Source: a virus
Virus record (IMG/VR): IMGVR_UViG_3300018481_000018
Span: 1-64,000 of that record
DNA length: 64,000 bases
Reading direction: 5' to 3' (one strand)
Shown: positions 1 through 64,000 of the stretch, one piece after another
Numbering within the stretch: the stretch's first letter is position 1
How the letters are laid out: every line of letters starts with the position of its first letter
The notes under the pieces: generated by a model
Database searches by the model: none
Told to the model about the DNA's origin: nothing
Seen by the model: the letters and a program-made list of their open reading frames with translations, nothing else
Made by a program: the position numbers and the translations under genes

Positions 1-684
1 CCCTTCATCCAGTGGATCGCGGGCGACTTCGTGGAGGCCGACAACGCCAACTCGAACACGCAGTTCTGGACGGCCGGCGATCTTGAGCTTGCGGAGTACT
101 CGATCAAGTACGCCCCGCTGAACATGGTGCACAAGTTCCGGCAGCCGATCGGCTTCTACGCCGCGACCAAGACCGTGAAGCTGGAGAAGGACGCAGCGGC
201 CAAGCTGGTCAAGCCCGAGGAGGCCAAGGGGTCCCTGAAGATCCAGGCGCTCTCGGGGCTGTGGACCCACATCTTCCCGTTCGAGTCTGTTCAGGTGGAG
301 GCTGCTGACGAGGCGGGCCTACTCTTCTACTCGATGGAGTGTCGGGGCACGCACTTGACCTGCGGCACCGATGAGGCCAAGGGCCTGGTTGGGTGTGGGC
401 AGACCTTCGAGTACATGCAGGTCGACACCCACTGCGAGCATCTGCTGGAGCGATCCTCGGTGCGTCACATCGTCGCGCCGACCTTCCGAGGCGGAGCGAT
501 CATCGTGCCACCGGTCCGCCCAGGATGGAAGCACGCCAACGCCTCGGTGCTCGAGGAGGCCGTCATGCAGGAGGCGGCGGCGTTCGCTGAGCAGAACGAG
601 AAGGCGTACAACCAGCTCACCAGTGACGGCGTGGATCTGTCCGCGTCTGCCTGGGAGCAGCTGATGGCCCTGGCCATGCGCTAA
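1..684 (+). CDS. Probable capsid maturation (prohead) protease, C-terminal part; 5' end outside window
   Basis: The frame is open from base 1, with no stop before the visible codons, so the gene enters from the left. The first plausible internal start, GTG at 31, has no evident ribosome site. The visible 227 residues include a Cys-rich stretch (MEC, TCG, GCGQ, HCEH) followed by a region reading PTFRGGAIIVPPVRPGW and a helical acidic end. From memory, that last pattern resembles the C-terminal part of head maturation proteases in actinophages; this is recognition, not a search. Its place two structural genes before the scaffold and capsid fits. A portal-associated protein is the alternative. 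The stop is followed by a hairpin at 695-723. Confidence 0.5.
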   Translation, partial: PFIQWIAGDFVEADNANSNTQFWTAGDLELAEYSIKYAPLNMVHKFRQPIGFYAATKTVKLEKDAAAKLVKPEEAKGSLKIQALSGLWTHIFPFESVQVEAADEAGLLFYSMECRGTHLTCGTDEAKGLVGCGQTFEYMQVDTHCEHLLERSSVRHIVAPTFRGGAIIVPPVRPGWKHANASVLEEAVMQEAAAFAEQNEKAYNQLTSDGVDLSASAWEQLMALAMR

Positions 685-694
685 ACGGCACGAA

Positions 695-723
695 GCCCGG
701 GCTAGGTATGAGCTAGTCCGGGC
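695..723 (+). terminator. Hairpin after the protease gene, terminator-like
   Basis: Arms at 695-705 and 713-723 (GCCCGG then CTAG, mirrored by CTAG and CCGGGC) form an 11-bp stem with one G-T pair and a 7-base loop. There is no T-run after it, so termination is inferred from position just beyond the stop at 684 and before the operator-like repeats at 797. Confidence 0.45.
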
Positions 724-796
724 CTCGCGACCATCGCCATACGGAGCGATGCGAAGCACGTGTCGTCCACTCAGCTTCGAGGCCGACTCTAGGTGA

Positions 797-857
797 ATGT
801 TCGGATTGGGTCAACCCGATTTACAACTCATGTTCGGATTGGGCGATAACCGAACAT
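797..857 (+). promoter_or_regulatory. Duplicated ATGTTCGGATTGGG element with inverted copy at a gene start
   Basis: A perfect 14-base direct repeat, ATGTTCGGATTGGG, occurs at 797-810 and 830-843. The second copy opens an inverted repeat: ATGTTCGG at 830-837 is mirrored by CCGAACAT at 850-857. The ATG of the small gene at 856 lies inside the second arm. The same core occurs at 5516, 11044, 38813 and 47214, so this is probably a binding site for a phage regulator or part of a promoter. The next gene has no ribosome site ahead of its ATG, which would suit a leaderless transcript. Confidence 0.55.
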
Positions 858-1017
858 GGACGACAAGAAGCTCATGGACACGGCCAACGAGCCGGTCAAC
901 CGTGACGAGGAAGACGCCGAGTTCATGGACACCGGCGTCCTGCACGAGAAGAAGAAGGGCGTCAAGGGCGCGCACGCTTCGAAGGTCGAGGACAACGAGG
1001 CTGATGCCGACAAGTAG
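856..1017 (+). CDS. Small acidic protein of unknown function (53 aa)
   Basis: The product is 53 residues, highly charged, beginning MDDKKLMDTANEP and ending DNEADADK, with no Cys and no hydrophobic stretch. I do not recognise it. The ATG sits within the inverted repeat at 830-857, with no Shine-Dalgarno sequence upstream, so either the transcript is leaderless or translation depends on the repeat. It overlaps the lysin gene start (1004) by 14 bases, which suggests translational coupling. A regulatory or chaperone-like role before the lysins is possible, but nothing in the sequence shows it. Confidence 0.5.
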   Translation: MDDKKLMDTANEPVNRDEEDAEFMDTGVLHEKKKGVKGAHASKVEDNEADADK

Positions 1018-1813
1018 GTTCGTCGACTACCGGGAAGTCGACCCGGAGTCCTTCATCGATGTGCCCAATGCGACCCCGGAGCATGGGCGGGGCGCGTGGA
1101 CGCGGGAGGGGATCGACTTCGACTACCGGTACCGGCTCGCTCCACTCGCGCGGCAACGAGTCGGTCGACACCCCGATAGGTCGCTGTCCCACTGGGCGGT
1201 TGCCGCCGGCACGGCGGCCATTCAGCGCCGGCTGGTGGAGCTTGAGTGTCTGGACCCTGTGGTTGATCACGGCGTCTTCAACCGCAAGACCGCCGAGGCC
1301 GTGTCCCGCTTCCAGCTGATGGAGAACGATCCGGATGGCGGGGCTGAGCTGATCGTCGACGGGATCGTGGGCAGGTCGGATGCCCGGGCGCTGTTCACGC
1401 CGTTGGTCGATCAGGCCGAGGTGACCCATCGGATCCCGAACCGGCTCTTGCTGGGACAGACGGTGCACGAGTCCGCACTTGATCCAGGAGCGGTGGGCTA
1501 CTTCATCTTCTACCCCGACTACCGGGGCGTGGATCGAGGGTTCAGCCAGATCAACTCCAGGGCCCACCCCGACATCACCTGGCAGCAGGCGTTCGATCCC
1601 GTGTTCGCCTTGCGGTACTCGGGCAAGCGCATGCGCGAGACCTACGACACCTACCGCAAGGCTCACCCCAAGCGGAGGAAGGCGGTGTTGTGGGACGCGG
1701 CGGTCTGTGCGCACAACAGTCCCGTCAACGGCAAGAAGTGGGCGCAGACCGGGACCGCTCCTACCGAGCAAGCGGCGTCGTACGTGGCGGCCGTCAAGAA
1801 CGCACGCTACTGA
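1004..1813 (+). CDS. Endolysin with peptidoglycan-binding and lytic transglycosylase-like domains
   Basis: The product has 269 residues. Residues about 64-133 read as a PG_binding_1 repeat (AAIQRRLVEL, then FNRKTAEAVSRFQ, then IVG). Residues about 145-265 resemble an SLT-type lysozyme fold: VHESALDPGAVGY puts the likely catalytic acid at Glu156, followed by DRGFSQINSRAHPD. It is therefore expected to cleave the glycan chain of peptidoglycan. The start at 1004 is the first in-frame ATG and overlaps the upstream small gene. The following gene carries a second, different wall hydrolase domain, so lysis may use a split two-protein endolysin. A virion-associated role cannot be excluded given its place among head genes. 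Confidence 0.8.
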   Translation: MPTSRFVDYREVDPESFIDVPNATPEHGRGAWTREGIDFDYRYRLAPLARQRVGRHPDRSLSHWAVAAGTAAIQRRLVELECLDPVVDHGVFNRKTAEAVSRFQLMENDPDGGAELIVDGIVGRSDARALFTPLVDQAEVTHRIPNRLLLGQTVHESALDPGAVGYFIFYPDYRGVDRGFSQINSRAHPDITWQQAFDPVFALRYSGKRMRETYDTYRKAHPKRRKAVLWDAAVCAHNSPVNGKKWAQTGTAPTEQAASYVAAVKNARY

Positions 1814-1829
1814 GAGGGAGGGAACTGAC

Positions 1830-2744
1830 ATGAGCGAGCAAGCTGAAGAGGCCGAGGTCGATGTCGATGTCGACGAGGAGGTGCCGGAGCACCTCGAAGA
1901 GTTCGGCGTTGAGGACTTCGAGAACGAGCACGTCGAGGATCTCGAGCTTCCCGAACCTGAGGAGAGCGAGTGGGAGGAGGGCACCTCTCCGTACGACGAC
2001 GAGGACCAGCCTGAGCAGGATGTGGCGGAGGTCCAGGTGGCTCGGATCTTCTCCTGGGTCCGCACCGGTGCGGCCGCTGTCCGGTGGTGCTTGAGCAAGA
2101 CCAGCTGGTGGCCCTCGGGAATGTGCCAGCAGTTCACCAGGACCACCTTCAACGTCGGTTCGGGCGCTCCGTCAGCTGCGGCCGCCTGGCATCAGGCCAA
2201 CAAGCGTCATCCCACCAACAGCACGACGGGCATCCCGGCGGCGGTGCCAGTCTTCTGGCTGGGTGGCTCGCGTGGCTTTGGACACGCGGCTGTTTCTCTG
2301 GGGAACGGCCTGTGTCGTTCGACTGACTGGCCGTCCGCCGGCCGCGTGGGCACCGCGCGCATCAGCGACATCAACCGCGCCTGGGGCCAGGACTTCCAGG
2401 GCTGGACCGAGGACATCAACGAGGTCACGGTCTGGGAGAAGCCCAAGCCGAAGCTGCCGATCATCGACGTCTCGAATGCGGCGCGAGCTACCAGGCGTGA
2501 GGGCAAGATCAAGAACGCCCTGGTGCTGAAGCGGGCAGTCAACGCCGAGCTCAAGAAGGCCAAGGACGTCGACACTGACCACCGCGTGCTGGGCCGGGGC
2601 TTCCGTGGCGCGTACAAGGAGGTCCAGAAGAAGTACTTGAAGGCGATCGGAGTCAAGGTGACCGAGAAGAACGCGGACGGGATCCCTGGCGCGGGCTCAC
2701 TGCGCTGGCTAGGCCGCCGGCACGGCTTCAGGGTCCGCGACTGA
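1830..2744 (+). CDS. Second endolysin: CHAP/NlpC-type amidase/endopeptidase domain
   Basis: The 304-residue product starts at an ATG 9 bases after GAGGGAGGG. Residues 1-70 are extremely acidic. Residues about 95-205 match a phage CHAP/NlpC-like domain: GMCQQFTR (candidate nucleophile Cys99), IPAAVPVFW, FGHAAVS (candidate His152), CRSTDWP and WTEDINEV. The C-terminal 55 residues end in SLRWLGRRHGF, like the wall-binding ends of other actinophage lysins. The expected role is cutting peptide bonds or the amide bond of peptidoglycan. It is paired with the transglycosylase gene just upstream. The long acidic leader is unusual and could delay or localise activity. A terminator follows at 2808. Confidence 0.8.
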   Translation: MSEQAEEAEVDVDVDEEVPEHLEEFGVEDFENEHVEDLELPEPEESEWEEGTSPYDDEDQPEQDVAEVQVARIFSWVRTGAAAVRWCLSKTSWWPSGMCQQFTRTTFNVGSGAPSAAAAWHQANKRHPTNSTTGIPAAVPVFWLGGSRGFGHAAVSLGNGLCRSTDWPSAGRVGTARISDINRAWGQDFQGWTEDINEVTVWEKPKPKLPIIDVSNAARATRREGKIKNALVLKRAVNAELKKAKDVDTDHRVLGRGFRGAYKEVQKKYLKAIGVKVTEKNADGIPGAGSLRWLGRRHGFRVRD

Positions 2745-2807
2745 CTCACCCCGACAGGTGGTTGCACGCCCTGAATCGTGTGGGTAATCATGGGCATAGC
2801 CCCCGAG

Positions 2808-2843
2808 AGCGGCCCTGAGACTTCGGTCTCGGGGCCGCTTTTT
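2808..2843 (+). terminator. Rho-independent terminator closing the lysin block
   Basis: A long near-perfect stem (AGCGGCCC..GAGAC, loop TTCG, GTCTC..GGGCCGCT) is followed directly by TTTTT. It lies 64 bases after the second lysin stop and immediately before the repeat element at 2847, so the scaffold/capsid genes probably have their own promoter. Confidence 0.9.
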
Positions 2844-2846
2844 CAA

Positions 2847-2866
2847 TCCGGACGGCCGTTTGAACG
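2847..2866 (+). promoter_or_regulatory. Start-associated 12-base-period element upstream of scaffold gene
   Basis: TCCGGACGGCCG is followed without gap by TTTGAACG, two half-sites of the TCYGRACG type 12 bases apart. It directly follows a terminator and runs into the start region of the scaffold gene (TTG at 2860). Confidence 0.55.
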
Positions 2867-3657
2867 ATGTCCCGAGCGTGGATATTGCTGAGGCCCGACG
2901 GGTGCACGACCAGCTTCTGGCCAACCGGCCAGAGGGGGCGTCGCACAACGAGGACATCTGCACGTTCTGCGTGGACAAAGCCACGGAGGACCCCACAGCG
3001 TCCCGGAACCCTCCCGCCGACGGCGGTCCGGTCGCGTCCGACACAAACCCGACAGTCCCAGACGATCACGGAGGGAGGGACACCAGTTCTATGAGTGACA
3101 TGACGCAGGAGACCCACGAGGCGCTTCTCGCCAAGGCCGTCGCCGATGCCACCTCCACCACGGAGAAGGCGCTCGAGGCGAAGACCAACGAGGCCAAGGA
3201 GCTCGCGGACAAGCTGGAGAAGGCCACGGCCGATCTGGACGCCGCGAAGTCCGACAACGAGCGCCTCAACGGAGAGCTGGACACCGCTCAGGCAGCCCGT
3301 ACAGCGGCCGAGGAGAAGGTGACCACGCTCGAGAGCGACATCAAGGCGAAGGACGAGGCGGCCGCGAAGGCGGAGATCGCCTCCAAGCGCGCCGACCAGG
3401 TTCGCAACCTCAAGCTCTTCACGGACGAGCAGGTGGCCGAGAAGGCCAGCCGCTGGGCCGAGCTGAGCGACGAGGACTGGACCGAGCGTCTCGCCGAGTG
3501 GGCGGCCCTGAAGCCGGCCAGCAGCGAGACCCCCGACTCCGACGCCGCATCCGCGATGTCGGGTACCGGTGACCTGACCAAGGAGCCAGCCTCCACGGAC
3601 ACCGCCGGTGACACCAAGAAGCCCTCTGCGCGGCGTGCCGTGCTGGGCCTGTCCTGA
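2860..3657 (+). CDS. Probable capsid scaffold protein
   Basis: The 265-residue product has a central Lys/Glu/Ala-rich coiled coil (about residues 85-190: TEKALEAKTNEAKELADKLE and onward) and precedes the decoration and major capsid genes, the usual place and composition of a scaffold. The start is uncertain. TTG at 2860 lies inside the repeat element and gives an N-terminal part with a CTFC zinc-knuckle-like pair. ATG at 3091 has a GGAGGGAGG site about 12 bases upstream and would give a purely coiled-coil protein of 188 residues. Codon use before 3091 looks coding, so I keep the longer form. Scaffold is expected to be lost from the mature head. Confidence 0.7.
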   Translation: MNDVPSVDIAEARRVHDQLLANRPEGASHNEDICTFCVDKATEDPTASRNPPADGGPVASDTNPTVPDDHGGRDTSSMSDMTQETHEALLAKAVADATSTTEKALEAKTNEAKELADKLEKATADLDAAKSDNERLNGELDTAQAARTAAEEKVTTLESDIKAKDEAAAKAEIASKRADQVRNLKLFTDEQVAEKASRWAELSDEDWTERLAEWAALKPASSETPDSDAASAMSGTGDLTKEPASTDTAGDTKKPSARRAVLGLS

Positions 3658-3675
3658 GAGGAGGTGCAGTAGTCG

Positions 3676-4221
3676 ATGGCTTACACGCGTAACTTCGGGA
3701 TGCGTTCGTTCGAGAACGTAGTCCGGGATGGGCGCTTCCGCGTTCCCCAGACCGGTACTCCGTTCGAGATCGGGGCTCCCGTGATGCTCGATCCGGCCAC
3801 TCCTGGCTTCATGAAGGCCGCCACAGAGGCGGTCGCTCCGAGCCAGAACACCGGCATCGTGATCTTCGAGCACATCCAGAACAAGTCGGATGCTCTCACC
3901 ACCCAGTACGACGCTCCTCACAACCAGGTGCCTCTCGGGCAGTACGCCCAGATCATGCACGGTCCCGGAGCGAAGGTCTGGTTCAAGGTCACCACGGACA
4001 AGACCCTGTACGACGGCCGAGTCCAGCCGGGCGGCAGCCTGCTGGTCGCCGGCCTCAACCTCTCGACCCTGGCGATCGGTTCCGGCCTCGTGCCGGATGG
4101 TGCGGGCAAGTACCGCTCCACCGATGGCTCCGGCACCGCCGACGTCGGTGGTGTGGCCTGGATGGTCGTCGAGCAGGTCAACCCCGCTACCGGTCGGGTT
4201 GAGGCCCGACTGACCTTCTGA
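3676..4221 (+). CDS. Probable head decoration protein
   Basis: The product has 181 residues, is rich in beta-type segments and Gly/Pro turns, and has no membrane or signal region. AGAGGAGG precedes the ATG. It lies between scaffold and major capsid protein, 16 bases before the latter's start, the normal place for a capsid-stabilising decoration protein. The N-terminal half (GTPFEIGAPVMLD) resembles capsid decoration folds; this is positional inference plus general appearance, with no motif that proves it. Confidence 0.6.
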   Translation: MAYTRNFGMRSFENVVRDGRFRVPQTGTPFEIGAPVMLDPATPGFMKAATEAVAPSQNTGIVIFEHIQNKSDALTTQYDAPHNQVPLGQYAQIMHGPGAKVWFKVTTDKTLYDGRVQPGGSLLVAGLNLSTLAIGSGLVPDGAGKYRSTDGSGTADVGGVAWMVVEQVNPATGRVEARLTF

Positions 4222-4237
4222 GAGGAGGAGAACTGCC

Positions 4238-5179
4238 ATGAGCGACACCGCAATCAAGAAGATGGTGGACTCCTTCGGGCGTACCCAGGAGGAGCGGACC
4301 AAGCAGCTCGAGATCATGGAGGAGGCGAACCTCGAAGCCCGCGAGAACTGGGACGACCCCCAGTACCGTCGGGAGTTCGCAGCCGAGCTCACCGAGAGCA
4401 TCCTGCTCGGGTTCGACTTCGAGACCCTGATCGACCGGTGGATCGACACCGAGCGGACCGACTTCAACGGTCGGATCTTCATCCGCGAGGCCGGCGGTCT
4501 GAAGGCGTTCTACATGGCCCGGGGTGGCTACATCGAGGCCAGCGAGCTGACGGCGGAGATCTCCGAGGTCCCGCGCGACATGCTCGGTGTCCACGTGTGG
4601 GAGTTCGAGGACAAGTTCCTCACGAACTTCGCCGAGAGCGCGCAGACCCTGCGTGACCTCTCGATCCGTCGGATGGACGCGGAGATCAACCGCCGCGTGC
4701 ACACCGTCCTGGCGGAAGCTGTCCCGAGCTCGTCCCCGTACTACCTGGCCACGCCGGGGCTCTCCAAGCCCGGAGTGGACGCGGCGATCGCTGCCGTCCA
4801 GGACGCGTCCGACGCTGGCAACGTCGTCATCGTGGGTCGCCCCACCATGACGCGCCAGATCATGGACTTCGACGGGTACGGCAACGAGACGCTGGAGGAG
4901 ATCCGGCGCAACGGCGTCCTCGGTCAGTACCGAGGCGTCCCGATCATCGAGCTCAAGAACTTCAAGGACGAGGATGGCGTCGCCTACCTCCCCTCCAACG
5001 AGATGTGGATCATGACCCGGGACACGGGCAAGTTCGCGTTCTTCGGCGGGCTCAAGTCCAAGGAGTTCATGGAGCTCGACAACTGGTACTGGCACTACCT
5101 CGCGCGGCGTGACACTGGGGTGCTCGTGCACCACCCGGAGCGCGCTCGTCGCCTGGTGGACACCAGCCTGCCGGCCTGA
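4238..5179 (+). CDS. Major capsid protein, HK97-like
   Basis: The 313-residue product has a helical N-terminus (residues 1-60), then features typical of actinophage HK97-fold shell proteins: an early DFETLIDRWIDTERTDFN region, a long central helix with DLSIRRMDAEINRRV, VVIVGRPTMTRQIMDFDGYG, GQYRGVPIIELKNF and a C-terminal YLARRDTGVLVHHPERARRL. AGAGGAGGAG lies just upstream of the ATG. The gene follows scaffold and decoration and is closed by two hairpins at 5187-5283. No N-terminal protease fusion is seen, consistent with a separate scaffold and protease. Confidence 0.88.
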   Translation: MSDTAIKKMVDSFGRTQEERTKQLEIMEEANLEARENWDDPQYRREFAAELTESILLGFDFETLIDRWIDTERTDFNGRIFIREAGGLKAFYMARGGYIEASELTAEISEVPRDMLGVHVWEFEDKFLTNFAESAQTLRDLSIRRMDAEINRRVHTVLAEAVPSSSPYYLATPGLSKPGVDAAIAAVQDASDAGNVVIVGRPTMTRQIMDFDGYGNETLEEIRRNGVLGQYRGVPIIELKNFKDEDGVAYLPSNEMWIMTRDTGKFAFFGGLKSKEFMELDNWYWHYLARRDTGVLVHHPERARRLVDTSLPA

Positions 5180-5186
5180 TCGACCC

Positions 5187-5227
5187 ATAGCACGGGGCCC
5201 CTGCCTTCGGGTGGGGGCCTCTGCTAT
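5187..5227 (+). terminator. Hairpin after the capsid gene
   Basis: ATAGCA and GGGCCCC arms are mirrored by GGGGCCT and TGCTAT around a TTCG loop, a strong hairpin 8 bases past the capsid stop. A TT follows but there is no long T-run. Confidence 0.65.
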
Positions 5228-5252
5228 GTTCCGGCTCGGGCTGGCCGCCTAG

Positions 5253-5283
5253 ACGAGACCCTCGCCGTTGGCGGGGGTCTCGT
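5253..5283. terminator. Second hairpin, probably bidirectional
   Basis: ACGAGACCC and CGCC arms pair with GGCG and GGGTCTCGT. It lies between the converging capsid gene and the minus-strand gene at 5288-5515, so it could stop transcription from either side. Confidence 0.6.
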
Positions 5284-5287
5284 TCCG

Positions 5288-5515
5288 TCAGACCCAGATC
5301 CAGTCGGTACGTACCCAGTTCAGGCGATCGGGCTGGAGCATCAGGAAGGCCGCGTAGCCCTGAGCTTTGCCGTTGGTCTCGGCCAGCAGGATGGCTGGAT
5401 CGTGGTGCTCATCCCACTCCTTGCCGCTGATGTGCCACCGCTTGGTGTGCTCGGGCATAGGCTGTTCGGGGATCACTCCAGCGACGACTTCGACGATGAC
5501 CTTGGCTGATTCCAT
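5288..5515 (-). CDS. Small minus-strand protein of unknown function (75 aa)
   Basis: The 75-residue product begins MESAKVIVEVVAG and ends VRTDWIWV, with a His/Trp-rich middle. It looks like a compact alpha/beta domain but I do not recognise it. It is the only minus-strand gene in the head region. It faces the capsid gene across two hairpins, and an ATGTTCGGAT motif (on its own strand, 5516-5525) touches its ATG, as at 830-857. This arrangement resembles a separately transcribed moron-type gene. Function unknown. Confidence 0.55.
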   Translation of the reverse strand: MESAKVIVEVVAGVIPEQPMPEHTKRWHISGKEWDEHHDPAILLAETNGKAQGYAAFLMLQPDRLNWVRTDWIWV

Positions 5516-5525
5516 ATCCGAACAT
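5516..5525 (-). promoter_or_regulatory. ATGTTCGGAT motif adjoining a minus-strand start
   Basis: On the minus strand the sequence is ATGTTCGGAT immediately followed by the ATG of the gene at 5515. It is the same core as the duplicated motif at 797 and 830. Confidence 0.45.
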
Positions 5526-5553
5526 TAGCCTGAGCAGTGCGTGTCGAGGTGAA

Positions 5554-5573
5554 TCCGAACGTGTGTCTGGACG
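5554..5573 (+). promoter_or_regulatory. Start-associated 12-base-period element
   Basis: TCCGAACGTGTG then TCTGGACG: two half-sites exactly 12 bases apart, ending at the ATG at 5574. With the minus-strand motif at 5516 it forms a divergent control region between the two genes. Confidence 0.6.
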
Positions 5574-6218
5574 ATGATCACCGAGGAAACTGACACGGAC
5601 CTGAGAGGACTACCCACCATGGCACGGACCGGAAGCATCACCGAGCAGGACCAGGACTTCATGGAGACCTGGGAGAACATCGCCACTCGTCAGAACGCAG
5701 TCGTCCGCCTGGACGCGCGCGGCGAGGAGAGGCAGGAGGTCATCACTGGCCGCCGCAGCTTCATGCTCACCACCGAGGAGCGCATCATCACCGAGGGCAA
5801 GATCCTCGACGACAAGAACAACCCGTTCAAGAACGGCGACTTCCGCCCCGTCGTGGTGCCGGACTCGGTGACGGTCCAGAGCAACCCGAACGCGCTCTCC
5901 GATGAGGAGATCACCCAGATGTTCACCGTGGGCGAGGCCGCCTGGCCCCAGCTGCTCGGCACCATCGACTCGGTGGCCACTCTGCGTCGGATGCTCGACC
6001 TGGCCGAGAACCACGAGAGCCTCACCATGAAGCGCTTCCGTGACATCGAGCACCGGCTCCTCGAGGCGCGAGGCGGCGAGCGTCCCAGGCTCACGAGCAA
6101 TGATGAGACGCTGACCAAGTTCCTGGACGACAAGCCGACCAACTCCAGCAACAACCCGCAGAACGGCCAGAGCAACCCGCGCCGGACTCAGGGTGGTCGT
6201 TCCTCCGACTACCGGTGA
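5574..6218 (+). CDS. Head/connector-region protein of unknown function
   Basis: From 5574 the product has 214 residues. An in-frame ATG at 5619, preceded by GAGAGG, would give 199 residues (MARTGSITEQDQDFMETWEN) and may be the true start, because the first ATG directly abuts the repeat element. The protein is hydrophilic and mostly helical, with an Asn/Gln/Ser-rich tail ending GGRSSDYR. It lies between the major capsid gene and the connector genes, so a head-completion or structural role is inferred from position only. I do not recognise a family. Confidence 0.6.
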   Translation: MITEETDTDLRGLPTMARTGSITEQDQDFMETWENIATRQNAVVRLDARGEERQEVITGRRSFMLTTEERIITEGKILDDKNNPFKNGDFRPVVVPDSVTVQSNPNALSDEEITQMFTVGEAAWPQLLGTIDSVATLRRMLDLAENHESLTMKRFRDIEHRLLEARGGERPRLTSNDETLTKFLDDKPTNSSNNPQNGQSNPRRTQGGRSSDYR

Positions 6219-6278
6219 AGCCGGCTGCGTCTGGACCTCCGTAGAGCCGATGCACATGGCAGACGTGAGGAGGTTGAG

Positions 6279-6791
6279 ATGGCTGTGGAACTGCGCGACT
6301 ACGTGGAGTCGCTCAAGCGTGAGATCGAGCCGCCCGGCGCTGACCTGTATCCCAGCGTGACCGAGACGGAGTGGGTCGGGTACCTCTCCGACGCGTTCTG
6401 GGAGGTCAGGCTCGATGGGTTCCTGCCCGCCTTCCAGACCCAGGATGAGGGTCCGGACATCGAGGTCGTGCCGGTCGACCCCTCTGGCGCTGACATCACC
6501 CAGCGCGACATGGCCCTGGTGATCCTGTATGCCGGCGTGAAGGTGCTGCGCAACAAGATCCTGAACATGACCACTGGCCTGCGTGCCAAGGCGGGCCCGG
6601 TCGAGTTCGAGCAGGAGATCAGCGCGAACATGCTCTCGGAGATGCTGCGACAGCTGAAGGCGACCAAGGACCGGATCATCGAGGACCTGGATGACCAGAC
6701 CAGCGTGCTGTACCTGGATGCCTACTCCACGCGGCTCTACTCGCCTCTGAGCTACTACGGGGGCTACCAGCTGTCTGAGGGCGGTGGCTGA
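6279..6791 (+). CDS. Probable head-tail connector (adaptor) protein
   Basis: The product has 170 residues, with GGAGG before the ATG. It begins with a helix (LRDYVESLKREIEP) and continues with repeated amphipathic helices (ALVILYAGVKVLRNKILNM, EQEISANMLSEMLRQLKATKD), the layout of gp6/gp15-type adaptors that bind the portal ring. Its end overlaps the next start by one base. Assignment rests on order (after capsid, before tail completion) and helical content. Confidence 0.6.
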   Translation: MAVELRDYVESLKREIEPPGADLYPSVTETEWVGYLSDAFWEVRLDGFLPAFQTQDEGPDIEVVPVDPSGADITQRDMALVILYAGVKVLRNKILNMTTGLRAKAGPVEFEQEISANMLSEMLRQLKATKDRIIEDLDDQTSVLYLDAYSTRLYSPLSYYGGYQLSEGGG

Positions 6792-7291
6792 TGGTTCAGC
6801 CGAACCCCTCGCTCGGGATCTCGGTGGACTTCCCGAGCGACACGGTGCGCAATGCCCTGCTCTTCGCCATGCAGATGGGCTCACCCAACGACACCACTCG
6901 CCAGGTGCGGTTCATCAAGAAAGCTCCTGGCCGGCAGTACTTCAAGGGCCTGGTCGAGCAGTTCCAGCCTCCGGTCGGGACGCTGCGCCTGGATCGAGAC
7001 GGGCGTCCACTTGACCCAGAGGTGCGGATCGTCCAGACGCCTGACGAGGAGATCGACGTCGACGTAGCTATCGAGCTCACCGAAGCCAACGCCGACGAAC
7101 TGCCGGTCGGCAACTTTCGGCCCGTCAAGGCGACCATCACGCTGATGGAGCCCGAGTACGCCCAGATCCAGGGCAGTCGCGAGGTCGAGTTCAACACCGA
7201 TCGCTACGGTTTCGCCTACGAGCTCGATACCACGGCCCTGTTCGACCTGGACTTCCACACGCTCATCTTCTTCGCCCTGAACGAGAGCTGA
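6791..7291 (+). CDS. Probable head-tail connector / stopper protein
   Basis: The 166-residue product is mainly beta-type, with an acidic second half (PDEEIDVDVAIELTEANADELP). The start overlaps the previous stop (TGATG), indicating coupled translation. The position suits a stopper or head-closure protein. There is no diagnostic motif; a different small structural role is possible. Confidence 0.5.
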   Translation: MVQPNPSLGISVDFPSDTVRNALLFAMQMGSPNDTTRQVRFIKKAPGRQYFKGLVEQFQPPVGTLRLDRDGRPLDPEVRIVQTPDEEIDVDVAIELTEANADELPVGNFRPVKATITLMEPEYAQIQGSREVEFNTDRYGFAYELDTTALFDLDFHTLIFFALNES

Positions 7292-7293
7292 CG

Positions 7294-7398
7294 ATGGAGT
7301 GCGTGAGCTGCGGGCGGGAGTTCGATCCCATTCGGCACCGCTGGCTCTGTCCCCACTGCAAGCACAAGAATTCCTGTTGTGAAGGAGGCCCGTTGTGA
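7294..7398 (+). CDS. Zinc-ribbon microprotein (34 aa)
   Basis: A 34-residue frame, ATG at 7294, contains CVSC and CPHC pairs 15 residues apart, enough for one zinc site. It starts 2 bases after the preceding stop and overlaps the next gene's GTG by 4 bases, so it is embedded in the connector operon. Such tiny ribbons occur elsewhere in this window (41162, 41635, 44478). Function unknown; an assembly or RNA-binding role cannot be told apart. Confidence 0.6.
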   Translation: MECVSCGREFDPIRHRWLCPHCKHKNSCCEGGPL

Positions 7399-8018
7399 CC
7401 GTCACTGGAGGCTATGTCCGGCACCGGGATCGCATGGTTCAGGAGTCGGTCTACCAGGATCTGCGCGACACCCTGATTGCCTGCCGGTGGCTGGAGGGCA
7501 CTACCTCCAAGCCGGTGGCCGACCCGTACAACGCCGGCGTGTGGGGTGTGGTGACTACGGCGGCCATCGAGCTGTTGCCCTTGCTCGAGAATGACCCTGT
7601 GGTCTTGATCGACTACTTCCCCGAGGCTGAGGGCGGTTCGGTGGCCGGCGAGCCTTCGACTGGCAAGACCGAGATCAACACGTTGGCGCTGGACAATGGG
7701 ACACGCGTCGGAACTGCGCCGGTCGAGCTGGGTAACCAGTCGGCCGAGCTGATCACCTACCGGTTCAACCTGGCTTTCTACGCAGCCAGTGATGGCCTGG
7801 CCCAGGCTGTGCTCGGGGACCTGGCCGATCGCTACCGAGGTCGTCTGGTGCGTCCTGAGGTGATCGAGCTCTGGAACTTCAACAGTGCGGCGGTCGACCC
7901 GGTGGTCCGGATGGAGGTCGAGAGCTACTCCTTCACGCAGAACACCGATCAGCAGATCGCCCCGCATGAGGTGAACCTGTACTTCGCGGAGCTTGAGGTC
8001 GAGGACCAGGTGGACTGA
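7395..8018 (+). CDS. Probable tail completion / head-tail joining protein
   Basis: The 207-residue product starts at GTG in a GTGA overlap, with GAAGGAGG upstream. The N-terminal half is helical (ESVYQDLRDTLIACRWLEG) and the second half beta-rich, ending in HEVNLYFAELEVEDQVD. Size and place between connectors and the major tail gene fit a tail terminator or completion protein. This is positional inference. Confidence 0.55.
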   Translation: MTVTGGYVRHRDRMVQESVYQDLRDTLIACRWLEGTTSKPVADPYNAGVWGVVTTAAIELLPLLENDPVVLIDYFPEAEGGSVAGEPSTGKTEINTLALDNGTRVGTAPVELGNQSAELITYRFNLAFYAASDGLAQAVLGDLADRYRGRLVRPEVIELWNFNSAAVDPVVRMEVESYSFTQNTDQQIAPHEVNLYFAELEVEDQVD

Positions 8019-8185
8019 TGGCCCAGGCTTTGAGCCATCTGAACGGGCGTCTGTTTTGGTGGTGGGCCGTTCCGAGCTACTTCGGCGGAGCTGTCATCTG
8101 TTGGGCAGTTGCGCGTCTTCTGCGCAGCTGGTGGGAGATCGAGCACATGATCCGATCACATGAGCGTCATTTGAGGCCCGCCTGA
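8018..8185 (+). CDS. Small single-span membrane protein (55 aa)
   Basis: The ATG overlaps the previous stop (TGATG). Residues about 13-36 form a hydrophobic, aromatic segment (FWWWAVPSYFGGAVICWAV) flanked by basic residues (ARLLRSWW), a likely transmembrane helix with a positively charged cytoplasmic tail. The coding sequence contains a copy of the dispersed repeat (TCTGAACGGGCG then TCTG at 8038). A membrane protein inside the connector operon is unusual; no function can be assigned. Confidence 0.5.
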   Translation: MAQALSHLNGRLFWWWAVPSYFGGAVICWAVARLLRSWWEIEHMIRSHERHLRPA

Positions 8186-8246
8186 TCTCCATCTGACGGG
8201 CTAGGACGCCGACAGACCCACTGGAAACTGGAAGTGGGTGTTGTAC

Positions 8247-8519
8247 ATGGACGTGAGCTTCGACATGAAGAAGTTCCTCCGGATGAGGCGAGACCGGGCG
8301 GTCGGGTCGATCTTGGGATACGCCGAAGCGGAGATTGGGCCGAAGCTCACGAAGGCGGAGTGGGAAGCGCTGCGGCGGGTCGTGTTGGACGCCACGAACA
8401 GCTACCACGACACCGTGCTCGACCTCGTGAAGTCTGATGACTCGACGAGGAACGACCATCTGATCTCTCTCCTGGAGAGCGTGGACCGGGGACTGGCTCG
8501 TCAAGCGCAGCCGCACTAA
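8247..8519 (+). CDS. Hypothetical protein in the tail-completion region (90 aa)
   Basis: The product begins MDVSFDMKKFLRMRRDRAV and is predicted helical, with no Cys and no membrane segment. A GTG at 8238 is an alternative start 3 codons upstream; neither has a strong ribosome site. It follows the small membrane gene by 61 bases and is followed by a start-associated element at 8520. A role in tail assembly is inferred only from position. Confidence 0.5.
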   Translation: MDVSFDMKKFLRMRRDRAVGSILGYAEAEIGPKLTKAEWEALRRVVLDATNSYHDTVLDLVKSDDSTRNDHLISLLESVDRGLARQAQPH

Positions 8520-8555
8520 TCCGGACGCGTGTTCATTCCGGCTCCTCATGAGCCG
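8520..8555 (+). promoter_or_regulatory. Start-associated element plus short hairpin before gene at 8586
   Basis: TCCGGACGCGTG at 8520-8531 is one good half-site; the second (TTCATTCC) is degenerate. A perfect CGGCTC/GAGCCG hairpin with a 5-base loop follows at 8539-8555. Confidence 0.4.
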
Positions 8556-8585
8556 ATACCGGGGTAACACAAGGGAGGTGAGACC

Positions 8586-9245
8586 ATGCCGCAGTTGACC
8601 GTGAAGGTGAAGGACCGCCGGGGAACTGTGCACGGTGGTCTCGACCGCCGGATCAAGCAGTTCGTCGACGCTGAGCAGCGCGCTCGCACGATGGCCGCGC
8701 GCGCCGCGACGACGAGTACGCGCGCCAATGTCACCTACCGCCGCGACATCATCCCCCCTCGCCCCGGCCGGTCCTCGACTGGTGGCCGGATGAAGCAGGC
8801 CCTTCAGTGGGAGCCCAAGAACGGCATGGTCGAGTTCGACATGGCCAAGGCTGACCGCGAGGCTCCCCACTGGATCATCCAGAACGTGGGGACGGGCAGA
8901 TCCGCCACGCTGAAGAAGGCGAACGTCTCCAACCCGACCGGCCGACCCAAGAAGGGCGCGACCTACAAGCGTCGCATCCCCTCTCAGGTGGGCCGCCCCA
9001 TCGCCCCAGGACTCGTCTTCGCCACTGGCGGCCGGTACTCCCAACCCGGCAGCCGGCGCAACGAGCAGCTTCATCTGATCTCCAGCGTGTCCGGCGCGCC
9101 CACGGTGCCGGTTCGGATGCGCATCCAGAAGGAGATCCCTCCCCAGCGCTTCGTGCAGCGAGGTGGGGAACATGGCTTCCGCGAGTACAAGCAAGGCGTG
9201 CTCGCGGCAGCACGGCAAGCCTTCAAGAAGAGCAACCGGCCATGA
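8586..9245 (+). CDS. Basic minor structural protein, probable tail/neck completion
   Basis: The 219-residue product is very basic, with AAGGGAGGTG before its ATG. It contains many Arg/Lys clusters, RTMAARAATTSTRANVTYRRD and GGRYSQPGSRRNEQLHLI, and ends FKKSNRP. The position just before the major tail protein matches HK97 gp10-like neck/tail-terminator genes, which are often basic. Function is inferred from position and composition. Confidence 0.5.
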   Translation: MPQLTVKVKDRRGTVHGGLDRRIKQFVDAEQRARTMAARAATTSTRANVTYRRDIIPPRPGRSSTGGRMKQALQWEPKNGMVEFDMAKADREAPHWIIQNVGTGRSATLKKANVSNPTGRPKKGATYKRRIPSQVGRPIAPGLVFATGGRYSQPGSRRNEQLHLISSVSGAPTVPVRMRIQKEIPPQRFVQRGGEHGFREYKQGVLAAARQAFKKSNRP

Positions 9246-9323
9246 GGGTGGCTGGCGCTCAGGGGCGCGTCGTGGACACATCAACAAGCCCAATGCCTAT
9301 TAGAACGGAGGTGAGTTAGGCAC

Positions 9324-10640
9324 ATGGCGATCAAGGCAGGACAGATCCTGCATGTGGCGAATCAGTTCGTCGTCGACCGCATCCAGACGGCGGGCCCTGG
9401 CCAGCTGAACATCCCGCAGGAGAAGGTCTTCGAGCTCGGCAACTACCGTTCCGTGGGCATCGTCCGCGACGTACCCGACCTGACCTTCTCACTCGAGTGT
9501 CTCGACGTGGACACCGAGGTGGAAGCAGTGCTGGTCGGTTCAGTGAACCCGTTCGCTGACGCGACCAGCACCAAGTACGAGCTGGCCAACAACCGGCCGA
9601 TCGACATCATCAGCCCCTGGAAGACCCCGCATGGGGCCTTCGAGGCGGTGCACGGTGTCGCGGTACCGAACCTGTATCTGGAGAGCGCGAGCTACCGGTA
9701 CGGGTTGGCCGAGAACGCGGGTGAGACCTTCTCACTGCGCGGCGACTCGATCTACTACATCCCGGGCACCCCGTGGCAGGACATCTTCCTCGGAGACGAC
9801 GCAGGACTGGTCGCCGATGAGTGGACGTTCGAGCACGGTCCGGCTCTGGCCTACTCTGAGGGTGGCGTGACTCGTTACGCCCTCTCGGTGAGCGTGAACG
9901 GCCAGCGCCTGGTGCGAGGTACCGACTACTCCGAGACGGCCGCAGACGTCACCCTCCTGGGCGATTACTCCGGCCTCGGCTCGTCGGACACGATCTCGAT
10001 CGTGTACGGCGCGGACGGTGCCACGGACGGCGCGACGTACCCACAAGCGGGTCAGTCGCCGTTCGGCGCAGGCGACGGTCACCTGACCCATCAGGGCACG
10101 ACCGTCAAGCCGGCAGCCATCCGGGGCAAGGACATCGACGTCTACTTCTCGACCGCGATCGCGGGCGTCGACCTGGGTTCGGGCGTCGGTGCGCCGCACG
10201 AGATCCGCTGGCCGGATGTCCAGAGCGCCAACGTCGACTGGTCGGTCACCCTCGAGGAGGACCGCGAGTTCGGTAACCCCAACGCGATCGGCCGCGATGC
10301 GACCGACGTGCCGGCGGTGACTGGAGCCGTGGAGCTCAAGCCGCGATCGGTGGAGGCGTTCTACACGCGCCTGCGTCAGATCACCGGCGTGAACGATGTC
10401 CTCAAGATCATGGGTCCGCAGTCGTCCCTCGCGGGCGCGCTGCGCATCGAGCTCCGCAACCCGGAGTCCGGTGGTACCACGGCCTCGGCCGCTGGCACGG
10501 TCCTGAAGACCCACTACATCCCGGCGGCTCGCTTCACGATGCCCGGCTACACCGGCACCGTGCAGCAGAAGCTGAGCGCCACGCTCAACTTCGAGTCCGA
10601 CGACGGTGTGCTGGAGACCTTCAAGGGTCCGCGCGTCTGA
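9324..10640 (+). CDS. Major tail (tube) protein
   Basis: The 438-residue product is almost entirely beta-type, with GGAGGTGAG upstream of the ATG. It starts MAIKAGQILHVANQFVVDRIQ, contains a linker-like Gly/Asp-rich centre (about 215-255) and ends in a second beta domain (HYIPAARFTMPGYTGTVQQKLSATLNF). The gene is last before a strong terminator and the chaperone/tape-measure block, the standard place for the tail tube gene. It is larger than many tube proteins, so an appended surface domain is likely. Confidence 0.75.
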   Translation: MAIKAGQILHVANQFVVDRIQTAGPGQLNIPQEKVFELGNYRSVGIVRDVPDLTFSLECLDVDTEVEAVLVGSVNPFADATSTKYELANNRPIDIISPWKTPHGAFEAVHGVAVPNLYLESASYRYGLAENAGETFSLRGDSIYYIPGTPWQDIFLGDDAGLVADEWTFEHGPALAYSEGGVTRYALSVSVNGQRLVRGTDYSETAADVTLLGDYSGLGSSDTISIVYGADGATDGATYPQAGQSPFGAGDGHLTHQGTTVKPAAIRGKDIDVYFSTAIAGVDLGSGVGAPHEIRWPDVQSANVDWSVTLEEDREFGNPNAIGRDATDVPAVTGAVELKPRSVEAFYTRLRQITGVNDVLKIMGPQSSLAGALRIELRNPESGGTTASAAGTVLKTHYIPAARFTMPGYTGTVQQKLSATLNFESDDGVLETFKGPRV

Positions 10641-10650
10641 CAGCTGAACC

Positions 10651-10691
10651 GAGAGAGGCCCTCCGCCGCGTAGGTGGAGGGCCTCTCTTTC
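10651..10691 (+). terminator. Rho-independent terminator after the major tail gene
   Basis: GAGAGGCCCTCC pairs with GGAGGGCCTCTC around an 11-base loop, followed by TTT. It is 10 bases past the stop, so tail tube transcription can be uncoupled from the chaperone/tape-measure genes. Confidence 0.88.
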
Positions 10692-10703
10692 ACTCCGGAA
10701 AGA

Positions 10704-10916
10704 GTGAGATGGAAGGGAGGATTGCCTACCTCCGAGGGCCCTCGCGTTGGCGAGTTTCGAATCGTCAACGAGCCCATCTACAGTCTCGGTGCTACCCAGC
10801 GCGGATCGCCGGTCGGACTGGCTACCGACCCTGCGTCGCCTTTCATCGTCCGGTTTCGCGCCAGCAAGCTGGCGATCCTCCGACTTAGGGGCCCTCTCTC
10901 GAGTTCCCACGGCTAA
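10704..10916 (+). CDS. Doubtful small ORF in the structured interval (70 aa)
   Basis: This frame has reasonable codon use and a protein-like stretch (GEFRIVNEPIYSLGA, then FIVRFRASKLAILRL), but its start is unclear. GTG at 10704 has no properly spaced ribosome site, and a TTG follows GGGAGG with almost no spacer. Perfect hairpins in the same bases argue for a non-coding role. I do not recognise the product. Confidence 0.2.
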   Translation: MRWKGGLPTSEGPRVGEFRIVNEPIYSLGATQRGSPVGLATDPASPFIVRFRASKLAILRLRGPLSSSHG

Positions 10917-11043
10917 TCGGGACGTTCCACTTCTGCAAGCCTTACCTCCTCCAGCCGCCACGCGTTCAGCGACTGGACTTGGCTCTCGGCCACTTCCCGC
11001 CGAGGTGCGCACCTCGGCGTTGAAAGAGAACCATAGGGGCTCA

Positions 11044-11091
11044 ATCCGAACATAGTCAAGTTCTCTATCTGGACGGTCGTCGAGACGATCA
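11044..11091 (+). promoter_or_regulatory. Composite regulatory element ahead of the tail chaperone gene
   Basis: ATCCGAACAT at 11044-11053 is followed by TCTGGACGGTCG at 11068-11079 and TCGAGACGATCA at 11080-11091, half-sites with a 12-base step. It ends 64 bases before the ATG at 11156. Confidence 0.55.
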
Positions 11092-11155
11092 ACAGGTGAC
11101 TCCCGGCTAGGCGGAACGGTGGCCGGACCGGTCTGAACCTGACTAGGAGCTGCGC

Positions 11156-12085
11156 ATGGCGAACATCAAGGCTCGGCGGAAGCTGAGTGACCTCTACAAG
11201 ACGGGGGTCGAAGTCCGATTCGGGCCCGGCGGTCCGCAGATCGGCAAGGAGCCGGACGGGAAGATCGGCGGTCTCATCCGGGACGCGGATGGCAAGGAGA
11301 TCCCTCCCGGCGCGGAGGACATCCAGATGTGGATCCAGCCGCCGAATCCTCTTCACCGCGACATGGCGATGCGCGACGCCCAGGCTTCGCGGGCCAAGGC
11401 GCTGGTGCGCGCCAAGCGGGACGAGGAGTCCGAGGAACACCTCACCGTGATGGCCTTCCTGGCTGACATGAGTGACGAAACGCTGCTCGAGTACTGCCTC
11501 ATCCAGCAGCAGGACGAGTTCCGCCAGGATGCGATCCGCGAGGTGCTCGGCCAGGACGAGTGGGAGGACATGCAGTCCTACCAGGACGCCATCCGCCAGT
11601 ACGAGGAGAGCGAGCTGTCGCAAGAGGAGCTCGAGAAGGACGAGGAGTGGGTCGCTCTCAACGAGCTCGACATCAAGTTCGGCAAGCAGGTCGGTGATCG
11701 GGAGAGGGAGATCCGAGACGCTGCGCGCTCGGGCCTCCAGATCCAGCTTTCGTCCGGCCGGGGCAACCTGGAGCGCAAGGCGCTGAAGTTCCGCTCCGAT
11801 CAGGTCGGCACGCAGGCGTTCATGCACCGTTACGAGCAGGAGATGCTCTTCTACTCGGTGCGCGACTTCGAGGACAACGGCGTGCTGTTCTACGGCTCTT
11901 CTCGGGAGTTCCAGGGTGAGCATGACGAGATCAAGGCAACCGTCGCGGCGGCCCTGGCTCCCTTCATCTCTGAGTCGGCCGAAGCAAAAAACTGGCAAGG
12001 GGTGGTGTCTGGCTTGGGCTCGTCAGAGCCGCCCAAAGAGCAGGAGACTTCCGGAGCCTCTACCCCCGAGGATGCGAACGCGTAG
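11156..12085 (+). CDS. Tail assembly chaperone, unshifted product
   Basis: The 309-residue product is acidic and helical, with AGGAG upstream of the ATG. It lies between the major tail gene and the tape measure, the position of lambda gpG-type chaperones. Its last 30 residues are encoded past a slippery site at 11986-11992, where a fraction of ribosomes should move into the -1 frame. Only the unshifted protein ends in the Ser/Glu/Pro-rich tail (EQETSGASTPEDANA). It is expected to bind the tape measure during tail assembly. Confidence 0.8.
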   Translation: MANIKARRKLSDLYKTGVEVRFGPGGPQIGKEPDGKIGGLIRDADGKEIPPGAEDIQMWIQPPNPLHRDMAMRDAQASRAKALVRAKRDEESEEHLTVMAFLADMSDETLLEYCLIQQQDEFRQDAIREVLGQDEWEDMQSYQDAIRQYEESELSQEELEKDEEWVALNELDIKFGKQVGDREREIRDAARSGLQIQLSSGRGNLERKALKFRSDQVGTQAFMHRYEQEMLFYSVRDFEDNGVLFYGSSREFQGEHDEIKATVAAALAPFISESAEAKNWQGVVSGLGSSEPPKEQETSGASTPEDANA

Positions 12086-12363
12086 CAGACATTCCCTGGT
12101 ACCTCCAGGTGGCAATTGAACAGGCGTTGACAGTGCTGGGTTGGTACGAGAATGCCGACCCAGACGAGGTTCCACCCGAGCGACTGTGGGAGGACCCTGT
12201 GGGACTTGAAGAGTGGTGGAAGTGGGTCAAGGAGAAGCACGCCGACGGGCGTGAGGATGTAGCTCCGTCCAACAGGTCTGGACGCTCGTCTGAAGATGAT
12301 GACGATGAGCATCCAGACCCTGGAATGGCCGAGAACGACATCGCTAGGTACTTGAAAGACTAG
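11156..12363 (+). CDS. Tail assembly chaperone, -1 frameshift fusion (gpGT-like)
   Basis: Slippage at A AAA AAC (11986-11992) joins the first 279 codons to a -1 frame that is open from 11974 to the stop at 12363, giving about 402 residues. The shifted part contains a clearly protein-like segment that begins before any in-frame start (IPWYLQVAIEQALTVLGWY, then LWEDPVGLEEWWKWV), so independent initiation at GTG 12109 would truncate it. Gene order and the heptamer match the well known lambda G/GT arrangement. The tape measure gene follows 11 bases later. Confidence 0.82.
11986..11992 (+). other. Programmed -1 ribosomal frameshift site (A AAA AAC)
   Basis: Six A residues plus C are read in the chaperone frame as GCA AAA AAC, the canonical X XXY YYZ slippery heptamer. 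The -1 frame downstream encodes the second chaperone domain without a stop until 12361-12363. Confidence 0.85.
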
Positions 12364-12374
12364 GAGGCGCGGTC

Positions 12375-15300
12375 ATGGCGAATGAGGACTTCTTCCTCAG
12401 TTTCGGCTCGAACGCGCGTTCCTTCTCGCAGCAACTGATCCGCGATCTTGCGCCCGCCAAGAAGGAGGTCGCGGCCCTTCAGGGCATGCTCGACAAGCTC
12501 GAGACTGATGCCAACGGCTCCAAGGCTCCGCTGCTCAATGCCCTCCAGAAGACGGCAGGGGCCGGTGCTGGCGGCGGCCGAGGTCAGTCGGCGTACGGCC
12601 TCGACCAGATCCATGAGGCGGTCACCGACTTCCGCAAGGACATGGGCGACCTGTCGCGGGAGCTCAAGACCATCGTGGCCGGCATCAGGGCCAGTCAGGG
12701 CGCTCGAGGACGAGTGGCTCGGGGCGATCAGACCTACTGGGATCCGGGCGTCAAGCACTTCGTCAAGACCCAGGACGTGCGAGCCGGTCAGTACCCCGAT
12801 GCGTTCCGTGGGGGCTCGATGCCGATCGACCCTGCTCTCATGCGGGGAATCGCCGCACAGGCGCAGCAGGGCGCGCGTCCTGGTGTTGGTCAGCCGTTGA
12901 AGATCTCCGGCATCGAGGGCGTGAAGCTGGACCAGGCTTCGTTCGACCGGGTGGTCAAGGCGATCCATGAGGTTCGCGACGAGGTGCGCAAGATCGCTGT
13001 CAGGCCGGTGGCCGGCGGGGACACTCCTGCGCCCAAGACGACCGTGGCGCAAGCTGCTGGGTCGACACAGGCCACGGCAACCGCCTCTCTGGAGCAGCGC
13101 GAAGCGGCACTGAAGCGCAAGCTGGCTGAGATCAGGGTCAAGGCCGACCGGGTGGCTGCCCTGATGGCCCAGGCCGGTCATGCGGTCGAAGACAACATGG
13201 GCGAGATCGTTGCCGAGCTGACTCAGACCGAGAACGCGGTCAAGTCCGAGCTGGCCAAGCTCGAGCGCGAGACCACCGGCATGACTCGGGCTCAGCAGTC
13301 CACGGCTCGCCAGGAGGAGGCACGCAAGAACCGTCCGCCCGACCTGGATGAGGCTGAGTACGACCGGCGTGTGCAGATGCGTCAGCGGCTCAACCTGGCG
13401 CTCAACGAGGGCGCGTTCATGGGCTCCGTTGGCACCGGCAAGGGGCAACTCCAGCGGGCCGACCTGGTGGCGATGGCCGACCAGCTGACCAAGATGGGCT
13501 TCGCCACGCCCTACACCTCCAAGACGCGCGTGCCGGAACTCGCTCAGAACGTCGTCTCGGGCCGTCAGGCGATGCTGGCGCAGTACGGCCCCGAGATCCC
13601 GACCGAGCTTCAGACGGGTCGCCGAGTCGTTGCCGACAAGGTGAGTGATGCGGTTCGCAGCATCATCGCTAGCGCCAACATCAGCGCAGTCCAAGCGGCC
13701 GAGGAGGAGGCGGCGCGCGAGGGCATTCGGGCTGCGCGGCAGGCGGGCTACCTGCCCAAGGATCCGACCGGGCGGGCTACGACCAACATCGGCGAGGGGG
13801 CCACTTCCCTGGCCGGCCAGCGCATCAGCGGCGGCATCGGCGTTCCTCCGGGCATGGTCAAGGGTGCCGAGTACGACGATCAGATCTTCAAGTACCTCCA
13901 GGGCCTGAAGACGCTCCAGGATCGCTCCCTGGGCCGCGCGGCCAACCTGGCGATGGACCCGAACTACGACCCTTACCGGGTCAACGTCGCCCAGGAGATC
14001 ACCGGTCAAGGTGATGAGGCTCGTGAGGCACGGCAGGCGTTCCGCGCTTTGCGACGGGCAACGCTGGAGCTCGACGATCTGGCTGATGAGTTCCAGACCG
14101 CTGCGCAGGCCATCGACAAGAACGAAGACTTCATCGAGCGCGCCACCAACCGGCTGCGCCGGGCTGCGGCCGGCGAGGCGCTGACCCCTGACCAGCGCGC
14201 CAGGGTTCAGACCGATCCCGAGAACATCAAGGCCGCTCGCGCCAACATCGAACGACTTCAGACCCTCATGTCCAGCGACAAGTTCAAGGGACTCCAGGAA
14301 GTCTTCGAGGACCCGACCTTCCAGGAGGGCCACGGGAACCGGCAGATCTCGCGTGCTCAGTACATGCGTCAGATCGAGGACATCTCCAAGCAGGACCGGG
14401 AGATCTTCACTGCCGATGCCGCACGGCTGGCAGCGACCCGGTATCGGTTGGCTGGTGGCACCAAGGACACCTACATCTCCGATCTTCCCGGACTGAAGCC
14501 GTCTCGACGCGGCTTCGACTACACGAGCCCGGAGGGTCGCGACACCCAGATCCTCAAGGAGCTGAACCAGTTCTTCCGGTCCACTCAGTCGGGCCTGAGG
14601 CGCGAGGGCGAGATGCTGAAGGACGCCGAGAAGACCGGCGACTTCACCGATGTGATCGGGCAGATCCGCAAGACCGAGAACGCGGCGACCGGCTACCTGA
14701 ACCGGCTGGAGAAGATCGTCGGCTTCGCGCCGCCCATCGAGCAGGTGCTCGGCCGGCCGGTTACTCAGGAGAAGAACCGCGAGTCCGAGATCCGGCGCAA
14801 CCTTCAGTACGAGCGGGTGATGGAGGAGCGCGATCGCAAGCTCAAGCCGCAGACTCCCGAACAACTCCTCGAGGGCGCGAAGCGCGCAGAGCACGATGCG
14901 AGCGTCAAGGAGGCGGCCACCAAGAAGAAGCTGACAGCCGTCGAAAACGAGCTGGCAGCGGTGGAGAAGGCCGAGGCCAAGTCTCGCCAGAAGCTGATCT
15001 CTGGGCTCGATGCTGATGCTCGTGCCGCCTTTGAGTCGGTCGAGGCTAAGCACAAGGAGGCGACCAGCAGGCTCCGGGCGGCCGACAAGGAGCTCCGTCG
15101 GGAGCCCACCATGAAGGCCGACGACATCAAGTACGGTGCGCGTCGGGACCCGGCAACCGGTGCGTACGTCGACCCCTTCAAGCGGTCCGAGCTGGGCTAC
15201 GACATCAAGGACGCCAGCGGCACGCCGTTGGGCTATGGCCGATCTGAGGCGGCTGGGCGTACGGAGAAGCTCCTCGACCAGGTGAACACTGCTGAGCGCG

Positions 15301-18300
15301 ACCTGGCGCAGGCTGAGGCCGACCTGGCTGCGGCCACCGGGATCGAGACAACCGAGACCGAGCGTCTGTCGCGGGAGAAGCGCAAGCTGACCCGTGAGCT
15401 CGAGGCCCAGACCAAGGCTGCTGCCGCCGCCAGGACCCGGCGTACGGAGTATGAGAACGAACTGCGTGGAGTCTCCTCGAAGGTGCCCGACGTGGGCACG
15501 CAGGAACAGCGCACGGCAGCCAAGGAGGCCAGCAGCGAGCTCCGGGAGCTGGCCGAGGTCCTGGAGCGCGCCACGGCCGCGCAACGGCGTCTCACAGCGA
15601 TTCGTGACGAGCTCAAGAAGCCCGGTGCGGACACGGCGGCCCTGCGTGCCGAGCGGGATGCGATCAAGGGAGCCGAGGGCTACCTGTCGCAGAACGAGAT
15701 CAAGGCGATGCGCAAGCAGTACCACCAGCAGCTGGCTGCCGGGGTGGCTGCCGGTGGCGCGGGTGCTGGCGACGGCGGGAAGCCGCCGACCGCGAGGGCC
15801 GCCGCAGGCGATGGCGACGACAACAACATCCTGCGCCAGATCCTGACGGTGCTGAACAACATCCACCGCACGCTTCAGACGGGTGTTCGAATCACCGGGG
15901 CGGGTGCGACCCGCACTCAGAAGGTCGACCCGGCGACTGGCCAGCCGGTCCGGCGGCAGACCTCAACCTCGAGCCTCTACACAGGCACGGCAGGTGGAGC
16001 CGCAGCCGGTGGCGACGAGCGCGCGCTGGCCGTTGCCGCTGCCGCTCAGGAGCGTGTCGCACAGCGACTGAAGAAGGCGACCCGGGAGCAGGGCGTTGAT
16101 CTCGAGTACACCGCCGAGATGCAGCGGCTCTACACCGCTGGGCTGACTGAGCACACGTCTCGGGAGAGGGCGCTGGCCGAGGAGAAGCGCAAGAGCGCCG
16201 CCCTGACGCGCACCCAGGCTCGCCAGGCGCTCGATCTCTCCAATGCCAAGGCCCTCCTGGATGACAGCGCCCGTAAGGAGCTTGCCGATCTGCGCAAGCT
16301 GGCGGCGGCTGGGGCCTCGAACGAGAAGATCGTGGAGCAGCAGGCTCGGGCGTACGCCGCCCTGGACCGAGCGATGGCCCAGGCCGGCGCGAGCGCGAAC
16401 GACCGGAAGTTCTACGCTCAGCAGTTGCTCTCCGAAGCGAACGTCCGTCCAGATCCTCGGGACCCGAGCAAGACCGTCCAGGGCCCGCGTGTTACCCGGA
16501 CCGAGGTCGACGAGGTTGCCCGTTCCGCGCGTTCGATCAACTTCGACGGCCTGACCAAGGCCGCCGATGAGGCGGGCCTGACGGCCCGGGATGCCATCGC
16601 CAAGCGGATGTTCGGCGAGACCGGTTTCTGGGGCCGGATCATGGGCTCCACGGGCGCGTTCATCGTCAGGAACTTCGCAGCTGGCGCGGTCTTCGGTATG
16701 ACTAACGCGCTCCAGGAGGTCATCTACCAGGGCATCATCACCGAGTCGACCTGGATCCGGGTCAGTGATGCTCTCGAGCAGACCGGACGTTCGGCGGGCG
16801 ACCTGCGCTCAAGCCTTCAGGACATCTCCGCTGACTATGGTGTCGCGCTCAACGACGTGTACATGACCGCCGCCGGCCTGGCCGGCGTGTTCGAGGACGT
16901 GGGGGACATTTCCTCCGCCACACGGATCGTGGCTCAGCTTCAGGCCATCTCGATGGGGGCCCTGACCGCTCAGGAGTCGATGGGCGTCCTGGCCTCGATC
17001 ACCGCCGCGTATCGGGACGACCTGCGCGAGGGTGAGGACGGCCTCCGGCAGGTCGCTGACATTCTGACGGTCGTCCAGAACGTGATCGGCACCAATGTCG
17101 AAGTTACCTCTGAGGGCGTCGGCGCGTTGTCGGGTCTGGCTGAGCAGTTGAAGATCCCGCTTGCCGAGATGTCCGTCTACGTCGCGCAGATCGCCAAGCT
17201 CACGAACCAGACCGGTGCGGCGGCCGGCGAGCAGTTCTCCCGAATCCTCGCCGCCTTCCAGGGCGGCCGGGGCCGGGCGGCACTGGCCGAGGCTCTGCCC
17301 GATAGTGGCATCGAGCAGTTGCTGGGGGAAGGCGAGTACGGCCAGGCGCTCCAGGTGCTTATGCGTGAGTGGGACGGCCTGAGCGATTCTCAGCAGCGCA
17401 ACCTGGCCGTAGCCGTAGCGGGCCAGCGGCAGGCGCGAGCCTTCGCGGCCCTGATGAGCGACACCGGCAAGACGCTCGAAGCCACCGCGCGAGCTCACGA
17501 TGCCAACGGCGAAGCCCAGAAGCGCGCTGATGCGATCGCGGCGACCCTGAACGGGCGCATCCAGCGACTCTCGGCGAACTTCCAGAACCTGGCGCAGAAC
17601 CTGATGCGTTCGGGCCTGCTGAACGTCTTCGGGATCCTGCTGGGTGGCGTGAACCTCCTCCTCAGCGGCCTCAACAAGTTCATCTCCGCGATGAACGACA
17701 TCACCGACAACAACCCATTCCTGAACATGCTGAAGAACTGGGCGTTCGGTCTCGTCGGGCTGATCGCCGCACTCAAGTTGGCCCAGGTCGCCTTCACGGG
17801 CTTCCGCAATGCCTACAAGACTGCCGCTGCCGGCGAAGGCGTGATGGGCGCGTTCATCGCTGGCGGCAGGGGCGTCGACAACGACAGGGTGCGACTGCGT
17901 GACACTCTCCCCACGGCTGGGGCGTACCTGACTGGACAGTCGAATCCGGACACTCGTCGATATGGCTCCAGCCAGCGAGTTGAGGACGCACGAGCTCGGC
18001 TGGCCAACGCGGATGTGAACAAGGAGGGGCGCGCTCGTACGGCGCTGCTGCGGGCCGAGGTCACTGCGGCTCGTGCCGCCAATGCCAGCGCTCGGGGCCT
18101 GAGCGCGGGGCTCGGAGCAATGGCCACAGCTGGTGTGGCTGCGCAGCTCGCCATGGTGGGCGCTGCGATCGCTCTCACCATGTACCTGGCCGAGAGCGCC
18201 AAGCGCAGGCAGGAAGAGGAGGACGCTCGCAAGTCCGCCGAGCGGTACACCGCTGAAGGTGGCTTGAAGTCCCCGACGATGTTGGCTGAGGAGTACATCG

Positions 18301-20738
18301 GCCCCGACAGCGAGATCCTCCGACAGCGGTTGGAGCGGCGCTCCTCGGCCTCTGCCTTGGCTAGCAGCCGGACTGGCCTCAGCGCGGTCACGGCCGGCAT
18401 CCCAGGGATGCGGGGCGTTTCCAACCTGCTGGGTGGAGACTTCTTCGGGTTCGGCGACGATGATCCCGCCGCGAAGTGGCAGGAGTACTACGGCCTTGCC
18501 GATGAGCAGGTCGCCAAGGACATGGCGGCTCTGGAGGAGGCGCTCGACAAGAGCATCGCTCAGGTTGATGGTGGCCGCTCCGAGCTTCAGACTCGATCGG
18601 AGGGCGGATTCTTCGACTTCGGCGCGCTTGCTGCTGAGCTAGCCCTGGTCGCGCACGACGCTCTGGACCCGGCCAAGATCACGATCGGGGAAGCCGAGGC
18701 TCTGGCTGCCGAGGTCAACGACGAGGTCGCGGCGGCCCGGGCTGAGATCCTGGCTGATGACAGCAAGAGCGCTGAGGAGGTCAACGACGCTCTGGCTCAG
18801 CTGGAGGAGATCCAGCACGTAGCCAACGAGAAGGTGACCCAGGTCCTGCTGCTGGCGCGGGGTATGCAGGAGATCGACATCCTCTCCTCCGACCAGATCA
18901 AGCAGCTCGATGAGATCCGTCCATTGCTCCAGCAGATCCAAGCCGAGGGCATCAACATCAACGACGACCTGTTCGGCGCGGGGCTCCAGGGAGCGATCGA
19001 GCAGACCGGGGTCCCGGACGCCTCCAAGGTGGGCGGCATCCTGCGCGTCCTGGGAGAGGGCGGGCTGTCGCGAATCGACGCGATGAAGCAGGACCGCAAG
19101 ATCCTCGAGGAGCAGTACAAGTCGGCTCAGGCCCGGTACCTGGCGGCCGTGAGCGGCGAGACGGCGTACGACGAGGAGCAGATCTCCGAGTTCGAGTCGG
19201 TCATGCTCGCCAAGCTGGGCGAGCTCATCTCGTCGACCGAGGCCATGATCATGGCGGTGGTGCAGGAGTCCACCACTCTGGCGGAGTTCGCCGCCACGCA
19301 GGGCCGGTACGGTCGGGCTGCGGCTGCTATCGACGCGGGACTGGCTGAGATCGCCGGCCTGCGCGATCGGGCCTCGGAGTCCCCCGAGCTACGCGCCCAG
19401 CGCGACCTGCTCGAGTCGCAGCAGTCCCAGAAGGGTGCCGAGTACCGCGCTCAGGAAAAGAACACGCGTCTGCAAATGGCGCAGGCCCAGAGTGGCTCGT
19501 CACAGCGCGATGCCGCTCTCGAGGCTCGGATCACGCAGAACAGCTACATGGCGCTGGTCAATGCCCGGAAGGCTGCGCAGGCGGTGGGTGCGCAAGGTCC
19601 ACCGATGGCTGCGATCCGGGCGGCGAAGATCGCGTGGATCAACGCCGAGCTCTCCCTGACCCAGCAGGCGCAGGCGGCCAACATCGCTGCCATGACGGCG
19701 GCGGCGGCCAGCCTGTGGAACGGGATCGCGGTCGGCCAGGCACAGGAGGCCATTGCACTCCAGCAGTACAACGACGCGGTGACCAACGCCGGTGCCGGCT
19801 CGGCCGAGGCGCTCAATGCTCTGGCCGGGTACACCAGCGCCCAGCACTCCACCCAGCAGACGATGGACCAGGTGGCTCAGGCAACTCGTGATGCGGTCCT
19901 GGCCTCCATCCCGCAGGGCAACGCGGTCCGGATTGCTCAGGTCACGCTCTCGCACGCTCGGGCAGCCCTGGCGGCGGCGGCGAAGTACGGTCATCACTCG
20001 GTGGAGTACCAGTCGGCCCTCGCTCAGGTCTACTCGGCCCAGCAGGCGCTCGTGCAGGCTGAGGCTGACGCGGCCCTGGCTCGGATCGGCGTCACCATCG
20101 CACTCGCAGAGGCGGCCGGCAACACCGTCAAGGCGGCCTTCCTTCAGCTCAAGCAGGCTCGGGCTGCCCTTCGGTTCGCCCTGAGGCGTTCAGGTGGGGC
20201 TAACAGTGCCGAGGTGGCAGGCGCTCGTGCCGAAGCGATCTCGGCGCAGGCCGCGCTGCGTGACGCCAAGCTCCAGGACGACCTGGACACGATCGACTTC
20301 AACTTGGAGATGGGCCGGATTACGCAGGCGTCGGCCATCGCTGCCCTGCGTGAGATCCTGCGCACCCGGGACCTGACCAAGCAGCAGCGCCGCGACCTGT
20401 TGCTCCAGATCAAGGGCATGCAGGAGGAGATGTCCGAGGGTATCTGGAACTTTGGCGACATCGACCTTCCCAAGCCGTACCTGATGAAGCGCTACATCGA
20501 GCAGCGCAAGAGGGCGAATCAGGCGCAGGTGGACGCGCGAGTGGGCGCGCTGACCACGGAGGCTGCCGCGTCCAGTCCGTTCAACGCCGCATCCGGCGCA
20601 GGTGCCTACAACGACAATCGGAACATCGAGATCGTGATCACTGGCGGCAACGAGCGCCGGATCAGGGAGATCTTCCGGGAGATGGTCGGCAAGCCGGCCC
20701 GAACGCGTACGGCTGCTAGCCGGCGAGGGCGGAGGTGA
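12375..20738 (+). CDS. Tape measure protein
   Basis: The 2,787-residue product has GGAGG before its ATG. Long Ala/Glu/Arg-rich coiled-coil stretches occupy most of residues 1-1400 and 2080-2740. A TP901-type core lies at about 1415-1760 (AAGAVFGMTNALQEVIYQG and onward). Hydrophobic segments occur near 1420, 1750, 1790 and 1915 (VAAQLAMVGAAIALTMYL), the ones tape measures insert into the host membrane. No peptidoglycan-hydrolase motif was seen within it. Its length sets tail length; at about 0.15 nm per residue this predicts a tail near 400 nm, which is inference. It is followed 3 bases later by minor tail genes. Confidence 0.92.
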   Translation: MANEDFFLSFGSNARSFSQQLIRDLAPAKKEVAALQGMLDKLETDANGSKAPLLNALQKTAGAGAGGGRGQSAYGLDQIHEAVTDFRKDMGDLSRELKTIVAGIRASQGARGRVARGDQTYWDPGVKHFVKTQDVRAGQYPDAFRGGSMPIDPALMRGIAAQAQQGARPGVGQPLKISGIEGVKLDQASFDRVVKAIHEVRDEVRKIAVRPVAGGDTPAPKTTVAQAAGSTQATATASLEQREAALKRKLAEIRVKADRVAALMAQAGHAVEDNMGEIVAELTQTENAVKSELAKLERETTGMTRAQQSTARQEEARKNRPPDLDEAEYDRRVQMRQRLNLALNEGAFMGSVGTGKGQLQRADLVAMADQLTKMGFATPYTSKTRVPELAQNVVSGRQAMLAQYGPEIPTELQTGRRVVADKVSDAVRSIIASANISAVQAAEEEAAREGIRAARQAGYLPKDPTGRATTNIGEGATSLAGQRISGGIGVPPGMVKGAEYDDQIFKYLQGLKTLQDRSLGRAANLAMDPNYDPYRVNVAQEITGQGDEAREARQAFRALRRATLELDDLADEFQTAAQAIDKNEDFIERATNRLRRAAAGEALTPDQRARVQTDPENIKAARANIERLQTLMSSDKFKGLQEVFEDPTFQEGHGNRQISRAQYMRQIEDISKQDREIFTADAARLAATRYRLAGGTKDTYISDLPGLKPSRRGFDYTSPEGRDTQILKELNQFFRSTQSGLRREGEMLKDAEKTGDFTDVIGQIRKTENAATGYLNRLEKIVGFAPPIEQVLGRPVTQEKNRESEIRRNLQYERVMEERDRKLKPQTPEQLLEGAKRAEHDASVKEAATKKKLTAVENELAAVEKAEAKSRQKLISGLDADARAAFESVEAKHKEATSRLRAADKELRREPTMKADDIKYGARRDPATGAYVDPFKRSELGYDIKDASGTPLGYGRSEAAGRTEKLLDQVNTAERDLAQAEADLAAATGIETTETERLSREKRKLTRELEAQTKAAAAARTRRTEYENELRGVSSKVPDVGTQEQRTAAKEASSELRELAEVLERATAAQRRLTAIRDELKKPGADTAALRAERDAIKGAEGYLSQNEIKAMRKQYHQQLAAGVAAGGAGAGDGGKPPTARAAAGDGDDNNILRQILTVLNNIHRTLQTGVRITGAGATRTQKVDPATGQPVRRQTSTSSLYTGTAGGAAAGGDERALAVAAAAQERVAQRLKKATREQGVDLEYTAEMQRLYTAGLTEHTSRERALAEEKRKSAALTRTQARQALDLSNAKALLDDSARKELADLRKLAAAGASNEKIVEQQARAYAALDRAMAQAGASANDRKFYAQQLLSEANVRPDPRDPSKTVQGPRVTRTEVDEVARSARSINFDGLTKAADEAGLTARDAIAKRMFGETGFWGRIMGSTGAFIVRNFAAGAVFGMTNALQEVIYQGIITESTWIRVSDALEQTGRSAGDLRSSLQDISADYGVALNDVYMTAAGLAGVFEDVGDISSATRIVAQLQAISMGALTAQESMGVLASITAAYRDDLREGEDGLRQVADILTVVQNVIGTNVEVTSEGVGALSGLAEQLKIPLAEMSVYVAQIAKLTNQTGAAAGEQFSRILAAFQGGRGRAALAEALPDSGIEQLLGEGEYGQALQVLMREWDGLSDSQQRNLAVAVAGQRQARAFAALMSDTGKTLEATARAHDANGEAQKRADAIAATLNGRIQRLSANFQNLAQNLMRSGLLNVFGILLGGVNLLLSGLNKFISAMNDITDNNPFLNMLKNWAFGLVGLIAALKLAQVAFTGFRNAYKTAAAGEGVMGAFIAGGRGVDNDRVRLRDTLPTAGAYLTGQSNPDTRRYGSSQRVEDARARLANADVNKEGRARTALLRAEVTAARAANASARGLSAGLGAMATAGVAAQLAMVGAAIALTMYLAESAKRRQEEEDARKSAERYTAEGGLKSPTMLAEEYIGPDSEILRQRLERRSSASALASSRTGLSAVTAGIPGMRGVSNLLGGDFFGFGDDDPAAKWQEYYGLADEQVAKDMAALEEALDKSIAQVDGGRSELQTRSEGGFFDFGALAAELALVAHDALDPAKITIGEAEALAAEVNDEVAAARAEILADDSKSAEEVNDALAQLEEIQHVANEKVTQVLLLARGMQEIDILSSDQIKQLDEIRPLLQQIQAEGININDDLFGAGLQGAIEQTGVPDASKVGGILRVLGEGGLSRIDAMKQDRKILEEQYKSAQARYLAAVSGETAYDEEQISEFESVMLAKLGELISSTEAMIMAVVQESTTLAEFAATQGRYGRAAAAIDAGLAEIAGLRDRASESPELRAQRDLLESQQSQKGAEYRAQEKNTRLQMAQAQSGSSQRDAALEARITQNSYMALVNARKAAQAVGAQGPPMAAIRAAKIAWINAELSLTQQAQAANIAAMTAAAASLWNGIAVGQAQEAIALQQYNDAVTNAGAGSAEALNALAGYTSAQHSTQQTMDQVAQATRDAVLASIPQGNAVRIAQVTLSHARAALAAAAKYGHHSVEYQSALAQVYSAQQALVQAEADAALARIGVTIALAEAAGNTVKAAFLQLKQARAALRFALRRSGGANSAEVAGARAEAISAQAALRDAKLQDDLDTIDFNLEMGRITQASAIAALREILRTRDLTKQQRRDLLLQIKGMQEEMSEGIWNFGDIDLPKPYLMKRYIEQRKRANQAQVDARVGALTTEAAASSPFNAASGAGAYNDNRNIEIVITGGNERRIREIFREMVGKPARTRTAASRRGRR

Positions 20739-20741
20739 CAC

Positions 20742-21083
20742 ATGGCATCGGACTACTTCCTGGAGAAGCGTGCGGAGGTCATTGAAGAGGCTGACGAGGT
20801 ATCGCTGCACACCGGTGACCCAGGGCCCGATGGCCTAGAGAACGAGGTCACTGGGGGCACGCCGGCGTACGCGCGGGTGGCGATCACTGGATGGGCCTCG
20901 GGGGGGGTGGGGGTTCGTGATGCCACCCTCGCTGGAGCCTTCGACGTCCCAGCCGATACCGATGTTGTCTTCGCTGGGCTGTGGAATGGGGCGCAGTTTC
21001 TCGACGACGTGCCGGCGCTGGTGAACGTGATCAACCAGGACACGGTGACGATCACCGTGCTGCGCTACACGGTGGTGGACTGA
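20742..21083 (+). CDS. Minor tail protein (113 aa)
   Basis: The product starts MASDYFLEKRAEVIEEADEV and has LHTGDPGPDGLENEV followed by YARVAITGW, a pattern shared by small fibre/tail proteins of many phages. GGAGG precedes the ATG, and the stop overlaps the next start (TGATG). It is a small beta-type structural subunit at the tail tip or fibre. Recognition is by pattern only. Confidence 0.6.
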   Translation: MASDYFLEKRAEVIEEADEVSLHTGDPGPDGLENEVTGGTPAYARVAITGWASGGVGVRDATLAGAFDVPADTDVVFAGLWNGAQFLDDVPALVNVINQDTVTITVLRYTVVD

Positions 21084-21925
21084 TGGCGCTCACGATTCCT
21101 CTCGTGAACCTGGAGGATGTGGTCTCCTACGGCCTGGAGGCCGAGGACTCCATGGTCACCGACCTGATCCTTCAGCTGCACACCCCACAGATCGAGTCCG
21201 CTCCAGGTGCCCTGTCGGTGTCGGTCGTCGACGGGGGCAACACCGTGGACTTCCACTTCGAGATCGACGGCGAGGAGGTGTTCGTGATCGAGCCGGATTC
21301 AGACGGGGGTCTGGATCTGGTTACGGTGCCGGTGCCGGATCTCGTTGTTGCCGATGTTCACATCATGCAGCCAGGCACTCACACCGTCACGGCTATCCAG
21401 GGCTCTTCGGTGGGCAGCGCCGACTTCGAGATCATCAACCCACCCCCACTGCCGCAGGTCCCCCCAGGTGCGGACCTTCCGCCAGTCGCGGTGCCGGGGG
21501 CGATCCAGCCCACCGGATACGCGCGCTGGGTGTTCCAGGACCTGGCGGTGGACGGCCTGGGGTCGTGGATCATGCCGATGAATCCCTCGGAGTCGGATCC
21601 GCCGTACGCCGCGCGCAATCTGAGTGCTGGCCCGAGTTCGGCCGGCAACGTGTTCCACGTCTGGGAGGGCGAATATCAGCCCGAGGAGTGGTCGTTCGGC
21701 GGCGTGTGCCCGACTGAGACGATGCGCGAGAAGCTCGAGGAGTACTACGCGCTCAATCGGCGGTTCTACATTCATGACCATCGTTCGCGGGCCTGGACCG
21801 TCACCTTCCAGAGCTTGGAGCTCGTGCCACGTCTGTCGACCAACTGGGAGCGCGAGCAGACCGAGCAGTTCCACGACTACGAGGCGACCGTGCTGGTCAC
21901 TCATCCGGAGTGGGTGCAGCTGTGA
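21083..21925 (+). CDS. Minor tail protein, distal-tail-like (280 aa)
   Basis: The start ATG at 21083 overlaps the preceding stop. The first 120 residues form an Ig-like beta domain ending in a Pro-rich linker (PPPLPQVPPGADLPPVAVPG). The remainder is a mixed domain with WEGEYQPEEWSFGG and REKLEEYYALNRRFYIHDHRSR, resembling phage baseplate proteins that contact the tube. It is coupled by a GTGA overlap to the next gene. The role in the tail tip is inferred. Confidence 0.6.
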   Translation: MALTIPLVNLEDVVSYGLEAEDSMVTDLILQLHTPQIESAPGALSVSVVDGGNTVDFHFEIDGEEVFVIEPDSDGGLDLVTVPVPDLVVADVHIMQPGTHTVTAIQGSSVGSADFEIINPPPLPQVPPGADLPPVAVPGAIQPTGYARWVFQDLAVDGLGSWIMPMNPSESDPPYAARNLSAGPSSAGNVFHVWEGEYQPEEWSFGGVCPTETMREKLEEYYALNRRFYIHDHRSRAWTVTFQSLELVPRLSTNWEREQTEQFHDYEATVLVTHPEWVQL

Positions 21926-22311
21926 GTGTGGTGCGGTGGCAGCTTGAGGAGATGGCGACAAGTACCGTTCACACGGTCGAGGTCAATCCCAATCAGATGT
22001 CTGGGTACCTGCCAGACAAGAGCTTCACCTTCTCCTCCAGGGTCGACGCGGCGGGACGTGTTGCTGGTGTTCGCGGGAAGACGAGGCCGGCCGGCTTCAC
22101 CTTTGAGGGCGTGATCTTCACCGAGACACACCACGATGCCTTGCTCGAATGGGCGGGCAAGGCGGGCAAGATTCGGATCACCGACCATCTTGGACGGGTG
22201 TTTGAAGTCATGACGCAGGGGGTCAAGTTGGTCGAGCGCAAGCCGACTCCACTCAGGGCATGGCGCTTCACCTACGTTTTCGACTGCATGCTGCTGAGGA
22301 GGATCTCGTGA
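21922..22311 (+). CDS. Minor tail protein (129 aa)
   Basis: The GTG start lies in a GTGA overlap with the preceding stop. The product is beta-rich, with a segment GFTFEGVIFTETHHDALLEWAGKAGKIRITDHLGRVFEV that looks like a small tail-tip domain, ending in MLLRRIS. It is part of a translationally coupled baseplate group (21083-24605). No definite family recognised. Confidence 0.55.
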   Translation: MSVVRWQLEEMATSTVHTVEVNPNQMSGYLPDKSFTFSSRVDAAGRVAGVRGKTRPAGFTFEGVIFTETHHDALLEWAGKAGKIRITDHLGRVFEVMTQGVKLVERKPTPLRAWRFTYVFDCMLLRRIS

Positions 22312-24605
22312 GGCCCATTACCAGCAAGATGCAGGAGGGGTGGGAGCGCGAGGACAAGACGGGTGAGTACAAGCCTCATGCACGGGTGACCATTCAGCGT
22401 CTCCAGCTCCAGAAGTTTCCCTACGACACTGCCAAGGCGGATGGCGGGGACTGGGATCATCAGCGGTATCGCAAGGGCGTGCACACCTCGGTCATCTTCG
22501 GTGACGAGTCCAATCCGATCGAGTTGCGCGGGATCAAGACTCTCTCGTGGAGCCGTTCCCTGGATCAGGATGTGGCGACGTGCACCCTGGAGCTGATCAA
22601 CAGCGAGGTGCAGGTGATCGGCGATGTCGACGCAGAGCCCGAGCGGTACGACGACCCAGGTGCCCTCACGTACAACCGGGGCATCATGTACGACGAGCAC
22701 GGGTGGCATGCCGATCCTGATGCGCTGACCGACAACCCCTGGGGGTATGTGGATGATCGCACCTGGCGGAACCTGATCGTGCCGGACCGCCTGGTCAAGA
22801 CGTTCGAGGGGTACGGAGTCGACTACGACGTTTCGCCGTACGAGGACGAGAACCTGATGATCACCGGCGTCTGGCTGATCGACAAGGTGAACTACACCGA
22901 CGATGGGACGATCAAGGTCGAGATGCGTGATGTGGGGCGCATGCTTCTGACGCACATCTGTTTCCCGCCGGCGGTGCCGTACGCGGAGTACCCGCTGACC
23001 TTCTCCAAGATCCAGTCCGTTCAGGTCCCCGGGCGCGACGTCAGGGGCGGGGAGTGGATCAGTCTCCAGGGGTTGGCTACGGCGCACTCCTCGAACTCGG
23101 CCTACATCGGCGAAGGGCTTACCGACCCGCCCTTCCCGTACTACGTCAGCGCCAAGGGGCACGTGAACGGCCACCATCCCAACCACGCGCTGCACGTCAA
23201 CTCCGGCGACCGCGAGAAGTACTGGATGTCGACCGGTCAGACCACGCGGAACAGCTTCGTGTGGTGGGAAGCTGAGGTCGACTTCCCAATGGACATGGCG
23301 GGAATCCGGATCGACCCGGTTGCCGGGCCGTATCGGATCTACATCTCGGTGAAGACCACCGACGACGGCTGGCTCGGTCGCAGGAAGATCCCGTACGACA
23401 TCACTACTGAGGACATCGACAACGGGGCCAAGATCCCCTTCGTGCAGTCGGTCTGGGCTGATCGGTGGAATCGCTTCGACGTCATCTTCAAGCGGAAGTA
23501 CGCCAACGTCAGGAAGATTCGGCTGACCTTCACCAAGCTGAAGGACATTCGCGCTGGTGAGTACCCCTGGCGGGCGATGCTGAAGGACATCAAGGTCTAC
23601 GGCGGCAACTACAACGAGCTCTACTTCGAGAGGGGCACGGTCACCAAGGTCGTCGGCAACTACAGGGACTACACCGGCATCGTCAAGCAGATGTGTGCGT
23701 GGGGCGGGTTCTGGTGGCCTCCTCCAGGGCTGGGGCGTCACTTCTGGCCTATCAATGGGGACGACAATCAGTACGTTCCCTACGACCATCTGGATCCCAG
23801 TTTCGTGAATGGCCGGGTGTGGGGGACGTTCCAGGCGACCGGTACGGCGGCTCAGGCCGATCTGACGGTCGACCTTTTCGACAAGCGTCCGTTCATGGAC
23901 GTGATCAACTACGTGCGTGATGTGGTCGGCTTCATCTTCATGATCGACGAGTGGGGTGGCGTGGTCTGGCGCATGCCCAATCTGTACAAGGCGGGCAACT
24001 ACCTGGCCCCTGAGCCGACCGACTTGGAGTCACGCGCTCGGCGTTCGCGCACCACCAACTACGTGACCTTGGACAGCGAGGAGACGTTGCTCGAGTACAG
24101 CACCGAGCTGAGCTCAGAGAACATCAGAGAGCGGATCTTCGTCGCCAACGTGACCGGCAAGATCGGCATCGTGATCCGGGGCTTCAACCCGACCTACATC
24201 GGGTTCCGGCGGACTGCGGGCTGGACCGATCAGAACTTCAAGACCAAGCGCGAGACTCGCGTGATGGCGGACATGATCGCTGCCGCACAGATGTTCGATT
24301 ACCGACGGACGTCTGTAGTCACTCCGGGCAACCCGGCCATCCAGATCGACGACCAGATCCGGGTCTTCGAGCAGACCACCAACGAGACCTACTTCCACTA
24401 CGTTCTGAGCATCAACAGTGAGCTCAGCATGGAGACGGGCGAGTGGAAGTACACCCTCAACACGCACTGGCTGGGTCACGATCGCGAGGATGCGTGGGTG
24501 GTGGATGTGCACAAGCTGGATCAGGTCACCCAGAACTACCTGAACGTGCTGGGCAACAACGACGGCATGGGCGATCTACAGGCCGAGATTGTGGAGGGTG
24601 GCTGA
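22308..24605 (+). CDS. Large minor tail / baseplate hub-like protein (765 aa)
   Basis: GTG at 22308 overlaps the previous stop and has GAGGAGG upstream. The product alternates beta domains: an N-terminal tail-hub-like region (residues about 60-240, with LSWSRSLDQDVATCTLELIN and ITGVWLIDKVNYTDDGTIKVEMRDV), a central jelly-roll-like insertion (about 250-440) and a C-terminal hub half (FMIDEWGGVVWRMPNLYKAG to the end). Size and order fit the protein that closes the tube and carries fibres. No hydrolase motif seen. Confidence 0.65.
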   Translation: MRPITSKMQEGWEREDKTGEYKPHARVTIQRLQLQKFPYDTAKADGGDWDHQRYRKGVHTSVIFGDESNPIELRGIKTLSWSRSLDQDVATCTLELINSEVQVIGDVDAEPERYDDPGALTYNRGIMYDEHGWHADPDALTDNPWGYVDDRTWRNLIVPDRLVKTFEGYGVDYDVSPYEDENLMITGVWLIDKVNYTDDGTIKVEMRDVGRMLLTHICFPPAVPYAEYPLTFSKIQSVQVPGRDVRGGEWISLQGLATAHSSNSAYIGEGLTDPPFPYYVSAKGHVNGHHPNHALHVNSGDREKYWMSTGQTTRNSFVWWEAEVDFPMDMAGIRIDPVAGPYRIYISVKTTDDGWLGRRKIPYDITTEDIDNGAKIPFVQSVWADRWNRFDVIFKRKYANVRKIRLTFTKLKDIRAGEYPWRAMLKDIKVYGGNYNELYFERGTVTKVVGNYRDYTGIVKQMCAWGGFWWPPPGLGRHFWPINGDDNQYVPYDHLDPSFVNGRVWGTFQATGTAAQADLTVDLFDKRPFMDVINYVRDVVGFIFMIDEWGGVVWRMPNLYKAGNYLAPEPTDLESRARRSRTTNYVTLDSEETLLEYSTELSSENIRERIFVANVTGKIGIVIRGFNPTYIGFRRTAGWTDQNFKTKRETRVMADMIAAAQMFDYRRTSVVTPGNPAIQIDDQIRVFEQTTNETYFHYVLSINSELSMETGEWKYTLNTHWLGHDREDAWVVDVHKLDQVTQNYLNVLGNNDGMGDLQAEIVEGG

Positions 24606-24606
24606 C

Positions 24607-26532
24607 ATGTCGGGGATGGGGTATGAGGACTTCGACCTGGAGAATCGTCGAGGCGAGGTTGAGCGTCACGACGAGAACAGCGGTCGGATCGCAGAGGCGT
24701 TCGCGCGGATGCGGTCGGCCGGCCAGGGTTCGATCGAGTTCTCCGAGCGGGTGGACTTCGGTCTGACCTTCATCGAAGAGCCCTTCATGTCCTACGGCTC
24801 CCACGTTGACACCGACGAGCTCGACAACCTACTGGACTCGAATCCGACCAGCACCTTGCAGACTCCATTGCCGATCTGCACCGGCTACATCACCGAGTGG
24901 GATCGTGATGACCGAGGCTTCTATGTCGGAGCCTGGGTGGGTGTGCGCGTCTGGTTCCCCTACGAAGCAGACGTGTGGCCAGATCTCGAGGTGGAGATCT
25001 TCCATCACTACTCGTTCAAGGCGGTGGCCATCAAGGACGTGCCGATCGATCTTGACCGCGACTCGCTCGAGACTGACACCATGGAGCGGGAGGTCTCTGA
25101 CCGCGTGCCGGCTGATGGTGGCGAGGTCGACGAGGACCTGGAGCTGCCGGACGAGGGTGGCGACGGTGGTGGCGACGGTGGCGATGGTGGTGGCGGAGGC
25201 GGTGGTGGTGGCGGTGGTGGCCCCACTGACCCGGATGATGGCGAGGGTGGCGACGGCGGTGGTGTCGATGGCGGTGGAGGACCTCCGATGGGCCCCGGGC
25301 CGTACGTGACGCCCCGATCCTCCAAGGCCGTTCACGAGGCGTACGGCATCTGTCAGCACGTCAACTTCCAGACCTCTGGCAACGTCCACGCCAGTGCGGC
25401 CAACCAGGCTGCGATCATGGACCGCTACGGCCAGATGAAGGTCCATCAGATGCGGTCGATGTATGCGCCCAACAGCTCGAGCGCTTTCAACGCTGCGGTC
25501 GACGGCTGCCGGGATCATGACGTCATGTGGAATGCGACTCTGGCCGCCCGTCAGGAGAACGGAACGATCAACCTCTCCGAGGCGCAGATCCGGGCCAAGA
25601 TCACGACGGCCGCCGAGGACCATGCCGACATCATCGGCTGGTTCGAGGGCATCAACGAGCCGAACTTCCCTTCCGACCCAGACTGGGTGGACAAGGTGCT
25701 CGAGGTGCAGTGGATCATCTGGGACGAGTGGAGCCAGCACCCCGAGCTCGACCATGTGAAGATTCTCTCGCCCTCCATGCACGACACCCGCCTCGATGCG
25801 TCCAATGGCGCGCACTGGGAGATGTTCGCCAATGCCGAGATCACGCGCGGTGGCGATACCTACCAGGGCAAGGACCTGTGCCACATGGCGGCGGTCCACA
25901 ACTATCCTGGCGGATCGCTGCCGGACACGAAGCGCAACCAGCGAGTCGGGTGGGTCTATGACGCCTTCGGGGATGGCTTCCCGGTGAAGCTGTCCGAGTG
26001 GGGCTACACGAACGCGACGAACAAGTCGGGGCGGATCGGCGGGCACAAGGTCACCAATGAGGCCGCCGCCGCCGCGTACTCCGCTCAGGGCATCCTCGAC
26101 CATGCTCGGCTCGGCTACGAGCTCTTGCAGTACGAGTTCCTGGACGATGTGAACGCGGCCAAGAACGACACCGAGAAGAACTTCGGGCAGTACCGTGTGA
26201 CGTCTACCTCGCCCTCATCCTGGACTCCAAAGCCCAGCGTCGCGGCGATCACCAACGTCCTGTCGGCGCTGAAGGATCCAGGCTCGTCCTATTCCACCAC
26301 CGATGTCACACTCGACACCTCCGACATCCCCTCGAGTGTGCGGTGGCTGGTGACTCAGAAGCGCACCGGGGTCACCACGATCTGGCTGTGGCGTCACGTG
26401 GAGATGTGGAACCCGAACACCGAGACGCCGATCAACGTCAGCACCGTGAGCGTGCCGATCACCGATGTCGTCGGGACTCGCAACATCACCGTGGGCACGA
26501 TGCCGGTGGCCGTGAACGTGCGGCTGAGCTAG
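24607..26532 (+). CDS. Tail protein with a C-terminal glycoside hydrolase (clan A-like) domain
   Basis: The 641-residue product has three parts: an N-terminal beta domain (1-180), a Gly/Asp linker encoded by GGTGGC-type repeats (about 183-228), and a TIM-barrel-like domain (about 240-560). The last contains GINEPN with candidate acid/base Glu351 and KLSEWGY with candidate nucleophile Glu464, the spacing and motifs of clan GH-A retaining glycosidases. A beta domain ends the protein. It should cleave a host surface or capsule polysaccharide during adsorption; the substrate cannot be told. It converges with the minus-strand fibre cassette, overlapping its last gene by 4 bases. Confidence 0.75.
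   Translation: MSGMGYEDFDLENRRGEVERHDENSGRIAEAFARMRSAGQGSIEFSERVDFGLTFIEEPFMSYGSHVDTDELDNLLDSNPTSTLQTPLPICTGYITEWDRDDRGFYVGAWVGVRVWFPYEADVWPDLEVEIFHHYSFKAVAIKDVPIDLDRDSLETDTMEREVSDRVPADGGEVDEDLELPDEGGDGGGDGGDGGGGGGGGGGGGPTDPDDGEGGDGGGVDGGGGPPMGPGPYVTPRSSKAVHEAYGICQHVNFQTSGNVHASAANQAAIMDRYGQMKVHQMRSMYAPNSSSAFNAAVDGCRDHDVMWNATLAARQENGTINLSEAQIRAKITTAAEDHADIIGWFEGINEPNFPSDPDWVDKVLEVQWIIWDEWSQHPELDHVKILSPSMHDTRLDASNGAHWEMFANAEITRGGDTYQGKDLCHMAAVHNYPGGSLPDTKRNQRVGWVYDAFGDGFPVKLSEWGYTNATNKSGRIGGHKVTNEAAAAAYSAQGILDHARLGYELLQYEFLDDVNAAKNDTEKNFGQYRVTSTSPSSWTPKPSVAAITNVLSALKDPGSSYSTTDVTLDTSDIPSSVRWLVTQKRTGVTTIWLWRHVEMWNPNTETPINVSTVSVPITDVVGTRNITVGTMPVAVNVRLS
25153..25290 (+). repeat. GGTGGC-rich repeat encoding a poly-Gly/Asp linker
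   Basis: Short imperfect repeats of GGTGGCGA and GGTGGT encode a flexible Gly/Asp linker between the virion-anchoring domain and the glycoside hydrolase domain. Such runs are slippage-prone. Confidence 0.8.
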
Positions 26533-28493
26533 TAGAGCACCTGGCCGGAGTCGAGCAGGCCGAACAGGATCGCGCCCTCCCCGGCCCAGTCGATGTCGGG
26601 GATGCCGGGGTCGGGGAAGATCCGGTAGCGCGAGGGTCGAATGGTCGACCGGAATGCCAGGAGCAGGTTGTTGAGGTAGTCGGCGCGATCGAAGTTGCCT
26701 GTGGTGATGGAGGTTGGAGGGTCTGCCACCAGGTGGTGGTTGCTCAGGACGGTGAACCTGATGACATCGTGCACGAGAAGCTCGGTGGGCAGCTGGAGCC
26801 AGGAGCCCATTCCGCCGATGGTGTCTCCGAGGTGCTCTTGGGAGGCCGCGTAGTTCTCGGGCGAATCCCCTCCTTGGCCCCACCACTGGTTCCCCACCCA
26901 GGGCTCCCACTTGCCAGGCACATGAGTGTCGTTGTACGGGTCAGGCCCTTCGCCGGCGTACCACTTGGCAACCATGTCGACCTGAGTGCTGTTGTCAGTG
27001 CCGACATACTGATCGAAGGCGTAGTCGATGTCGATCAGGGTCGAGAAGTCGTTCTCCCACTCGAAGATCTCGTTGGGCTGGGGCGTCGGCATGTAGGGGA
27101 TCTCGGAGATGGTGGTCGTTCCGACTCCACTGCGCGTTTCCTCCTCGAGCCACACGTCGGGCCTGATGGAGAAGGCTCCCGCATAGACCGCAGTACTGAT
27201 GTTGCTGGCGAACCCGAAGGAGCCAGGATCGACATCGTAGGTCCACCCCACTGAGACCCCAGCCGGCCCGAAGGTACCCCATCCGGAGTCGATGTCGGTG
27301 AAGCCGGTGAAGACTGGGCAGACGCCGGGACTGGGGGACTCGAAGCCGCCGTCAGTGGTCCAGTACCAGACTCCTCCCGAGGCCCAGAAGCGGCGACTCC
27401 AGCGCCAGTCGCAGGCGATCGCGCTGGCGTCGTCGTAGACCGAGGGCTCGCCGAAGCCAGTCCAGAATCCCCGGTCGCCGCCTCGGAAGTTCGAGCGGAA
27501 GTGCATCTCCATATCCTTGGTGACGCCCTCGTCCCAGAAGTGGCTTTCGTCATCGAAGCACCACACCCTGATTTGGTCCGGAGGCTGCACCCACTCCGGC
27601 TCCTCGGCGAAGTCACCGATTCGGACGACCGCCCGAATGTAGGGCCAGTCCGAGGATCCGAAGGCGCGGATCCAGTACGTCACTCCCGCCTCCACTTCCA
27701 AGACCATGCGGCCTTGGTTCCTGGGCGGGTAGCCGAATCCGCCCGGGAAAGAGGATGAGGAGCCGACGAACGGGCCGAACGCCGAATCCCTGTACACGGT
27801 GAGAGTGACGTTCGGCCCCGGCCCATCGCCTTCAATGTCCGGGTTGAGGTAGTGCGAAAGCAGGGCGTCGATCGAGATCCGGCCCGACTGACTCGCGGTG
27901 TAGGTCCACCAGACGCCGTTGCCCTCTTCGTCTCGAGCCAGCATGGTGGGATAGCTGACCGACATCTCGGTCAGGACCGCTGGCGGTACGGCGTCATAGG
28001 CCCTGCCAATCGGCCACTGCGTCGAGGCGGCCGGGAACTCGAAGCTTGATCCTTCGAGAGTGAGCGGGGAGACGTCGATCTCGAAGTGCATCGAGTCGGC
28101 CACGCCCAGATAGTCCCCACCCCAGCGCACCACGCCATCGACTTCATCCAGGATCGCGTGCACCTCGTCGATCTGGGCCTGAGTGAAGACGGAAGCCGTG
28201 GGCACGCCGTTGGGGTTCTGGGTGGCATTGAAGTCGATGGCGGTAGCTGAGGCGTGGTTCGACCATACGCTCGGATCGTTGACGTTCGCTCGATAGTTCC
28301 AGCCGTAACAGCCCGAGCTCTGGTTCACCGGTTGGACGCGGCTGTGCACGGCGGAGGCGACGTACTTCAAGACGTCGTGCACCTTCCCGCCGCGCACGCC
28401 GCCATAGAAGGTCACGCCGGCGACCTCGAAGGGCTCGACGTCGATCGCGCCCGCGTCGGGCGAGACCGGCCAGCCATTGGGTGAGGTGGCCAT
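26529..28493 (-). CDS. Tail protein with N-terminal M15-family peptidase domain (654 aa)
   Basis: Residues about 35-145 match the D,D-carboxypeptidase / L-alanyl-D-glutamate peptidase type (M15): SNHASATAIDFN gives His80 and Asp87, and DSMHFEID gives His136 with Glu138, the zinc and catalytic residues. The remaining 500 residues are beta-rich, Trp-rich and probably form fibre or carbohydrate-binding domains. It should cut peptidoglycan peptides at the tail tip. ATG at 28493 shares one base with the upstream stop. It is the last gene of the minus cassette and overlaps the glycosidase gene's stop tail-to-tail. Confidence 0.72.
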   Translation of the reverse strand: MATSPNGWPVSPDAGAIDVEPFEVAGVTFYGGVRGGKVHDVLKYVASAVHSRVQPVNQSSGCYGWNYRANVNDPSVWSNHASATAIDFNATQNPNGVPTASVFTQAQIDEVHAILDEVDGVVRWGGDYLGVADSMHFEIDVSPLTLEGSSFEFPAASTQWPIGRAYDAVPPAVLTEMSVSYPTMLARDEEGNGVWWTYTASQSGRISIDALLSHYLNPDIEGDGPGPNVTLTVYRDSAFGPFVGSSSSFPGGFGYPPRNQGRMVLEVEAGVTYWIRAFGSSDWPYIRAVVRIGDFAEEPEWVQPPDQIRVWCFDDESHFWDEGVTKDMEMHFRSNFRGGDRGFWTGFGEPSVYDDASAIACDWRWSRRFWASGGVWYWTTDGGFESPSPGVCPVFTGFTDIDSGWGTFGPAGVSVGWTYDVDPGSFGFASNISTAVYAGAFSIRPDVWLEEETRSGVGTTTISEIPYMPTPQPNEIFEWENDFSTLIDIDYAFDQYVGTDNSTQVDMVAKWYAGEGPDPYNDTHVPGKWEPWVGNQWWGQGGDSPENYAASQEHLGDTIGGMGSWLQLPTELLVHDVIRFTVLSNHHLVADPPTSITTGNFDRADYLNNLLLAFRSTIRPSRYRIFPDPGIPDIDWAGEGAILFGLLDSGQVLY

Positions 28494-29758
28494 CAGGACT
28501 TCGACCTCATCGGTCTGAACGCGCGTCTGTTCTTGTCGTCGATCTGGCGGTTCGGCTCCTCTTCGGGCTCTTCGCCGGGCCCTTCGCCTTGCGCTCCAAC
28601 AGCCAGAGTCGCCCATCCGTAGAGCGGCAGGGACGGGTTGGGCGGGATGAGGGTGTCGTACCCCCCGATCAGATAGATGTACTTGTCGGCTCCCACGCAC
28701 GCGATGGAGGTCACGTCCCAGTAGACAGAGACGAAGCCTGGAACGAACTCGGGAGTCAAGCCCACCCCTTCCTCCATGACTGCGTACACGATCTGCTCGT
28801 CGATCCGGTCCTGGCAGGTGACGATGGTCTTGCCGGCGAACGCGTCTCGCTCCACGTCGATCAGGAAGGGAGAGAGGCCGAAGTAGGCGTTGGAGATCGA
28901 GGTCCCACCGGCCCATACCAGGTCGCTGTCCAGCTTGTAGGTGTGCACCACGCCGCCAGTGTTGGACTTGGACACTCCCACGTGCCACCCCCCGTCGTCA
29001 TGTATCGGGGCCAGCGCGGCATAGCGCGGGTAGTTCGAACCGAATTCCGGGCCCAGCCAACCAGGATCGGACCAGGTTCCCGGGGTCCCGCCCGAGATCG
29101 GCCTGGTCCAGACGGTTGTGTGCCCTGAGCCGCTGAACCAGTACTCGCCGAGCAGAGCGAACTCCTCGCTCTCGGTGTTGATCGCGCACCCGTGGACCCA
29201 GGCTGGCCACGGGAAGCTCTCATCGCCGCTGGGTGTTTCAGCCTCTTCGATCACCGTTCCGGTGCTGACTTCAAAGACCAGCGAGAACGACTTGTCATCC
29301 TCGCTCACCGTGCCGTTGTTGTGCACGATGAACAGACGGTCCTCTTCAGGCCAGGAGGAGGCGAAGGCGTCTTCTTCTGCGGTGCCGACCGGATGCGCGA
29401 AGAGCCAGTTGAAGTTCAGGTCCAAGGTCGTCGTGTTCACGTCGACCTTCCCGACGTAGAGGGAGTAGGTCTCGTAGTCAGACGACTCCGCGATCACCAG
29501 GGCGGACCCGGCCGTCCAGGGCACCACGTCGATCAGGCTCAGGGAAGGCGTTTCCGGGCGGGTGATGGTCAGAACATCGCCGATCTGAGGTCCTGTGTGA
29601 CTGATGGCGACCAACTGCGTAGCCGTCTGTGGGTAGTAGTCGACGGAGAAGCCGGCTAGGGCGACGTCCTCAGCCACGCGTACGAGGCGTCCGTGGCCCG
29701 TGTCATAGCTACCTTCTGGCCCTTGGGTGATGCTCACGAGTCCGGAGAAGTCGGTCAT
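28493..29758 (-). CDS. Tail fibre protein, beta-propeller-like (421 aa)
   Basis: The product is almost all beta, with repeated hydrophobic blade-like strands separated by short acidic loops (LVAISHTGPQIGDVLTI, LFIVHNNGTV, YKLDSDLVWAGGT, KYIYLIGGYD). This suggests a propeller or similar repeat fold. The last 35 residues are charged (EGPGEEPEEEPNRQIDDKNRR). There is no catalytic motif. It is translationally coupled to genes on both sides. A receptor-binding or fibre role is inferred from location. Confidence 0.55.
   Translation of the reverse strand: MTDFSGLVSITQGPEGSYDTGHGRLVRVAEDVALAGFSVDYYPQTATQLVAISHTGPQIGDVLTITRPETPSLSLIDVVPWTAGSALVIAESSDYETYSLYVGKVDVNTTTLDLNFNWLFAHPVGTAEEDAFASSWPEEDRLFIVHNNGTVSEDDKSFSLVFEVSTGTVIEEAETPSGDESFPWPAWVHGCAINTESEEFALLGEYWFSGSGHTTVWTRPISGGTPGTWSDPGWLGPEFGSNYPRYAALAPIHDDGGWHVGVSKSNTGGVVHTYKLDSDLVWAGGTSISNAYFGLSPFLIDVERDAFAGKTIVTCQDRIDEQIVYAVMEEGVGLTPEFVPGFVSVYWDVTSIACVGADKYIYLIGGYDTLIPPNPSLPLYGWATLAVGAQGEGPGEEPEEEPNRQIDDKNRRAFRPMRSKS
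28512..28531 (-). promoter_or_regulatory. Start-associated element upstream of the M15 tail gene
   Basis: On the minus strand, AACAGACGCGCG is followed by TTCAGACC, ending 18 bases before the ATG at 28493. It has the same form as the copy at 44243 on the plus strand. It lies in coding sequence, so selection for the protein cannot be excluded. Confidence 0.35.
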
Positions 29759-30456
29759 GAGCCCACCAGGGAAGAACGGACGTACTGGCCGGTGGCACGC
29801 CCCACCGAGTGGGGCGTGAACAGACTGCGGCGACCGTTGTCATCACGACCGGGGATCGGCTGCTCGCTGTCGACTCCATCGGGCGGGTCGGGCTCGGTGA
29901 TTGGGTACCGAGCGATGTCCAGCCAGGTGTGGGGCCCGCCTGGTTGCCCGTAGATGTTGCCGACCTGGCTCGAGCCTGCGCTGACTCCACTGACGCTGGT
30001 CAAGATGATGATCGCCAGGCTGCCTTCGACGGTCGCTTGGCCGGTGGAGGTTCCCCCGTCATTCAAGGCGGCGATTCCCAGAACGCCTGAGACGAAGCTG
30101 GTGCCGGCGGACGCGCCGGTGACGCCCAGGGCCATGGTGAGGGATCCAGAAACAGACGCCTGTCCAGAGCTTGCGCCATCAGCACCCACGGCCAGCAGGG
30201 TGAGCTCGCCGGCTACGGCGCTGGTGCCAGCGGCTCCGCCGAAGATCCCTCGCGTGGGAGACAGGTCTCCAGAAACAGACGCCTGTCCGGAAGAGGATCC
30301 CTCGACGCTGATCCCGCTTGCGGGCGTGTAGTCCAGCTCGCCGACGACGGTCGAGGACCCAGCCGCGACGCCTTCGAGCGTGGCCGCCTCTCCAACTTCC
30401 CACCAGCGCTCAGCGGGATGAGACTCCTGGGTTGCGCCATACCATGGGGCTGCCAT
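29755..30456 (-). CDS. Repeat-containing fibre protein (233 aa)
   Basis: Residues about 25-165 consist of tandem imperfect repeats of roughly 17-24 residues, each with a core like SGQASVSGSL or GTSAVAGEL; at least seven units can be counted. Such Gly/Ser/Val repeats form elongated beta structures. The C-terminus is non-repetitive, with HTWLDIARYPITEPDPPDGVD. The stop overlaps the next gene's start (ATGA). Probably a fibre shaft or head-fibre component. Confidence 0.6.
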   Translation of the reverse strand: MAAPWYGATQESHPAERWWEVGEAATLEGVAAGSSTVVGELDYTPASGISVEGSSSGQASVSGDLSPTRGIFGGAAGTSAVAGELTLLAVGADGASSGQASVSGSLTMALGVTGASAGTSFVSGVLGIAALNDGGTSTGQATVEGSLAIIILTSVSGVSAGSSQVGNIYGQPGGPHTWLDIARYPITEPDPPDGVDSEQPIPGRDDNGRRSLFTPHSVGRATGQYVRSSLVGS

Positions 30457-30465
30457 GGCCAGTCG

Positions 30466-31419
30466 TTAGGGCGCGTCCGCGTGCGGCACGGCGACGATGA
30501 CGGACCTGTGAGCCGAGGAGGTCTGCCCGATCCCCGCATCCCCGAGCGCCCCCCACTGGACGGAGCCGTTGCCCGACGCGCCGGTGGTCTTGTTCACCGC
30601 CAGGAGCTTGTAGATCACATCGTCGTAGGTCACGAAGGAGCCGACGGGCGGCAGGCTCAACGGACTGGTGTCGAAGTTCGTGTTCACGCCTGCGTAGAAG
30701 AGGTGGGAGAGCCGTCCCCGGATCCCGTCCACGTCGCCGAAGAACACGTAGGGCGAGAGGTAGTAGTTGTCGTCCGGACCGACTCGGGTGGTGACCGGAC
30801 TTCCTGACAGGGAGGGGAAGTCCAGCGTGAGCAGGTTGCCCGGCGTCCAGGGGTTATCGCCGATGGACTCTGAGGCGTACGCCTTGTGCGAGTTGAGGCT
30901 GTAGGCGTCGGTGCTCGTGGACTGGGTGGCTCCAAAGATGACCACCGGCTCAGGGTCCACGCCGGAGTCGAAGTAGGGCACCAGGTCGCACATGAAGATG
31001 TAGTTGCGCACGGAGCCGTAGGTCACGTTGTCGGCATTCGCCTCTCCAGGGCGGGGCCCCTCGACCATCAGGAAGAAGTGCTCCTTGGAGATCGAGAGCG
31101 TCCAGTAGATCCAGTTCGTTGCCGTGGTGCCAGCGGCGATGCCCTTGTAGTTCAGGTACCGGGTGGTGCCGGTCTTATCGCCCAGGGTGGTGCCGTCGTA
31201 GGAGGTGTATGCCGCCACGATCATCCGGGCGGTGCCGATCCCACCCGTGTCAGCCAAGTCGAGCACCATCTGTGCGCCACGAGTGGTGGTGCACTTGTAG
31301 GTGGTGGGTCGGGTGCCGGAGTTGGGGCGCGTCCAGTCAGCGTTGGCCAGGATCGCGGTGTTGAGGTCGGTCATGAGGTCGGCGGCGAAGGACTTGCCCT
31401 CGGTGAACGTGATGGCCAT
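30466..31419 (-). CDS. Minor tail/fibre protein (317 aa)
   Basis: The start ATG at 31419 has GGAG upstream. The product begins MAITFTEGKSFAADLMTDLN and is mixed alpha/beta with many Thr/Gly/Asn residues (TYKCTTTRGAQMVLDLAD, ATNWIYWTLSISKEHFFLMVEG). The first third resembles N-terminal domains of proteins found in other phages' receptor-binding cassettes; I cannot name the family. It is coupled to its upstream neighbour. Confidence 0.55.
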   Translation of the reverse strand: MAITFTEGKSFAADLMTDLNTAILANADWTRPNSGTRPTTYKCTTTRGAQMVLDLADTGGIGTARMIVAAYTSYDGTTLGDKTGTTRYLNYKGIAAGTTATNWIYWTLSISKEHFFLMVEGPRPGEANADNVTYGSVRNYIFMCDLVPYFDSGVDPEPVVIFGATQSTSTDAYSLNSHKAYASESIGDNPWTPGNLLTLDFPSLSGSPVTTRVGPDDNYYLSPYVFFGDVDGIRGRLSHLFYAGVNTNFDTSPLSLPPVGSFVTYDDVIYKLLAVNKTTGASGNGSVQWGALGDAGIGQTSSAHRSVIVAVPHADAP

Positions 31420-32057
31420 CAGGATGCTCCTACCGTGTCGAGGGCCTTGGCGTCGCGGCCCTTGTAGACCCACGCCTCCGATTCGAGCGGGTCGCCGGGA
31501 AGGTCGAAGTCGTCGATCACTTCGCCCGTCAGATCCGGAATGGGTGAAACGATGTCGGTGGCGGTGAATGAGTTGATCGTGCTGCTGATTCCACGGATGC
31601 CGACGCCGGTGTCGGTGACCAGCGAGAAGTCATCCTCGTGAGCGATCACCAGCTGGGTGTCGGCGTAGCAGTACACGACGCCATCTATCGAGACCACGCG
31701 CAGGGACTCTCCGGATGCTCGCAGGTTGCCGGTCGATGCGAGGGTGGCGAACGTGCCTGCCGCGCGTCGATAGAGGCCGACAACGGCTGCGTTCACCTGA
31801 ACGTAGGTGAGGTTGTTGAGGTCGCGGTAGTGCAGCACGATTCCGGAGTTGCTGGGGTTCGCCGTCAGCTCGATGGTGATGTCCACGTCGTGCGAGAACG
31901 TCGCGTCCGCGATCGCGACTCCCTCAGTACTGCTGATCGAGGCGTGATTCGACACGATGGTGAAGTTCGCCGGCCCGACCTGCGTCCAGGTCTCGCCGGT
32001 GTCGGCATTCCCCAGAGCGCCATTGGCGCGGTTGAACGAATCAGTGATGGTTGTCAT
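31419..32057 (-). CDS. Fibre protein with concanavalin/LamG-like domain (212 aa)
   Basis: The product begins DSFNRANGALGNADTGETW, the typical opening of jelly-roll domains found in carbohydrate-binding and fibre proteins, and continues with alternating strands through about residue 170 (DVDITIELTANPSNSGIVLHY). A Pro/Asp-rich tail follows. Binding to a surface glycan is a reasonable inference. It is coupled to the next gene by a TGATG overlap. Confidence 0.6.
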   Translation of the reverse strand: MTTITDSFNRANGALGNADTGETWTQVGPANFTIVSNHASISSTEGVAIADATFSHDVDITIELTANPSNSGIVLHYRDLNNLTYVQVNAAVVGLYRRAAGTFATLASTGNLRASGESLRVVSIDGVVYCYADTQLVIAHEDDFSLVTDTGVGIRGISSTINSFTATDIVSPIPDLTGEVIDDFDLPGDPLESEAWVYKGRDAKALDTVGAS

Positions 32058-32061
32058 GCGT

Positions 32062-32475
32062 TCAGGCCGTTCGCCCTCGGGTGGCCTTCTTCAGGGCGAC
32101 CTTCTCCTCGCGCCTCTTCTGTGCCGGATTCTTCTCAAGCTCTGCGGCGAGGGCGAGGATCAGGCCGGTGTCGCTGGCGTCGCAGGTGACCTGTCGAGAC
32201 TGGGACTCGGACTTGATGACCACGATCTCGGGGTAGGTGATCATGGCGGGGATGCCACTGGCGGTGGAGGACTGGGTGTTCTGTTCGGTCATGATCCACA
32301 CGTCGCCACGGCGCAGCACGTAGTCCTTGGTCACCGTGCCCACGGCCACCGTCTCGCCGGGACTGCTCCCAGGCCGCTTGTACTTCTCCGCCTCCTCGGC
32401 GGTGAAGGTCTCCCACTCCTCGGTGGTCATGGCCTTCTCGAAGCCAGCTGCCTCCAACTTCTCCAGGTCGAACAT
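32062..32475 (-). CDS. Small structural-cassette protein (137 aa)
   Basis: The product starts MFDLEKLEAAGFEKAMTTEEW; a helical N-terminus is followed by a beta section (VLRRGDVWIMTEQNT, MITYPEIVVIKSES) and a basic end (KRREEKVALKKATRGR). There is no recognised family. It lies second in the minus cassette and overlaps its upstream gene by one base. A tail accessory or chaperone role is possible. Confidence 0.5.
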   Translation of the reverse strand: MFDLEKLEAAGFEKAMTTEEWETFTAEEAEKYKRPGSSPGETVAVGTVTKDYVLRRGDVWIMTEQNTQSSTASGIPAMITYPEIVVIKSESQSRQVTCDASDTGLILALAAELEKNPAQKRREEKVALKKATRGRTA

Positions 32476-32897
32476 CAGTCCTCCGTAATGACGAGTGAGC
32501 CGGGCCCGAACGAGGCCGTGTCGCCGGTGAGCAGGGTCCTGGGCGTCGTGAGATCGCCTCCGTAGAGGATGTTGCCACTCGAGGATGCGTCGAGGATGTA
32601 GAAACTCAGGGCCTCTGGCCACGCGCCTGAAGCGGTGGGGAAGGTCAGCGTGGTTCCGTTGGTCTTCGTGTTCGAGGAGGTGTGGGGCCAGGTCGTGGTG
32701 TTGTTCGTGGCCGCGACTCGGGCGGCACTGCCGGTGGTGATCTCGCTGAACGAGGCTCCGGTGGCGCTGTCGCTGTACAGCGCGGAGCTGAGTGCGACGT
32801 AGCAGATCGAGGCCGGTGTGTACGTCTCGGCCCCCAAGATGTGGTTGAGAATCGCGCTCTCGAGGTAGTTGCTCTTCGATCCAGGCACGTCCGTCAC
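32475..32897 (-). CDS. Minor tail protein, first gene of the minus-strand cassette (140 aa)
   Basis: The product has NYLESAILNHILG then ICYVALSSALYSDSATGASFSEI, SAARVAATNN and AWPEALSFYILDASSSGNILYGG, a well known layout of small phage fibre/tail proteins. The start is GTG with GGGA almost touching it, so it may be weak. It is divergent from the membrane-protein genes at 33041, with about 140 bases between carrying the regulatory element at 32973. Confidence 0.65.
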   Translation of the reverse strand: MTDVPGSKSNYLESAILNHILGAETYTPASICYVALSSALYSDSATGASFSEITTGSAARVAATNNTTTWPHTSSNTKTNGTTLTFPTASGAWPEALSFYILDASSSGNILYGGDLTTPRTLLTGDTASFGPGSLVITED

Positions 32898-32972
32898 TCC
32901 CAGGTTCAGTTCCGGCTAAGCATCAGTTCCAGGTGCTTGCTCCATCGGCTCAACTGGTCTGGAGATTGCCAT

Positions 32973-33008
32973 TCTGAACGTGCATCTGGACTCGGATCCG
33001 ACCGATGT
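32973..33008 (+). promoter_or_regulatory. Triple 12-base-period element in a divergent promoter region
   Basis: Three consecutive 12-mers, TCTGAACGTGCA, TCTGGACTCGGA and TCCGACCGATGT, run without gaps. It is the clearest tandem form of the element. It lies 76 bases from the minus cassette start and 33 bases before the plus-strand ATG at 33041. Confidence 0.65.
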
Positions 33009-33040
33009 GCAGGGCAGAGAGTTCCCACGAAGGAGGAATC

Positions 33041-33463
33041 ATGGATCGACTGAAGACGCTGGTACGTGAGCCAGCGCTGCTGATCGACTTCGTCGAGACG
33101 GCCGTCATCATGGTGGTCGCGTTCGGCATTGGGCTGACCGGAGACCAGCAGACCTACATCGTGGCGGCCGTGATCGCCGTCCTGGGCCTGTTCAAGGCGT
33201 TCGTCACGGAGCCGTTCGCGGTGGCCGCAGTCACCGACGTGGGGCGCGCACTCCTGTGTCTGGCCATGTCGTTCGGAGTCGGGCTGACGTCAGACCAGAT
33301 TGCCATCGCGGTGACCGCCCTGGGCGCAGCCACCACCCTTCTGATCTCGTTGCGAGTCACCCCGTCGTACGACCCCGTGGTCAGCCCCACCGGTGCCGGC
33401 TCTGGCCCCGTGACGGGCAAGGTCGGGATCAGGGCCCAAGGTGCCCCTCCTCAGGGAGCCTGA
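33041..33463 (+). CDS. Membrane protein, holin candidate (140 aa)
   Basis: GAAGGAGG precedes the ATG. Four hydrophobic segments can be seen at roughly residues 12-34, 40-60, 68-84 and 88-105 (IDFVETAVIMVVAFGIGL, TYIVAAVIAVLGLFKAF, ALLCLAMSFGVGL, IAVTALGAATTLLISL), then a polar tail. The size and small Gly/Ala-rich helices fit a phage holin. It is the first of four consecutive small membrane genes. The lysins lie far away at 1004-2744 in the head operon. Confidence 0.6.
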   Translation: MDRLKTLVREPALLIDFVETAVIMVVAFGIGLTGDQQTYIVAAVIAVLGLFKAFVTEPFAVAAVTDVGRALLCLAMSFGVGLTSDQIAIAVTALGAATTLLISLRVTPSYDPVVSPTGAGSGPVTGKVGIRAQGAPPQGA

Positions 33464-33890
33464 GACGACTGCGGACGGACGTCCGAACCTTCGCGGGGGA
33501 TTCTTCGTGAAGGTCTATGTGCTGATGGCGGCCCTCGCCATGGGCATGTCGGGGGCGTTTATCGTGGGCGGTGAGGCTCGGTTCTCTTCACCGAGCTTCA
33601 CCGTTCCCGCACAGCTGGTCCAGGCACTGCCGTTCGGCTCAAACGTGGCGTGGGGAACGTTCTTCTTCTGCTATGCCATAGCGCTCATCTATACGCTCGG
33701 TCGGTCGGGTGCGATCCATGTACTGCGGTTCGGCATCGCGTTGTACTTGTTCTTGGCGATCAGCTTCGGAGGCTCGGTCGTAGTTGACACCAAGGCGGCG
33801 GCGAGTGGGGCCATCACCTACATTGCCATCGCTACGCTCCATCTGTTCCTTCAGGACCACCTCTCGAGCCGAGGTTGGGAGAGGTGCTGA
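33441..33890 (+). CDS. Four-helix membrane protein of the lysis-type cassette (149 aa)
   Basis: Four hydrophobic segments (VYVLMAALAMGMSGAFIVGG, AWGTFFFCYAIALIYTLG, VLRFGIALYLFLAISFGG, GAITYIAIATLHLFL) alternate with short loops. The GTG at 33441 overlaps the preceding gene by 23 bases and has a weak ribosome site. GTG at 33507 has GGGGGA upstream and would remove 22 residues; it lies just after a repeat element at 33470. A holin or antiholin role is inferred from neighbourhood. Confidence 0.55.
   Translation: MPLLREPETTADGRPNLRGGFFVKVYVLMAALAMGMSGAFIVGGEARFSSPSFTVPAQLVQALPFGSNVAWGTFFFCYAIALIYTLGRSGAIHVLRFGIALYLFLAISFGGSVVVDTKAAASGAITYIAIATLHLFLQDHLSSRGWERC
33470..33488 (+). promoter_or_regulatory. 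Start-associated element inside the membrane cassette
   Basis: TGCGGACGGACG then TCCGAAC, a 12-base step, ending 18 bases before the alternative GTG start at 33507. Confidence 0.4.
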
Positions 33891-33892
33891 AC

Positions 33893-34330
33893 GTGTCTCC
33901 TACGCGGGATCCGCTGACCGGGATTCCTTCTTCTCGACACCCGTTTCAGTTCTGGGCCATGATCGCCATGGCCCTCAGTGGCGCGAGCAACTTCTTCCTT
34001 CCTGGCAGCGAGATCCTTCAAGAGGGCCTCGATCCACTCATGCACAAGGTGTGGGCACTGACGCTCATGCTGTCCAGCCTGCTGGTCATGGTGGCGGCGT
34101 TCTGGCGAGACCGGATCACGGGCTTGCTGATGGAGCGTGCCGGGCTGTTCACCCTGGGTACGATCACCCCGGCGTACATCATCATCGTGACCACACTTTT
34201 GAGCTTCAGCTCGGGTGCGATCGGGATCGCTCTGACCGGTTCGATCGGAATCGCCTCGTTGTGGCGGGTGCGTCACATCAACAAGGAGCTCAAGACCCTT
34301 CGGATCATGATTGCGAGGGACTTCGAGTGA
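33893..34330 (+). CDS. Membrane protein of unknown function (145 aa)
   Basis: GTG at 33893 follows GGGAGAGG by 8 bases and comes just after the preceding stop. Three or four hydrophobic segments are visible (FWAMIAMALSGASNFFL, ALTLMLSSLLVMVAAFW, LFTLGTITPAYIIIVTTLL, AIGIALTGSIGIASLW), ending in a basic cytoplasmic-type tail (RHINKELKTLRIMIARDFE). It is coupled to the next gene by a GTGA overlap. Holin-like or superinfection-related functions are both possible. Confidence 0.5.
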   Translation: MSPTRDPLTGIPSSRHPFQFWAMIAMALSGASNFFLPGSEILQEGLDPLMHKVWALTLMLSSLLVMVAAFWRDRITGLLMERAGLFTLGTITPAYIIIVTTLLSFSSGAIGIALTGSIGIASLWRVRHINKELKTLRIMIARDFE

Positions 34331-34770
34331 ACGTCGTCATGCTCGCCTTGCTGGTCGTTCCCCTGATCGCTGACGCGACGGTCAACGCGATCGTTCAGGT
34401 ACTCATCTCCCTGGGTGGAGCCGGCCTGCTCGTGCAGCTGCTGCTGCTGCGGCAGAACCGTCGCAAGATCGGCGGCGAGGCGTCGGCCAGTGAGGCCAAC
34501 GCCGCCAGCACCCTGTCGGGCGCGGCCATGAGGATGGTCGAGAACGCCCAGCTCAAGGAGCGCGAAGCAGAGACGCGTGCCGACGCGCTTCAGGACCGGC
34601 TCGACGTTCACTCCCGCGAGCTGGAGAGCCGGGGATGGAAGATTCATTACCTCGAGATGCGGGTCAACATCTTGGAGGGCCTGCTCACGGAGAGCCAGAT
34701 CCCGATCCCACCGAAGCCGGTCACTCACGATCAGACCGGCCACACGCCTCCCATGGACCAGCCCTCCTGA
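34327..34770 (+). CDS. Membrane-anchored coiled-coil protein, spanin-like topology (147 aa)
   Basis: Two closely spaced hydrophobic segments at residues 4-16 and 21-42 are followed by a long Glu/Arg-rich coiled coil (about 70-120: QLKEREAETRADALQDRLD) and a Pro-rich end. The GTG start overlaps the previous stop. Such an anchor-plus-coil layout resembles lysis accessory proteins, but no functional motif is present. Confidence 0.5.
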   Translation: MNVVMLALLVVPLIADATVNAIVQVLISLGGAGLLVQLLLLRQNRRKIGGEASASEANAASTLSGAAMRMVENAQLKEREAETRADALQDRLDVHSRELESRGWKIHYLEMRVNILEGLLTESQIPIPPKPVTHDQTGHTPPMDQPS

Positions 34771-35072
34771 TCGCACAGGCTGTGGAAAGCCCTGTGGAGA
34801 CAGGCGTCTGGCTGTGGATACGCGTGTGGATAGGCGTCTATTTCGGCGTGTTGCTTGCGCGATCACGCTGGGCGGGGTAGAACTCATCCAGCGGAGTCGT
34901 ACACCCAGACCTCGTGTACCGCAGGATCCGCACCAGCCACTTCACTACCCAACTTGTCCGACCGCTGCCAACCTTCGGACACCCAGCCGAAAGTACCCAT
35001 GCCGCTACCGACCTGGGCTGTCAGTGCTGTCCCCTTGACTAGCACCATGAGCCCCTCCGATCACACAGCACC
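34771..35072 (+). other. Intergenic region with TGTGGA repeats, possible replication origin
   Basis: This 302-base gap between the membrane cassette and the replication module contains four TGTGGA motifs (near 34781, 34793, 34814 and 34827). Two of them extend to TGTGGATA, close to the reverse complement of the DnaA box TTATCCACA. A duplicated 12-mer AGCACCATGAGC occurs at 35041 and 35067, the second spanning the next start codon. ACCCATGCCGCTACC near 34998 recurs near 38763. A tiny ORF overlaps the TGTGGA cluster. Confidence 0.4.
34782..34880 (+). CDS. Possible single-span membrane microprotein (32 aa)
   Basis: Starting at GTG, the frame encodes a short acidic head then a hydrophobic, aromatic helix with WLWIRVWIGVYFGVLL and a basic end ARSRW, a convincing membrane peptide. 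No good ribosome site precedes it, and the same bases hold the DnaA-box-like repeats, so the hydrophobic pattern may be a by-product of the repeated GTGTGGAT sequence. Confidence 0.25.
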   Translation: MESPVETGVWLWIRVWIGVYFGVLLARSRWAG

Positions 35073-35456
35073 ATGAGCGAGCGCTCTGTCAGGTGCCCCA
35101 GGTGCCCCTTCTCCTTCGCGTCGCTGGTGGATGCGGGCGATCGCCACGCCTACCAGTGCCCGACCTGCGAGTGGGGCAAGCCGACGACAGATCGGCGTCC
35201 TGGCAACCGGCCTGCTGACGTGTGCGCTCTCTGCGATCAAGCCATTGACCTGACCACCAGCGATCACCACCTCTACCTCGGCTCCGGGTGGGTCCATGGC
35301 GGTGGGCGCGAGAACATACCGATCCACGCTTCCTGCTCGGAAGCGATGCGCGCCTACGAGCGCACCGGGACGCTTTGGACGAACGGTTGTTCTTGTCCAG
35401 AGCGCTGGCATCAGATCACTGGCGAGCACATGCGGATCTGCGAGCTGGCGGCATGA
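35073..35456 (+). CDS. Zinc-finger protein at the head of the replication module (127 aa)
   Basis: CPRC and CPTC (residues about 8-32) form one ribbon; CALC with a later HASC and CSCPERWH may form a second site. No catalytic motif. The stop overlaps the nuclease gene start (ATGA), so both are likely co-translated. A DNA-binding or regulatory role is inferred. Confidence 0.65.
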   Translation: MSERSVRCPRCPFSFASLVDAGDRHAYQCPTCEWGKPTTDRRPGNRPADVCALCDQAIDLTTSDHHLYLGSGWVHGGGRENIPIHASCSEAMRAYERTGTLWTNGCSCPERWHQITGEHMRICELAA

Positions 35457-36274
35457 GGGTCAGGCAGAGTGACTTGAAGATGTGGGGCAAGTGCCCCCTG
35501 GTCTACAAGTTCACCTACCTCGATGGGCTGGCGCGCGAGCAGTCCGGCTCGCTGACCTTCGGCTCGATCATCCACGACTGCGTGCTCTGGATGGAGGTCA
35601 ACCAGGACCTCGACGGCGCGATCGCGCGCTTCCAGGAGCTCTGGATCCAGCCGACCTTGCTCGATCCCACCTACCAGCCCGAGTACTACGTGCGCGGCAC
35701 GTCGTGGAAGAAGTTCATGGAGAAGGGTCCCAAGATCCTCAAGGACTGGTGGGGCATCGTTTCGTGGGACTCCTCTCTCGTTCTAGCTCGCGAGCACTAC
35801 TTCGAGGTTCCCATCGGCGACGGCCACACTCTCTTCGGCACTGCCGACAAGATCGAGATTGGCTACCGCGCTGACATCAACCAGCAGGTCCTGAAGATTG
35901 TCGACTACAAGACCGACAACAAGAACCCGACGTACGACTACCTGGCTGAGGATCTCCAGTTCTCCTCCTACGCCTATGCCTCCACCCAGCGCGAGTTCTG
36001 GGTCAACCTCGGCGGCGACGCCGCGTGGCAGAAGTACCGCGATCTGCTCAGGTACGGCGAGTGGGTCCAGCTCACCGGCCCGAAACGGATGGACGCCGGA
36101 ATCCGCGAGCAGCGGCACTACAACCGGATCGAGATGGCGGTCGACGCCCTGGCCGACTCGGTCGCCATGCGGATCTTCGTCCCCAACATCAGCGGCGCGA
36201 CCTGCCGCTACTGCGACTTCCGGAAGCCGTGTGGCCTGCCGGAGCTTGATGAGAATGGAGAGCTAGTCCAGTAA
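35453..36274 (+). CDS. RecB/Cas4-type PD-(D/E)XK exonuclease with Fe-S cluster
   Basis: The 273-residue product has the nuclease motifs GSIIHD (His41), GTAD (Asp132), IVDYKTD (Asp151, Lys153) and Q..SSYAYA (Gln169, Tyr173). Cys14 plus CRYCDFRKPC (Cys251, 254, 260) supply the four ligands of a 4Fe-4S cluster, as in Cas4 and AddB. It is expected to resect DNA ends for recombination. It is followed by a Sak4-like recombinase and SSB, forming a phage recombination module. No CRISPR array or cas1 is nearby, so a spacer-acquisition role is not supported. Confidence 0.85.
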   Translation: MRVRQSDLKMWGKCPLVYKFTYLDGLAREQSGSLTFGSIIHDCVLWMEVNQDLDGAIARFQELWIQPTLLDPTYQPEYYVRGTSWKKFMEKGPKILKDWWGIVSWDSSLVLAREHYFEVPIGDGHTLFGTADKIEIGYRADINQQVLKIVDYKTDNKNPTYDYLAEDLQFSSYAYASTQREFWVNLGGDAAWQKYRDLLRYGEWVQLTGPKRMDAGIREQRHYNRIEMAVDALADSVAMRIFVPNISGATCRYCDFRKPCGLPELDENGELVQ

Positions 36275-36320
36275 CCCCACAACACCGCAACCACGCAACC
36301 ACGCAAGAGAAAGCAGACAC

Positions 36321-38027
36321 ATGTCCCAAGTCGCGATGTTCAGTAGGACCGGGAGCGCAGACTTCCCGGACTACCTGAAGTGCATGATCACCGGACCCCC
36401 GAAGTCCGGCAAGACGTCCCTGCTCGGCACCGTCCCGAACATCCTTGTTCTCGACACCGAGCCGCACGCCAACAACCTCCAGTCGATCGCCCATCTGGAC
36501 GTCCCGTTCAAGGCGATCCACTCCACCGACGAGCTTCGGCAGGCGCAGTTCGTCCTGAGCCAGGACGCCTTCAGGATCCAGGCTGCGCAGGCTCTCGGGA
36601 TGCCTGACATCGAGGCTGTCGCCATCGACACTCTCGACACGCTCCAGGGCATCATGAAGAAGGAGCGCATGCGTGAGCAGCGTGCGACCAAGTTCTACCG
36701 GGACGACTGGGGCTGGTTGAAAGACGAGATGATGGCCATCGTCCAGTCCTTCACGGCGCTTCCGATGCACGTCTTCTTCATCGTGCACACCAAGAGCTCG
36801 AACGTCGGGACCGAGGACAACCCCAAGACCGTGATCCTGCCGGGCCTCGAGGGGGCCCTCGCAGAGAAGATCGCCGGCGAGGTGGGCTACTCCCTGCTGT
36901 CCTTCCGCAAGGAGGAGATCAAGCCCGACGGCACGAAGTACACCAAGTACTGGCTGCGCGCTGAAGGCGATGAGACCTACGAGTACCTGGGGAACCGGGC
37001 CGCTGGCCGACTGCCGGATGTGATCGAGCCCGACTTCAAGACCTTGCTCGATGCCGCCCTGGCGAACCGGCCGACCACCTCGCATCAGAACGTGGCTGTC
37101 GACCTGGGGATTCAGACGACCGCCCAGATGCCGCAACAGGGCCAGACGAGCAACACGGCGGCGGGGACTGCTCAGGTCACGCCATCCACTCCGGCCAACT
37201 CCACTGGCCCAGCTCCAGTGGCTCAGAATCCGGGCCAGCAGCAGTCTCCGCAGCAGGCTCAGCCGCAGGGCACCCCGCAGAACCTGCCCGCCGACTCCGA
37301 TCCGATGAATGCGGCCGCCCTGGGTCACGTCAAGAAGGTCTACGACGCCCTCCAGGTCACGATGCCCGAGGACAAGATCATGGCTCTGAATCTGGGCCAG
37401 GCTCGCGGTCTCGTGCGGATGTGGAAGGCCGTCCAGACCGATGCCGAGTCGGGTTCGGGTACAGGCCACCCGGAGATGGTCGATTACCTACGTGGACAGG
37501 GCTTGCTGCCTGACGAGGGCGCGGCTCAGCCCGAGCCCGAGAAGAAGGTCGAGGCCGACCTGCACGGCACGATCGAGCAGGTCAAGGCGTACGTCGGCGA
37601 TGATCTGGGACGCGCGAACGAGGCGTTCGAGGTTGAGCGCACCGGCAAGAACCGGACCTCGCTCATGTCGTGGCTGGAATCGAAGGGCGCTTCGCATGGC
37701 GGAGTTCAGACACCCGTCCAGACTCCCGAGCAGCCAGCCGAGCAGTCGGCGACCCCCGACGGACCGGCGGAATCGGCCCCAGAGGCCCCGTCGGAAGGGG
37801 TTACTTCCGAGCCTCAGGCAGCCGATGCACCTTCCACTGAGGACCAAGCGGTAGCCAACGTGCAGGAGGCTCTCGGCGGCGAGGTCGTCGGCGGCGGGAT
37901 CAACCCCGAAGCGGCTTGCGAGCAGTGCGGGAACCAGATCGACGATGTGGATCTGGCGCAGCTGGGCAAGAGCCGGTTCGGGCGCATCCTGTGCGTCGCG
38001 GACTACATCGCAGAGACCAAGAAGTGA
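36321..38027 (+). CDS. Sak4-like RecA-fold ATPase with a long C-terminal extension (568 aa)
   Basis: Residues 20-235 form a compact RecA-type ATPase: Walker A GPPKSGKT (25-32), Walker B AVAIDTLD (Asp103) and IVHTKSS. This matches the Sak4/AAA_24 single-strand annealing recombinases. Unlike the usual ~230-residue proteins, it continues with a Gln/Pro/Ala-rich linker (about 270-330), two helical segments (about 335-400 and 415-460), another Pro-rich linker and a CEQC-containing end. The upstream leader contains repeated CAACCACG. It lies between nuclease and SSB and probably pairs single strands with SSB. Confidence 0.8.
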   Translation: MSQVAMFSRTGSADFPDYLKCMITGPPKSGKTSLLGTVPNILVLDTEPHANNLQSIAHLDVPFKAIHSTDELRQAQFVLSQDAFRIQAAQALGMPDIEAVAIDTLDTLQGIMKKERMREQRATKFYRDDWGWLKDEMMAIVQSFTALPMHVFFIVHTKSSNVGTEDNPKTVILPGLEGALAEKIAGEVGYSLLSFRKEEIKPDGTKYTKYWLRAEGDETYEYLGNRAAGRLPDVIEPDFKTLLDAALANRPTTSHQNVAVDLGIQTTAQMPQQGQTSNTAAGTAQVTPSTPANSTGPAPVAQNPGQQQSPQQAQPQGTPQNLPADSDPMNAAALGHVKKVYDALQVTMPEDKIMALNLGQARGLVRMWKAVQTDAESGSGTGHPEMVDYLRGQGLLPDEGAAQPEPEKKVEADLHGTIEQVKAYVGDDLGRANEAFEVERTGKNRTSLMSWLESKGASHGGVQTPVQTPEQPAEQSATPDGPAESAPEAPSEGVTSEPQAADAPSTEDQAVANVQEALGGEVVGGGINPEAACEQCGNQIDDVDLAQLGKSRFGRILCVADYIAETKK

Positions 38028-38082
38028 AGCCGCAGCGACGGCTACCGCATACCTCAACTGAAACGGAAACGGAGATCGCATC

Positions 38083-38700
38083 ATGGCAAAGCTGAGGGTC
38101 GAAGAGCAGCAGGAGTTCTCGCTCCTGCCGGTGGACACCATCCTTCTGTTGAAGGTGGACGAGCTCACCGAGAAGCCGATGACCACCAACGGTCGGGACT
38201 GGACCAAGCTCGAGATCAAGTTCAAGATCCTTCAGGTCATCGCGACCGGCGACGGCTCTCCCGTCCAGAACTACGAGGACCAGATCGCCGGCCCCATCTG
38301 GGGCGGCGTCTCGCTCCGGCTGACCGAGCACCCCGAGAACAAGCTCCGCATGTGGGCCGAGGCGATCCTCGGGATCGAGATGGGCGTCGGTTTCGAACTG
38401 GACACCGAGGTCTTCATGGGCCGTGAGGTCAAGGGCATCGTCTCGCAGTACCCGAAGAAGGCGGTCGACCCCAAGACCGGCCAGCCGTTCAAGGGTCACC
38501 AGGTCGAGTCACTGATTCCCAACACGGCGGCTCCCTACACGCAGGCCCCGCAGCAGCAGTACGCGCCGCCCGCGCAGCAGTACGCACAACCGCAGCAGTC
38601 GGCACAGCAGCAGTACCCGGGTCAGCACCAGACTGTTCCTGGCGCAGACCCGTGGGCAGCACCAGGGGGAACATTCGGCGACGACGAGCCGCCCTTCTGA
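38083..38700 (+). CDS. ssb: Single-stranded DNA-binding protein (205 aa)
   Basis: An N-terminal OB-fold-like domain (1-140, with VDTILLLKVDELTEKP and WTKLEIKFKILQVI) is followed by a Gln/Ala/Pro-rich flexible region (about 150-190) and an acidic tip DDEPPF, the classic SSB C-terminal peptide that recruits partner enzymes. The position after the recombinase fits. The primary sequence of the OB part is divergent from bacterial SSB, so assignment rests on tail, linker and context. Confidence 0.75.
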   Translation: MAKLRVEEQQEFSLLPVDTILLLKVDELTEKPMTTNGRDWTKLEIKFKILQVIATGDGSPVQNYEDQIAGPIWGGVSLRLTEHPENKLRMWAEAILGIEMGVGFELDTEVFMGREVKGIVSQYPKKAVDPKTGQPFKGHQVESLIPNTAAPYTQAPQQQYAPPAQQYAQPQQSAQQQYPGQHQTVPGADPWAAPGGTFGDDEPPF

Positions 38701-38705
38701 CATGA

Positions 38706-38738
38706 AGAGGGACCGGCGCTGCCAACGCCGGTCCCTCT
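38706..38738 (+). terminator. Perfect hairpin after the SSB gene
   Basis: AGAGGGACCGGCG pairs exactly with CGCCGGTCCCTCT around a 7-base loop, five bases past the stop. There is no T-run, so termination may be partial. Confidence 0.7.
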
Positions 38739-38812
38739 CAGTCCCCCTGCTAACACCTCAAGACCCATGCCGCTACCAACCGGAAGGAACCTCGCGTGTC
38801 AGCGCTCAGTCA

Positions 38813-38828
38813 ATCCGAACATTCGGAT
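38813..38828. promoter_or_regulatory. Palindromic operator ATCCGAA-CA-TTCGGAT
   Basis: A perfect inverted repeat with 7-base arms and a 2-base centre, lying 68 bases before the primase-helicase start and immediately upstream of a promoter-like sequence. It shares its half-site with the motifs at 797, 5516, 11044 and 47214. Confidence 0.65.
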
Positions 38829-38830
38829 AA

Positions 38831-38858
38831 TTGCAAGGTCTCTCGGAACTTTTATACC
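38831..38858 (+). promoter_or_regulatory. Possible sigma-70 type promoter of the primase-helicase gene
   Basis: TTGCAA at 38831-38836 and TATACC at 38853-38858 are separated by 16 bases, in an unusually AT-rich stretch for this genome, next to the palindrome. The geometry suits repression by a protein bound at 38813-38828. Confidence 0.4.
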
Positions 38859-38896
38859 GGCTTGACTGGACTTGTCGCCCGAAGGGGTGGTAACGG

Positions 38897-41143
38897 ATGG
38901 TGAAGCTGACGCTCGTTGCAAACAACGCTCGTCCCAACAGCAATCTGGCCGCGCATCGCACGAGCGCCACCGAGGGTGAAGCCGCGAAGCGCCTCTTGGA
39001 GTCCCAGGGGTACGTCTGCAAGCGCAAGGCCAACGGCCAGTACGAGTTCCCCTGCCCGTTCCACGAGGGCCCCGGCTCCATCGAGCCGCGCAAGTCGGCC
39101 AACTTCTACATGAACGTCACTACCTCGGAGTACTTCTGCCAGTCCGCGTCGTGCGGAGAGCGCGGGAACCTTCAGTTGCTCGAGCGTCACTTCGGGATTG
39201 GCGTCGACGACGAGTACATCGCGCTCTTCAAGGATCGGGACACGCGTCTGAAGGAGTTCGAGCGCAACCTGACCAACGCGCTGCGCAAGCCCTTCTACGA
39301 ACACGGGCTGACGGACGCGACGATCGAGCGCTTCCGGCTGGGCTACGAGCCCGAGCACACCGAGGAGTTCGAGGACGAGGACGGCTCGCGCAAGACTCGC
39401 ATGATCCCTGGGCGGTACGTGATCCCGTACCTCGAGGGCCGCCGGCCGAAGTTCTTCCGGTACTACTCGCCTGACGGTGACCCGAAGTGGAAGTACACCT
39501 GGGAGTCTGGCGCGGAGGGCACGCTCTACAACGGCCAGGACGCCATTGGTGATGCTCAGGGGGTCGTCTACCTGTGCGAGGGCGAGCAGAAGGCCATGCT
39601 GCTGGTCCAGATGGGCTACGCGGCCGTCGCGGTGCCAGGAGCCAGTCAGTGGAAGGACGAGTTCCAGGCGGCGTTCACGCACGCCAAGAAGGTCATCATC
39701 GTCTACGACAACGACAACCCGCTCTTCCACATCTACGACAAGCCCGAGCAGGGCATCGTCTGTCGGAAGTGTGCAGGCCGGCAGCTGGATCGCTGCCAGG
39801 GTCATAACCCCGGCCAGGAAGCCGCCATGAAGCGGTTGGAGCAGATCGGCTGGCGCGCGAAGAACGTCCTCCTGCCACTACCGGACGATTCGGTGAAGAA
39901 GACCGACATCAACGACTTCTTCATGCGCGATGGGTTCACGAACGCCGACTTCGCCGAGCTTGCGACAGGCAAGCGCGCGACGCCGTACCGAGTTCAGACG
40001 TTCGCCGAAATCACGGCAAGTCCTCCCGAGGAGGCGCAGTTCCTCGTTGAGAGCGGCATCCTGAGCAAGGCCGGGCGGCTGCTGGTGGCCGGGAAGCCGA
40101 AGGTGGGCAAGTCGATCTTCGTCGACAACCTCGTGCTGTCCCTCGCCTCGGGGATCCCGTTTCTCAAGAGCGGATCGTTCCCAGGGTTCCAGATCGACCA
40201 CCCGACCAGGACTCTGCTGCTTGACCGCGAGTTGAGCAAGTGGGCCTTGTTCAACCGGCTCACCGATCTCTCTGATGATCGTGCCGGGTACAAGGCGGCA
40301 GCTGAGAACCTCCTGATCGACCACGACCACCTGATCAGGCTCGATCAGGCCAACGCGCACGACACCCTGCTAGCCCTGGTGGAGCAGAACGGCGCTGAGG
40401 TGGTGGTCCTCGACACTGCCTACAAGTTCTTCGGGGGCGATGTCGAGAGCTCATCGAGTCTCATGAAGGGCTTCGAGGTTCTGGACCGGATCATCCACCA
40501 AACTGGATGCTCGTTCGTTCTCACCCACCACCACAAGAAGGGTCAGGGTGGCAACGGGAAGCAGAACACCGACATCGCCGACCCGGACAACGTGGCGGGC
40601 TCGTTCCTGTGGACCGGCTGGCCGAACGCGACGATCCTGCTGAACTACCTCAACCGCTCGGTCGAGAACCCGTTCAACGCGATCGCCACGTTCACCGCCT
40701 TCCGTGATGCGGCACCACCCGAGCCGGTGGCGATCTACCGCGATCGGAACTCGATCAGCTACACATCCATCGAGCGCTACAACCACGAGGAAGCCGACCT
40801 GGCCGCTGGCAGTCGAGTCACGGTTACCAAGCCGGATACCGACACCGTGGAGCAGATCCTGCTCGAGCTCGCTCCGGTCACCGAGGACGAGTTCCTGCAC
40901 ATCGCCGCGAGCAAGTTCGGGGTCTCGATCCCAACACTGAAGCCGTACTACATCGACGCCATGTCGCGGGGGAACTTCGAGAAGACGAAGAGCGCCCCGC
41001 CCATCCTCAAGTTCGTCCACGAGCCGGAGGAAGAACAGTCCTGGGAAGCCGAGCATGGCCTGCCTGAGAAGCCGATGCCAGCCAACGCCGGCGTCAGCCT
41101 CGAGGACGTGCCCATGTTCGAAACAGCAGGGGTCATCGAGTAA
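38897..41143 (+). CDS. Primase-helicase fusion (748 aa)
   Basis: Domains in order: a CHC2-like zinc finger (Cys53, His56, Cys81, Cys86); a TOPRIM primase core with YLCEGEQKAMLL near 228 and VYDND near 275; a Cys-rich insertion (IVCRKC, DRCQGH); and a RecA/RepA-type ATPase with Walker A AGKPKVGKS near 398, VVVLDTAYKF and a THHHKKG motif. It should prime and unwind DNA at the fork. AGGGGTGG precedes the ATG. No replicative polymerase gene is in the window. The C-terminus after about residue 640 is a winged-helix-like extension. Confidence 0.85.
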   Translation: MVKLTLVANNARPNSNLAAHRTSATEGEAAKRLLESQGYVCKRKANGQYEFPCPFHEGPGSIEPRKSANFYMNVTTSEYFCQSASCGERGNLQLLERHFGIGVDDEYIALFKDRDTRLKEFERNLTNALRKPFYEHGLTDATIERFRLGYEPEHTEEFEDEDGSRKTRMIPGRYVIPYLEGRRPKFFRYYSPDGDPKWKYTWESGAEGTLYNGQDAIGDAQGVVYLCEGEQKAMLLVQMGYAAVAVPGASQWKDEFQAAFTHAKKVIIVYDNDNPLFHIYDKPEQGIVCRKCAGRQLDRCQGHNPGQEAAMKRLEQIGWRAKNVLLPLPDDSVKKTDINDFFMRDGFTNADFAELATGKRATPYRVQTFAEITASPPEEAQFLVESGILSKAGRLLVAGKPKVGKSIFVDNLVLSLASGIPFLKSGSFPGFQIDHPTRTLLLDRELSKWALFNRLTDLSDDRAGYKAAAENLLIDHDHLIRLDQANAHDTLLALVEQNGAEVVVLDTAYKFFGGDVESSSSLMKGFEVLDRIIHQTGCSFVLTHHHKKGQGGNGKQNTDIADPDNVAGSFLWTGWPNATILLNYLNRSVENPFNAIATFTAFRDAAPPEPVAIYRDRNSISYTSIERYNHEEADLAAGSRVTVTKPDTDTVEQILLELAPVTEDEFLHIAASKFGVSIPTLKPYYIDAMSRGNFEKTKSAPPILKFVHEPEEEQSWEAEHGLPEKPMPANAGVSLEDVPMFETAGVIE

Positions 41144-41161
41144 CAACTACCTGGAGGTGCC

Positions 41162-41320
41162 ATGAAGAAGAAGCCATGTCCCGTGTCCGATGACGGTCGC
41201 CAGAAGCACTACTTCGTCAAGAAGGTCGGCGAGTTCACGTGCGTCCACTGCGGAACGATGTCCAACCGGATGCAGCGGTGGGAGCTTGCCCCAATGCCGG
41301 TTGCCGAGGCCGCAGTCTGA
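41162..41320 (+). CDS. Zinc-ribbon small protein (52 aa)
   Basis: GGAGG precedes the ATG, 18 bases after the primase-helicase stop. Sequence features are KKKPCPVSDDGRQKHYF and CVHCG, giving C...H...CxxC ligands for one zinc. It resembles small phage ribbons that accompany replication genes. It is followed directly by a strong hairpin, so it ends the replication operon. Function unknown. Confidence 0.65.
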   Translation: MKKKPCPVSDDGRQKHYFVKKVGEFTCVHCGTMSNRMQRWELAPMPVAEAAV

Positions 41321-41324
41321 AACA

Positions 41325-41359
41325 GAGAGCGGCGGCCAGAAGAACCGGCCGCCGCTCTC
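41325..41359 (+). terminator. Perfect GC-rich hairpin ending the replication operon
   Basis: GAGAGCGGCGGCC pairs exactly with GGCCGCCGCTCTC around 9 bases. It starts 5 bases after the stop at 41320 and lacks a clear T-run. Confidence 0.75.
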
Positions 41360-41435
41360 AGGACTGCCACGTCCTGTGACCATGCGTCACTACCCGAGAG
41401 GAAGTCTGACAGAGATTCTGGCTAGCGCCAACACA

Positions 41436-41455
41436 TTCAGACGCGTGTCGGATTT
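41436..41455 (+). promoter_or_regulatory. Start-associated element before gene at 41480
   Basis: TTCAGACGCGTG then TCGGATTT; it lies after a terminator hairpin and 25 bases before the ATG, so it may include the promoter of the small-gene block. Confidence 0.5.
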
Positions 41456-41479
41456 CTTTCCCAAGCCCTAGGAGGCTCG

Positions 41480-41638
41480 ATGATCGAGGTTGAAACATCC
41501 GTTGTGATCCACGCCGGCGAGCCGCGCGTGCTTCTCCAGTTGCCCTACGGGCACATCGTCGTGCGGCCCGAAGATGCGCGGCAGATCGCGGCACAGCTCA
41601 CCATGACCGCCGAGGACGCCGAGAGGAGTCTTCTGTGA
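41480..41638 (+). CDS. Small protein of unknown function (52 aa)
   Basis: AGGAGG lies 4 bases before the ATG. The product MIEVETSVVIHAGEPRVLLQ continues to a helical, acidic end; it looks like a small beta-alpha domain. The stop overlaps the next GTG start (GTGA). No family recognised. Confidence 0.6.
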   Translation: MIEVETSVVIHAGEPRVLLQLPYGHIVVRPEDARQIAAQLTMTAEDAERSLL

Positions 41639-41811
41639 TCAGCCGATACCACTTGCTCTGTACGGGTTGCTGGCACTGGAACTCGCACAGGCAGTCATCT
41701 GATGGGCGATGTGCGAACTGCTCGGCCGCACCCGAGTCCCTCTTGATGTTCAACCCCAGGGAGCGGCGCGCCTTGGAGTGCTCCATCGCTTTCGAGAGCG
41801 CCCACGCCTAA
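41635..41811 (+). CDS. Zinc-ribbon small protein (58 aa)
   Basis: The GTG start lies in a GTGA overlap. CTGC near residue 9 and CANC near 26 form a zinc ribbon, followed by a helix with NPRERRALECSIAFESAHA. It is co-translated with the preceding gene. Function unknown. Confidence 0.55.
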   Translation: MISRYHLLCTGCWHWNSHRQSSDGRCANCSAAPESLLMFNPRERRALECSIAFESAHA

Positions 41812-42137
41812 GTAGACGTGCGTCTGTACTACCGGGGTTGATGCGTCCCCGTTACCCGCACATCGCCGGAGTAGTTGGCCGGTCCAACCCAGGTCAGAGC
41901 TGGTTGTACCTCTATGCCGGTTGAGGCCCGGCTTCGTGAATGGCGTATCAAGATACGCACGCACTCAGCGGCAAGATGGCGGTCCACCTAAGCAGTGGGC
42001 GAGGGGCGACGGTGCAGAACCGCCCCGCCGGCGAGGCGATGCGGCGGAGCCGCTCTGGCTCTTCGGGTAGCGCTCAAGACGCTGATGTGCGGCGTGTCCT
42101 ACCCGAACAAACGGGCATCTGGATCCAGGATGAGCAG
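41812..42137 (+). other. Interval with little clear coding content
   Basis: It holds a degenerate repeat element (GTAGACGTGCG then TCTG, from about 41812), one possible 27-residue ORF at 41841, a perfect inverted repeat GCGTATC-AA-GATACGC at 41943-41958, and a GC-rich, hairpin-forming stretch to about 42070. The frame of the gene at 42138 stays open back to ATG 41940, but the upstream codons look less protein-like and there is no ribosome site. Confidence 0.4.
41841..41924 (+). CDS. Possible microprotein (27 aa)
   Basis: ATG follows CCGGGG by 3 bases. The frame encodes 27 residues ending WLYLYAG, just after the repeat element at 41812. It is short and unrecognised; support is only the start-associated element and a plausible ribosome site. 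Confidence 0.25.
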   Translation: MRPRYPHIAGVVGRSNPGQSWLYLYAG

Positions 42138-42332
42138 ATGCACACGTACATCGAGTACGAGTCCGAGCACCTGGTGGCGATCATCGGGCCCTTCGGTTCG
42201 AGATGGATGGCCGATGACTGGGCTCGCAAGATCACCGACAACGACAGCGCTTCCTGGAGTGGGATCACCGTGATGAGTCCTGAGGAAGCGGTAGAGGCCC
42301 TGAGGCTGAGTAAGACGGGATCGCTCTCATGA
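42138..42332 (+). CDS. Hypothetical small protein (64 aa)
   Basis: The product begins MHTYIEYESEHLVAIIGPFG and ends EAVEALRLSKTGSLS, a plausible alpha/beta domain. AGGA lies about 8 bases before the ATG. The frame is open upstream to ATG 41940 (130 residues), and the preceding residues GIWIQDEQ could belong to the protein, so the start is uncertain. No family recognised. Confidence 0.45.
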   Translation: MHTYIEYESEHLVAIIGPFGSRWMADDWARKITDNDSASWSGITVMSPEEAVEALRLSKTGSLS

Positions 42333-42439
42333 CTCGTCGGCCCTCATCCACTCGTCCTCCCAGGACCGGGCTTCGCCCTCTCGCTTCGCTCGCCCTGGTG
42401 CGGGCGGCGGCTGAGACCTCCTCGCGGGGATGGTGAGAG

Positions 42440-42589
42440 ATGTACGAAGTAGTGCTGAGGCTCGACGCGCCGACTGCTCACTACGACGTGGGTCAGGTGG
42501 CGGCAGCCGTTGGCCTGGCCATGAGCGACTACGAGGGCACCAAGGATCTGGAGCTTCACGAGATTCGGGTCGAGAGGGAAGACGCGTGA
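42440..42589 (+). CDS. Small acidic protein (49 aa)
   Basis: GGTGAGAG precedes the ATG. The product MYEVVLRLDAPTAHYDVGQV continues with an amphipathic helix and ends IRVEREDA; a small ferredoxin-like beta-alpha-beta unit is possible. The stop precedes the secreted-protein gene. Function unknown. Confidence 0.55.
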   Translation: MYEVVLRLDAPTAHYDVGQVAAAVGLAMSDYEGTKDLELHEIRVEREDA

Positions 42590-42621
42590 CCATCGGGCAA
42601 CCAAACAACCTGAGGAGAATG

Positions 42622-42957
42622 ATGAGCAAGATCCTGGCCCTTCTAGGGGCCCTTGTAGCTGCGACGGTGCTCGTGGTCACGTTCCTGACCCCCGCTGCCG
42701 CGACGGTGCAGACCATCGTGGTTGAGGTTCCCACCACTCGTCAGGCGGGGGCGCAGACCTTGCAGTTCGGGTGCGGTAACGGCGCTAAGCCGGTCGCGGC
42801 CGGATACGCGCTGAATGCGACGGCGGGACTGGCATCGGTACGCGTGATCGAGTCGAGGGTCGCCCTGGACAACGACTATGTGTGGAACTTCAAGGTGCTG
42901 CCCGGTAGCGCGAAGAACCTGACCGTCTCGGTCTCGCTCACCTGTGTCCGGCAGTAA
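42622..42957 (+). CDS. Predicted secreted protein (111 aa)
   Basis: A classical signal peptide is visible: basic MSK, hydrophobic ILALLGALVAATVLVVTFL, then TPAAA as a likely cleavage site near residue 27. The mature part of about 84 residues is beta-type, with a pair of Cys (FGCGNG and LTCVRQ) that could form a disulphide outside the cell. GAGGAG lies 5 bases before the ATG at 42622; an ATG 3 bases earlier and an upstream GTG at 42586 are alternatives. Secreted phage proteins outside the lysis genes often alter the lysogen or exclude other phages, but function here is unknown. Confidence 0.65.
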   Translation: MSKILALLGALVAATVLVVTFLTPAAATVQTIVVEVPTTRQAGAQTLQFGCGNGAKPVAAGYALNATAGLASVRVIESRVALDNDYVWNFKVLPGSAKNLTVSVSLTCVRQ

Positions 42958-42960
42958 TCC

Positions 42961-43449
42961 ATGACTTCAGACGAGCATCAGAACATCGCGATTCCGGTCG
43001 GCGAGTTCGAGGGTGAGTTCATCCGCAACTTCGAGGGCAGGCTGCCGGCGCTGACGCTGGACATGCCCGAGGGGTACCGACGAGGCACGCATCTGAAGCT
43101 CGAGGTTGAGGTGCGGATCCGCAACGTCGACTTCATTGAGGGCAAGAGCCGCAATGGTGAGCCCGGAGATCTGTCTCGGAACCACGTCTTCGCCCTAGAG
43201 GAGATTCGGCTGGTCGACGCGTGGGATCCGGCCAACCGGCCGAGCAACGTCAGTGGCAACCTGGCGGCCGACAGCTGGGAGGAGACGTTTCTCGACTTCG
43301 TGCACGGCGATACTGACGAGCTCGACTTCGACGGAGAGCTGGTGCCTCAGCGGGTCCAAGACATGCTCAAGGCGTACTGGGACGCGTTCGGCGGCGTTTC
43401 GACACCTGTCGGAATGCCAGCGCCAGCCGATGATGATGTGGAGTTCTGA
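42961..43449 (+). CDS. Conserved-looking phage protein, SSB-like acidic C-terminus (162 aa)
   Basis: The product is beta-rich in its first half (GTHLKLEVEVRIRNVDFIEG, HVFALEEIRLVDAWD), possibly an OB-type fold, and helical later. It ends in DDDVEF, strikingly like an SSB tip. There is no strong ribosome site; the ATG lies 3 bases after the previous stop and within 5 bases of a repeat element (42966). It may be a DNA-metabolism protein that uses the same partner-recruiting peptide as SSB; this is inference. Confidence 0.6.
   Translation: MTSDEHQNIAIPVGEFEGEFIRNFEGRLPALTLDMPEGYRRGTHLKLEVEVRIRNVDFIEGKSRNGEPGDLSRNHVFALEEIRLVDAWDPANRPSNVSGNLAADSWEETFLDFVHGDTDELDFDGELVPQRVQDMLKAYWDAFGGVSTPVGMPAPADDDVEF
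42966..42985 (+). promoter_or_regulatory. Start-associated element overlapping a start codon region
   Basis: TTCAGACGAGCA then TCAGAACA, beginning 5 bases after the start of the ATG at 42961. Close in sequence to the copy at 44243. Confidence 0.4.
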
Positions 43450-43655
43450 TGCGTCGGTTCGAACTTCAGCGGGACGAGGACGTCAGCGGCGTCTCAGGCA
43501 CGGGGGTCGTAGCCGAGGGCCTCGAGTTCACTGACGGGCGTGTGGTGTTGCGATGGCTCAGTGAGCATCGCTCGACGGTTATCTGGGACTCGATCGAATC
43601 GGTGGAGGTCATCCACGGTCACGATGGCCGCACGAAGATCAGATGGGTCGACTGA
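43449..43655 (+). CDS. Small conserved protein (68 aa)
   Basis: MRRFELQRDEDVSGVSGTGVV, then RVVLRWLSEHRSTVIWDSIE and VIHGHDGRTKIRWVD: a small beta-barrel-like protein of a type seen repeatedly in actinobacterial genomes and phages, with no established function that I can name. It overlaps both neighbours by one base (TGATG), so it is tightly coupled. Confidence 0.65.
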   Translation: MRRFELQRDEDVSGVSGTGVVAEGLEFTDGRVVLRWLSEHRSTVIWDSIESVEVIHGHDGRTKIRWVD

Positions 43656-43918
43656 TGGGCCTCAAGCACGGATCCCGGAAGGCGCGCTCACAGTCTCCCA
43701 AGAGGGTTCGTCGGCGGGACCTGAAGAAGCCCACAGGCCAGGGCTACGACCCGCGCGTCCTGCTGATCCAGTGCCCAGTGTGTGAGCGGGGCGTGGGTCA
43801 GCATTGCGTCAGCACCGGCAGCAATGGATCCTGGAGCGACTACAGTTACAGCGCGCCCGGGAGAGAGTTGGAGAATCCTCACCCCGATCGCGTGGCGCTG
43901 GCTCGAGGGCCCCGGTGA
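43655..43918 (+). CDS. Basic zinc-finger protein (87 aa)
   Basis: The basic N-terminus (KHGSRKARSQSPKRVRRRDLKK) could bind nucleic acid. CPVCERGVGQHC supplies three zinc ligands of a small knuckle, with a downstream HPDR. It is coupled to the preceding gene (TGATG) and overlaps the HNH gene (GTGA). Its role next to an endonuclease is unknown. Confidence 0.6.
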   Translation: MGLKHGSRKARSQSPKRVRRRDLKKPTGQGYDPRVLLIQCPVCERGVGQHCVSTGSNGSWSDYSYSAPGRELENPHPDRVALARGPR

Positions 43919-44241
43919 GCAGGTACACGGGACTTCCCGAGGCCCTGCGCCAGGAGGTTCTGACGCGTGACAGTTTCCGCTGCCGCTGGTGCGGGGCGAC
44001 GAATCAGGGCGGGGATCTCCATCACATCGAGTACCGGCGTGGGTACTCCTATGACCGGCTCGACAACTTGATCACGCTCTGCCGGCTGCATCATGGGTTC
44101 GTGCACGGGACTCCGCTGAAGAACGGTGACCGGATCACGAAGGCTCAGGCCCAGGAGGTTCTGCGCTGGCTCGTCGAACATCCGGGCACCACGGGCAGCT
44201 CGAGGTGGCGAGCTGTGAAGCGTCGGATCGCCATGTCATGA
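43915..44241 (+). CDS. HNH endonuclease (108 aa)
   Basis: The product has RDSFRCRWCG (Cys23, Cys26), DLHHIEYRRG (His36/His37), DNLITLC (Asn51, Cys56) and RLHHGFVH, the complete HNH signature with its structural CxxC...C.. zinc site. The GTG start overlaps the previous stop. It could be a free-standing homing-type nuclease or a packaging helper; HNH packaging partners normally sit beside terminase genes, which are not here. Confidence 0.85.
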   Translation: MSRYTGLPEALRQEVLTRDSFRCRWCGATNQGGDLHHIEYRRGYSYDRLDNLITLCRLHHGFVHGTPLKNGDRITKAQAQEVLRWLVEHPGTTGSSRWRAVKRRIAMS

Positions 44242-44474
44242 AAACAGACGAGCGTTCAGAATGTATCGTGCGCGTTGTGAAGTGCCCCACATGGTGCGAT
44301 GAGCGGTGTCCAGCTGTGTGCCATGAGGTTCATGTGCATGCGAACCGACGGCACGAGCCAGAAGACTGTCCCGGCGTGAAGGATCGGCTTCAGGCGGCCT
44401 GCGTCGAGTGTGGGAACGACGACCCGACCGAGGGGTACAAGTACTGCTCGGACTGCCTCGAGGCGCTGTTCTAG
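44238..44474 (+). CDS. Cys/His-rich zinc protein (78 aa)
   Basis: ATG in an ATGA overlap. Cys residues in CPTWCDERCPAVC, EDCPG, CVEC and YCSDC, with several His, give at least eight ligands, suggesting two zinc sites. A repeat element (44243) lies across the first codons, so a GTG start at about 44277 is an alternative. Function unknown. Confidence 0.55.
   Translation: MKTDERSECIVRVVKCPTWCDERCPAVCHEVHVHANRRHEPEDCPGVKDRLQAACVECGNDDPTEGYKYCSDCLEALF
44243..44262 (+). promoter_or_regulatory. Start-associated element across the first codons of gene at 44238
   Basis: AACAGACGAGCG then TTCAGAAT; its reverse complement reads ATTCTGAACGCTCGTCTGTT, matching the orientation of the copies at 8038 and 32973. 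Confidence 0.45.
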
Positions 44475-44477
44475 CCC

Positions 44478-44618
44478 ATGTTCAGGCGCTTGGTCGACTG
44501 GCTCATGCCGTGGTTCGTTCGAGGTGGCTGCGGCGACTACCAGGCGTGCTGCCCGGACTGCGAGCAGGAGTGGGGTCGACCGCAATCTGAACGGCCGTCT
44601 GGACGATCAACCACCTGA
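44478..44618 (+). CDS. Zinc-ribbon small protein (46 aa)
   Basis: The product begins MFRRLVDWLMPWFVRGGCG, an amphipathic or membrane-associating helix, and has CCPDCEQEWG as a ribbon half. Its last codons contain the repeat element at 44586, so the 3' part may be shaped by regulation of the next gene. It starts 3 bases after the previous stop. Function unknown. Confidence 0.45.
   Translation: MFRRLVDWLMPWFVRGGCGDYQACCPDCEQEWGRPQSERPSGRSTT
44586..44605 (+). promoter_or_regulatory. Start-associated element before the second fibre operon
   Basis: TCTGAACGGCCG then TCTGGACG, the best match to the consensus, ending 28 bases before the ATG at 44634. It probably controls the 44.6-53.8 kb fibre genes. 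Confidence 0.6.
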
Positions 44619-44633
44619 GCAGAGGAGGTGGCG

Positions 44634-45068
44634 ATGGCGGCGGCGGTACGGAACCTGGTGATCGAGCAGGGCACGACGTTCACGCTCGGATTCAACTGGC
44701 ACCTGGAGGGGCCGGATGACGTGGACGGGAACCCTACGGTAGGCGACCCCTACGACCTCACGGACTGCTTCGCGCGCATGCAGATCCGTCGCAAGCAGGG
44801 CGATCCGGTGCTGGTGCAGGCCACGTCGGCCGAGCCCGAGGACGCTGAGGCGATCGAGGAGGGTGCGGGGCGGATCGTCCTGGGTGGTGTGACTGGGCGG
44901 ATCGACATCACGCTCACCGACGAGGACACCGACCAGATCGCGCGCCCGTGTGTGTATGACCTGGAGATCGTCTGGCCGATTCAGCCAGGAGAGCTCCGTC
45001 CGCACGTCGACAGGCTTCTTCAGGGGTCGATCACCCCGAACATCAACATCACCCAGGAGAGCGAGTAA
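44634..45068 (+). CDS. Minor tail / fibre adaptor protein (144 aa)
   Basis: AGAGGAGG precedes the ATG. VRNLVIEQGTTFTLGFNW, then YDLTDCFARMQIRRKQGDPV, TGRIDITLTDEDTDQI and YDLEIVWP form a pattern common in phage baseplate/fibre genes, an upper-baseplate-like beta domain. It is first in the second fibre operon, overlapping the next gene by one base. Likely connects fibres to the baseplate. Confidence 0.6.
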   Translation: MAAAVRNLVIEQGTTFTLGFNWHLEGPDDVDGNPTVGDPYDLTDCFARMQIRRKQGDPVLVQATSAEPEDAEAIEEGAGRIVLGGVTGRIDITLTDEDTDQIARPCVYDLEIVWPIQPGELRPHVDRLLQGSITPNINITQESE

Positions 45069-45526
45069 TGGGTGCTGAGGGAATCGTCGTCTTCGACGAG
45101 CCGGGCGGGCTCAGCGTCCTCGAGGTGGATGAGGAGGGCGATGGCAACTTCCTCGTCATTGACTCTCCCGAGGAACAGACGCGCGTTACTTTGGCCGGCG
45201 AGCCTGAGCAGGATCTGCTGGTCGTCACTCCGGGCGGGCCTCCGGGCCCCAAGGGAGAAGATGGAGACCCCGGACCGGAGGGGGATCCAGGGCCTCCGGG
45301 TACGCCAGGTGCGGATGGAGCCGGGTCCTACTACGAGGAGTTCGGTTACGCCTCCCCTTCAACGCTATGGACGATCGTCCATAACCGCGAGTCGTTTGGT
45401 CTCAACGTCGAAACGGTCGATACCAACGGTGACCTGATCGAAGGCGTCGTCGACTTCGTGGACATCAACACGATCGAGGTTCACTGGTACTACCCGACAG
45501 CGGGCACCGCCCGCGTGTTCCGCTAG
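45068..45526 (+). CDS. Fibre protein with collagen-like Gly-X-Y repeat (152 aa)
   Basis: Residues about 56-86 are a collagen-type run (GGPPGPKGEDGDPGPEGD and onward, about ten triplets), which forms a triple helix in phage fibres. The C-terminal 60 residues (WTIVHNRESFGLNVETVD to YPTAGTARVF) form a beta head domain. The protein is probably trimeric. It is coupled to the preceding gene. Confidence 0.75.
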   Translation: MGAEGIVVFDEPGGLSVLEVDEEGDGNFLVIDSPEEQTRVTLAGEPEQDLLVVTPGGPPGPKGEDGDPGPEGDPGPPGTPGADGAGSYYEEFGYASPSTLWTIVHNRESFGLNVETVDTNGDLIEGVVDFVDINTIEVHWYYPTAGTARVFR

Positions 45527-45539
45527 AAGGAGAGAGAGC

Positions 45540-47195
45540 ATGCCGGCAAAGTTGTGGGGCGGTCAGCAGAACGCCAACAAGATCCCGATTCTCGGCCTGG
45601 TCCCCGAATCCGCCTCGTCCGAGCCTTCCGCCCCGGTCAATGGTCAGCTCTGGTTCGACACCAGCGGCTCGCCGGCGCGCCTGAAGGTGCGTGAGAACGG
45701 CGCGTGGGTGCTCGCTTCGCAGGCTGGCGTGGTCCTGGCGGCTGACTCTGCTGGTGGTGACCTGACCGGCACGTTCTCCAACCTCCAGATCGCGGCCAAC
45801 GCGGTTGGCACGACGGAGATCGCGAACGACGCGGTTACCCTCGCCAAGCTCGCCAACATCGCCACCGACAGCCTGATTGGCCGGGACACCACGGCCGCTG
45901 GCGACCCGGAGGTCATCTCGGTCGGCGGTGGTATCGAGTTCACCGGTTCCGGGGGGATTCAGACGAGTGCCCATACTGGCGACGTCACCAAGACGGCCGG
46001 TGGCACGGCGACTACCATCGCGAGCAACGCGGTTACCCTGGCGAAGCTGGCCGACATGGCCACCGACAGTCTGCTTGGTCGCGACACGGCCAGCACTGGC
46101 GATCCCGAGGTCATCGGGGTCGGTGGCGGCATCGAGTTCACCGGCGCTGGTGCCATCCGGACCACGGCCTTCACTGGCGACGTCACCAAGACGGCTGGCG
46201 GCACGGCGCTGACGATTGCCAACAACGCAGTCACGGTCGCCAAGCTGGCCACGGCGGTCACGCTGGCCTCTGTCGCGGCCGCCAATGCTTCGGCGGGCGA
46301 CATCTCCGCGTCCAGCCAGAAGATCACCAACCTGGCCCCCTCGGCGGCGGGCACCGATGCCGTCAACCGCAACGAGCTCGACGCAGCGCGCCAGGGATTC
46401 GCTGGCGCGAAGGACCCGGTTCGGGTTCGCGTGGGGACCAACGTCACGGTGGCCAGCCCAGGAGCCACGCTCGACGGTGTTTCCATGTCGGCCGGCGACC
46501 GGGTGTTGCTGAGTGCGCAGACCACCACCACTCAGGCCGGTATCTACGTCTGGAACGGCGCGGCGGTCCCGATGACCCGCGCCCTGGACGCCGATGCCGC
46601 AGGAGAGGTCAAGGACGGCACGACTGTTGCCGTCTCGGAGGGCACGACGGGTGGGAGCATCTTCATCCAGACTGCCACTCCGTCTGGCGCGCCGGGTTCG
46701 TGGTCTGAGGCGTGGATTCAGTTCAACACCGGGGGCACGACCTACACCGCCGGCGCTGGTTTGGTCGGTACCACCACGTTCGACGTGGTGGGCACTGCGA
46801 ACCGGATCTCGGTGGCGGCCGACTCCATCGACATCTCCGCGAGCTATGTCGGCCAGGCGTCTATCACCACGCTCGGCACGATTGCGACGGGCGTCTGGAA
46901 TGGTACGGACATCGCGGTTGCGGACGGCGGCACCGGCTCGTCCACGGCGGCCGGCGCGCGGACTAACCTCGGGGCTACCGGCAAGTACGCCGTGACCCTG
47001 GGCGCGCTGACCGCAGGAGCGGAGGCCACGATCACGCACAACCTGAACAGCACCGATGTGGTCGCTTCCTTCAAGACGGTCTCCGACAACTACGACATCC
47101 TGATGAACTGGCGCACCATCGACGCCAACTCGATCGGCGTCACGGCGGATGTCGCCTTCTCGGCCTCGGCGGTTCGCGCTGTGGTCATCGGCTGA
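45540..47195 (+). CDS. Large tail fibre protein with tandem 66-residue repeats (551 aa)
   Basis: The N-terminus begins GQQNANKIPILGLVPESASSEPSAPVNGQLWFDT, typical of fibre proteins. Two full 66-residue repeats and part of a third follow (each with VTLAKLA, LIGRDT, VGGGIEFTG and GDVTKTAGGTA). A central domain with KDPVRVRVGTNVTVASPGATLDG and a C-terminal domain ending ATITHNLNSTDVVASF resemble trimeric fibre heads. The repeat unit is 198 bases, so unequal recombination could vary shaft length. Confidence 0.75.
   Translation: MPAKLWGGQQNANKIPILGLVPESASSEPSAPVNGQLWFDTSGSPARLKVRENGAWVLASQAGVVLAADSAGGDLTGTFSNLQIAANAVGTTEIANDAVTLAKLANIATDSLIGRDTTAAGDPEVISVGGGIEFTGSGGIQTSAHTGDVTKTAGGTATTIASNAVTLAKLADMATDSLLGRDTASTGDPEVIGVGGGIEFTGAGAIRTTAFTGDVTKTAGGTALTIANNAVTVAKLATAVTLASVAAANASAGDISASSQKITNLAPSAAGTDAVNRNELDAARQGFAGAKDPVRVRVGTNVTVASPGATLDGVSMSAGDRVLLSAQTTTTQAGIYVWNGAAVPMTRALDADAAGEVKDGTTVAVSEGTTGGSIFIQTATPSGAPGSWSEAWIQFNTGGTTYTAGAGLVGTTTFDVVGTANRISVAADSIDISASYVGQASITTLGTIATGVWNGTDIAVADGGTGSSTAAGARTNLGATGKYAVTLGALTAGAEATITHNLNSTDVVASFKTVSDNYDILMNWRTIDANSIGVTADVAFSASAVRAVVIG
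45831..46250 (+). repeat. 198-base tandem coding repeats in the fibre gene
   Basis: Copies begin at 45831 and 46029, with a partial third at 46227, each opening GCGGTTACC or GCAGTCACG. The spacing is exactly 198 bases. Copies differ mainly at third positions, so the duplication is not recent but the protein repeat is conserved. Confidence 0.8.
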
Positions 47196-47213
47196 TCGGT
47201 GGTACAAACGACC

Positions 47214-47227
47214 ATCCGAATCCGAAC
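47214..47227 (+). promoter_or_regulatory. ATCCGAA-TCCGAAC motif before the second fibre gene
   Basis: Two overlapping half-sites (ATCCGAA then TCCGAAC) with a 7-base step, 13 bases before the start of the gene at 47241. Confidence 0.4.
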
Positions 47228-47240
47228 AAAGGGGTGATCC

Positions 47241-49136
47241 GTGCCGAAGCCGAGTGGGGTGATCCCCCAGATCCTGGCTCTGGCGAGCACGCCTTCCGGC
47301 AACCCGCCAGCAGGCGCGTTGTTCCTGTACTTCAAGAGTGATGGCCTGCTCTACAGCAAGAACTCCTCGGGCGTCGAGGCGGCCGTTGACCAGGGCGGTG
47401 GTGGTGGTGCTGCGGTGCAGACCAGCGCGCCGTCCTCACCTCCCACAGGATCGCTCTGGCTGGACACTGATGAGGAGCCGGCCGCCGTCACCAACCTGGT
47501 GACGACCGACACGACCCAGACGATTACCGGGCAGAAGACGTTCGGCGATGGGTTCGGCGTCACCAACGCCGACTTCGGCGTCTACCTCGGGTCTGGTGGT
47601 GAGGGCGAAGGGTTCTTCGTCTACGCCCAGGATGCGTCTGTCGGCAACCCCGCCAGGACCGCCACTCTTACGTTGCAGAGCTCTCGGTGGAGCGGGTCTT
47701 TCGTGGAGCCGGTTCCCGTTCAGATCTACCCAGATCCCGCTACGGGCGTGTTTACAATCTCCGCTCCAGGCGTCGCGGGCTACACCTTCAATTCCATCGG
47801 GCTGACGGGCGCGACCCAAGCCAGCCGCTACGTTGGTGCAACCACCAGCGGCGCGCCCGGGTCGGGCACTTTCGCGACGGGCGATTTCGTCATTGCCCGC
47901 AACGGCAAGCTCTGGATCTGCACTTCAGGCGGTAGCCCAGGAACCTGGGCCGACCCCACGGTGCATAACCACGATGCGACCTACCAGCCTCTCGATGGCG
48001 ACCTGACGTCCATCGCTGCCCTGACTACCACGTCGTACGGGCGCACCTTCTTGACACTGGCCGACCAGGCCGCGCTCATGGCGCTCGTGCAGGCTTCCTC
48101 GGAGACCGCTCAGGGCAAGATCGAGCTCGCTACGCAGGCCGAGACGAATACCGGCACTGATGACGCGCGGGCCATCACGCCGCTCAAGTTCCAGACTCGG
48201 CTCGCGGCGTACGCGCAGCCGCTCGACTCTGACCTGACCTCGATTGCCGCGCTGACCACTACGTCATATGGACGGGCGTTTCTATCTTTGGCGGACCAGG
48301 CGGCCTTGCTGGCGTTGCTTCCCACCAGCTTCTCGCGGACGACTCTTGCTGCGAGTGGACTGACGGGCGCGACTTCGGCCAGCCGCTATGTCGGCGCGAC
48401 AGCTAGTGGCGCACCTGGCTCGGGAACATTCGCGGTGGGCGATTTCGTAGTCGCGCAGAACGGCAAGATCTGGGTCTGCACCTCGGCGGGCTCTCCGGGC
48501 ACGTGGGCCGACGCCGCAGCGACGCCGGCCAACATGATGACCACGAACACCTCGCAGTCCATCACGGCTGGCGTGAAGACGTTCTCGGCGGGGCAGTTGC
48601 TGATGACCAGCAGTGTGGCGAGCAACGCGGAGCCGTACTCGGATGCCAATCCGCCTCAGACGCTCGTCCATACCGAGACGACCGCGCCCTCAACTCCGGC
48701 GTCTGGGTACGGGGTCACCTACGTCAAGAGCTCTGACAGCCTGCCCTACTTCAAGAACGACGGGGGCACTGAGTACCTGCTGGCGCATGCGATTGAGCCG
48801 TACACCTTCTCGGTCACCGGGGCCCTGACCACGCAAACAGGCAAGTCCAGGATCTATCTCGAGGGCAACTACATCTTCGAGACGTGTCGAGCGGCGGTGA
48901 ACACCGCTCCGACTGGCGCAACGATCCTGGTGGACGTGAACAAGAATGGGACGACCATCTATACCACCCAGTCTGCGCGGCCGACGATCGCGATCTCGGG
49001 TTTCAGCGCGACCGGCAACAGCCCGGCGGTCACCACCTTCGCCTCAGGTGATTACATCACCGTCGACGTCGACCAGATCGGGTCTACGATCGCCGGCTCG
49101 GATTTGACGGTGACCATCCGGTTGCGGAGGGTCTGA
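47241..49136 (+). CDS. Large tail fibre protein (631 aa)
   Basis: The GTG start has GGGGTGATCC upstream. The protein starts like its neighbour (PQILALASTPSGNPPAGALFLYFKSDGLLY) and contains two internal repeats: SRYVGATTSGAPGSGTFATG matched by SRYVGATASGAPGSGTFAVG about 200 residues later, and LTSIAALTTTSYGR present twice. A Gly run near residue 52 acts as linker. The C-terminal 110 residues (TFSVTGALTTQTGKSRIYL and onward) look like a receptor-binding head. No enzymatic motif. Confidence 0.7.
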   Translation: MPKPSGVIPQILALASTPSGNPPAGALFLYFKSDGLLYSKNSSGVEAAVDQGGGGGAAVQTSAPSSPPTGSLWLDTDEEPAAVTNLVTTDTTQTITGQKTFGDGFGVTNADFGVYLGSGGEGEGFFVYAQDASVGNPARTATLTLQSSRWSGSFVEPVPVQIYPDPATGVFTISAPGVAGYTFNSIGLTGATQASRYVGATTSGAPGSGTFATGDFVIARNGKLWICTSGGSPGTWADPTVHNHDATYQPLDGDLTSIAALTTTSYGRTFLTLADQAALMALVQASSETAQGKIELATQAETNTGTDDARAITPLKFQTRLAAYAQPLDSDLTSIAALTTTSYGRAFLSLADQAALLALLPTSFSRTTLAASGLTGATSASRYVGATASGAPGSGTFAVGDFVVAQNGKIWVCTSAGSPGTWADAAATPANMMTTNTSQSITAGVKTFSAGQLLMTSSVASNAEPYSDANPPQTLVHTETTAPSTPASGYGVTYVKSSDSLPYFKNDGGTEYLLAHAIEPYTFSVTGALTTQTGKSRIYLEGNYIFETCRAAVNTAPTGATILVDVNKNGTTIYTTQSARPTIAISGFSATGNSPAVTTFASGDYITVDVDQIGSTIAGSDLTVTIRLRRV

Positions 49137-49384
49137 TGTGGAAGGTCCGAGCTGACTGCACCTACACGTCGTCCGGGAACAAGAGCACGCGACAGGCGGC
49201 TGCTCAGGGCGTGGTCGACAGCTACCCGGCCGCGATTGTCTCCGACGACCCGGGTGCCAGGTTCCCGGGTGGACTGATCTCGCATTCGTCGACTCGGTTC
49301 ACTGTCTCCTATGACTTCGTGATGTCGGCCGTCACGGCGTCGGCCAGGAATAGCACTCTGCTTTCGATTCATGAGGCGGTCTGA
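49136..49384 (+). CDS. Small protein within the fibre operon (82 aa)
   Basis: MWKVRADCTYTSSGNKSTRQ followed by VVDSYPAAIVSDDPGARFPGG. It starts in a one-base overlap with the preceding stop and is coupled to the following gene likewise. Possibly a fibre chaperone or tip protein. No family recognised. Confidence 0.55.
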   Translation: MWKVRADCTYTSSGNKSTRQAAAQGVVDSYPAAIVSDDPGARFPGGLISHSSTRFTVSYDFVMSAVTASARNSTLLSIHEAV

Positions 49385-51036
49385 TGGCCGTCGTCTACGG
49401 TGCCGCTGGGTCGGTCGTCTACTCCACCGGCAATCCGTCTCCGACGTATCCGTCTGGCGGAACGGCGAGCCGCTTGTATGGATACCTCATGGTGGTGGGG
49501 ACCAAGCCCGACACCACTCCCGCTTCCACGCCGTCTGGATGGACCCTCCTCGGAGCCGTCGCGGGAGGGGAGGGCAGTACGGGAATTGACCAGGGCCCGA
49601 CCCGGCTCGGAGTGTTCTACCGGGAATCGCTGAGCATTCTGTCTGGGTCAGTCAGCGTGACCGTGACTGGGAACAACATCTCGTGGGCTGTGATCCATCG
49701 GTGGGAATGCTTGACCACTGAGGCGTTCGATTGGGGCATCTCTACCGGGGCGGACGTGGCTGGCGGCACGGGGTTCTCGGCGGTCACCTCGAGCGTCGCG
49801 GCAGGTTTCTTCGCCACCGGCGACGGCCTCATGGTCGCCAACTGCTTCCCTACCGATACCAATCCCACCTGGGGCACTCCGACTCTGACCGCTCAGGGTG
49901 GTGGCACCATCACACTGGGAACGGTCACGGTGCGCACGACCGCAACCAGCTCCAGCGGTCAGGACATCGGTGGCCGGGTCGTCTCCGCGATGCCTACCGC
50001 CAGCAGTGTGGGGGCTGGCACCTTGACCTACGCCGCGACCCTTTCGGGCACCACGACTAACGCTCACGGTCCGGTGACCGTGATCCGAGTTCGCGCCGCC
50101 ATTCCTCCCCCGAACGCGCCGACCGGGTTGACCGCGACCGGCACGAGCACGACGCAGATCGACGTGTCGTGGAACTCGGTCGCTGGTGCGACCGACTACA
50201 ACCTGGAGCGCTCGGCGGATGGCGCTACGGGCTGGGCGCGCATCAACGGCTCCGCGCCTCAGACCGGTACGTCGTACAACGACACCGGGCGCACGGCGTC
50301 GACCACCTATTACTACCGGGTGTCTGTAACCACCTCTGCCGGTACGTCGGCAGTCTCTTCGACCATTCCTGGCCGGACGTTCAATGTGCCCCCATACTCT
50401 GAGGACTTCGAGGAATACATCGGTCTTGCGGTGGGCACATGGGGACCTGACTGGACGATCAGTGCGCAATCGCCCAGCACTCTCAACTCGTTCTTGCTGG
50501 GGGACGTGAGTGGATGGGCGAGTATCTACCCCGACGACTCAGGTGCCGCGCAGGGTCTGCTCAAGGTGACCACCCAGACCGACCAGGGCGTGCTTCTCTT
50601 GTTGCAGCTCGGTGCCAGTGCAGCCTTGCGGGTCTCTCTTCGCGCTTCGGGCGGTTGGACCGCTGGACCACCACCCGTGAATGGCTACTACGCCCATCTC
50701 AGCACGACTGATGCCAACACAATCTCGAAGATGGTCAGTAGCTCGGGCTCTGACTTGACCCCCTCGGGGACGACGTGGACGAATCCGACCGCTAGCACCG
50801 ACTACAAGTTCCGCATGGAAGTGGTTGGGACGACCATCCGAACTCGGCTCTGGGCGGCGGCCGGTGGCGAACCTGGTACTTGGCGTACAGCCACCGACGT
50901 CAGCATCAGCTCGGGGGTCCTAGGACTCTCGGTCGGGTCTGGTCCTGGCGTGGACATCAGCGAGATCGAGTACTACGTCCCCGCCGGTGGTGGTGGCGAG
51001 CCGGCTTCGTTCGCGGCTTTCGGGGTTCCGCTCTGA
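49384..51036 (+). CDS. Tail fibre protein with a fibronectin type III domain (550 aa)
   Basis: Residues 1-235 form a beta-rich domain of the type found at fibre N-termini. Residues about 238-330 are an FN3 module (PNAPTGLTATGTSTTQIDVSWNS, then DYNLERSADG, TYYYRVS). Residues about 340-535 form a jelly-roll-like domain (EDFEEYIGLAVGTWGPDW). FN3 and jelly-roll modules are usual in surface-binding phage proteins. The end (FAAFGVPL) is hydrophobic, typical of trimer-packing tails. Confidence 0.7.
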   Translation: MAVVYGAAGSVVYSTGNPSPTYPSGGTASRLYGYLMVVGTKPDTTPASTPSGWTLLGAVAGGEGSTGIDQGPTRLGVFYRESLSILSGSVSVTVTGNNISWAVIHRWECLTTEAFDWGISTGADVAGGTGFSAVTSSVAAGFFATGDGLMVANCFPTDTNPTWGTPTLTAQGGGTITLGTVTVRTTATSSSGQDIGGRVVSAMPTASSVGAGTLTYAATLSGTTTNAHGPVTVIRVRAAIPPPNAPTGLTATGTSTTQIDVSWNSVAGATDYNLERSADGATGWARINGSAPQTGTSYNDTGRTASTTYYYRVSVTTSAGTSAVSSTIPGRTFNVPPYSEDFEEYIGLAVGTWGPDWTISAQSPSTLNSFLLGDVSGWASIYPDDSGAAQGLLKVTTQTDQGVLLLLQLGASAALRVSLRASGGWTAGPPPVNGYYAHLSTTDANTISKMVSSSGSDLTPSGTTWTNPTASTDYKFRMEVVGTTIRTRLWAAAGGEPGTWRTATDVSISSGVLGLSVGSGPGVDISEIEYYVPAGGGGEPASFAAFGVPL

Positions 51037-51060
51037 GATGATGGTTAGAGGAGGATTCAG

Positions 51061-51450
51061 ATGAGTGTCCTGAAGGTCAACGCGGGCACTTCCGGCTCGC
51101 CGGAGTGGGTGCCGATCGTCGCCCTGCCTCAGTACTTCCCGCGCGTGACATCCACCGCGAGCACCGCCACGCTGACCGTCAACGTGGCCACCACTGACCT
51201 CGCGGCCCTGACCGCGCAGGCGGCCGGCCTCACGGTGGCGGCACCTACCGGCACGGCTCAGGATGGTCAGTCCTTGCTGATCCGGATCAAGGACAACGGC
51301 ACAGCTCGAGCGATCTCCTGGAACGCGGCCTTCCGGGGCATCGGGGTGGTGCTGCCGACTTCGACGGTCGTCTCCAAGTTGATGTACGTGGCAAGCAAGT
51401 GGAACAGCGCGGACTCCAAGTGGGACGTTCTCGCTGTCGGTCAGGAATGA
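51061..51450 (+). CDS. Small fibre/tip protein (129 aa)
   Basis: GAGGAGG precedes the ATG. The product is one compact beta domain (VTSTASTATLTVNVATTDLAALTAQ, then LLIRIKDNGTARAISWN and LMYVASKWNSADSKWDVLAVGQ), a fold frequently seen as the C-terminal tip of phage fibres, here on its own gene. It probably assembles on a neighbouring fibre. Confidence 0.6.
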   Translation: MSVLKVNAGTSGSPEWVPIVALPQYFPRVTSTASTATLTVNVATTDLAALTAQAAGLTVAAPTGTAQDGQSLLIRIKDNGTARAISWNAAFRGIGVVLPTSTVVSKLMYVASKWNSADSKWDVLAVGQE

Positions 51451-51457
51451 GGATGCT

Positions 51458-51901
51458 ATGGCCGTGACGATCATGAATGTCTCGCGGGGCATGTGGGGCT
51501 ACTACGCCTCCTTGCCTGCCGCGAACGATGCGATCCTGGCCGTCCCGCTGGAGTCGTCCGGACTGGAGGGCACCTCCACGCTCCAGGACTACGACACTCT
51601 GAGTGCGCTGCTTGCTGGGGCTAGCAACGAGCAGACCACGATGGCGCGCAAGGTGGTCACCGGCGTCACCTACTCGTTGGACGACAGTGGGAACAAGCGG
51701 GTCTTCGACTTCGATGATGTCGAATGGACTAGCGCGAGTGGCTCAGGGGTCGGCGGGCTGTTGATCTGCTACGACCCGGACACGACTGGCGGCAGCGACT
51801 CGGACATCATCCCGATGTTCTTCGATGACTCGTTCGTGAATGCCTCGCCCACCGGCACGGTCACCTATGCCGTGCACGCGTCCGGGCTCGCCGAAGCGTG
51901 A
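51458..51901 (+). CDS. Hypothetical fibre-operon protein (147 aa)
   Basis: The product MAVTIMNVSRGMWGYYASLP has a mixed N-terminal helix and a beta-rich acidic C-terminal half (IPMFFDDSFVNASPTGTVTYAV). It resembles small structural proteins in other phage fibre clusters, but I do not recognise a named family. There is a 7-base spacer after the preceding gene. Confidence 0.55.
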   Translation: MAVTIMNVSRGMWGYYASLPAANDAILAVPLESSGLEGTSTLQDYDTLSALLAGASNEQTTMARKVVTGVTYSLDDSGNKRVFDFDDVEWTSASGSGVGGLLICYDPDTTGGSDSDIIPMFFDDSFVNASPTGTVTYAVHASGLAEA

Positions 51902-51928
51902 TCACATACTTCGGGGAGGGAGGTTGAT

Positions 51929-53797
51929 GTGTCGATCACTCCAGGCACGATCAGCAATGAGGATGGCGTCAGCACGGTTCAGACGGAGATCCTGATCGAC
52001 GCGCCTTCGGGCATCACGACCAGCCACTATCTCCTGGCGCTCGTGCAGGGCAACAACAACACCGCGCCGCCCGACCAAGATGGCTGGACGACATTGCGCG
52101 GCTCCAATGGCACGGGGTTGTACCAGGCCGTCTATGGCCGGTTTCACGATGGGTCGGCTGACTACCTGTTCGACGGCTTCCCGAGTGCGCGACTGTCCGG
52201 GCAGATCATGCCCTACCTTGGGGTCGACCCGACCACGCCGATCGACGTCACGATCGGCGCTTCCTCTGCTGGCACCACTGACTTCGCGTGGGACAACATC
52301 ACCCCGGTCACCGCAGGGGCCTATATCGTCGGCCTGGTCTCGGTGCTTCAGAGCCTCACCACTACCTATGACATCGCCTCGCACAACTTCGACAACCAGC
52401 GCGGCACGACTCTGACGCCTTCGGGTGGCGCGGACGCCGGTGGGGCGATCTTCGACAAGGCGTGGTTCTCTGGCGTGTTCAGTCCGTCAGTGACTTCGAC
52501 GGAGGCAACCACCCGCACCAGGGCCTGCGTCCTTGCGCTGCGACCCGCCGAGCTTGCCGAGGGCGGTGGTCACTACGCCGAGACGATCACGGTTCGCTCT
52601 GGCATGAGCCTTGTGGACGGCATTCCAAACGAGCAGCCAAACTCGTCGTTCGAGAGCGGGACGTCGGACTGGGGCGACCAGACCGGACCGGCGGCCACCT
52701 TGGACTTCCCTTCCACGGCGGGGGCTCCTGACGGCACCTATGCAGCTCGCCTGTCGGTCAGCGGCACGGGCACGCCCGCCTTCCGAGCCACTGGTGCCAA
52801 CCGTATTCCCATCACCAGCGGGATGTGGGGCGATTACCTGACGGCCTACGGTCAGTTCCAGTGGGGCACGGGAACTCCTGGCGCGGCTCGGATAGATGTG
52901 CAGTTCATGGATGTCAGCGATTCGGTGATTCAGACGAACATCGGTTTGCAGTTCTTCGCTGCTACCGACTCCTGGCTGAGGGTGCAGCAGAACAACAACC
53001 AGATCCCGACCGACGCGGCGTGGGGACTCATCCGGATTGCCATGCCGGACGCTGTTCCCGGAGTCTCGCTCTACACCGACTGCCTGCATGCCGTCATCGG
53101 AGCCGACATCCCTGACCTGGGGCCACATCCGGCTTGGGTGGAGTACGGTACCTCGACCGTCACTGGCGGGCACTACGTCGAGACGGTCACGACTCGCTCC
53201 GGAACCGTGGGGCCTGCGGGACCTGCGATCAACCGGCAGCGGAACGCCTCGTTCGAGTCGGGCCTCGAGTACTGGGACACGTCCGGGCCGGCCGCGATCT
53301 CGTTCCCGACCGACACGTACCAGCAGCTCTATGGCGCGCGTGTGGCCAGGCTCCGGTCGACAAGCGATTCCGCCACGCCGCAGATGCGGTCCACCGGCGA
53401 GAACCGAGTCGCGATTGACGAGTCCGAGTACGGGCTGTACCTCAATGCGTATGCGAACTTCCGGTGGGAGTCCGGCACGCCCAAGGGGTGTCGGATGGAT
53501 GTTCAATTTCTCGACGAGACCGACACGGTGGTGCAGAGCAACATCGGAACGGAGTTCACCCCAAGCGCCGGGTCGTGGGTCAGGATCCTCAACAACGACA
53601 ACGTGATCCCGGATCCGTGCCACGAGATGCGTCTCCGCTTCGTCATCATCGACGCGCAGACCAATGACTCGATACTGATTGAGGACCTGTATGTCGACGT
53701 CGGGACGAACATCCACAACGATGGGCCGCATCCCGAGTGGGCCCTTCACTCCGAGGACTTTCCCTATGCCGCAGGTCGTTTCTTTCAACTCACGTGA
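51929..53797 (+). CDS. Fibre protein with two carbohydrate-binding-like modules (622 aa)
   Basis: Residues 1-215 are a beta domain similar in layout to the start of the gene at 49384. Two homologous modules follow (about 225-410 and 418-610), each opening with a GGHY..T(I/V)T(V/T)RSG segment, a SSFESG or ASFESG motif, RATGANRI or RSTGENRV, and ending near GPHP.W. These look like CBM-type jelly rolls duplicated in tandem. The start is GTG with GGGAGGG upstream. A glycan receptor is the natural inference. Confidence 0.68.
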   Translation: MSITPGTISNEDGVSTVQTEILIDAPSGITTSHYLLALVQGNNNTAPPDQDGWTTLRGSNGTGLYQAVYGRFHDGSADYLFDGFPSARLSGQIMPYLGVDPTTPIDVTIGASSAGTTDFAWDNITPVTAGAYIVGLVSVLQSLTTTYDIASHNFDNQRGTTLTPSGGADAGGAIFDKAWFSGVFSPSVTSTEATTRTRACVLALRPAELAEGGGHYAETITVRSGMSLVDGIPNEQPNSSFESGTSDWGDQTGPAATLDFPSTAGAPDGTYAARLSVSGTGTPAFRATGANRIPITSGMWGDYLTAYGQFQWGTGTPGAARIDVQFMDVSDSVIQTNIGLQFFAATDSWLRVQQNNNQIPTDAAWGLIRIAMPDAVPGVSLYTDCLHAVIGADIPDLGPHPAWVEYGTSTVTGGHYVETVTTRSGTVGPAGPAINRQRNASFESGLEYWDTSGPAAISFPTDTYQQLYGARVARLRSTSDSATPQMRSTGENRVAIDESEYGLYLNAYANFRWESGTPKGCRMDVQFLDETDTVVQSNIGTEFTPSAGSWVRILNNDNVIPDPCHEMRLRFVIIDAQTNDSILIEDLYVDVGTNIHNDGPHPEWALHSEDFPYAAGRFFQLT

Positions 53798-53811
53798 GGA
53801 GAAACAGATAC

Positions 53812-54318
53812 ATGTCCAAGTTCATCCCCACTCTTGACCTCTATGCGCGCATGGTGCTTCGAGAGGTGGGTGTGCCGACGGGCTTGGTCACGATCTTGAA
53901 CGACGAAACCCAGGAGATTCCGGGCGCAGCCGGCAAGTACGGCCTTCGAGAGAGTACGCCGATCTCGGAGTCCTTCTGTCAACATGTTGTGGCGAACAAC
54001 GCGCCGTTGATCATTCCGGACGCTCGTCTGGACTCGCGCGTGTGCGACAAGCCTTCGGTCACGAAGGGTGCCGTGGTTGCTTACATGGGGTATCCGTTGC
54101 GGAACTCCAAGGGCAAGACCATCGGGTCAGTCTGCGCTATCGACTCCGAGCCGCGCTCGTGGTCGGATCCTGAGCTCGAGGCGTTACGGGATGTGGCGCA
54201 TGCGACGACGGCGGAGGTCATCAGGCGCGAGGTCCAATGGCGTCTGGAGTGGGCCTGGACGATTGCTGCGGCGTTCATCGTGGTCACGCTGATCATGGGG
54301 ATCATCCTCTTTGCGTGA
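53812..54318 (+). CDS. Membrane-anchored GAF-domain protein (168 aa)
   Basis: Residues 8-137 are a complete GAF domain: VPTGLVTILNDETQEI, ISESFCQHVV, LIIPDARLDSRVCDKPSV, VVAYMGYPLRNSKGKTIGSVCAID and WSDPELEALRDVA, the pattern of bacterial cytosolic sensor domains. Residues about 149-168 are one C-terminal membrane helix with no tail. No kinase, cyclase or HTH output is attached. GAGGAG lies 10 bases before the ATG at 53812. It is last in the fibre operon but is not structural by type. It may bind a ligand at the inner membrane and act in lysogeny or superinfection exclusion; that is speculation. Confidence 0.78.
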   Translation: MSKFIPTLDLYARMVLREVGVPTGLVTILNDETQEIPGAAGKYGLRESTPISESFCQHVVANNAPLIIPDARLDSRVCDKPSVTKGAVVAYMGYPLRNSKGKTIGSVCAIDSEPRSWSDPELEALRDVAHATTAEVIRREVQWRLEWAWTIAAAFIVVTLIMGIILFA

Positions 54319-54681
54319 GGGGGGCCCTGGTGGCTGGCTCTCGCCTGACGGCCGATCCTGTCCACAACCTCGGCTCTCATCACCACCTGGGCCCCACAGA
54401 CACGATCGCCTCGGATCTGACGACCGTGAGGTGTCGCAGACCGCCTCTCGGCTCCACAGGGCCCCCATTTCGGCCCAGCTTCCCCGGTCACCAGCGGAAA
54501 GGTCCTCATCAGTGTCAGTCGGTGGACGGTCTGACGACCCTGCCCTCTCCTCAACCCAGGCTTCCCTGAGCGCTGTCTTCCCTGCACGCTGCACGTGAGG
54601 AGGAGGGCAGCTTGAACGTTCGGAATGGTACACGACACGGCTGACGCCTCACGCGTGACACGTGACGCGTTAGCGGGAAAC
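54319..54681 (+). other. Non-coding interval between converging operons
   Basis: No convincing gene. GGGGGCCCT at 54320-54328 can pair with AGGGCCCCC at 54458-54466, bracketing about 150 bases, and a similar CTGGGCCCC near 54387 could compete. TTGAACGTTCGGAATG at 54612-54627 contains GAACGTTC and resembles the dispersed operator half-sites. Around 54645-54670 nested ACGCGT/ACACGTG palindromes occur. The interval may hold regulatory RNA or the attachment site, but no tRNA-like core was found. Confidence 0.35.
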
Positions 54682-54730
54682 AAAAAAAGGGCCCCTCCCC
54701 GCGCGCGTACTGCGCACAGAGAGGGGCCCT
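54682..54730 (-). terminator. Strong minus-strand terminator
   Basis: Read on the minus strand, AGGGCCCCTC ... GAGGGGCCCT is followed by seven T residues. It ends transcription of the long leftward operon (64.0-54.9 kb) before it meets the fibre genes. Confidence 0.9.
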
Positions 54731-54875
54731 AGTACCTGACATCCGCGTGGTCGTACCACTGGTTAGGTTGCTGCCACCCGGCCTCCCCCGTCAGCCTTCC
54801 CCCGCGCCATGCGGCTTCCTCTGACGGGATCGTTGGAGAGGTGCAGCCCCGCCTGTCAGGGGGCGGAGTCTGGGT
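54731..54875. other. Structured trailer of the leftward operon
   Basis: A nested inverted repeat (CCCGTCAG at 54788-54795 with CTGACGGG at 54822-54829, enclosing CCGC/GCGG) and a second hairpin (CCCCGCC/GGGGCGG, about 54847-54864) lie between the last minus gene and its terminator. They may be part of a two-step terminator or an attachment region. Confidence 0.35.
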
Positions 54876-55010
54876 TCATCGGTACACGCCACACTTGCGG
54901 CAGATGGCTCGGATGAGCCGGTTGCCGATGTAGCGCTCATGCTTGTCATTCAGGGGCGTGAAGTCGTGCGCAGGCCCGTCATGGGGGCAGGGTTCATGCC
55001 ATTCGGCCAT
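54876..55010 (-). CDS. Zinc-ribbon microprotein, last gene of the leftward operon (44 aa)
   Basis: MAEWHEPCPHDGPAHDFTPL and a CRKCGVYR end give C..H and CxxC ligands. GGGAG lies 5 bases before the ATG at 55010, directly after the phosphoesterase stop. Tiny ribbons with this C-terminal CxxC are frequent in actinophages. Function unknown. Confidence 0.6.
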   Translation of the reverse strand: MAEWHEPCPHDGPAHDFTPLNDKHERYIGNRLIRAICRKCGVYR

Positions 55011-55011
55011 G

Positions 55012-55794
55012 TCAGACTCCCACTTTCGTCGGGAACGCAACCTCGAGCCAGCTGTACCCCAGGGTCTCGGTGTCGAGCAGGATGGCGTTGCGCGAGCGCT
55101 GGCCAGGGCGGTCAGCATCTCGATCCAGGCTCACGAACCTGGTCTCGTCGACCTGTTTCTCGCCGGCCACGTGGAAGTGGCCGTGGATGAACAAGGCGGG
55201 CTTCACGCCGTCCACGGCGATTCGCATCAGCTCCTGACCTTCGCGCGCGTAGGCGAGCCCGGCATCGGTCCAGAAGGCTCCGGGGCTGTCCAGGATCTTC
55301 TGGACCTCATCCGTGCCGCCAGCGGGCGCGTCGTGGGTCAGCATGACGTCCGCGTAGCCGTCAGCCGCTGCTTTCTCGACGTCGGCCAGGGTCAGCATCT
55401 CCTCGGGCCACCAGGTGTAGCCCTTGGTCCGGCTGGGGAAGTCGATCGACGGCGCGCCGCCCAAGGATAGGAACGAACGCCCGTCCAGTTCGAACCGGGT
55501 GTTGCGTTCCAACACGCAGATGCGCTCGCCGATCCATGCCTGACCGTTGCGGAAGGGCAGCTGGTTGATGTAGGCCCAGTTCTCGTGGTTGCCAGGAGTG
55601 ATGTAGAGCGTGATCCCCAGCTCTTCGCAGACCTGATCCACGAATCGCGCGTAGCCCTGGCCGTGCCGGGGCCAGCCGATGCCGAAGTCGCCCACGTGCA
55701 TGACGGTCGTGATGCCCTGCTTGGCCAGCGCGTGCAGCATGGCGTGGCTGTAGATTGCGTTGCCGTGCCAATCGCCGGCCGCTCCGATCATCAT
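55012..55794 (-). CDS. Calcineurin-like metallophosphoesterase (260 aa)
   Basis: The metal-binding motifs occur in order: GDWH (Asp8, His10), VGDFG (Asp35), GNHEN (Asn68, His69), a later THDAP and GHFH. The fold is the phosphoesterase family that acts on phosphodiesters, nucleotides or proteins; the substrate cannot be read from sequence. GGGGGC precedes tandem ATG codons. In phages such genes lie among early genes and may process nucleic acids. It is coupled to the upstream gene by overlap. Confidence 0.82.
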   Translation of the reverse strand: MMIGAAGDWHGNAIYSHAMLHALAKQGITTVMHVGDFGIGWPRHGQGYARFVDQVCEELGITLYITPGNHENWAYINQLPFRNGQAWIGERICVLERNTRFELDGRSFLSLGGAPSIDFPSRTKGYTWWPEEMLTLADVEKAAADGYADVMLTHDAPAGGTDEVQKILDSPGAFWTDAGLAYAREGQELMRIAVDGVKPALFIHGHFHVAGEKQVDETRFVSLDRDADRPGQRSRNAILLDTETLGYSWLEVAFPTKVGV

Positions 55795-56264
55795 CAGAGC
55801 CCCCTTTCTTCGTTGTAGGAATCCACGTCGAGAAGTTCGATGGTGATCCTGCCCATGCTGTTGGTGACGTGGACAGGTACGAAGAACTTGATCACCTCAT
55901 CATCATCCCCACCCACATCGAGGGGGATCGCCTTGCCGATCTCGAGTCTGGCGAGTTTCGTCCTGTTGACCGGGCGGCCGAACTTGGCTTCCTGGCCGGG
56001 CTCTGGCTGCCCCTCGAGTGCGAGTTGTTCTTCTACGCGCTTCGCTTCGGCCGTGATGAGATCGGTGACCCCGAGCTCAGGGAAGCAGTGCTCGCAGGCG
56101 TTCGCCGGCAGGACCTCGAAGGGCCAACTCCACTTCACGTAGCGTCCGCACTTGGTTCGGACGTCTGTTCGATTTCGTCGAGCCGTCGGCTCTCGACCAC
56201 TCTGGAGCTTGTGGACCTTGCTGAGCAGTTCGTGCGTACGAGTTGCTCGGCCCACTCCCTTCAC
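55794..56264 (-). CDS. Hypothetical protein with a Cys pair (156 aa)
   Basis: GTG at 56264 overlaps the preceding stop (GTGA) and has GGGAG at good spacing. The basic N-terminal 45 residues contain RTDVRTKCGRYVKW and a CEHC pair, a possible zinc site. The remainder is beta-type and acidic (FGRPVNRTKLARLEIGKAIPLD). A sequence like the dispersed element (minus strand, near 56157) lies within the coding region. Function unknown. Confidence 0.55.
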   Translation of the reverse strand: MKGVGRATRTHELLSKVHKLQSGREPTARRNRTDVRTKCGRYVKWSWPFEVLPANACEHCFPELGVTDLITAEAKRVEEQLALEGQPEPGQEAKFGRPVNRTKLARLEIGKAIPLDVGGDDDEVIKFFVPVHVTNSMGRITIELLDVDSYNEERGL

Positions 56265-56491
56265 AGGGCGTCTCCCGCTCGGTTGACGAACCCCAGTGGG
56301 GCGTTCGGAGAGTTGGGGTTGACGGCGGAAAGCATCCTGCTCATCTCGGCGCGATCCCTTGCTTCTGGGTCGCTCAGGATCCAGCGGATCAGTTCCGGCT
56401 TGCGCTTCCCGTGGGAAGAGCCCGGCATGTCCTCGGCCAGTGCCGCCAGCGCCTCGCGGCCAGTGTTCTCGAGCCAGTCCTCGAGCTCCAT
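56261..56491 (-). CDS. Small helical protein (76 aa)
   Basis: AGGAGG lies 5 bases before the ATG at 56491. MELEDWLENTGREALAALAE then HGKRKPELIRWILSDPEARDRAEM is all helical; the central part is similar to small DNA-binding or SAP-like helices. It is coupled to its downstream gene. No firm family. Confidence 0.55.
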   Translation of the reverse strand: MELEDWLENTGREALAALAEDMPGSSHGKRKPELIRWILSDPEARDRAEMSRMLSAVNPNSPNAPLGFVNRAGDAL

Positions 56492-56493
56492 GC

Positions 56494-57666
56494 TCACCTC
56501 CTGAAGTCATAGACCTTGTCGGTCACAATGAGGTCCTTATCCTCGGGCCCCTTGATGAATGGTGCGATCCAGATTCGGCGGCGCTCCTTGCGGCCGACGC
56601 CGCACGCCTGCCAGCGCCAGTGTCCACGCACCACCCAGCGGTGCGACCACTCCACCATGGATTCGCCCTCTTGGCGGTTGGCGTTCTCGTGCCGACGGAG
56701 TGCGATGACGGTGACCTTGCCGGGGATGCCAACTCGGGCTGCGCGCTTGCGTGAGGCTCGGTTGGGCAGGGTCTCCTCGGTGACGACGATCGTCTGGTTG
56801 AGCAAGAGGAACAGGGCGTGCATGTACCTGAAGAGGTTGGTTCCCTCTTGGGGCTCGTCAGACTGGTTGCCGCCCGGGTCGAGGCTCTTGTCTTGATTGG
56901 CCACGAACATTGCTTGCTGCTCGGCCGACGGCTTGACCAGGTTCGGGCCTAGGGACATGTCCTTGACGTAGTTCGTGAAGTGAACGGTCATCCAGCGTCC
57001 GACATCTTGCATGGCGTCGCCCATCTCGGGGACGGATGACGCCTGCACCACGAAGTCCAGGTAGTTCTCGTCCGGCTCGGTCCAGGCGTCGTTGAAGAAC
57101 GTCATGGCCAGTGCCGGCCGGTCTTCCGGCTGGGCCGTCAGGGCGGTCACGATCGACTCCTCGCCCTTGGGTCGTGCGCCGTACGAGGAGGGCCCCCACA
57201 CCGCCCAGTGAACGAGCATGTTGTAGCCCCGGATGTCCTTGACGTGGATGGGCTGGTCGAATCGCACGATCCCGCAACCGGTGGGGGCCAGCGAGGGGTC
57301 GCAGAGGTCCTCCTCGTCCAGGCTCATGGCGGCGTGCTCAAGTAGCGTGCCCATCTCGCGGGTGACTCGGAAGGCGTAGGCCGCCTTGACGTAGTTCTCC
57401 AAGCCCTTTACCCAGGCTCCACCGCGAGGGAACGCGTCCATGAGATTCATGCTGAAGGCCCCGTCCTTGGGGAAGCCCTCGTTGAGCAGGTCTTCGATGG
57501 CGTCGTCGAGGTCCAGCGCGCGGGGATTGCTGTCGACCCACGTGTTGACTGAGCCGACGGCGGTAGTGGTGTGCGCTCCGATGGCGACGAAGGCTCGGAA
57601 CTGGCCATTCTCAGTCAGTCGGTCCAGGAGTTCGGCCTGGGCAGTGATGATGTCGGACGGCTGCAT
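56494..57666 (-). CDS. Conserved phage/actinobacterial protein of unknown function (390 aa)
   Basis: The C-terminal 60 residues (EWSHRWVVRGHWRWQACGVG, KERRRIWIAPFIKGPEDKDL, VYDF) form a motif I have seen repeatedly in actinobacterial phage and host proteins with no known role. The N-terminal 300 residues are helical and mixed, without nuclease, methyltransferase or HTH motifs. The gene is in the early-type operon upstream of the phosphoesterase. A DNA- or RNA-related role is possible given the basic C-terminus. Confidence 0.6.
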   Translation of the reverse strand: MQPSDIITAQAELLDRLTENGQFRAFVAIGAHTTTAVGSVNTWVDSNPRALDLDDAIEDLLNEGFPKDGAFSMNLMDAFPRGGAWVKGLENYVKAAYAFRVTREMGTLLEHAAMSLDEEDLCDPSLAPTGCGIVRFDQPIHVKDIRGYNMLVHWAVWGPSSYGARPKGEESIVTALTAQPEDRPALAMTFFNDAWTEPDENYLDFVVQASSVPEMGDAMQDVGRWMTVHFTNYVKDMSLGPNLVKPSAEQQAMFVANQDKSLDPGGNQSDEPQEGTNLFRYMHALFLLLNQTIVVTEETLPNRASRKRAARVGIPGKVTVIALRRHENANRQEGESMVEWSHRWVVRGHWRWQACGVGRKERRRIWIAPFIKGPEDKDLIVTDKVYDFRR

Positions 57667-57995
57667 CAGTCTTCCCTCCTGTGGTGGCTGAGGAACTCGC
57701 GATCGAGGCTGAAGATCTTCTCGTGGTCCTGCTCACTCCGGGCGATGGTCGGGTTGATCGGCAGCTTGTGGACGTTCGCTCGGTAGATGGCGGCTCCGGC
57801 GCACTGACGCATGCCGGGGTCGTCCCATTGCTCGTTGGTGATCGTCTTGTGGCAGGCGATACCGCCTTCGCCGTGGACTGTTGTGAGCCACTCCTCGGGA
57901 GAGTGGGGTCCGAGCCAGCCCGGCGCGCTCACGCGTCTCCAGGGGCAGTCGTTGCACGGCGTCTTAGTCGCCTCGGGGTACTCGGGAAGTTCCAT
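57666..57995 (-). CDS. DUF6283-like Cys-rich protein (109 aa)
   Basis: CNDCPWRRVSAPGWLG near the start, then GIACHKT and MRQCAGAAI, is the CxxCPW...CH...C signature I associate with DUF6283, a family common in actinobacterial phages. Four Cys/His ligands suggest zinc or Fe-S binding. AGAGAGG lies 7 bases before the ATG at 57995. A second member of the same type is at 62668-63096. Function unknown. Confidence 0.7.
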   Translation of the reverse strand: MELPEYPEATKTPCNDCPWRRVSAPGWLGPHSPEEWLTTVHGEGGIACHKTITNEQWDDPGMRQCAGAAIYRANVHKLPINPTIARSEQDHEKIFSLDREFLSHHRRED

Positions 57996-58215
57996 CAACT
58001 ACCTCTCTGATTGAGGCGATAGCGGCTTCGATCGACGCTTTGGTGGCTTGCATCTCCCGGTTGTTGGGCGGCTGTGCTCCGTACTTCGTGTACTTGGCGT
58101 AACACGGAATGCATAGGAGCGCGCCCTCCCCCACCCAGTCCACTTCGAGCATGCCGGACGTGCCGTCGAGGTACGTCCGGCACTCGAAGCAGACGGGTGT
58201 TGGATCTCCTCTCAC
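57964..58215 (-). CDS. Zinc-ribbon protein (83 aa)
   Basis: CFECRTYLDG and CIPCYAKYTKYG form two CxxC halves about 33 residues apart, a treble-clef or ribbon layout, followed by a helix. The GTG at 58215 overlaps the upstream stop, and the gene overlaps the next start by 32 bases. No further function visible. Confidence 0.55.
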   Translation of the reverse strand: MRGDPTPVCFECRTYLDGTSGMLEVDWVGEGALLCIPCYAKYTKYGAQPPNNREMQATKASIEAAIASIREVVDGTSRVPRGD

Positions 58216-58805
58216 AGATCCGAGTCGCGGTAGTTGACGACCGCGCGGGCGCTCTTGAGCTGAAGTGCGAGCTGTTCGACCTCGTTCACCACGTACTCGA
58301 GGTCCCGGTAGGTCGCCGACGGCTCGTTGATGAACGAGATCATCCCGGGCGTCAGGTCCATGTAGTGGGCGCAGTCGAATCCGAGCCACCACACCTCGTC
58401 CGGCCGGCCTGGTGCCGGAACGTGACAGATCTTGTCGTCACCCTCGTCGGGGTCGCAGAAGCTGGCGAACGTGAGTCCGCCATGCACCTCGACGTCGGCC
58501 TTCTCGTAGTCCTTCCCGTGTAGCGAGTGGCCCGGCGGGAGTCCCACGTAGCCGCACCACGAGCCCATGTGGTTGCGCAGGACCAGGCAGTCGAAGTCGG
58601 TCACGGGGTCGACCCACTGCACCTTGTCCGGCTCACCGTCCCAGGGGCCCGAGTCCGGTACCGGCGCGTGCTGGAAGGTGGAGGACGGCGCTCGCCGCAT
58701 CTTGCGCCGCATGTCGAGCGCCTTCTCGAGTCGGCCGAACTCCCAGGTTTGGAAGTTCAGGGCACTGCTGAGCCTCTCGAGCGTGGCTTCACTGGTGGCG
58801 TTCAT
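58212..58805 (-). CDS. Conserved hypothetical protein (197 aa)
   Basis: The product contains GSWCGYVGLPPGHSLHGKDYEKADVEVHGGLTFA and WWLGFDCAHYMDLTPG, a pattern I recognise from many phage and bacterial proteins without known function; conserved His/Cys/Asp residues hint at metal binding. The C-terminal helix has YRDLEYVVNEVEQLALQLK. It is coupled to its downstream neighbour by GTGA. Confidence 0.65.
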   Translation of the reverse strand: MNATSEATLERLSSALNFQTWEFGRLEKALDMRRKMRRAPSSTFQHAPVPDSGPWDGEPDKVQWVDPVTDFDCLVLRNHMGSWCGYVGLPPGHSLHGKDYEKADVEVHGGLTFASFCDPDEGDDKICHVPAPGRPDEVWWLGFDCAHYMDLTPGMISFINEPSATYRDLEYVVNEVEQLALQLKSARAVVNYRDSDL

Positions 58806-58806
58806 G

Positions 58807-59424
58807 TCACTCCTTCACGTACTTGGTCAGTCGCACAACCTCTTGGAAGGCGACGAGAGCGGTGAGCTCGATGGGTGGGTTCGCGTACTCGATGTACACC
58901 CCTCGGAGATCCTGCGCCTTGCCCGTCTCCGGGTCGAGGTGCACGGCTTGACCGTAGACACCCCAGGGCTCGTAGTCGAGCACTTTCAAGATGATGGTCG
59001 GCTCGCTCTTCAGATGCGGGCATACCGAGAGGGCCAGCGGGATGCACGACTCGCAGGTGGGGGCCGACATCGTGATGGCCGTGCCGTCTTCCTGGGGAGT
59101 GAGTGCCTTCTCGTTCATCAGCCACCGAATCGGACGCTCGTTGATTTTCGTGCCACAGACTTGGCACAGTCGCTTCCGCATGGCCGCGCGCTGGCGGTAG
59201 GTGTTGATCTGGGAGTACTGCGGGCTGCCGGCACGGGTGATGCCCTCGCGCTTCCAGAGCACGCCGTTGGCTTCGCGGTTCTCGTTGCCGTCGGGGTAGT
59301 GGAGTCGTACGCCGGTGCGCTCGATGGTCATCTGGTACTTGTCGAAGCTGACCTCGCCACTCCATCGCGTGATCCATGGGACGGGGCGGTCTTTGTGCTG
59401 ATGCAGGGTGTTGGGGTCGGTCAC
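58807..59424 (-). CDS. Actinobacterial-type Cys-rich protein (205 aa)
   Basis: LWKREGITRAGSPQYSQINTYRQRAAMRKRLCQVCG, then PTCESCIPLALSVCPHL, matches a family I recall from Streptomyces and relatives (RQR..M....CQVCG then CPHL), usually chromosomal and of unknown role. Two CxxC pairs suggest zinc. It lies next to the integrase, overlapping its stop by 4 bases. It may be a host-derived or lysogeny-related gene. Confidence 0.65.
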   Translation of the reverse strand: MTDPNTLHQHKDRPVPWITRWSGEVSFDKYQMTIERTGVRLHYPDGNENREANGVLWKREGITRAGSPQYSQINTYRQRAAMRKRLCQVCGTKINERPIRWLMNEKALTPQEDGTAITMSAPTCESCIPLALSVCPHLKSEPTIILKVLDYEPWGVYGQAVHLDPETGKAQDLRGVYIEYANPPIELTALVAFQEVVRLTKYVKE

Positions 59425-60422
59425 GGCAGCGTCCCTCCCAGGAGCTTGTGGATGAGTGGGTTCACTACCGCGTCGTGAGACTCTTTGATCTTGTGGTCGT
59501 TGACGCGGGCGTAGGCCAGGGTCTGGGCCCGTTGGGTGTGACCCATCATCTTCATGATCTGCTCCACGGGCACGTCGTTGTCGAGCATCGTGGTGCCGAA
59601 GGAGTCGCGCAGTCGGTGCGGGTTGATGCGCAGTCCCGCACGCTGCCCCAGGTCCGAGATGATCTTGCGGATCGAATGCGCGGTCAGTGGTCCACCCTGG
59701 GCGTCGATGAACAGGGCGTCCTCGCCAAGCTTGGCGTGAGTTGCCCGCACGCGCAGGTAGCGTTGGACCACGGTCTTGAGCTCTTCGCCGAACGGCAGCA
59801 CCTTGGTGTCGTTGGCACTGCCGGCGCGGCTCTTGTTCCGTACCGTCACGTAGTCCAGGCGGAGGTCCACTCCCACCACGGTCAAGCTCTGGAGCTCGTT
59901 CAGGCGCAGGCCCCAGGCGTAGAGCAGGATCAGGATGGCCTCACGACGGTGGTAGTAGAACGGGCTGATCGAGAACGCCTGCTTTCGATGGGTGTCGAAA
60001 AGCAGGGCGATCTCGTCGTCCTCGAGCGGCTTGGGCTTCTTGTCGACTCGACCCACTCGGATTCGAACCCAGGGGCTCTGGTCGATGTGCTCGCACTCCT
60101 CAAGCCAGCCCACCCAGTTGCGGATGTACTTCATCAGCTGCTGGCGGTAGGAGAGCGAGAGCGGCTCGCCGTCCTGCTTGGTGAGCCTCGTCAGGTGCGC
60201 CTGGAAGCGCAGGATGTGGGCCCGCTCGATCTCGTTGGGGTGCTTGACCCCCTCGCCGGCCAAGAAGGTGGCGAAGTGCGCCAGGCCCACGCGAGCGGGC
60301 TTGATGTAGCCGTCAGTGACCTCCTCGGCGGCCAGATTGTCCAGCCATTCCTGCATGTGGGGCAGCGGGTGCCAGGGCAGCGGGGCGGGGCTCTTGCCGC
60401 CGAAGAGCGGCTTGGTGGCCAT
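59421..60422 (-). CDS. int: Tyrosine integrase (site-specific recombinase, 333 aa)
   Basis: An N-terminal SAM-like core-binding domain (about 22-115) is followed by the catalytic domain with Arg173 (GLRLNEL), Lys197 (VRNKSRAG), His269/Arg272 (NPHRLRDSFG), His295 (MMGHTQ) and the nucleophile Tyr304 (LAYARV). All active-site residues are present, so it should be functional in integrating or excising the phage genome. It is embedded in the early operon with overlaps on both sides. No excisionase or recognisable attP was found nearby. Confidence 0.92.
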   Translation of the reverse strand: MATKPLFGGKSPAPLPWHPLPHMQEWLDNLAAEEVTDGYIKPARVGLAHFATFLAGEGVKHPNEIERAHILRFQAHLTRLTKQDGEPLSLSYRQQLMKYIRNWVGWLEECEHIDQSPWVRIRVGRVDKKPKPLEDDEIALLFDTHRKQAFSISPFYYHRREAILILLYAWGLRLNELQSLTVVGVDLRLDYVTVRNKSRAGSANDTKVLPFGEELKTVVQRYLRVRATHAKLGEDALFIDAQGGPLTAHSIRKIISDLGQRAGLRINPHRLRDSFGTTMLDNDVPVEQIMKMMGHTQRAQTLAYARVNDHKIKESHDAVVNPLIHKLLGGTLP

Positions 60423-60649
60423 CAGGCCGGCCGCTCTTCGTTCTCCGTGTGTTCCTCAACCCACGGCTTGACCAGGAACGCCACGACTTCGAACCGGTCG
60501 TCGGCGGACTCCCGCTTCTCGTAGTACTCCATCAGGCACAGGCCGTGGAATACGGCGCTCTTGCAGTCCTCGTGTCCGCATGGGGCGTCGAACACCGGAG
60601 AGTGTTCGATGACTTCGCGGCAGCCGAAGCAGATGGGTCGGTCCTGCAT
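60422..60649 (-). CDS. Zinc-finger small protein upstream of the integrase (75 aa)
   Basis: CFGCREVIEHSPVFDAPCGHEDC supplies Cys and His ligands for a treble-clef type finger, with a later GLCLMEY. AGGAG lies before the ATG at 60649. It is coupled to the integrase gene by a one-base overlap, so it might act as an accessory or directionality factor, but its sequence does not resemble known excisionases. Confidence 0.55.
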   Translation of the reverse strand: MQDRPICFGCREVIEHSPVFDAPCGHEDCKSAVFHGLCLMEYYEKRESADDRFEVVAFLVKPWVEEHTENEERPA

Positions 60650-61182
60650 CACGCTCTCCTTGCTCGTAGTAGTTCTTCCAGTTCCATTCGGGCCGACTGG
60701 TCGCCCTGCATGGCGCGCTTCCAAAGGGGCCCGATCTCCGGGTCCTCGAGCATGCGCATCGCCTCTTCTTCGACGCCTTCTCCGTACTCCGGGTGGCCGC
60801 CGATCTCGAAGGATTCCATCAGGAGCCGCATGAGGTCCTCGTACTCCAAGGTGTCGCTGGTCTCGCACCCGTGGGGGCAAGCCATCTCACCCGTTCCGAC
60901 TCCCCAGGCGCGGCAGATCAGTGGCCGGGCCTCGTAGACCGAGCAGCCCACGCCGCCGTCCCGAGTGCCGAACTTGAGGGCTGGGCAGTACAGTTTCTCG
61001 CCGGCCGCCCAGGCCGCTGCGCGTTCGGGGTCGAACAAGGGGATGTCCACTCCCAGGTCGGTGATGCGCTCGCGTTCGGCGGTGCTCATGTCGATCGGGC
61101 CGCACGAGTTCCAGCACAGACCCTTGCAGGCTACGGTCGGAAGCTTGTCGTACAGCGCTTTCAGACGTTCGTTCGTATTCAC
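60649..61182 (-). CDS. YkgJ-like Cys-cluster protein (177 aa)
   Basis: CKGLCWNSCG, YCPAL, GCSVYEARPLICRAWG and CPHGC follow the CxxxCxxxC ... YxxRPxxCR pattern of the YkgJ/zinc- or iron-chelating family. The C-terminal 60 residues are helical and acidic. It is the longest Cys-rich product of the leftward operon. The biochemical role of the family is unsettled. Confidence 0.7.
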   Translation of the reverse strand: MNTNERLKALYDKLPTVACKGLCWNSCGPIDMSTAERERITDLGVDIPLFDPERAAAWAAGEKLYCPALKFGTRDGGVGCSVYEARPLICRAWGVGTGEMACPHGCETSDTLEYEDLMRLLMESFEIGGHPEYGEGVEEEAMRMLEDPEIGPLWKRAMQGDQSARMELEELLRARRA

Positions 61183-61442
61183 TTGGGGTCGAGTTTCTCT
61201 GAGATCTCCTGGAGTACTTTCGTCTGCTCCTGAATGGCGCTGGCCACGTAAGACATGTTCGTGGCGAGGTGCGTCAACTGGGGGAGGTACTGGATGATCT
61301 GCTGTTCGGTGTCGCTCCGCATCGCCAGCAGGTTGTTCTGGCTCTCGAGGGTGGCCTGGAGCAGGCTGACCTGCTGTTCGAGCTTGGCGTTCTGCTCGGC
61401 CAGGTGGGCGTTGACTCCCTCGGTTACGGCATCGCTCACCAT
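61179..61442 (-). CDS. Coiled-coil protein (87 aa)
   Basis: Residues 8-45 form a heptad-rich coiled coil (AHLAEQNAKLEQQVSLLQATLE), continuing into a second helix (SYVASAIQEQTKVLQEISEKLD). No Cys, no membrane segment. It overlaps its neighbours on both sides. Possibly an oligomeric regulatory or inhibitor protein; unknown. Confidence 0.6.
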   Translation of the reverse strand: MVSDAVTEGVNAHLAEQNAKLEQQVSLLQATLESQNNLLAMRSDTEQQIIQYLPQLTHLATNMSYVASAIQEQTKVLQEISEKLDPK

Positions 61443-61888
61443 TCGACTTCCTTCCGGGCTGCGGCGCGGATGGACTCCTGCGCCGCGATCATTTCTGCGT
61501 CGCTCGGGGTCAGGGTTGCTACATACTCATCAACCTCTGCCAGGAACTCGTTGAACGTGGGCTCATGGCCGTACCAGTTGAGCTTGTGATCATCGGTGGC
61601 GAGCCAGTCCAGGGCGGCGGTGAGGTGAGGGAACCAGCGGATCCCGTTGTAGAGGCTGTCGCGCAGTTCGATCGCCTCGGCCAGTGAGGTCGCGGCCTTG
61701 GCAGCGTCGCAGCCGGAGCAGGAGCCCCAGCCGTACGTCATGTACCCGTAGTCCGCGCCCTTGCGGACGAGCAAGAACGAGTCGCCCTGGTAGTCGTTTT
61801 GCTCCGTCTCCACCAGGACGTCGACCTCCATGGTGTTGATCAGATCGCCGTAGTTCGTGCCCCAGTTGTCGAACTTCGGGTTGCGCAT
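61436..61888 (-). CDS. Conserved phage protein of unknown function (150 aa)
   Basis: MEVDVLVETEQNDYQGDSFLLVRKG, GYMTYGWGSCSGCDAA, then ELRDSLYNGIRWF and DWLATDDHKLNWYGHE. This looks like a small alpha/beta protein family that recurs in actinophages; the CSGC pair is a conserved-looking feature. No functional motif. Confidence 0.6.
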   Translation of the reverse strand: MRNPKFDNWGTNYGDLINTMEVDVLVETEQNDYQGDSFLLVRKGADYGYMTYGWGSCSGCDAAKAATSLAEAIELRDSLYNGIRWFPHLTAALDWLATDDHKLNWYGHEPTFNEFLAEVDEYVATLTPSDAEMIAAQESIRAAARKEVEW

Positions 61889-61899
61889 GGTTCCTCCTC

Positions 61900-62208
61900 T
61901 CAGTCGCCGATCCAGCCGGCGCGTACCAGCTCTTCGGTCGAGTCGAACGTCTTGAACTTCACCCCTTCGAGCTGCTCGCCGATCATGCCGGTCTTGAACT
62001 CCCAGAGGTTCTTGAAGTAGACGGTCCAGTGGCCGTGGCGGTCTAGGGCCCCAGCCAGGATCACTCCGACATCTTCGTCGTCCGGGTAGCCCTCGTCACC
62101 CCGATTGATGTTCTTGACCGGCAAGAGGGGCCAGCGCGGCCAGCCCGCATCCGTCTCGATCATCTGAATCTCGTCGCGAACTTCCTCTTCGCGCATCGTC
62201 CAGGTCAT
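61900..62208 (-). CDS. Hypothetical protein (102 aa)
   Basis: The ATG at 62208 overlaps the upstream stop. MTWTMREEEVRDEIQMIETD and a beta section (VGVILAGALDRHGHWTVYFKNLWEF) end with ELVRAGWIGD. It appears to be a small globular domain. No family recognised. Confidence 0.55.
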   Translation of the reverse strand: MTWTMREEEVRDEIQMIETDAGWPRWPLLPVKNINRGDEGYPDDEDVGVILAGALDRHGHWTVYFKNLWEFKTGMIGEQLEGVKFKTFDSTEELVRAGWIGD

Positions 62209-62453
62209 GACCACGCCTTCCTCACGAGGGTGTCGAATCGCCTGCCGCCGGGTTTTCCCAGGAAGGCGCGGCCCACCGATTCGGCCGCCTCTGCGACGCT
62301 CACGAGTCTGCGCGTCCGGGGGCGCTTACCGTCCACCTCGACGAGGAAGCGCGGATCCCACTCCAGATACCACTTGCCGCTCCGGTCGTAGCGGACCGCC
62401 TCGAAGGGGCCGCGCTCGTCATGTCCCTCACCGTGGACCGTGCGGTCGCTCAT
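62205..62453 (-). CDS. Small basic protein (82 aa)
   Basis: MSDRTVHGEGHDERGPFEAV then KWYLEWDPRFLVEVDGKRPRTRRL and a basic helical end. It overlaps both neighbours by 4 bases, indicating translational coupling. No motif beyond net positive charge. Function unknown. Confidence 0.55.
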   Translation of the reverse strand: MSDRTVHGEGHDERGPFEAVRYDRSGKWYLEWDPRFLVEVDGKRPRTRRLVSVAEAAESVGRAFLGKPGGRRFDTLVRKAWS

Positions 62454-62671
62454 CCGAGGTCCATGGGGTTCTGATCCTCGCGGTTCATCAGCTCCAACCG
62501 GAGGGCTGCGCCGATGGCGTCGAGATCCCACAGCCATCCCTGGAGGCGCTGTTTGGACTCCTGCTCGAGGACTGGATACTTCGGCTTCCCTGCTACGGTC
62601 ATGCCGAGCGTGTAGAGGGTCGCCGAGGCGCTGTCGATGGCGCGTTCGAGGTTCTCCTGGGGAAGGTTCAT
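62450..62671 (-). CDS. Small helical protein (73 aa)
   Basis: The ATG at 62671 overlaps the preceding stop. MNLPQENLERAIDSASATLY and QESKQRLQGWLWDLDAIGAALRLELM form two or three helices. No Cys or membrane segment. Unknown function. Confidence 0.5.
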   Translation of the reverse strand: MNLPQENLERAIDSASATLYTLGMTVAGKPKYPVLEQESKQRLQGWLWDLDAIGAALRLELMNREDQNPMDLG

Positions 62672-63096
62672 GTGTTGTCTCCGATCTTCTGAATGAGCTT
62701 GGCGACCCGCTTTCTGGCTGCCGGGCTCGGTTCGTGGTACTCGGCCATCCCGTGATCGTGGGCCTCCTGCCCGGAGTCGAACAGTGGGACGGGCGTCTCG
62801 TAGTCGCAGACCTCCTCGTAGTTCTCCGGGCTGATCCACCCTGAGCTGACGCCGATTCGCATAGCGGCATTGGTGGCCATGTCGTGGCAGCCCACCCACC
62901 CGGCACATAGCCGGCCATCCTGCTGGTGGCAGTAGAAGAAGCCGCGATGCGCGCCGGCCTCGATCTGCTCCCAGGTATCTAGGTCGTATCTCGGTAGCTT
63001 GACGTACTCCGATTCGTCCCAGATGCCTGAAGGCACGTCCCTGCGGTACGGACAAGTGCCGCAGGGACGTGCCGCTGGGAGGATGCTGTCGCTCAC
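62668..63096 (-). CDS. DUF6283-like Cys-rich protein, second copy (142 aa)
   Basis: CGTCPYRRDVPSGIWDESEY, FFYCHQQDGRLCAGWVGCHD is the CxxCPY...CH...C pattern seen also at 57666-57995, with an added C-terminal helical region (AARKRVAKLIQKIGDNT). The two proteins are divergent paralogues. ATGA overlap with both neighbours. Metal binding likely; role unknown. Confidence 0.68.
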   Translation of the reverse strand: MSDSILPAARPCGTCPYRRDVPSGIWDESEYVKLPRYDLDTWEQIEAGAHRGFFYCHQQDGRLCAGWVGCHDMATNAAMRIGVSSGWISPENYEEVCDYETPVPLFDSGQEAHDHGMAEYHEPSPAARKRVAKLIQKIGDNT

Positions 63097-63647
63097 GGCA
63101 GGTCCTGCTCGAACGTTGAGTCGAAGTTAGCGTCGCCCGGCAGGTTCCCCTCTCGGTCCGGCCAGAGGATCTGGAGCGCCCGAGCGTCGGGGAACTTCTG
63201 AGTGACTCCGTACATCTCGGCCGCCTCGAGGTCCTGGATCTCGCGGAGTCGAACCGGTAGACCTTCGAGCACCTCGTTCAGCTCGTCGCCCGCCTCAACC
63301 GGCGTCTCGCCATCGATGTCGGCGAGCCGGTTGATCATGTACTGCATCGTTTGTGGCGCGAGCCCTCCGGTCACGAAGAACTCTGGCCTGTCGAAGAACG
63401 CGCGACCCACCGAGTAGGCGAAGAGCGTTCCTCCCTCCTCGTCCGGGAAGACGGCGCGCACCTCGTGACCGAACTCGAGGATCCTGTCGCGTTCGCGCTT
63501 GGCCAGGTACAGCATCTTGTCCGGGTGGATCGAGAGGTGCTCGTCGCAGATGTTGCAGTCGTTGTCGGAGCCGGGCTTCAGTTCGAACGGGTGTCCGATT
63601 TCGTGGTCGACCACCCGGGTGGGGTCAGGTCCGCACACGTCGCACAT
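63093..63647 (-). CDS. DUF4262-like protein with zinc-binding start (184 aa)
   Basis: MCDVCGPDPTRVVDHEI and CNICDEHL give CxxC pairs. The rest, with LFAYSVGRAFFDRPEFFVTGG and TMQYMINRLADID, matches the DUF4262 layout (a short YSVGL-like strand, then a PEF..F motif). The family is widespread in bacteria and phages, without a known activity. The start ATG at 63647 follows AAGGAGGG. Confidence 0.65.
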   Translation of the reverse strand: MCDVCGPDPTRVVDHEIGHPFELKPGSDNDCNICDEHLSIHPDKMLYLAKRERDRILEFGHEVRAVFPDEEGGTLFAYSVGRAFFDRPEFFVTGGLAPQTMQYMINRLADIDGETPVEAGDELNEVLEGLPVRLREIQDLEAAEMYGVTQKFPDARALQILWPDREGNLPGDANFDSTFEQDLP

Positions 63648-63648
63648 G

Positions 63649-63966
63649 TCAGCCCTCCTTGTTCCATGGGGTCGATGGCTGCTTGATCTCGCTGGTGAGC
63701 TCGGCCCGCAAGGCTCGCGCCTCCTGCTCGCTGCACGCCTCGTTGAGTACCCGGCCGATGAAGCAGTTGGAGCACTCGCGCGGGCCTTCGCCTCCGATCT
63801 TGCCGCCGACGACGCGGGGAACGTCGGGAGCATCGTTGCCGCAGGTGCGACAGGTGGTGACGGGTCCTGGCCAGTCGGTTGGGACGTACTTACTCATCGA
63901 CTCTCCCTTGTGCTTGTGGGCCTGGTAGAACTCCTCGGTCATGGTGACCTGATACTCAGGCGACAT
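63649..63966 (-). CDS. Zinc-ribbon protein (105 aa)
   Basis: CRTCGNDAPDVPRVV and CSNCFIGRVLNE supply four Cys ligands; a helical C-terminus follows. ATG at 63966 has AAAGGGGG upstream; an in-frame ATG at 63897 with AAGGGAGAG is an equally good start giving 82 residues. It lies one base upstream of the DUF4262 gene start, in the same operon. Confidence 0.55.
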   Translation of the reverse strand: MSPEYQVTMTEEFYQAHKHKGESMSKYVPTDWPGPVTTCRTCGNDAPDVPRVVGGKIGGEGPRECSNCFIGRVLNEACSEQEARALRAELTSEIKQPSTPWNKEG

Positions 63967-64000
63967 TGGTCGCCCCCTTTCCAGCGGCAATGAACTCCTC
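63956..64000 (-). CDS. C-terminal end of a gene entering from the right
   Basis: On the minus strand the bases to the right edge read as 14 codons (EEFIAAGKGATNVA) and a TGA overlapping the next ATG by 11 bases, the packing style of this operon. Too short to identify. Confidence 0.4.
   Translation of the reverse strand, partial: EEFIAAGKGATNVA

What the first reader, a model, noticed from the sequence alone, without database searches (positions are those of the whole stretch)
2847..44605. Dispersed start-associated element made of 8-base half-sites with a 12-base period
Half-sites of the form TCYGRACG occur in tandem with a strict 12-base step at 2847, 5554, 8520 (one degenerate), 11068, 32973 (three in a row), 33470, 41436, 42966, 44243 and 44586, plus 28512 on the minus strand. 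Most are intergenic, and nearly all lie within about 70 bases of a gene start or across it. Related one-off copies occur in coding sequence (8038, 12277). The period of 12 and the combination TCTGAACG-NNNN-TCTGGACG suggest cooperative binding of one protein along the helix, or an unusual promoter. Cluster K mycobacteriophages have start-associated sequences and cluster A phages have stoperators, but those consensus sequences differ from this one.
Basis: partly seen in the sequence, partly recalled or inferred. Interest (0 to 1): 0.82.

Follow-up and report, generated by a model that had tools for sequence, protein, structure and literature searches.

The report
Hundred-plus dispersed palindromic phage binding sites
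A family of large uncultured bacterial viruses carries about one copy per kilobase of the same 18-20-letter palindrome, spread evenly and mostly inside genes, probably as docking sites for a small LexA-like DNA-binding protein that the virus itself encodes.

Summary
The "8-base half-sites with a 12-base step" are the two arms of one dyad-symmetric site, TTCNGACGNNCGTCNGAA (core GAC-RNNY-GTC). The 144.4-kb phage holds 123 matches (80 in the window); about 100 are expected to be real. A matrix trained on the window alone finds 39 sites in the unseen 80 kb (controls 0-3) and 107 in a relative with ~45% protein identity (controls 0-7).

It is not a start-associated element: about 73% of sites lie inside genes and start enrichment is modest. 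Sites are unoriented, more evenly spaced than chance, and turn over quickly while density is kept (6 of 34 retained at ~75% DNA identity). A small subset recurs upstream of the same genes, for example terL.

The best candidate binder is a 91-aa LexA-type winged-helix protein at genome 133326-133601, outside the window. It is found in every motif-bearing relative whose terminase region is held. The Gram-positive LexA box has the same half-site spacing. Most likely it is a dimeric, genome-wide regulator or silencer, working like cluster A stoperators but failing their defining tests (asymmetric, oriented, intergenic). Binding and function are inferred; no experiment supports either.

The parts
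2846..2865 (.). Dyad site (reader 2847), intergenic, just 3' of a terminator-like hairpin and upstream of the gene at 2902
   Evidence: score 20.5; a site upstream of the orthologous gene also occurs in G003, G005, G007 and G009
5553..5572 (.). Dyad site (reader 5554), intergenic
   Evidence: score 18.0; orthologues in G003, G005 and G007 also have an upstream site
8037..8056 (.). Dyad site (reader 8038); intergenic by the gene call used here, not coding
   Evidence: score 18.9
8519..8538 (.). Dyad site (reader 8520), intergenic; a site at the same distance (57 bp) before the orthologue in G005
   Evidence: score 18.4
11067..11086 (.). Dyad site (reader 11068), intergenic
   Evidence: score 16.7
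12276..12295 (.). Dyad site (reader 12277), intragenic
   Evidence: score 18.1
15873..15892 (.). Dyad site inside the 2787-aa ORF, one of the stronger intragenic sites
   Evidence: score 21
28513..28532 (.). Dyad site (reader 28512), intragenic, in a minus-strand gene
   Evidence: score 18.2
32972..32991 (.).
   Evidence: score 17.8
33469..33488 (.). Dyad site (reader 33470), intergenic
   Evidence: score 17.6
41435..41454 (.). Dyad site (reader 41436), intergenic
   Evidence: score 21.8
42965..42984 (.). Dyad site (reader 42966), at the 5' end of a gene
   Evidence: score 15.7
44242..44261 (.). Dyad site (reader 44243), intergenic
   Evidence: score 20.1
44585..44604 (.). Dyad site (reader 44586), intergenic
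   Evidence: score 18.4
61159..61178 (.). Dyad site, intragenic, one of the strongest in the window
   Evidence: score 22
33041..54318. Rightward gene block with the highest site density: 42 sites, 19.7 per 10 kb against 5.1 in the neighbouring leftward block. The other window sites are listed
59421..60422 (-). Tyrosine recombinase (Phage_integrase), suggests a temperate phage
   Evidence: PF00589, E=4e-27; orthologues in G003 and G005

Best explanation
The element is a dyad-symmetric protein-binding site of about 18-20 bp, consensus TTCNGACGNNCGTCNGAA (core GAC-RNNY-GTC). It is present in roughly 100 or more functional-quality copies per 145-kb genome across a lineage of uncultured tailed phages. 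The most likely binder is the phage's own 75-100-aa LexA-type winged-helix protein, encoded at genome 133326-133601 (outside the window) at the head of the rusA/terS-like/terL gene group and acting as a dimer. A few sites sit at conserved promoter-proximal positions (before terL and before a gene upstream of the putative capsid gene) and probably act as operators. The many intragenic sites are interchangeable, unoriented and evenly spread, so their effect should depend on density. The proposed mechanism is that bound dimers act genome-wide as transcription roadblocks or as an architectural coat that holds phage transcription down in some phase (lysogeny, or before late expression), and the block is lifted when the protein is lost. 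Shown by computation: the dyad, its reality, lineage-wide conservation, spacing, turnover, and co-occurrence with the LexA-like gene. Inferred: which protein binds, dimer binding, and silencing.
For: Reality: the window-trained matrix finds 39 sites in the unseen 80 kb (0-3 in order-5 Markov controls) and 107 in G003 (0-7). The pattern with up to 2 mismatches gives 31 against 0 in the reversed control. Protein site rather than hairpin: Watson-Crick matching of mirrored positions equals the expectation from independent columns. Lineage-wide: present in G003, G005, G007, G009 and nearly all contigs that share the putative capsid protein; near absent in the G002 lineage, G019, G022 and GX15bay. 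Binder: LexA_DNA_bind is the top Pfam match in five of six LexA-like proteins scanned here (a paralogue included) and is above the curated cut-off in G003, G005, G008 and G009; the window phage's own copy scores 20.6 against 23.7. The AlphaFold model (pLDDT 81.6) has LexA as top PDB hit, E = 1.3e-3, and aligns to LexA-DNA complexes at 1.3 A over 67 residues. Recognition helix and wing are the conserved parts. Of 46 families present in all three 144-149-kb motif-bearing genomes, it is the only one found in no motif-poor contig that also carries a predicted DNA-binding domain. The Gram-positive LexA box CGAACRNRYGTTYC (PMC2248561) has the same half-site spacing. In G005 a site lies 43 bp before the gene. 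Operators: coincident upstream sites at orthologous genes 15 against 3.0; terL sites centred 18-22 bp before the start in four genomes. Distributed role: coding sites 89 against 16.9, gaps under 300 bp 17 against 31 and 10 against 33, turnover, integrase.
Against: No binding data exist. The LexA-like gene lies in a terminase gene group, which is unusual for a lysogeny repressor. It has no dimerization or peptidase domain, so dimer binding is assumed. In the window's own phage the nearest site to the gene is about 930 bp upstream, so autoregulation is not general. Site density varies fourfold between blocks, more than a plain coat predicts. Motif-poor contigs are fragments, and the shared presence of motif and gene is partly shared ancestry. 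Temperate life is inferred from the integrase only.
Confidence: 0.5

Rival explanations
1. Phage nucleoid/architectural system without a primary repressor role: the LexA-like dimer marks or bends DNA at about 1-kb intervals to organise the genome during replication, lysogeny or packaging. The promoter sites are incidental.
For: Even spacing in all five genomes tested, significantly so in four; density kept while positions change; sites unoriented and mostly intragenic; the gene stands next to rusA, the terS-like gene and terL.
Against: Some sites are kept at the same distance before orthologous genes; intergenic enrichment of 1.7- to 3.3-fold; density is not uniform.
Confidence: 0.25
2. Self-identity tags comparable to bacterial DNA uptake sequences: dispersed sites let a phage machine (packaging, recombination or nuclease protection) recognise its own DNA, so sites accumulate anywhere they are tolerated.
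For: About one per kb, intragenic, both orientations, fast turnover and even spacing; gene located with the terminase genes.
Against: No phage precedent known to me; conserved promoter-proximal sites are not predicted; the palindrome and the LexA-like protein suggest an ordinary regulator.
Confidence: 0.1
3. The sites are bound by another protein: a host LexA-like or TetR-like regulator, the HTH protein next to terL (135350-135910), or, in the G003/G007 branch, the second LexA-type protein beside the PD-(D/E)XK nuclease.
For: The terS-like HTH_3 protein is conserved beside terL; G003 and G007 carry a second protein with a strong LexA domain (72 bits).
Against: The terL-adjacent HTH protein also occurs in the motif-poor G019 and G022; no second LexA-type protein was found in the window's phage or G005; the known host LexA box differs in its core (GAAC, not GNAC or GGAC).
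Confidence: 0.2
4. Artefact of iterative motif fitting, codon usage or base composition.
For: The matrix was refined on the same genome; GC is 64% and CGTC/GACG are common words.
Against: Held-out and cross-genome tests, reversed controls near zero, protein- and codon-preserving shuffles, and near absence in syntenic relatives of similar GC such as G002.
Confidence: 0.02

Closest known systems
Stoperators of cluster A mycobacteriophages (L5, Bxb1, TipsytheTRex)
   Same: Many copies of one regulator-binding site spread over a phage genome, with a few at promoters (operators) and the rest elsewhere; found in phages with an integrase.
   Different: Stoperators are 13-bp asymmetric sites, 24-34 per genome, mainly intergenic, oriented with transcription, bound by a monomer with two DNA-binding domains, and well conserved in position between L5 and D29 (PMC3029335, PMC5712189, PMC9283540). 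Here: palindromic, about 100 or more, about 73% intragenic, unoriented, rapid turnover, LexA-type candidate binder.
LexA and its Gram-positive SOS box (CGAACRNRYGTTYC)
   Same: Winged-helix family and half-site spacing (GAAC-N4-GTTC against GGAC/GNAC-N4-GTCC/GTNC, R and Y at the ends of the 4-bp centre).
   Different: Core sequence differs; the candidate protein is only the DNA-binding domain, without the self-cleaving peptidase domain; about 100 dispersed sites rather than a small regulon.
Lsr2/H-NS-like silencers carried by phages
   Same: Possible genome-wide silencing or architectural role by a small phage-encoded DNA-binding protein.
   Different: Those are known as nucleoid-associated silencers (PMC8612146, PMC7002338, abstracts only; from my own knowledge they favour AT-rich DNA rather than a defined palindrome). 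No Lsr2 match appeared in the Pfam surveys here.
DNA uptake sequences (Haemophilus, Neisseria)
   Same: Hundreds to thousands of short intragenic motifs used to tell self from foreign DNA (PMC7811141, PMC2346458, abstracts only).
   Different: Uptake motifs serve natural competence of bacteria; here a palindromic site in a virus.
Cluster K start-associated sequences
   Same: Some sites lie just upstream of start codons.
   Different: Start association is weak here, and most sites are intragenic.

Membership tests
Cluster A stoperator system | Multiple copies of one binding site throughout a phage genome | tested here: met
   123 matches in G000, 138 in G003, 82 in G005
Cluster A stoperator system | Asymmetric 13-bp site bound by a monomer | tested here: not met
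   dyad-symmetric 18-20-bp site; monomer or dimer state not testable
Cluster A stoperator system | One orientation relative to transcription | tested here: not met
   no half-site asymmetry along transcription in four of five genomes, weak in G003 (p=0.009)
Cluster A stoperator system | Mainly intergenic | tested here: not met
   28% intergenic in G000, 16% in G003
Cluster A stoperator system | Binding represses initiation and elongation, maintains lysogeny | not testable with these tools
   needs reporter assays
LexA DNA-binding-domain family (candidate binder) | LexA_DNA_bind (PF01726) winged-helix domain | tested here: met
   above the curated cut-off in G003, G005, G008 and G009 homologues, just below in G000 (20.6 against 23.7); top PDB fold match is LexA
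LexA repressor proper (SOS regulator) | C-terminal self-cleaving peptidase S24 domain | tested here: not met
   the protein is 91 aa, DNA-binding domain only; no S24 peptidase family listed in the Pfam surveys
LexA box | CGAACRNRYGTTYC core | tested here: not met
   same spacing, different core GAC-RNNY-GTC
Nucleic-acid hairpin or terminator element | Covariation between arms | tested here: not met
   mirrored-pair matches equal independence
Start-associated sequence | Location at gene starts | tested here: not met
   39 of 123 against 24.4 +/- 4.2 at random; most sites intragenic

The most novel reading that the evidence does not exclude
A whole lineage of large phages uses a sequence-specific, evenly spaced, density-dependent DNA-coating system built from a stand-alone LexA-type winged helix and about 100-140 interchangeable palindromes per genome: a phage chromatin or self-identity system distinct from both stoperators and nonspecific nucleoid proteins.
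Probability: 0.3. Interest if true: 0.88.

Novelty: new variant of a known kind. Interest (0 to 1): 0.75.

Why it matters
Stoperators are the only well-studied case known to me of a phage repressor working at many dispersed sites. This is a second, independent design with a symmetric site, a different protein fold, several times more sites per genome, intragenic placement and fast turnover. It gives a named candidate protein and predicted sites that can be tested with one binding assay. It also raises a general question: why would selection maintain a density of sites but not their positions?

Tried and rejected
(1) Tandem 12-bp direct repeat: the single half-site is barely enriched, only 17 of 28 half-sites in the window lie within dyads, and the symmetric model explains the sites. 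(2) RNA hairpin or terminator: no arm covariation. (3) Start-associated element: modest enrichment only. (4) Prophages in sequenced bacterial genomes by TerL and capsid alignments: none found, so the host is unknown. (5) Named phage relatives: the LexA-like protein has no match in the phages collection; nearest TerL is GX15bay at 43%, which has 2 motif hits in 41.7 kb. (6) Site positions conserved across relatives: mostly not; the exception is a small upstream subset. (7) terL-upstream site as universal: it occurs in G000, G003/G010, G005 and G007, not in most other terL-bearing contigs. (9) Rfam on the window: nothing. (10) PDB sequence search with the two-sequence profile: no significant hit. 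(11) A reversed-sequence control is not informative for unspecified dyads, so trained matrices with Markov and protein-preserving controls were used.

Full report
What was checked. The single 8-mer TCYGRACG occurs 28 times in the window against 18.6 expected, a weak signal. The spaced pair with up to 2 mismatches occurs 16 times against 1.25. Reading the flanks and refining a matrix over the whole 144,413-bp virus record, fetched in stretches, showed that the unit is a palindrome, TTCNGACGNNCGTCNGAA, whose two arms look like a direct repeat with a 12-bp step. With up to 2 mismatches it has 31 sites in the record and none in the reversed control. All 13 reader coordinates score as dyads.

Is it real? 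A matrix trained only on the window finds 39 sites in the remaining 80 kb (reversed 1, order-5 Markov 0-3) and 107 in the 149-kb relative G003 (reversed 2, Markov 0-7). Genome-specific matrices give 123, 138, 82, 68 and 58 sites in G000, G003, G005, G007 and G009, but only 4-5 in G022 and G019. Coding-region sites number 89 against a mean of 16.9 and a maximum of 25 in shuffles that keep every protein and its codon usage. So some 15-20% of coding hits at that threshold may be chance, and roughly 100 sites in G000 are expected to be real.

Anatomy. The most conserved positions are T..GAC / GTC..A around a 4-bp centre RNNY. Mirrored positions match no more often than independent columns predict, which fits two protein subunits each reading one half and argues against a hairpin. 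Sites show no orientation along transcription in four of five genomes. In G000, 28% are intergenic against 8.5% of the genome. Start proximity is modest: 39 of 123 against 24.4 +/- 4.2. Density is highest in the rightward block 33041-54318 (19.7 per 10 kb) and low in the leftward block 54876-120972 (5.1). Spacing is more even than chance in all five genomes, significantly in four: for gaps under 300 bp, 17 against 31, 10 against 33, 6 against 12, 9 against 18, and 8 against 12.5 (p=0.07).

Evolution. The motif occurs in nearly every contig of an uncultured family found through the putative capsid protein and terminase, and is near absent in the G002 lineage, G019, G022 and GX15bay. Single sites are short-lived: at about 75% DNA identity only 6 of 34 sites are retained, and key positions are no better conserved than flanks in most comparisons. 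Between divergent genomes few sites coincide within genes, although more than chance. A small upstream subset is kept at similar distances from orthologous starts: 15 coincidences against 3.0 expected, maximum 11. Examples are terL (centre 18-22 bp before the start in G000, G003, G005, G007) and the gene at 2902. The terL site is not universal.

The candidate binder. A Pfam survey of the 117-144-kb region found one LexA_DNA_bind-like protein, located by inspection at 133326-133601 and identified. It begins the gene group lexA-like, rusA..., terS-like, terL. Syntenic homologues exist in G003, G005, G008, G009 and several shorter contigs. G006 and G007 are cut before that locus. G019 and G022, motif-poor, have terL but no homologue in the held sequence. 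Among 46 families present in the three 144-149-kb genomes, it is the only one that is missing from all three motif-poor contigs and carries a predicted DNA-binding domain; three other families share its distribution (including G009), and several more are missing from those contigs but were not found in the G009 fragment. The AlphaFold model (mean pLDDT 81.6) matches LexA best in the PDB, including the LexA-DNA complex at 1.3 A over 67 residues, with other winged helices close behind. The Gram-positive LexA box CGAACRNRYGTTYC (PMC2248561) has the same half-site spacing but a different core.

How it most likely works. The best-supported reading is a phage-encoded LexA-type winged helix that binds its palindromes as a dimer at a few promoters (operators) and at about a hundred interchangeable places elsewhere. 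The output is genome-wide repression or organisation of phage DNA. The integrase makes a lysogenic phase plausible, and the phage sigma factor shows that the phage has transcription control of its own. The binder, the dimer and the silencing are inferences. The main rival is a purely architectural role, suggested by even spacing, turnover and the terminase neighbourhood.

Comparison with known systems. Stoperators of cluster A phages work in a similar way but are 13-bp asymmetric, mostly intergenic, oriented, monomer-bound and 24-34 per genome (PMC3029335, PMC5712189, PMC9283540). Three of their defining features were tested and not met, so this is not filed as a stoperator system. LexA proper is excluded by the missing peptidase domain and the different core. 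The verdict is a new variant of a known kind (dispersed phage operator sites), with some probability of something categorically new.

Limits. Genes were called by a simple script; starts may be off by some codons. Contigs are metagenomic and partly fragmentary. Thresholds set on reversed sequence leave some false sites. No host is known. Nothing here is experimental.

Noticed in passing
G000, e.g. 11045, 38814 and 47221 in the window; 78480, 85556, 92154, 137904 in the record: A second word, CAATCCGAACA(T/A)T, is almost strictly intergenic: TCCGAACA has 18 copies, 17 intergenic, in G000, and 18 copies, 15 intergenic, in G003. It usually points towards a gene start and sometimes sits 7-14 bp before the start codon, overlapping the right arm of a dyad. 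Possibly a promoter element; this is the better start-associated element.
   Followed up: partly
L119:6258-6485 (G003:105758-105985, minus) and G007:55734-55961 (plus): A second stand-alone LexA DNA-binding-domain protein (72 bits to PF01726 in the G003 copy) beside the PD-(D/E)XK nuclease in the G003/G007 branch; none found in G000 or G005.
   Followed up: partly
G000 leftward region, about 55.8-116 kb: The Pfam survey lists single matches to Ku, an ATP-dependent DNA ligase domain, a WGR domain and SPFH/Band 7, so the phage may carry a Ku/ligase end-joining set. The individual genes were not located.
   Followed up: no
G000:86899-89384 (minus): MoxR-type AAA ATPase (bpMoxR, PF20030) next to a conserved 386-aa protein without a Pfam match; both conserved in G003 and G005.
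   Followed up: no
G000:127349-128281 (plus): Phage-encoded sigma-70 family factor with regions 2, 3 and 4; in G003 and G005 a dyad site lies 18-30 bp before its start, not in G000.
   Followed up: partly
window 12375-20738: Single 2787-aa ORF in a structural gene region, probably a tape-measure protein.
   Followed up: no
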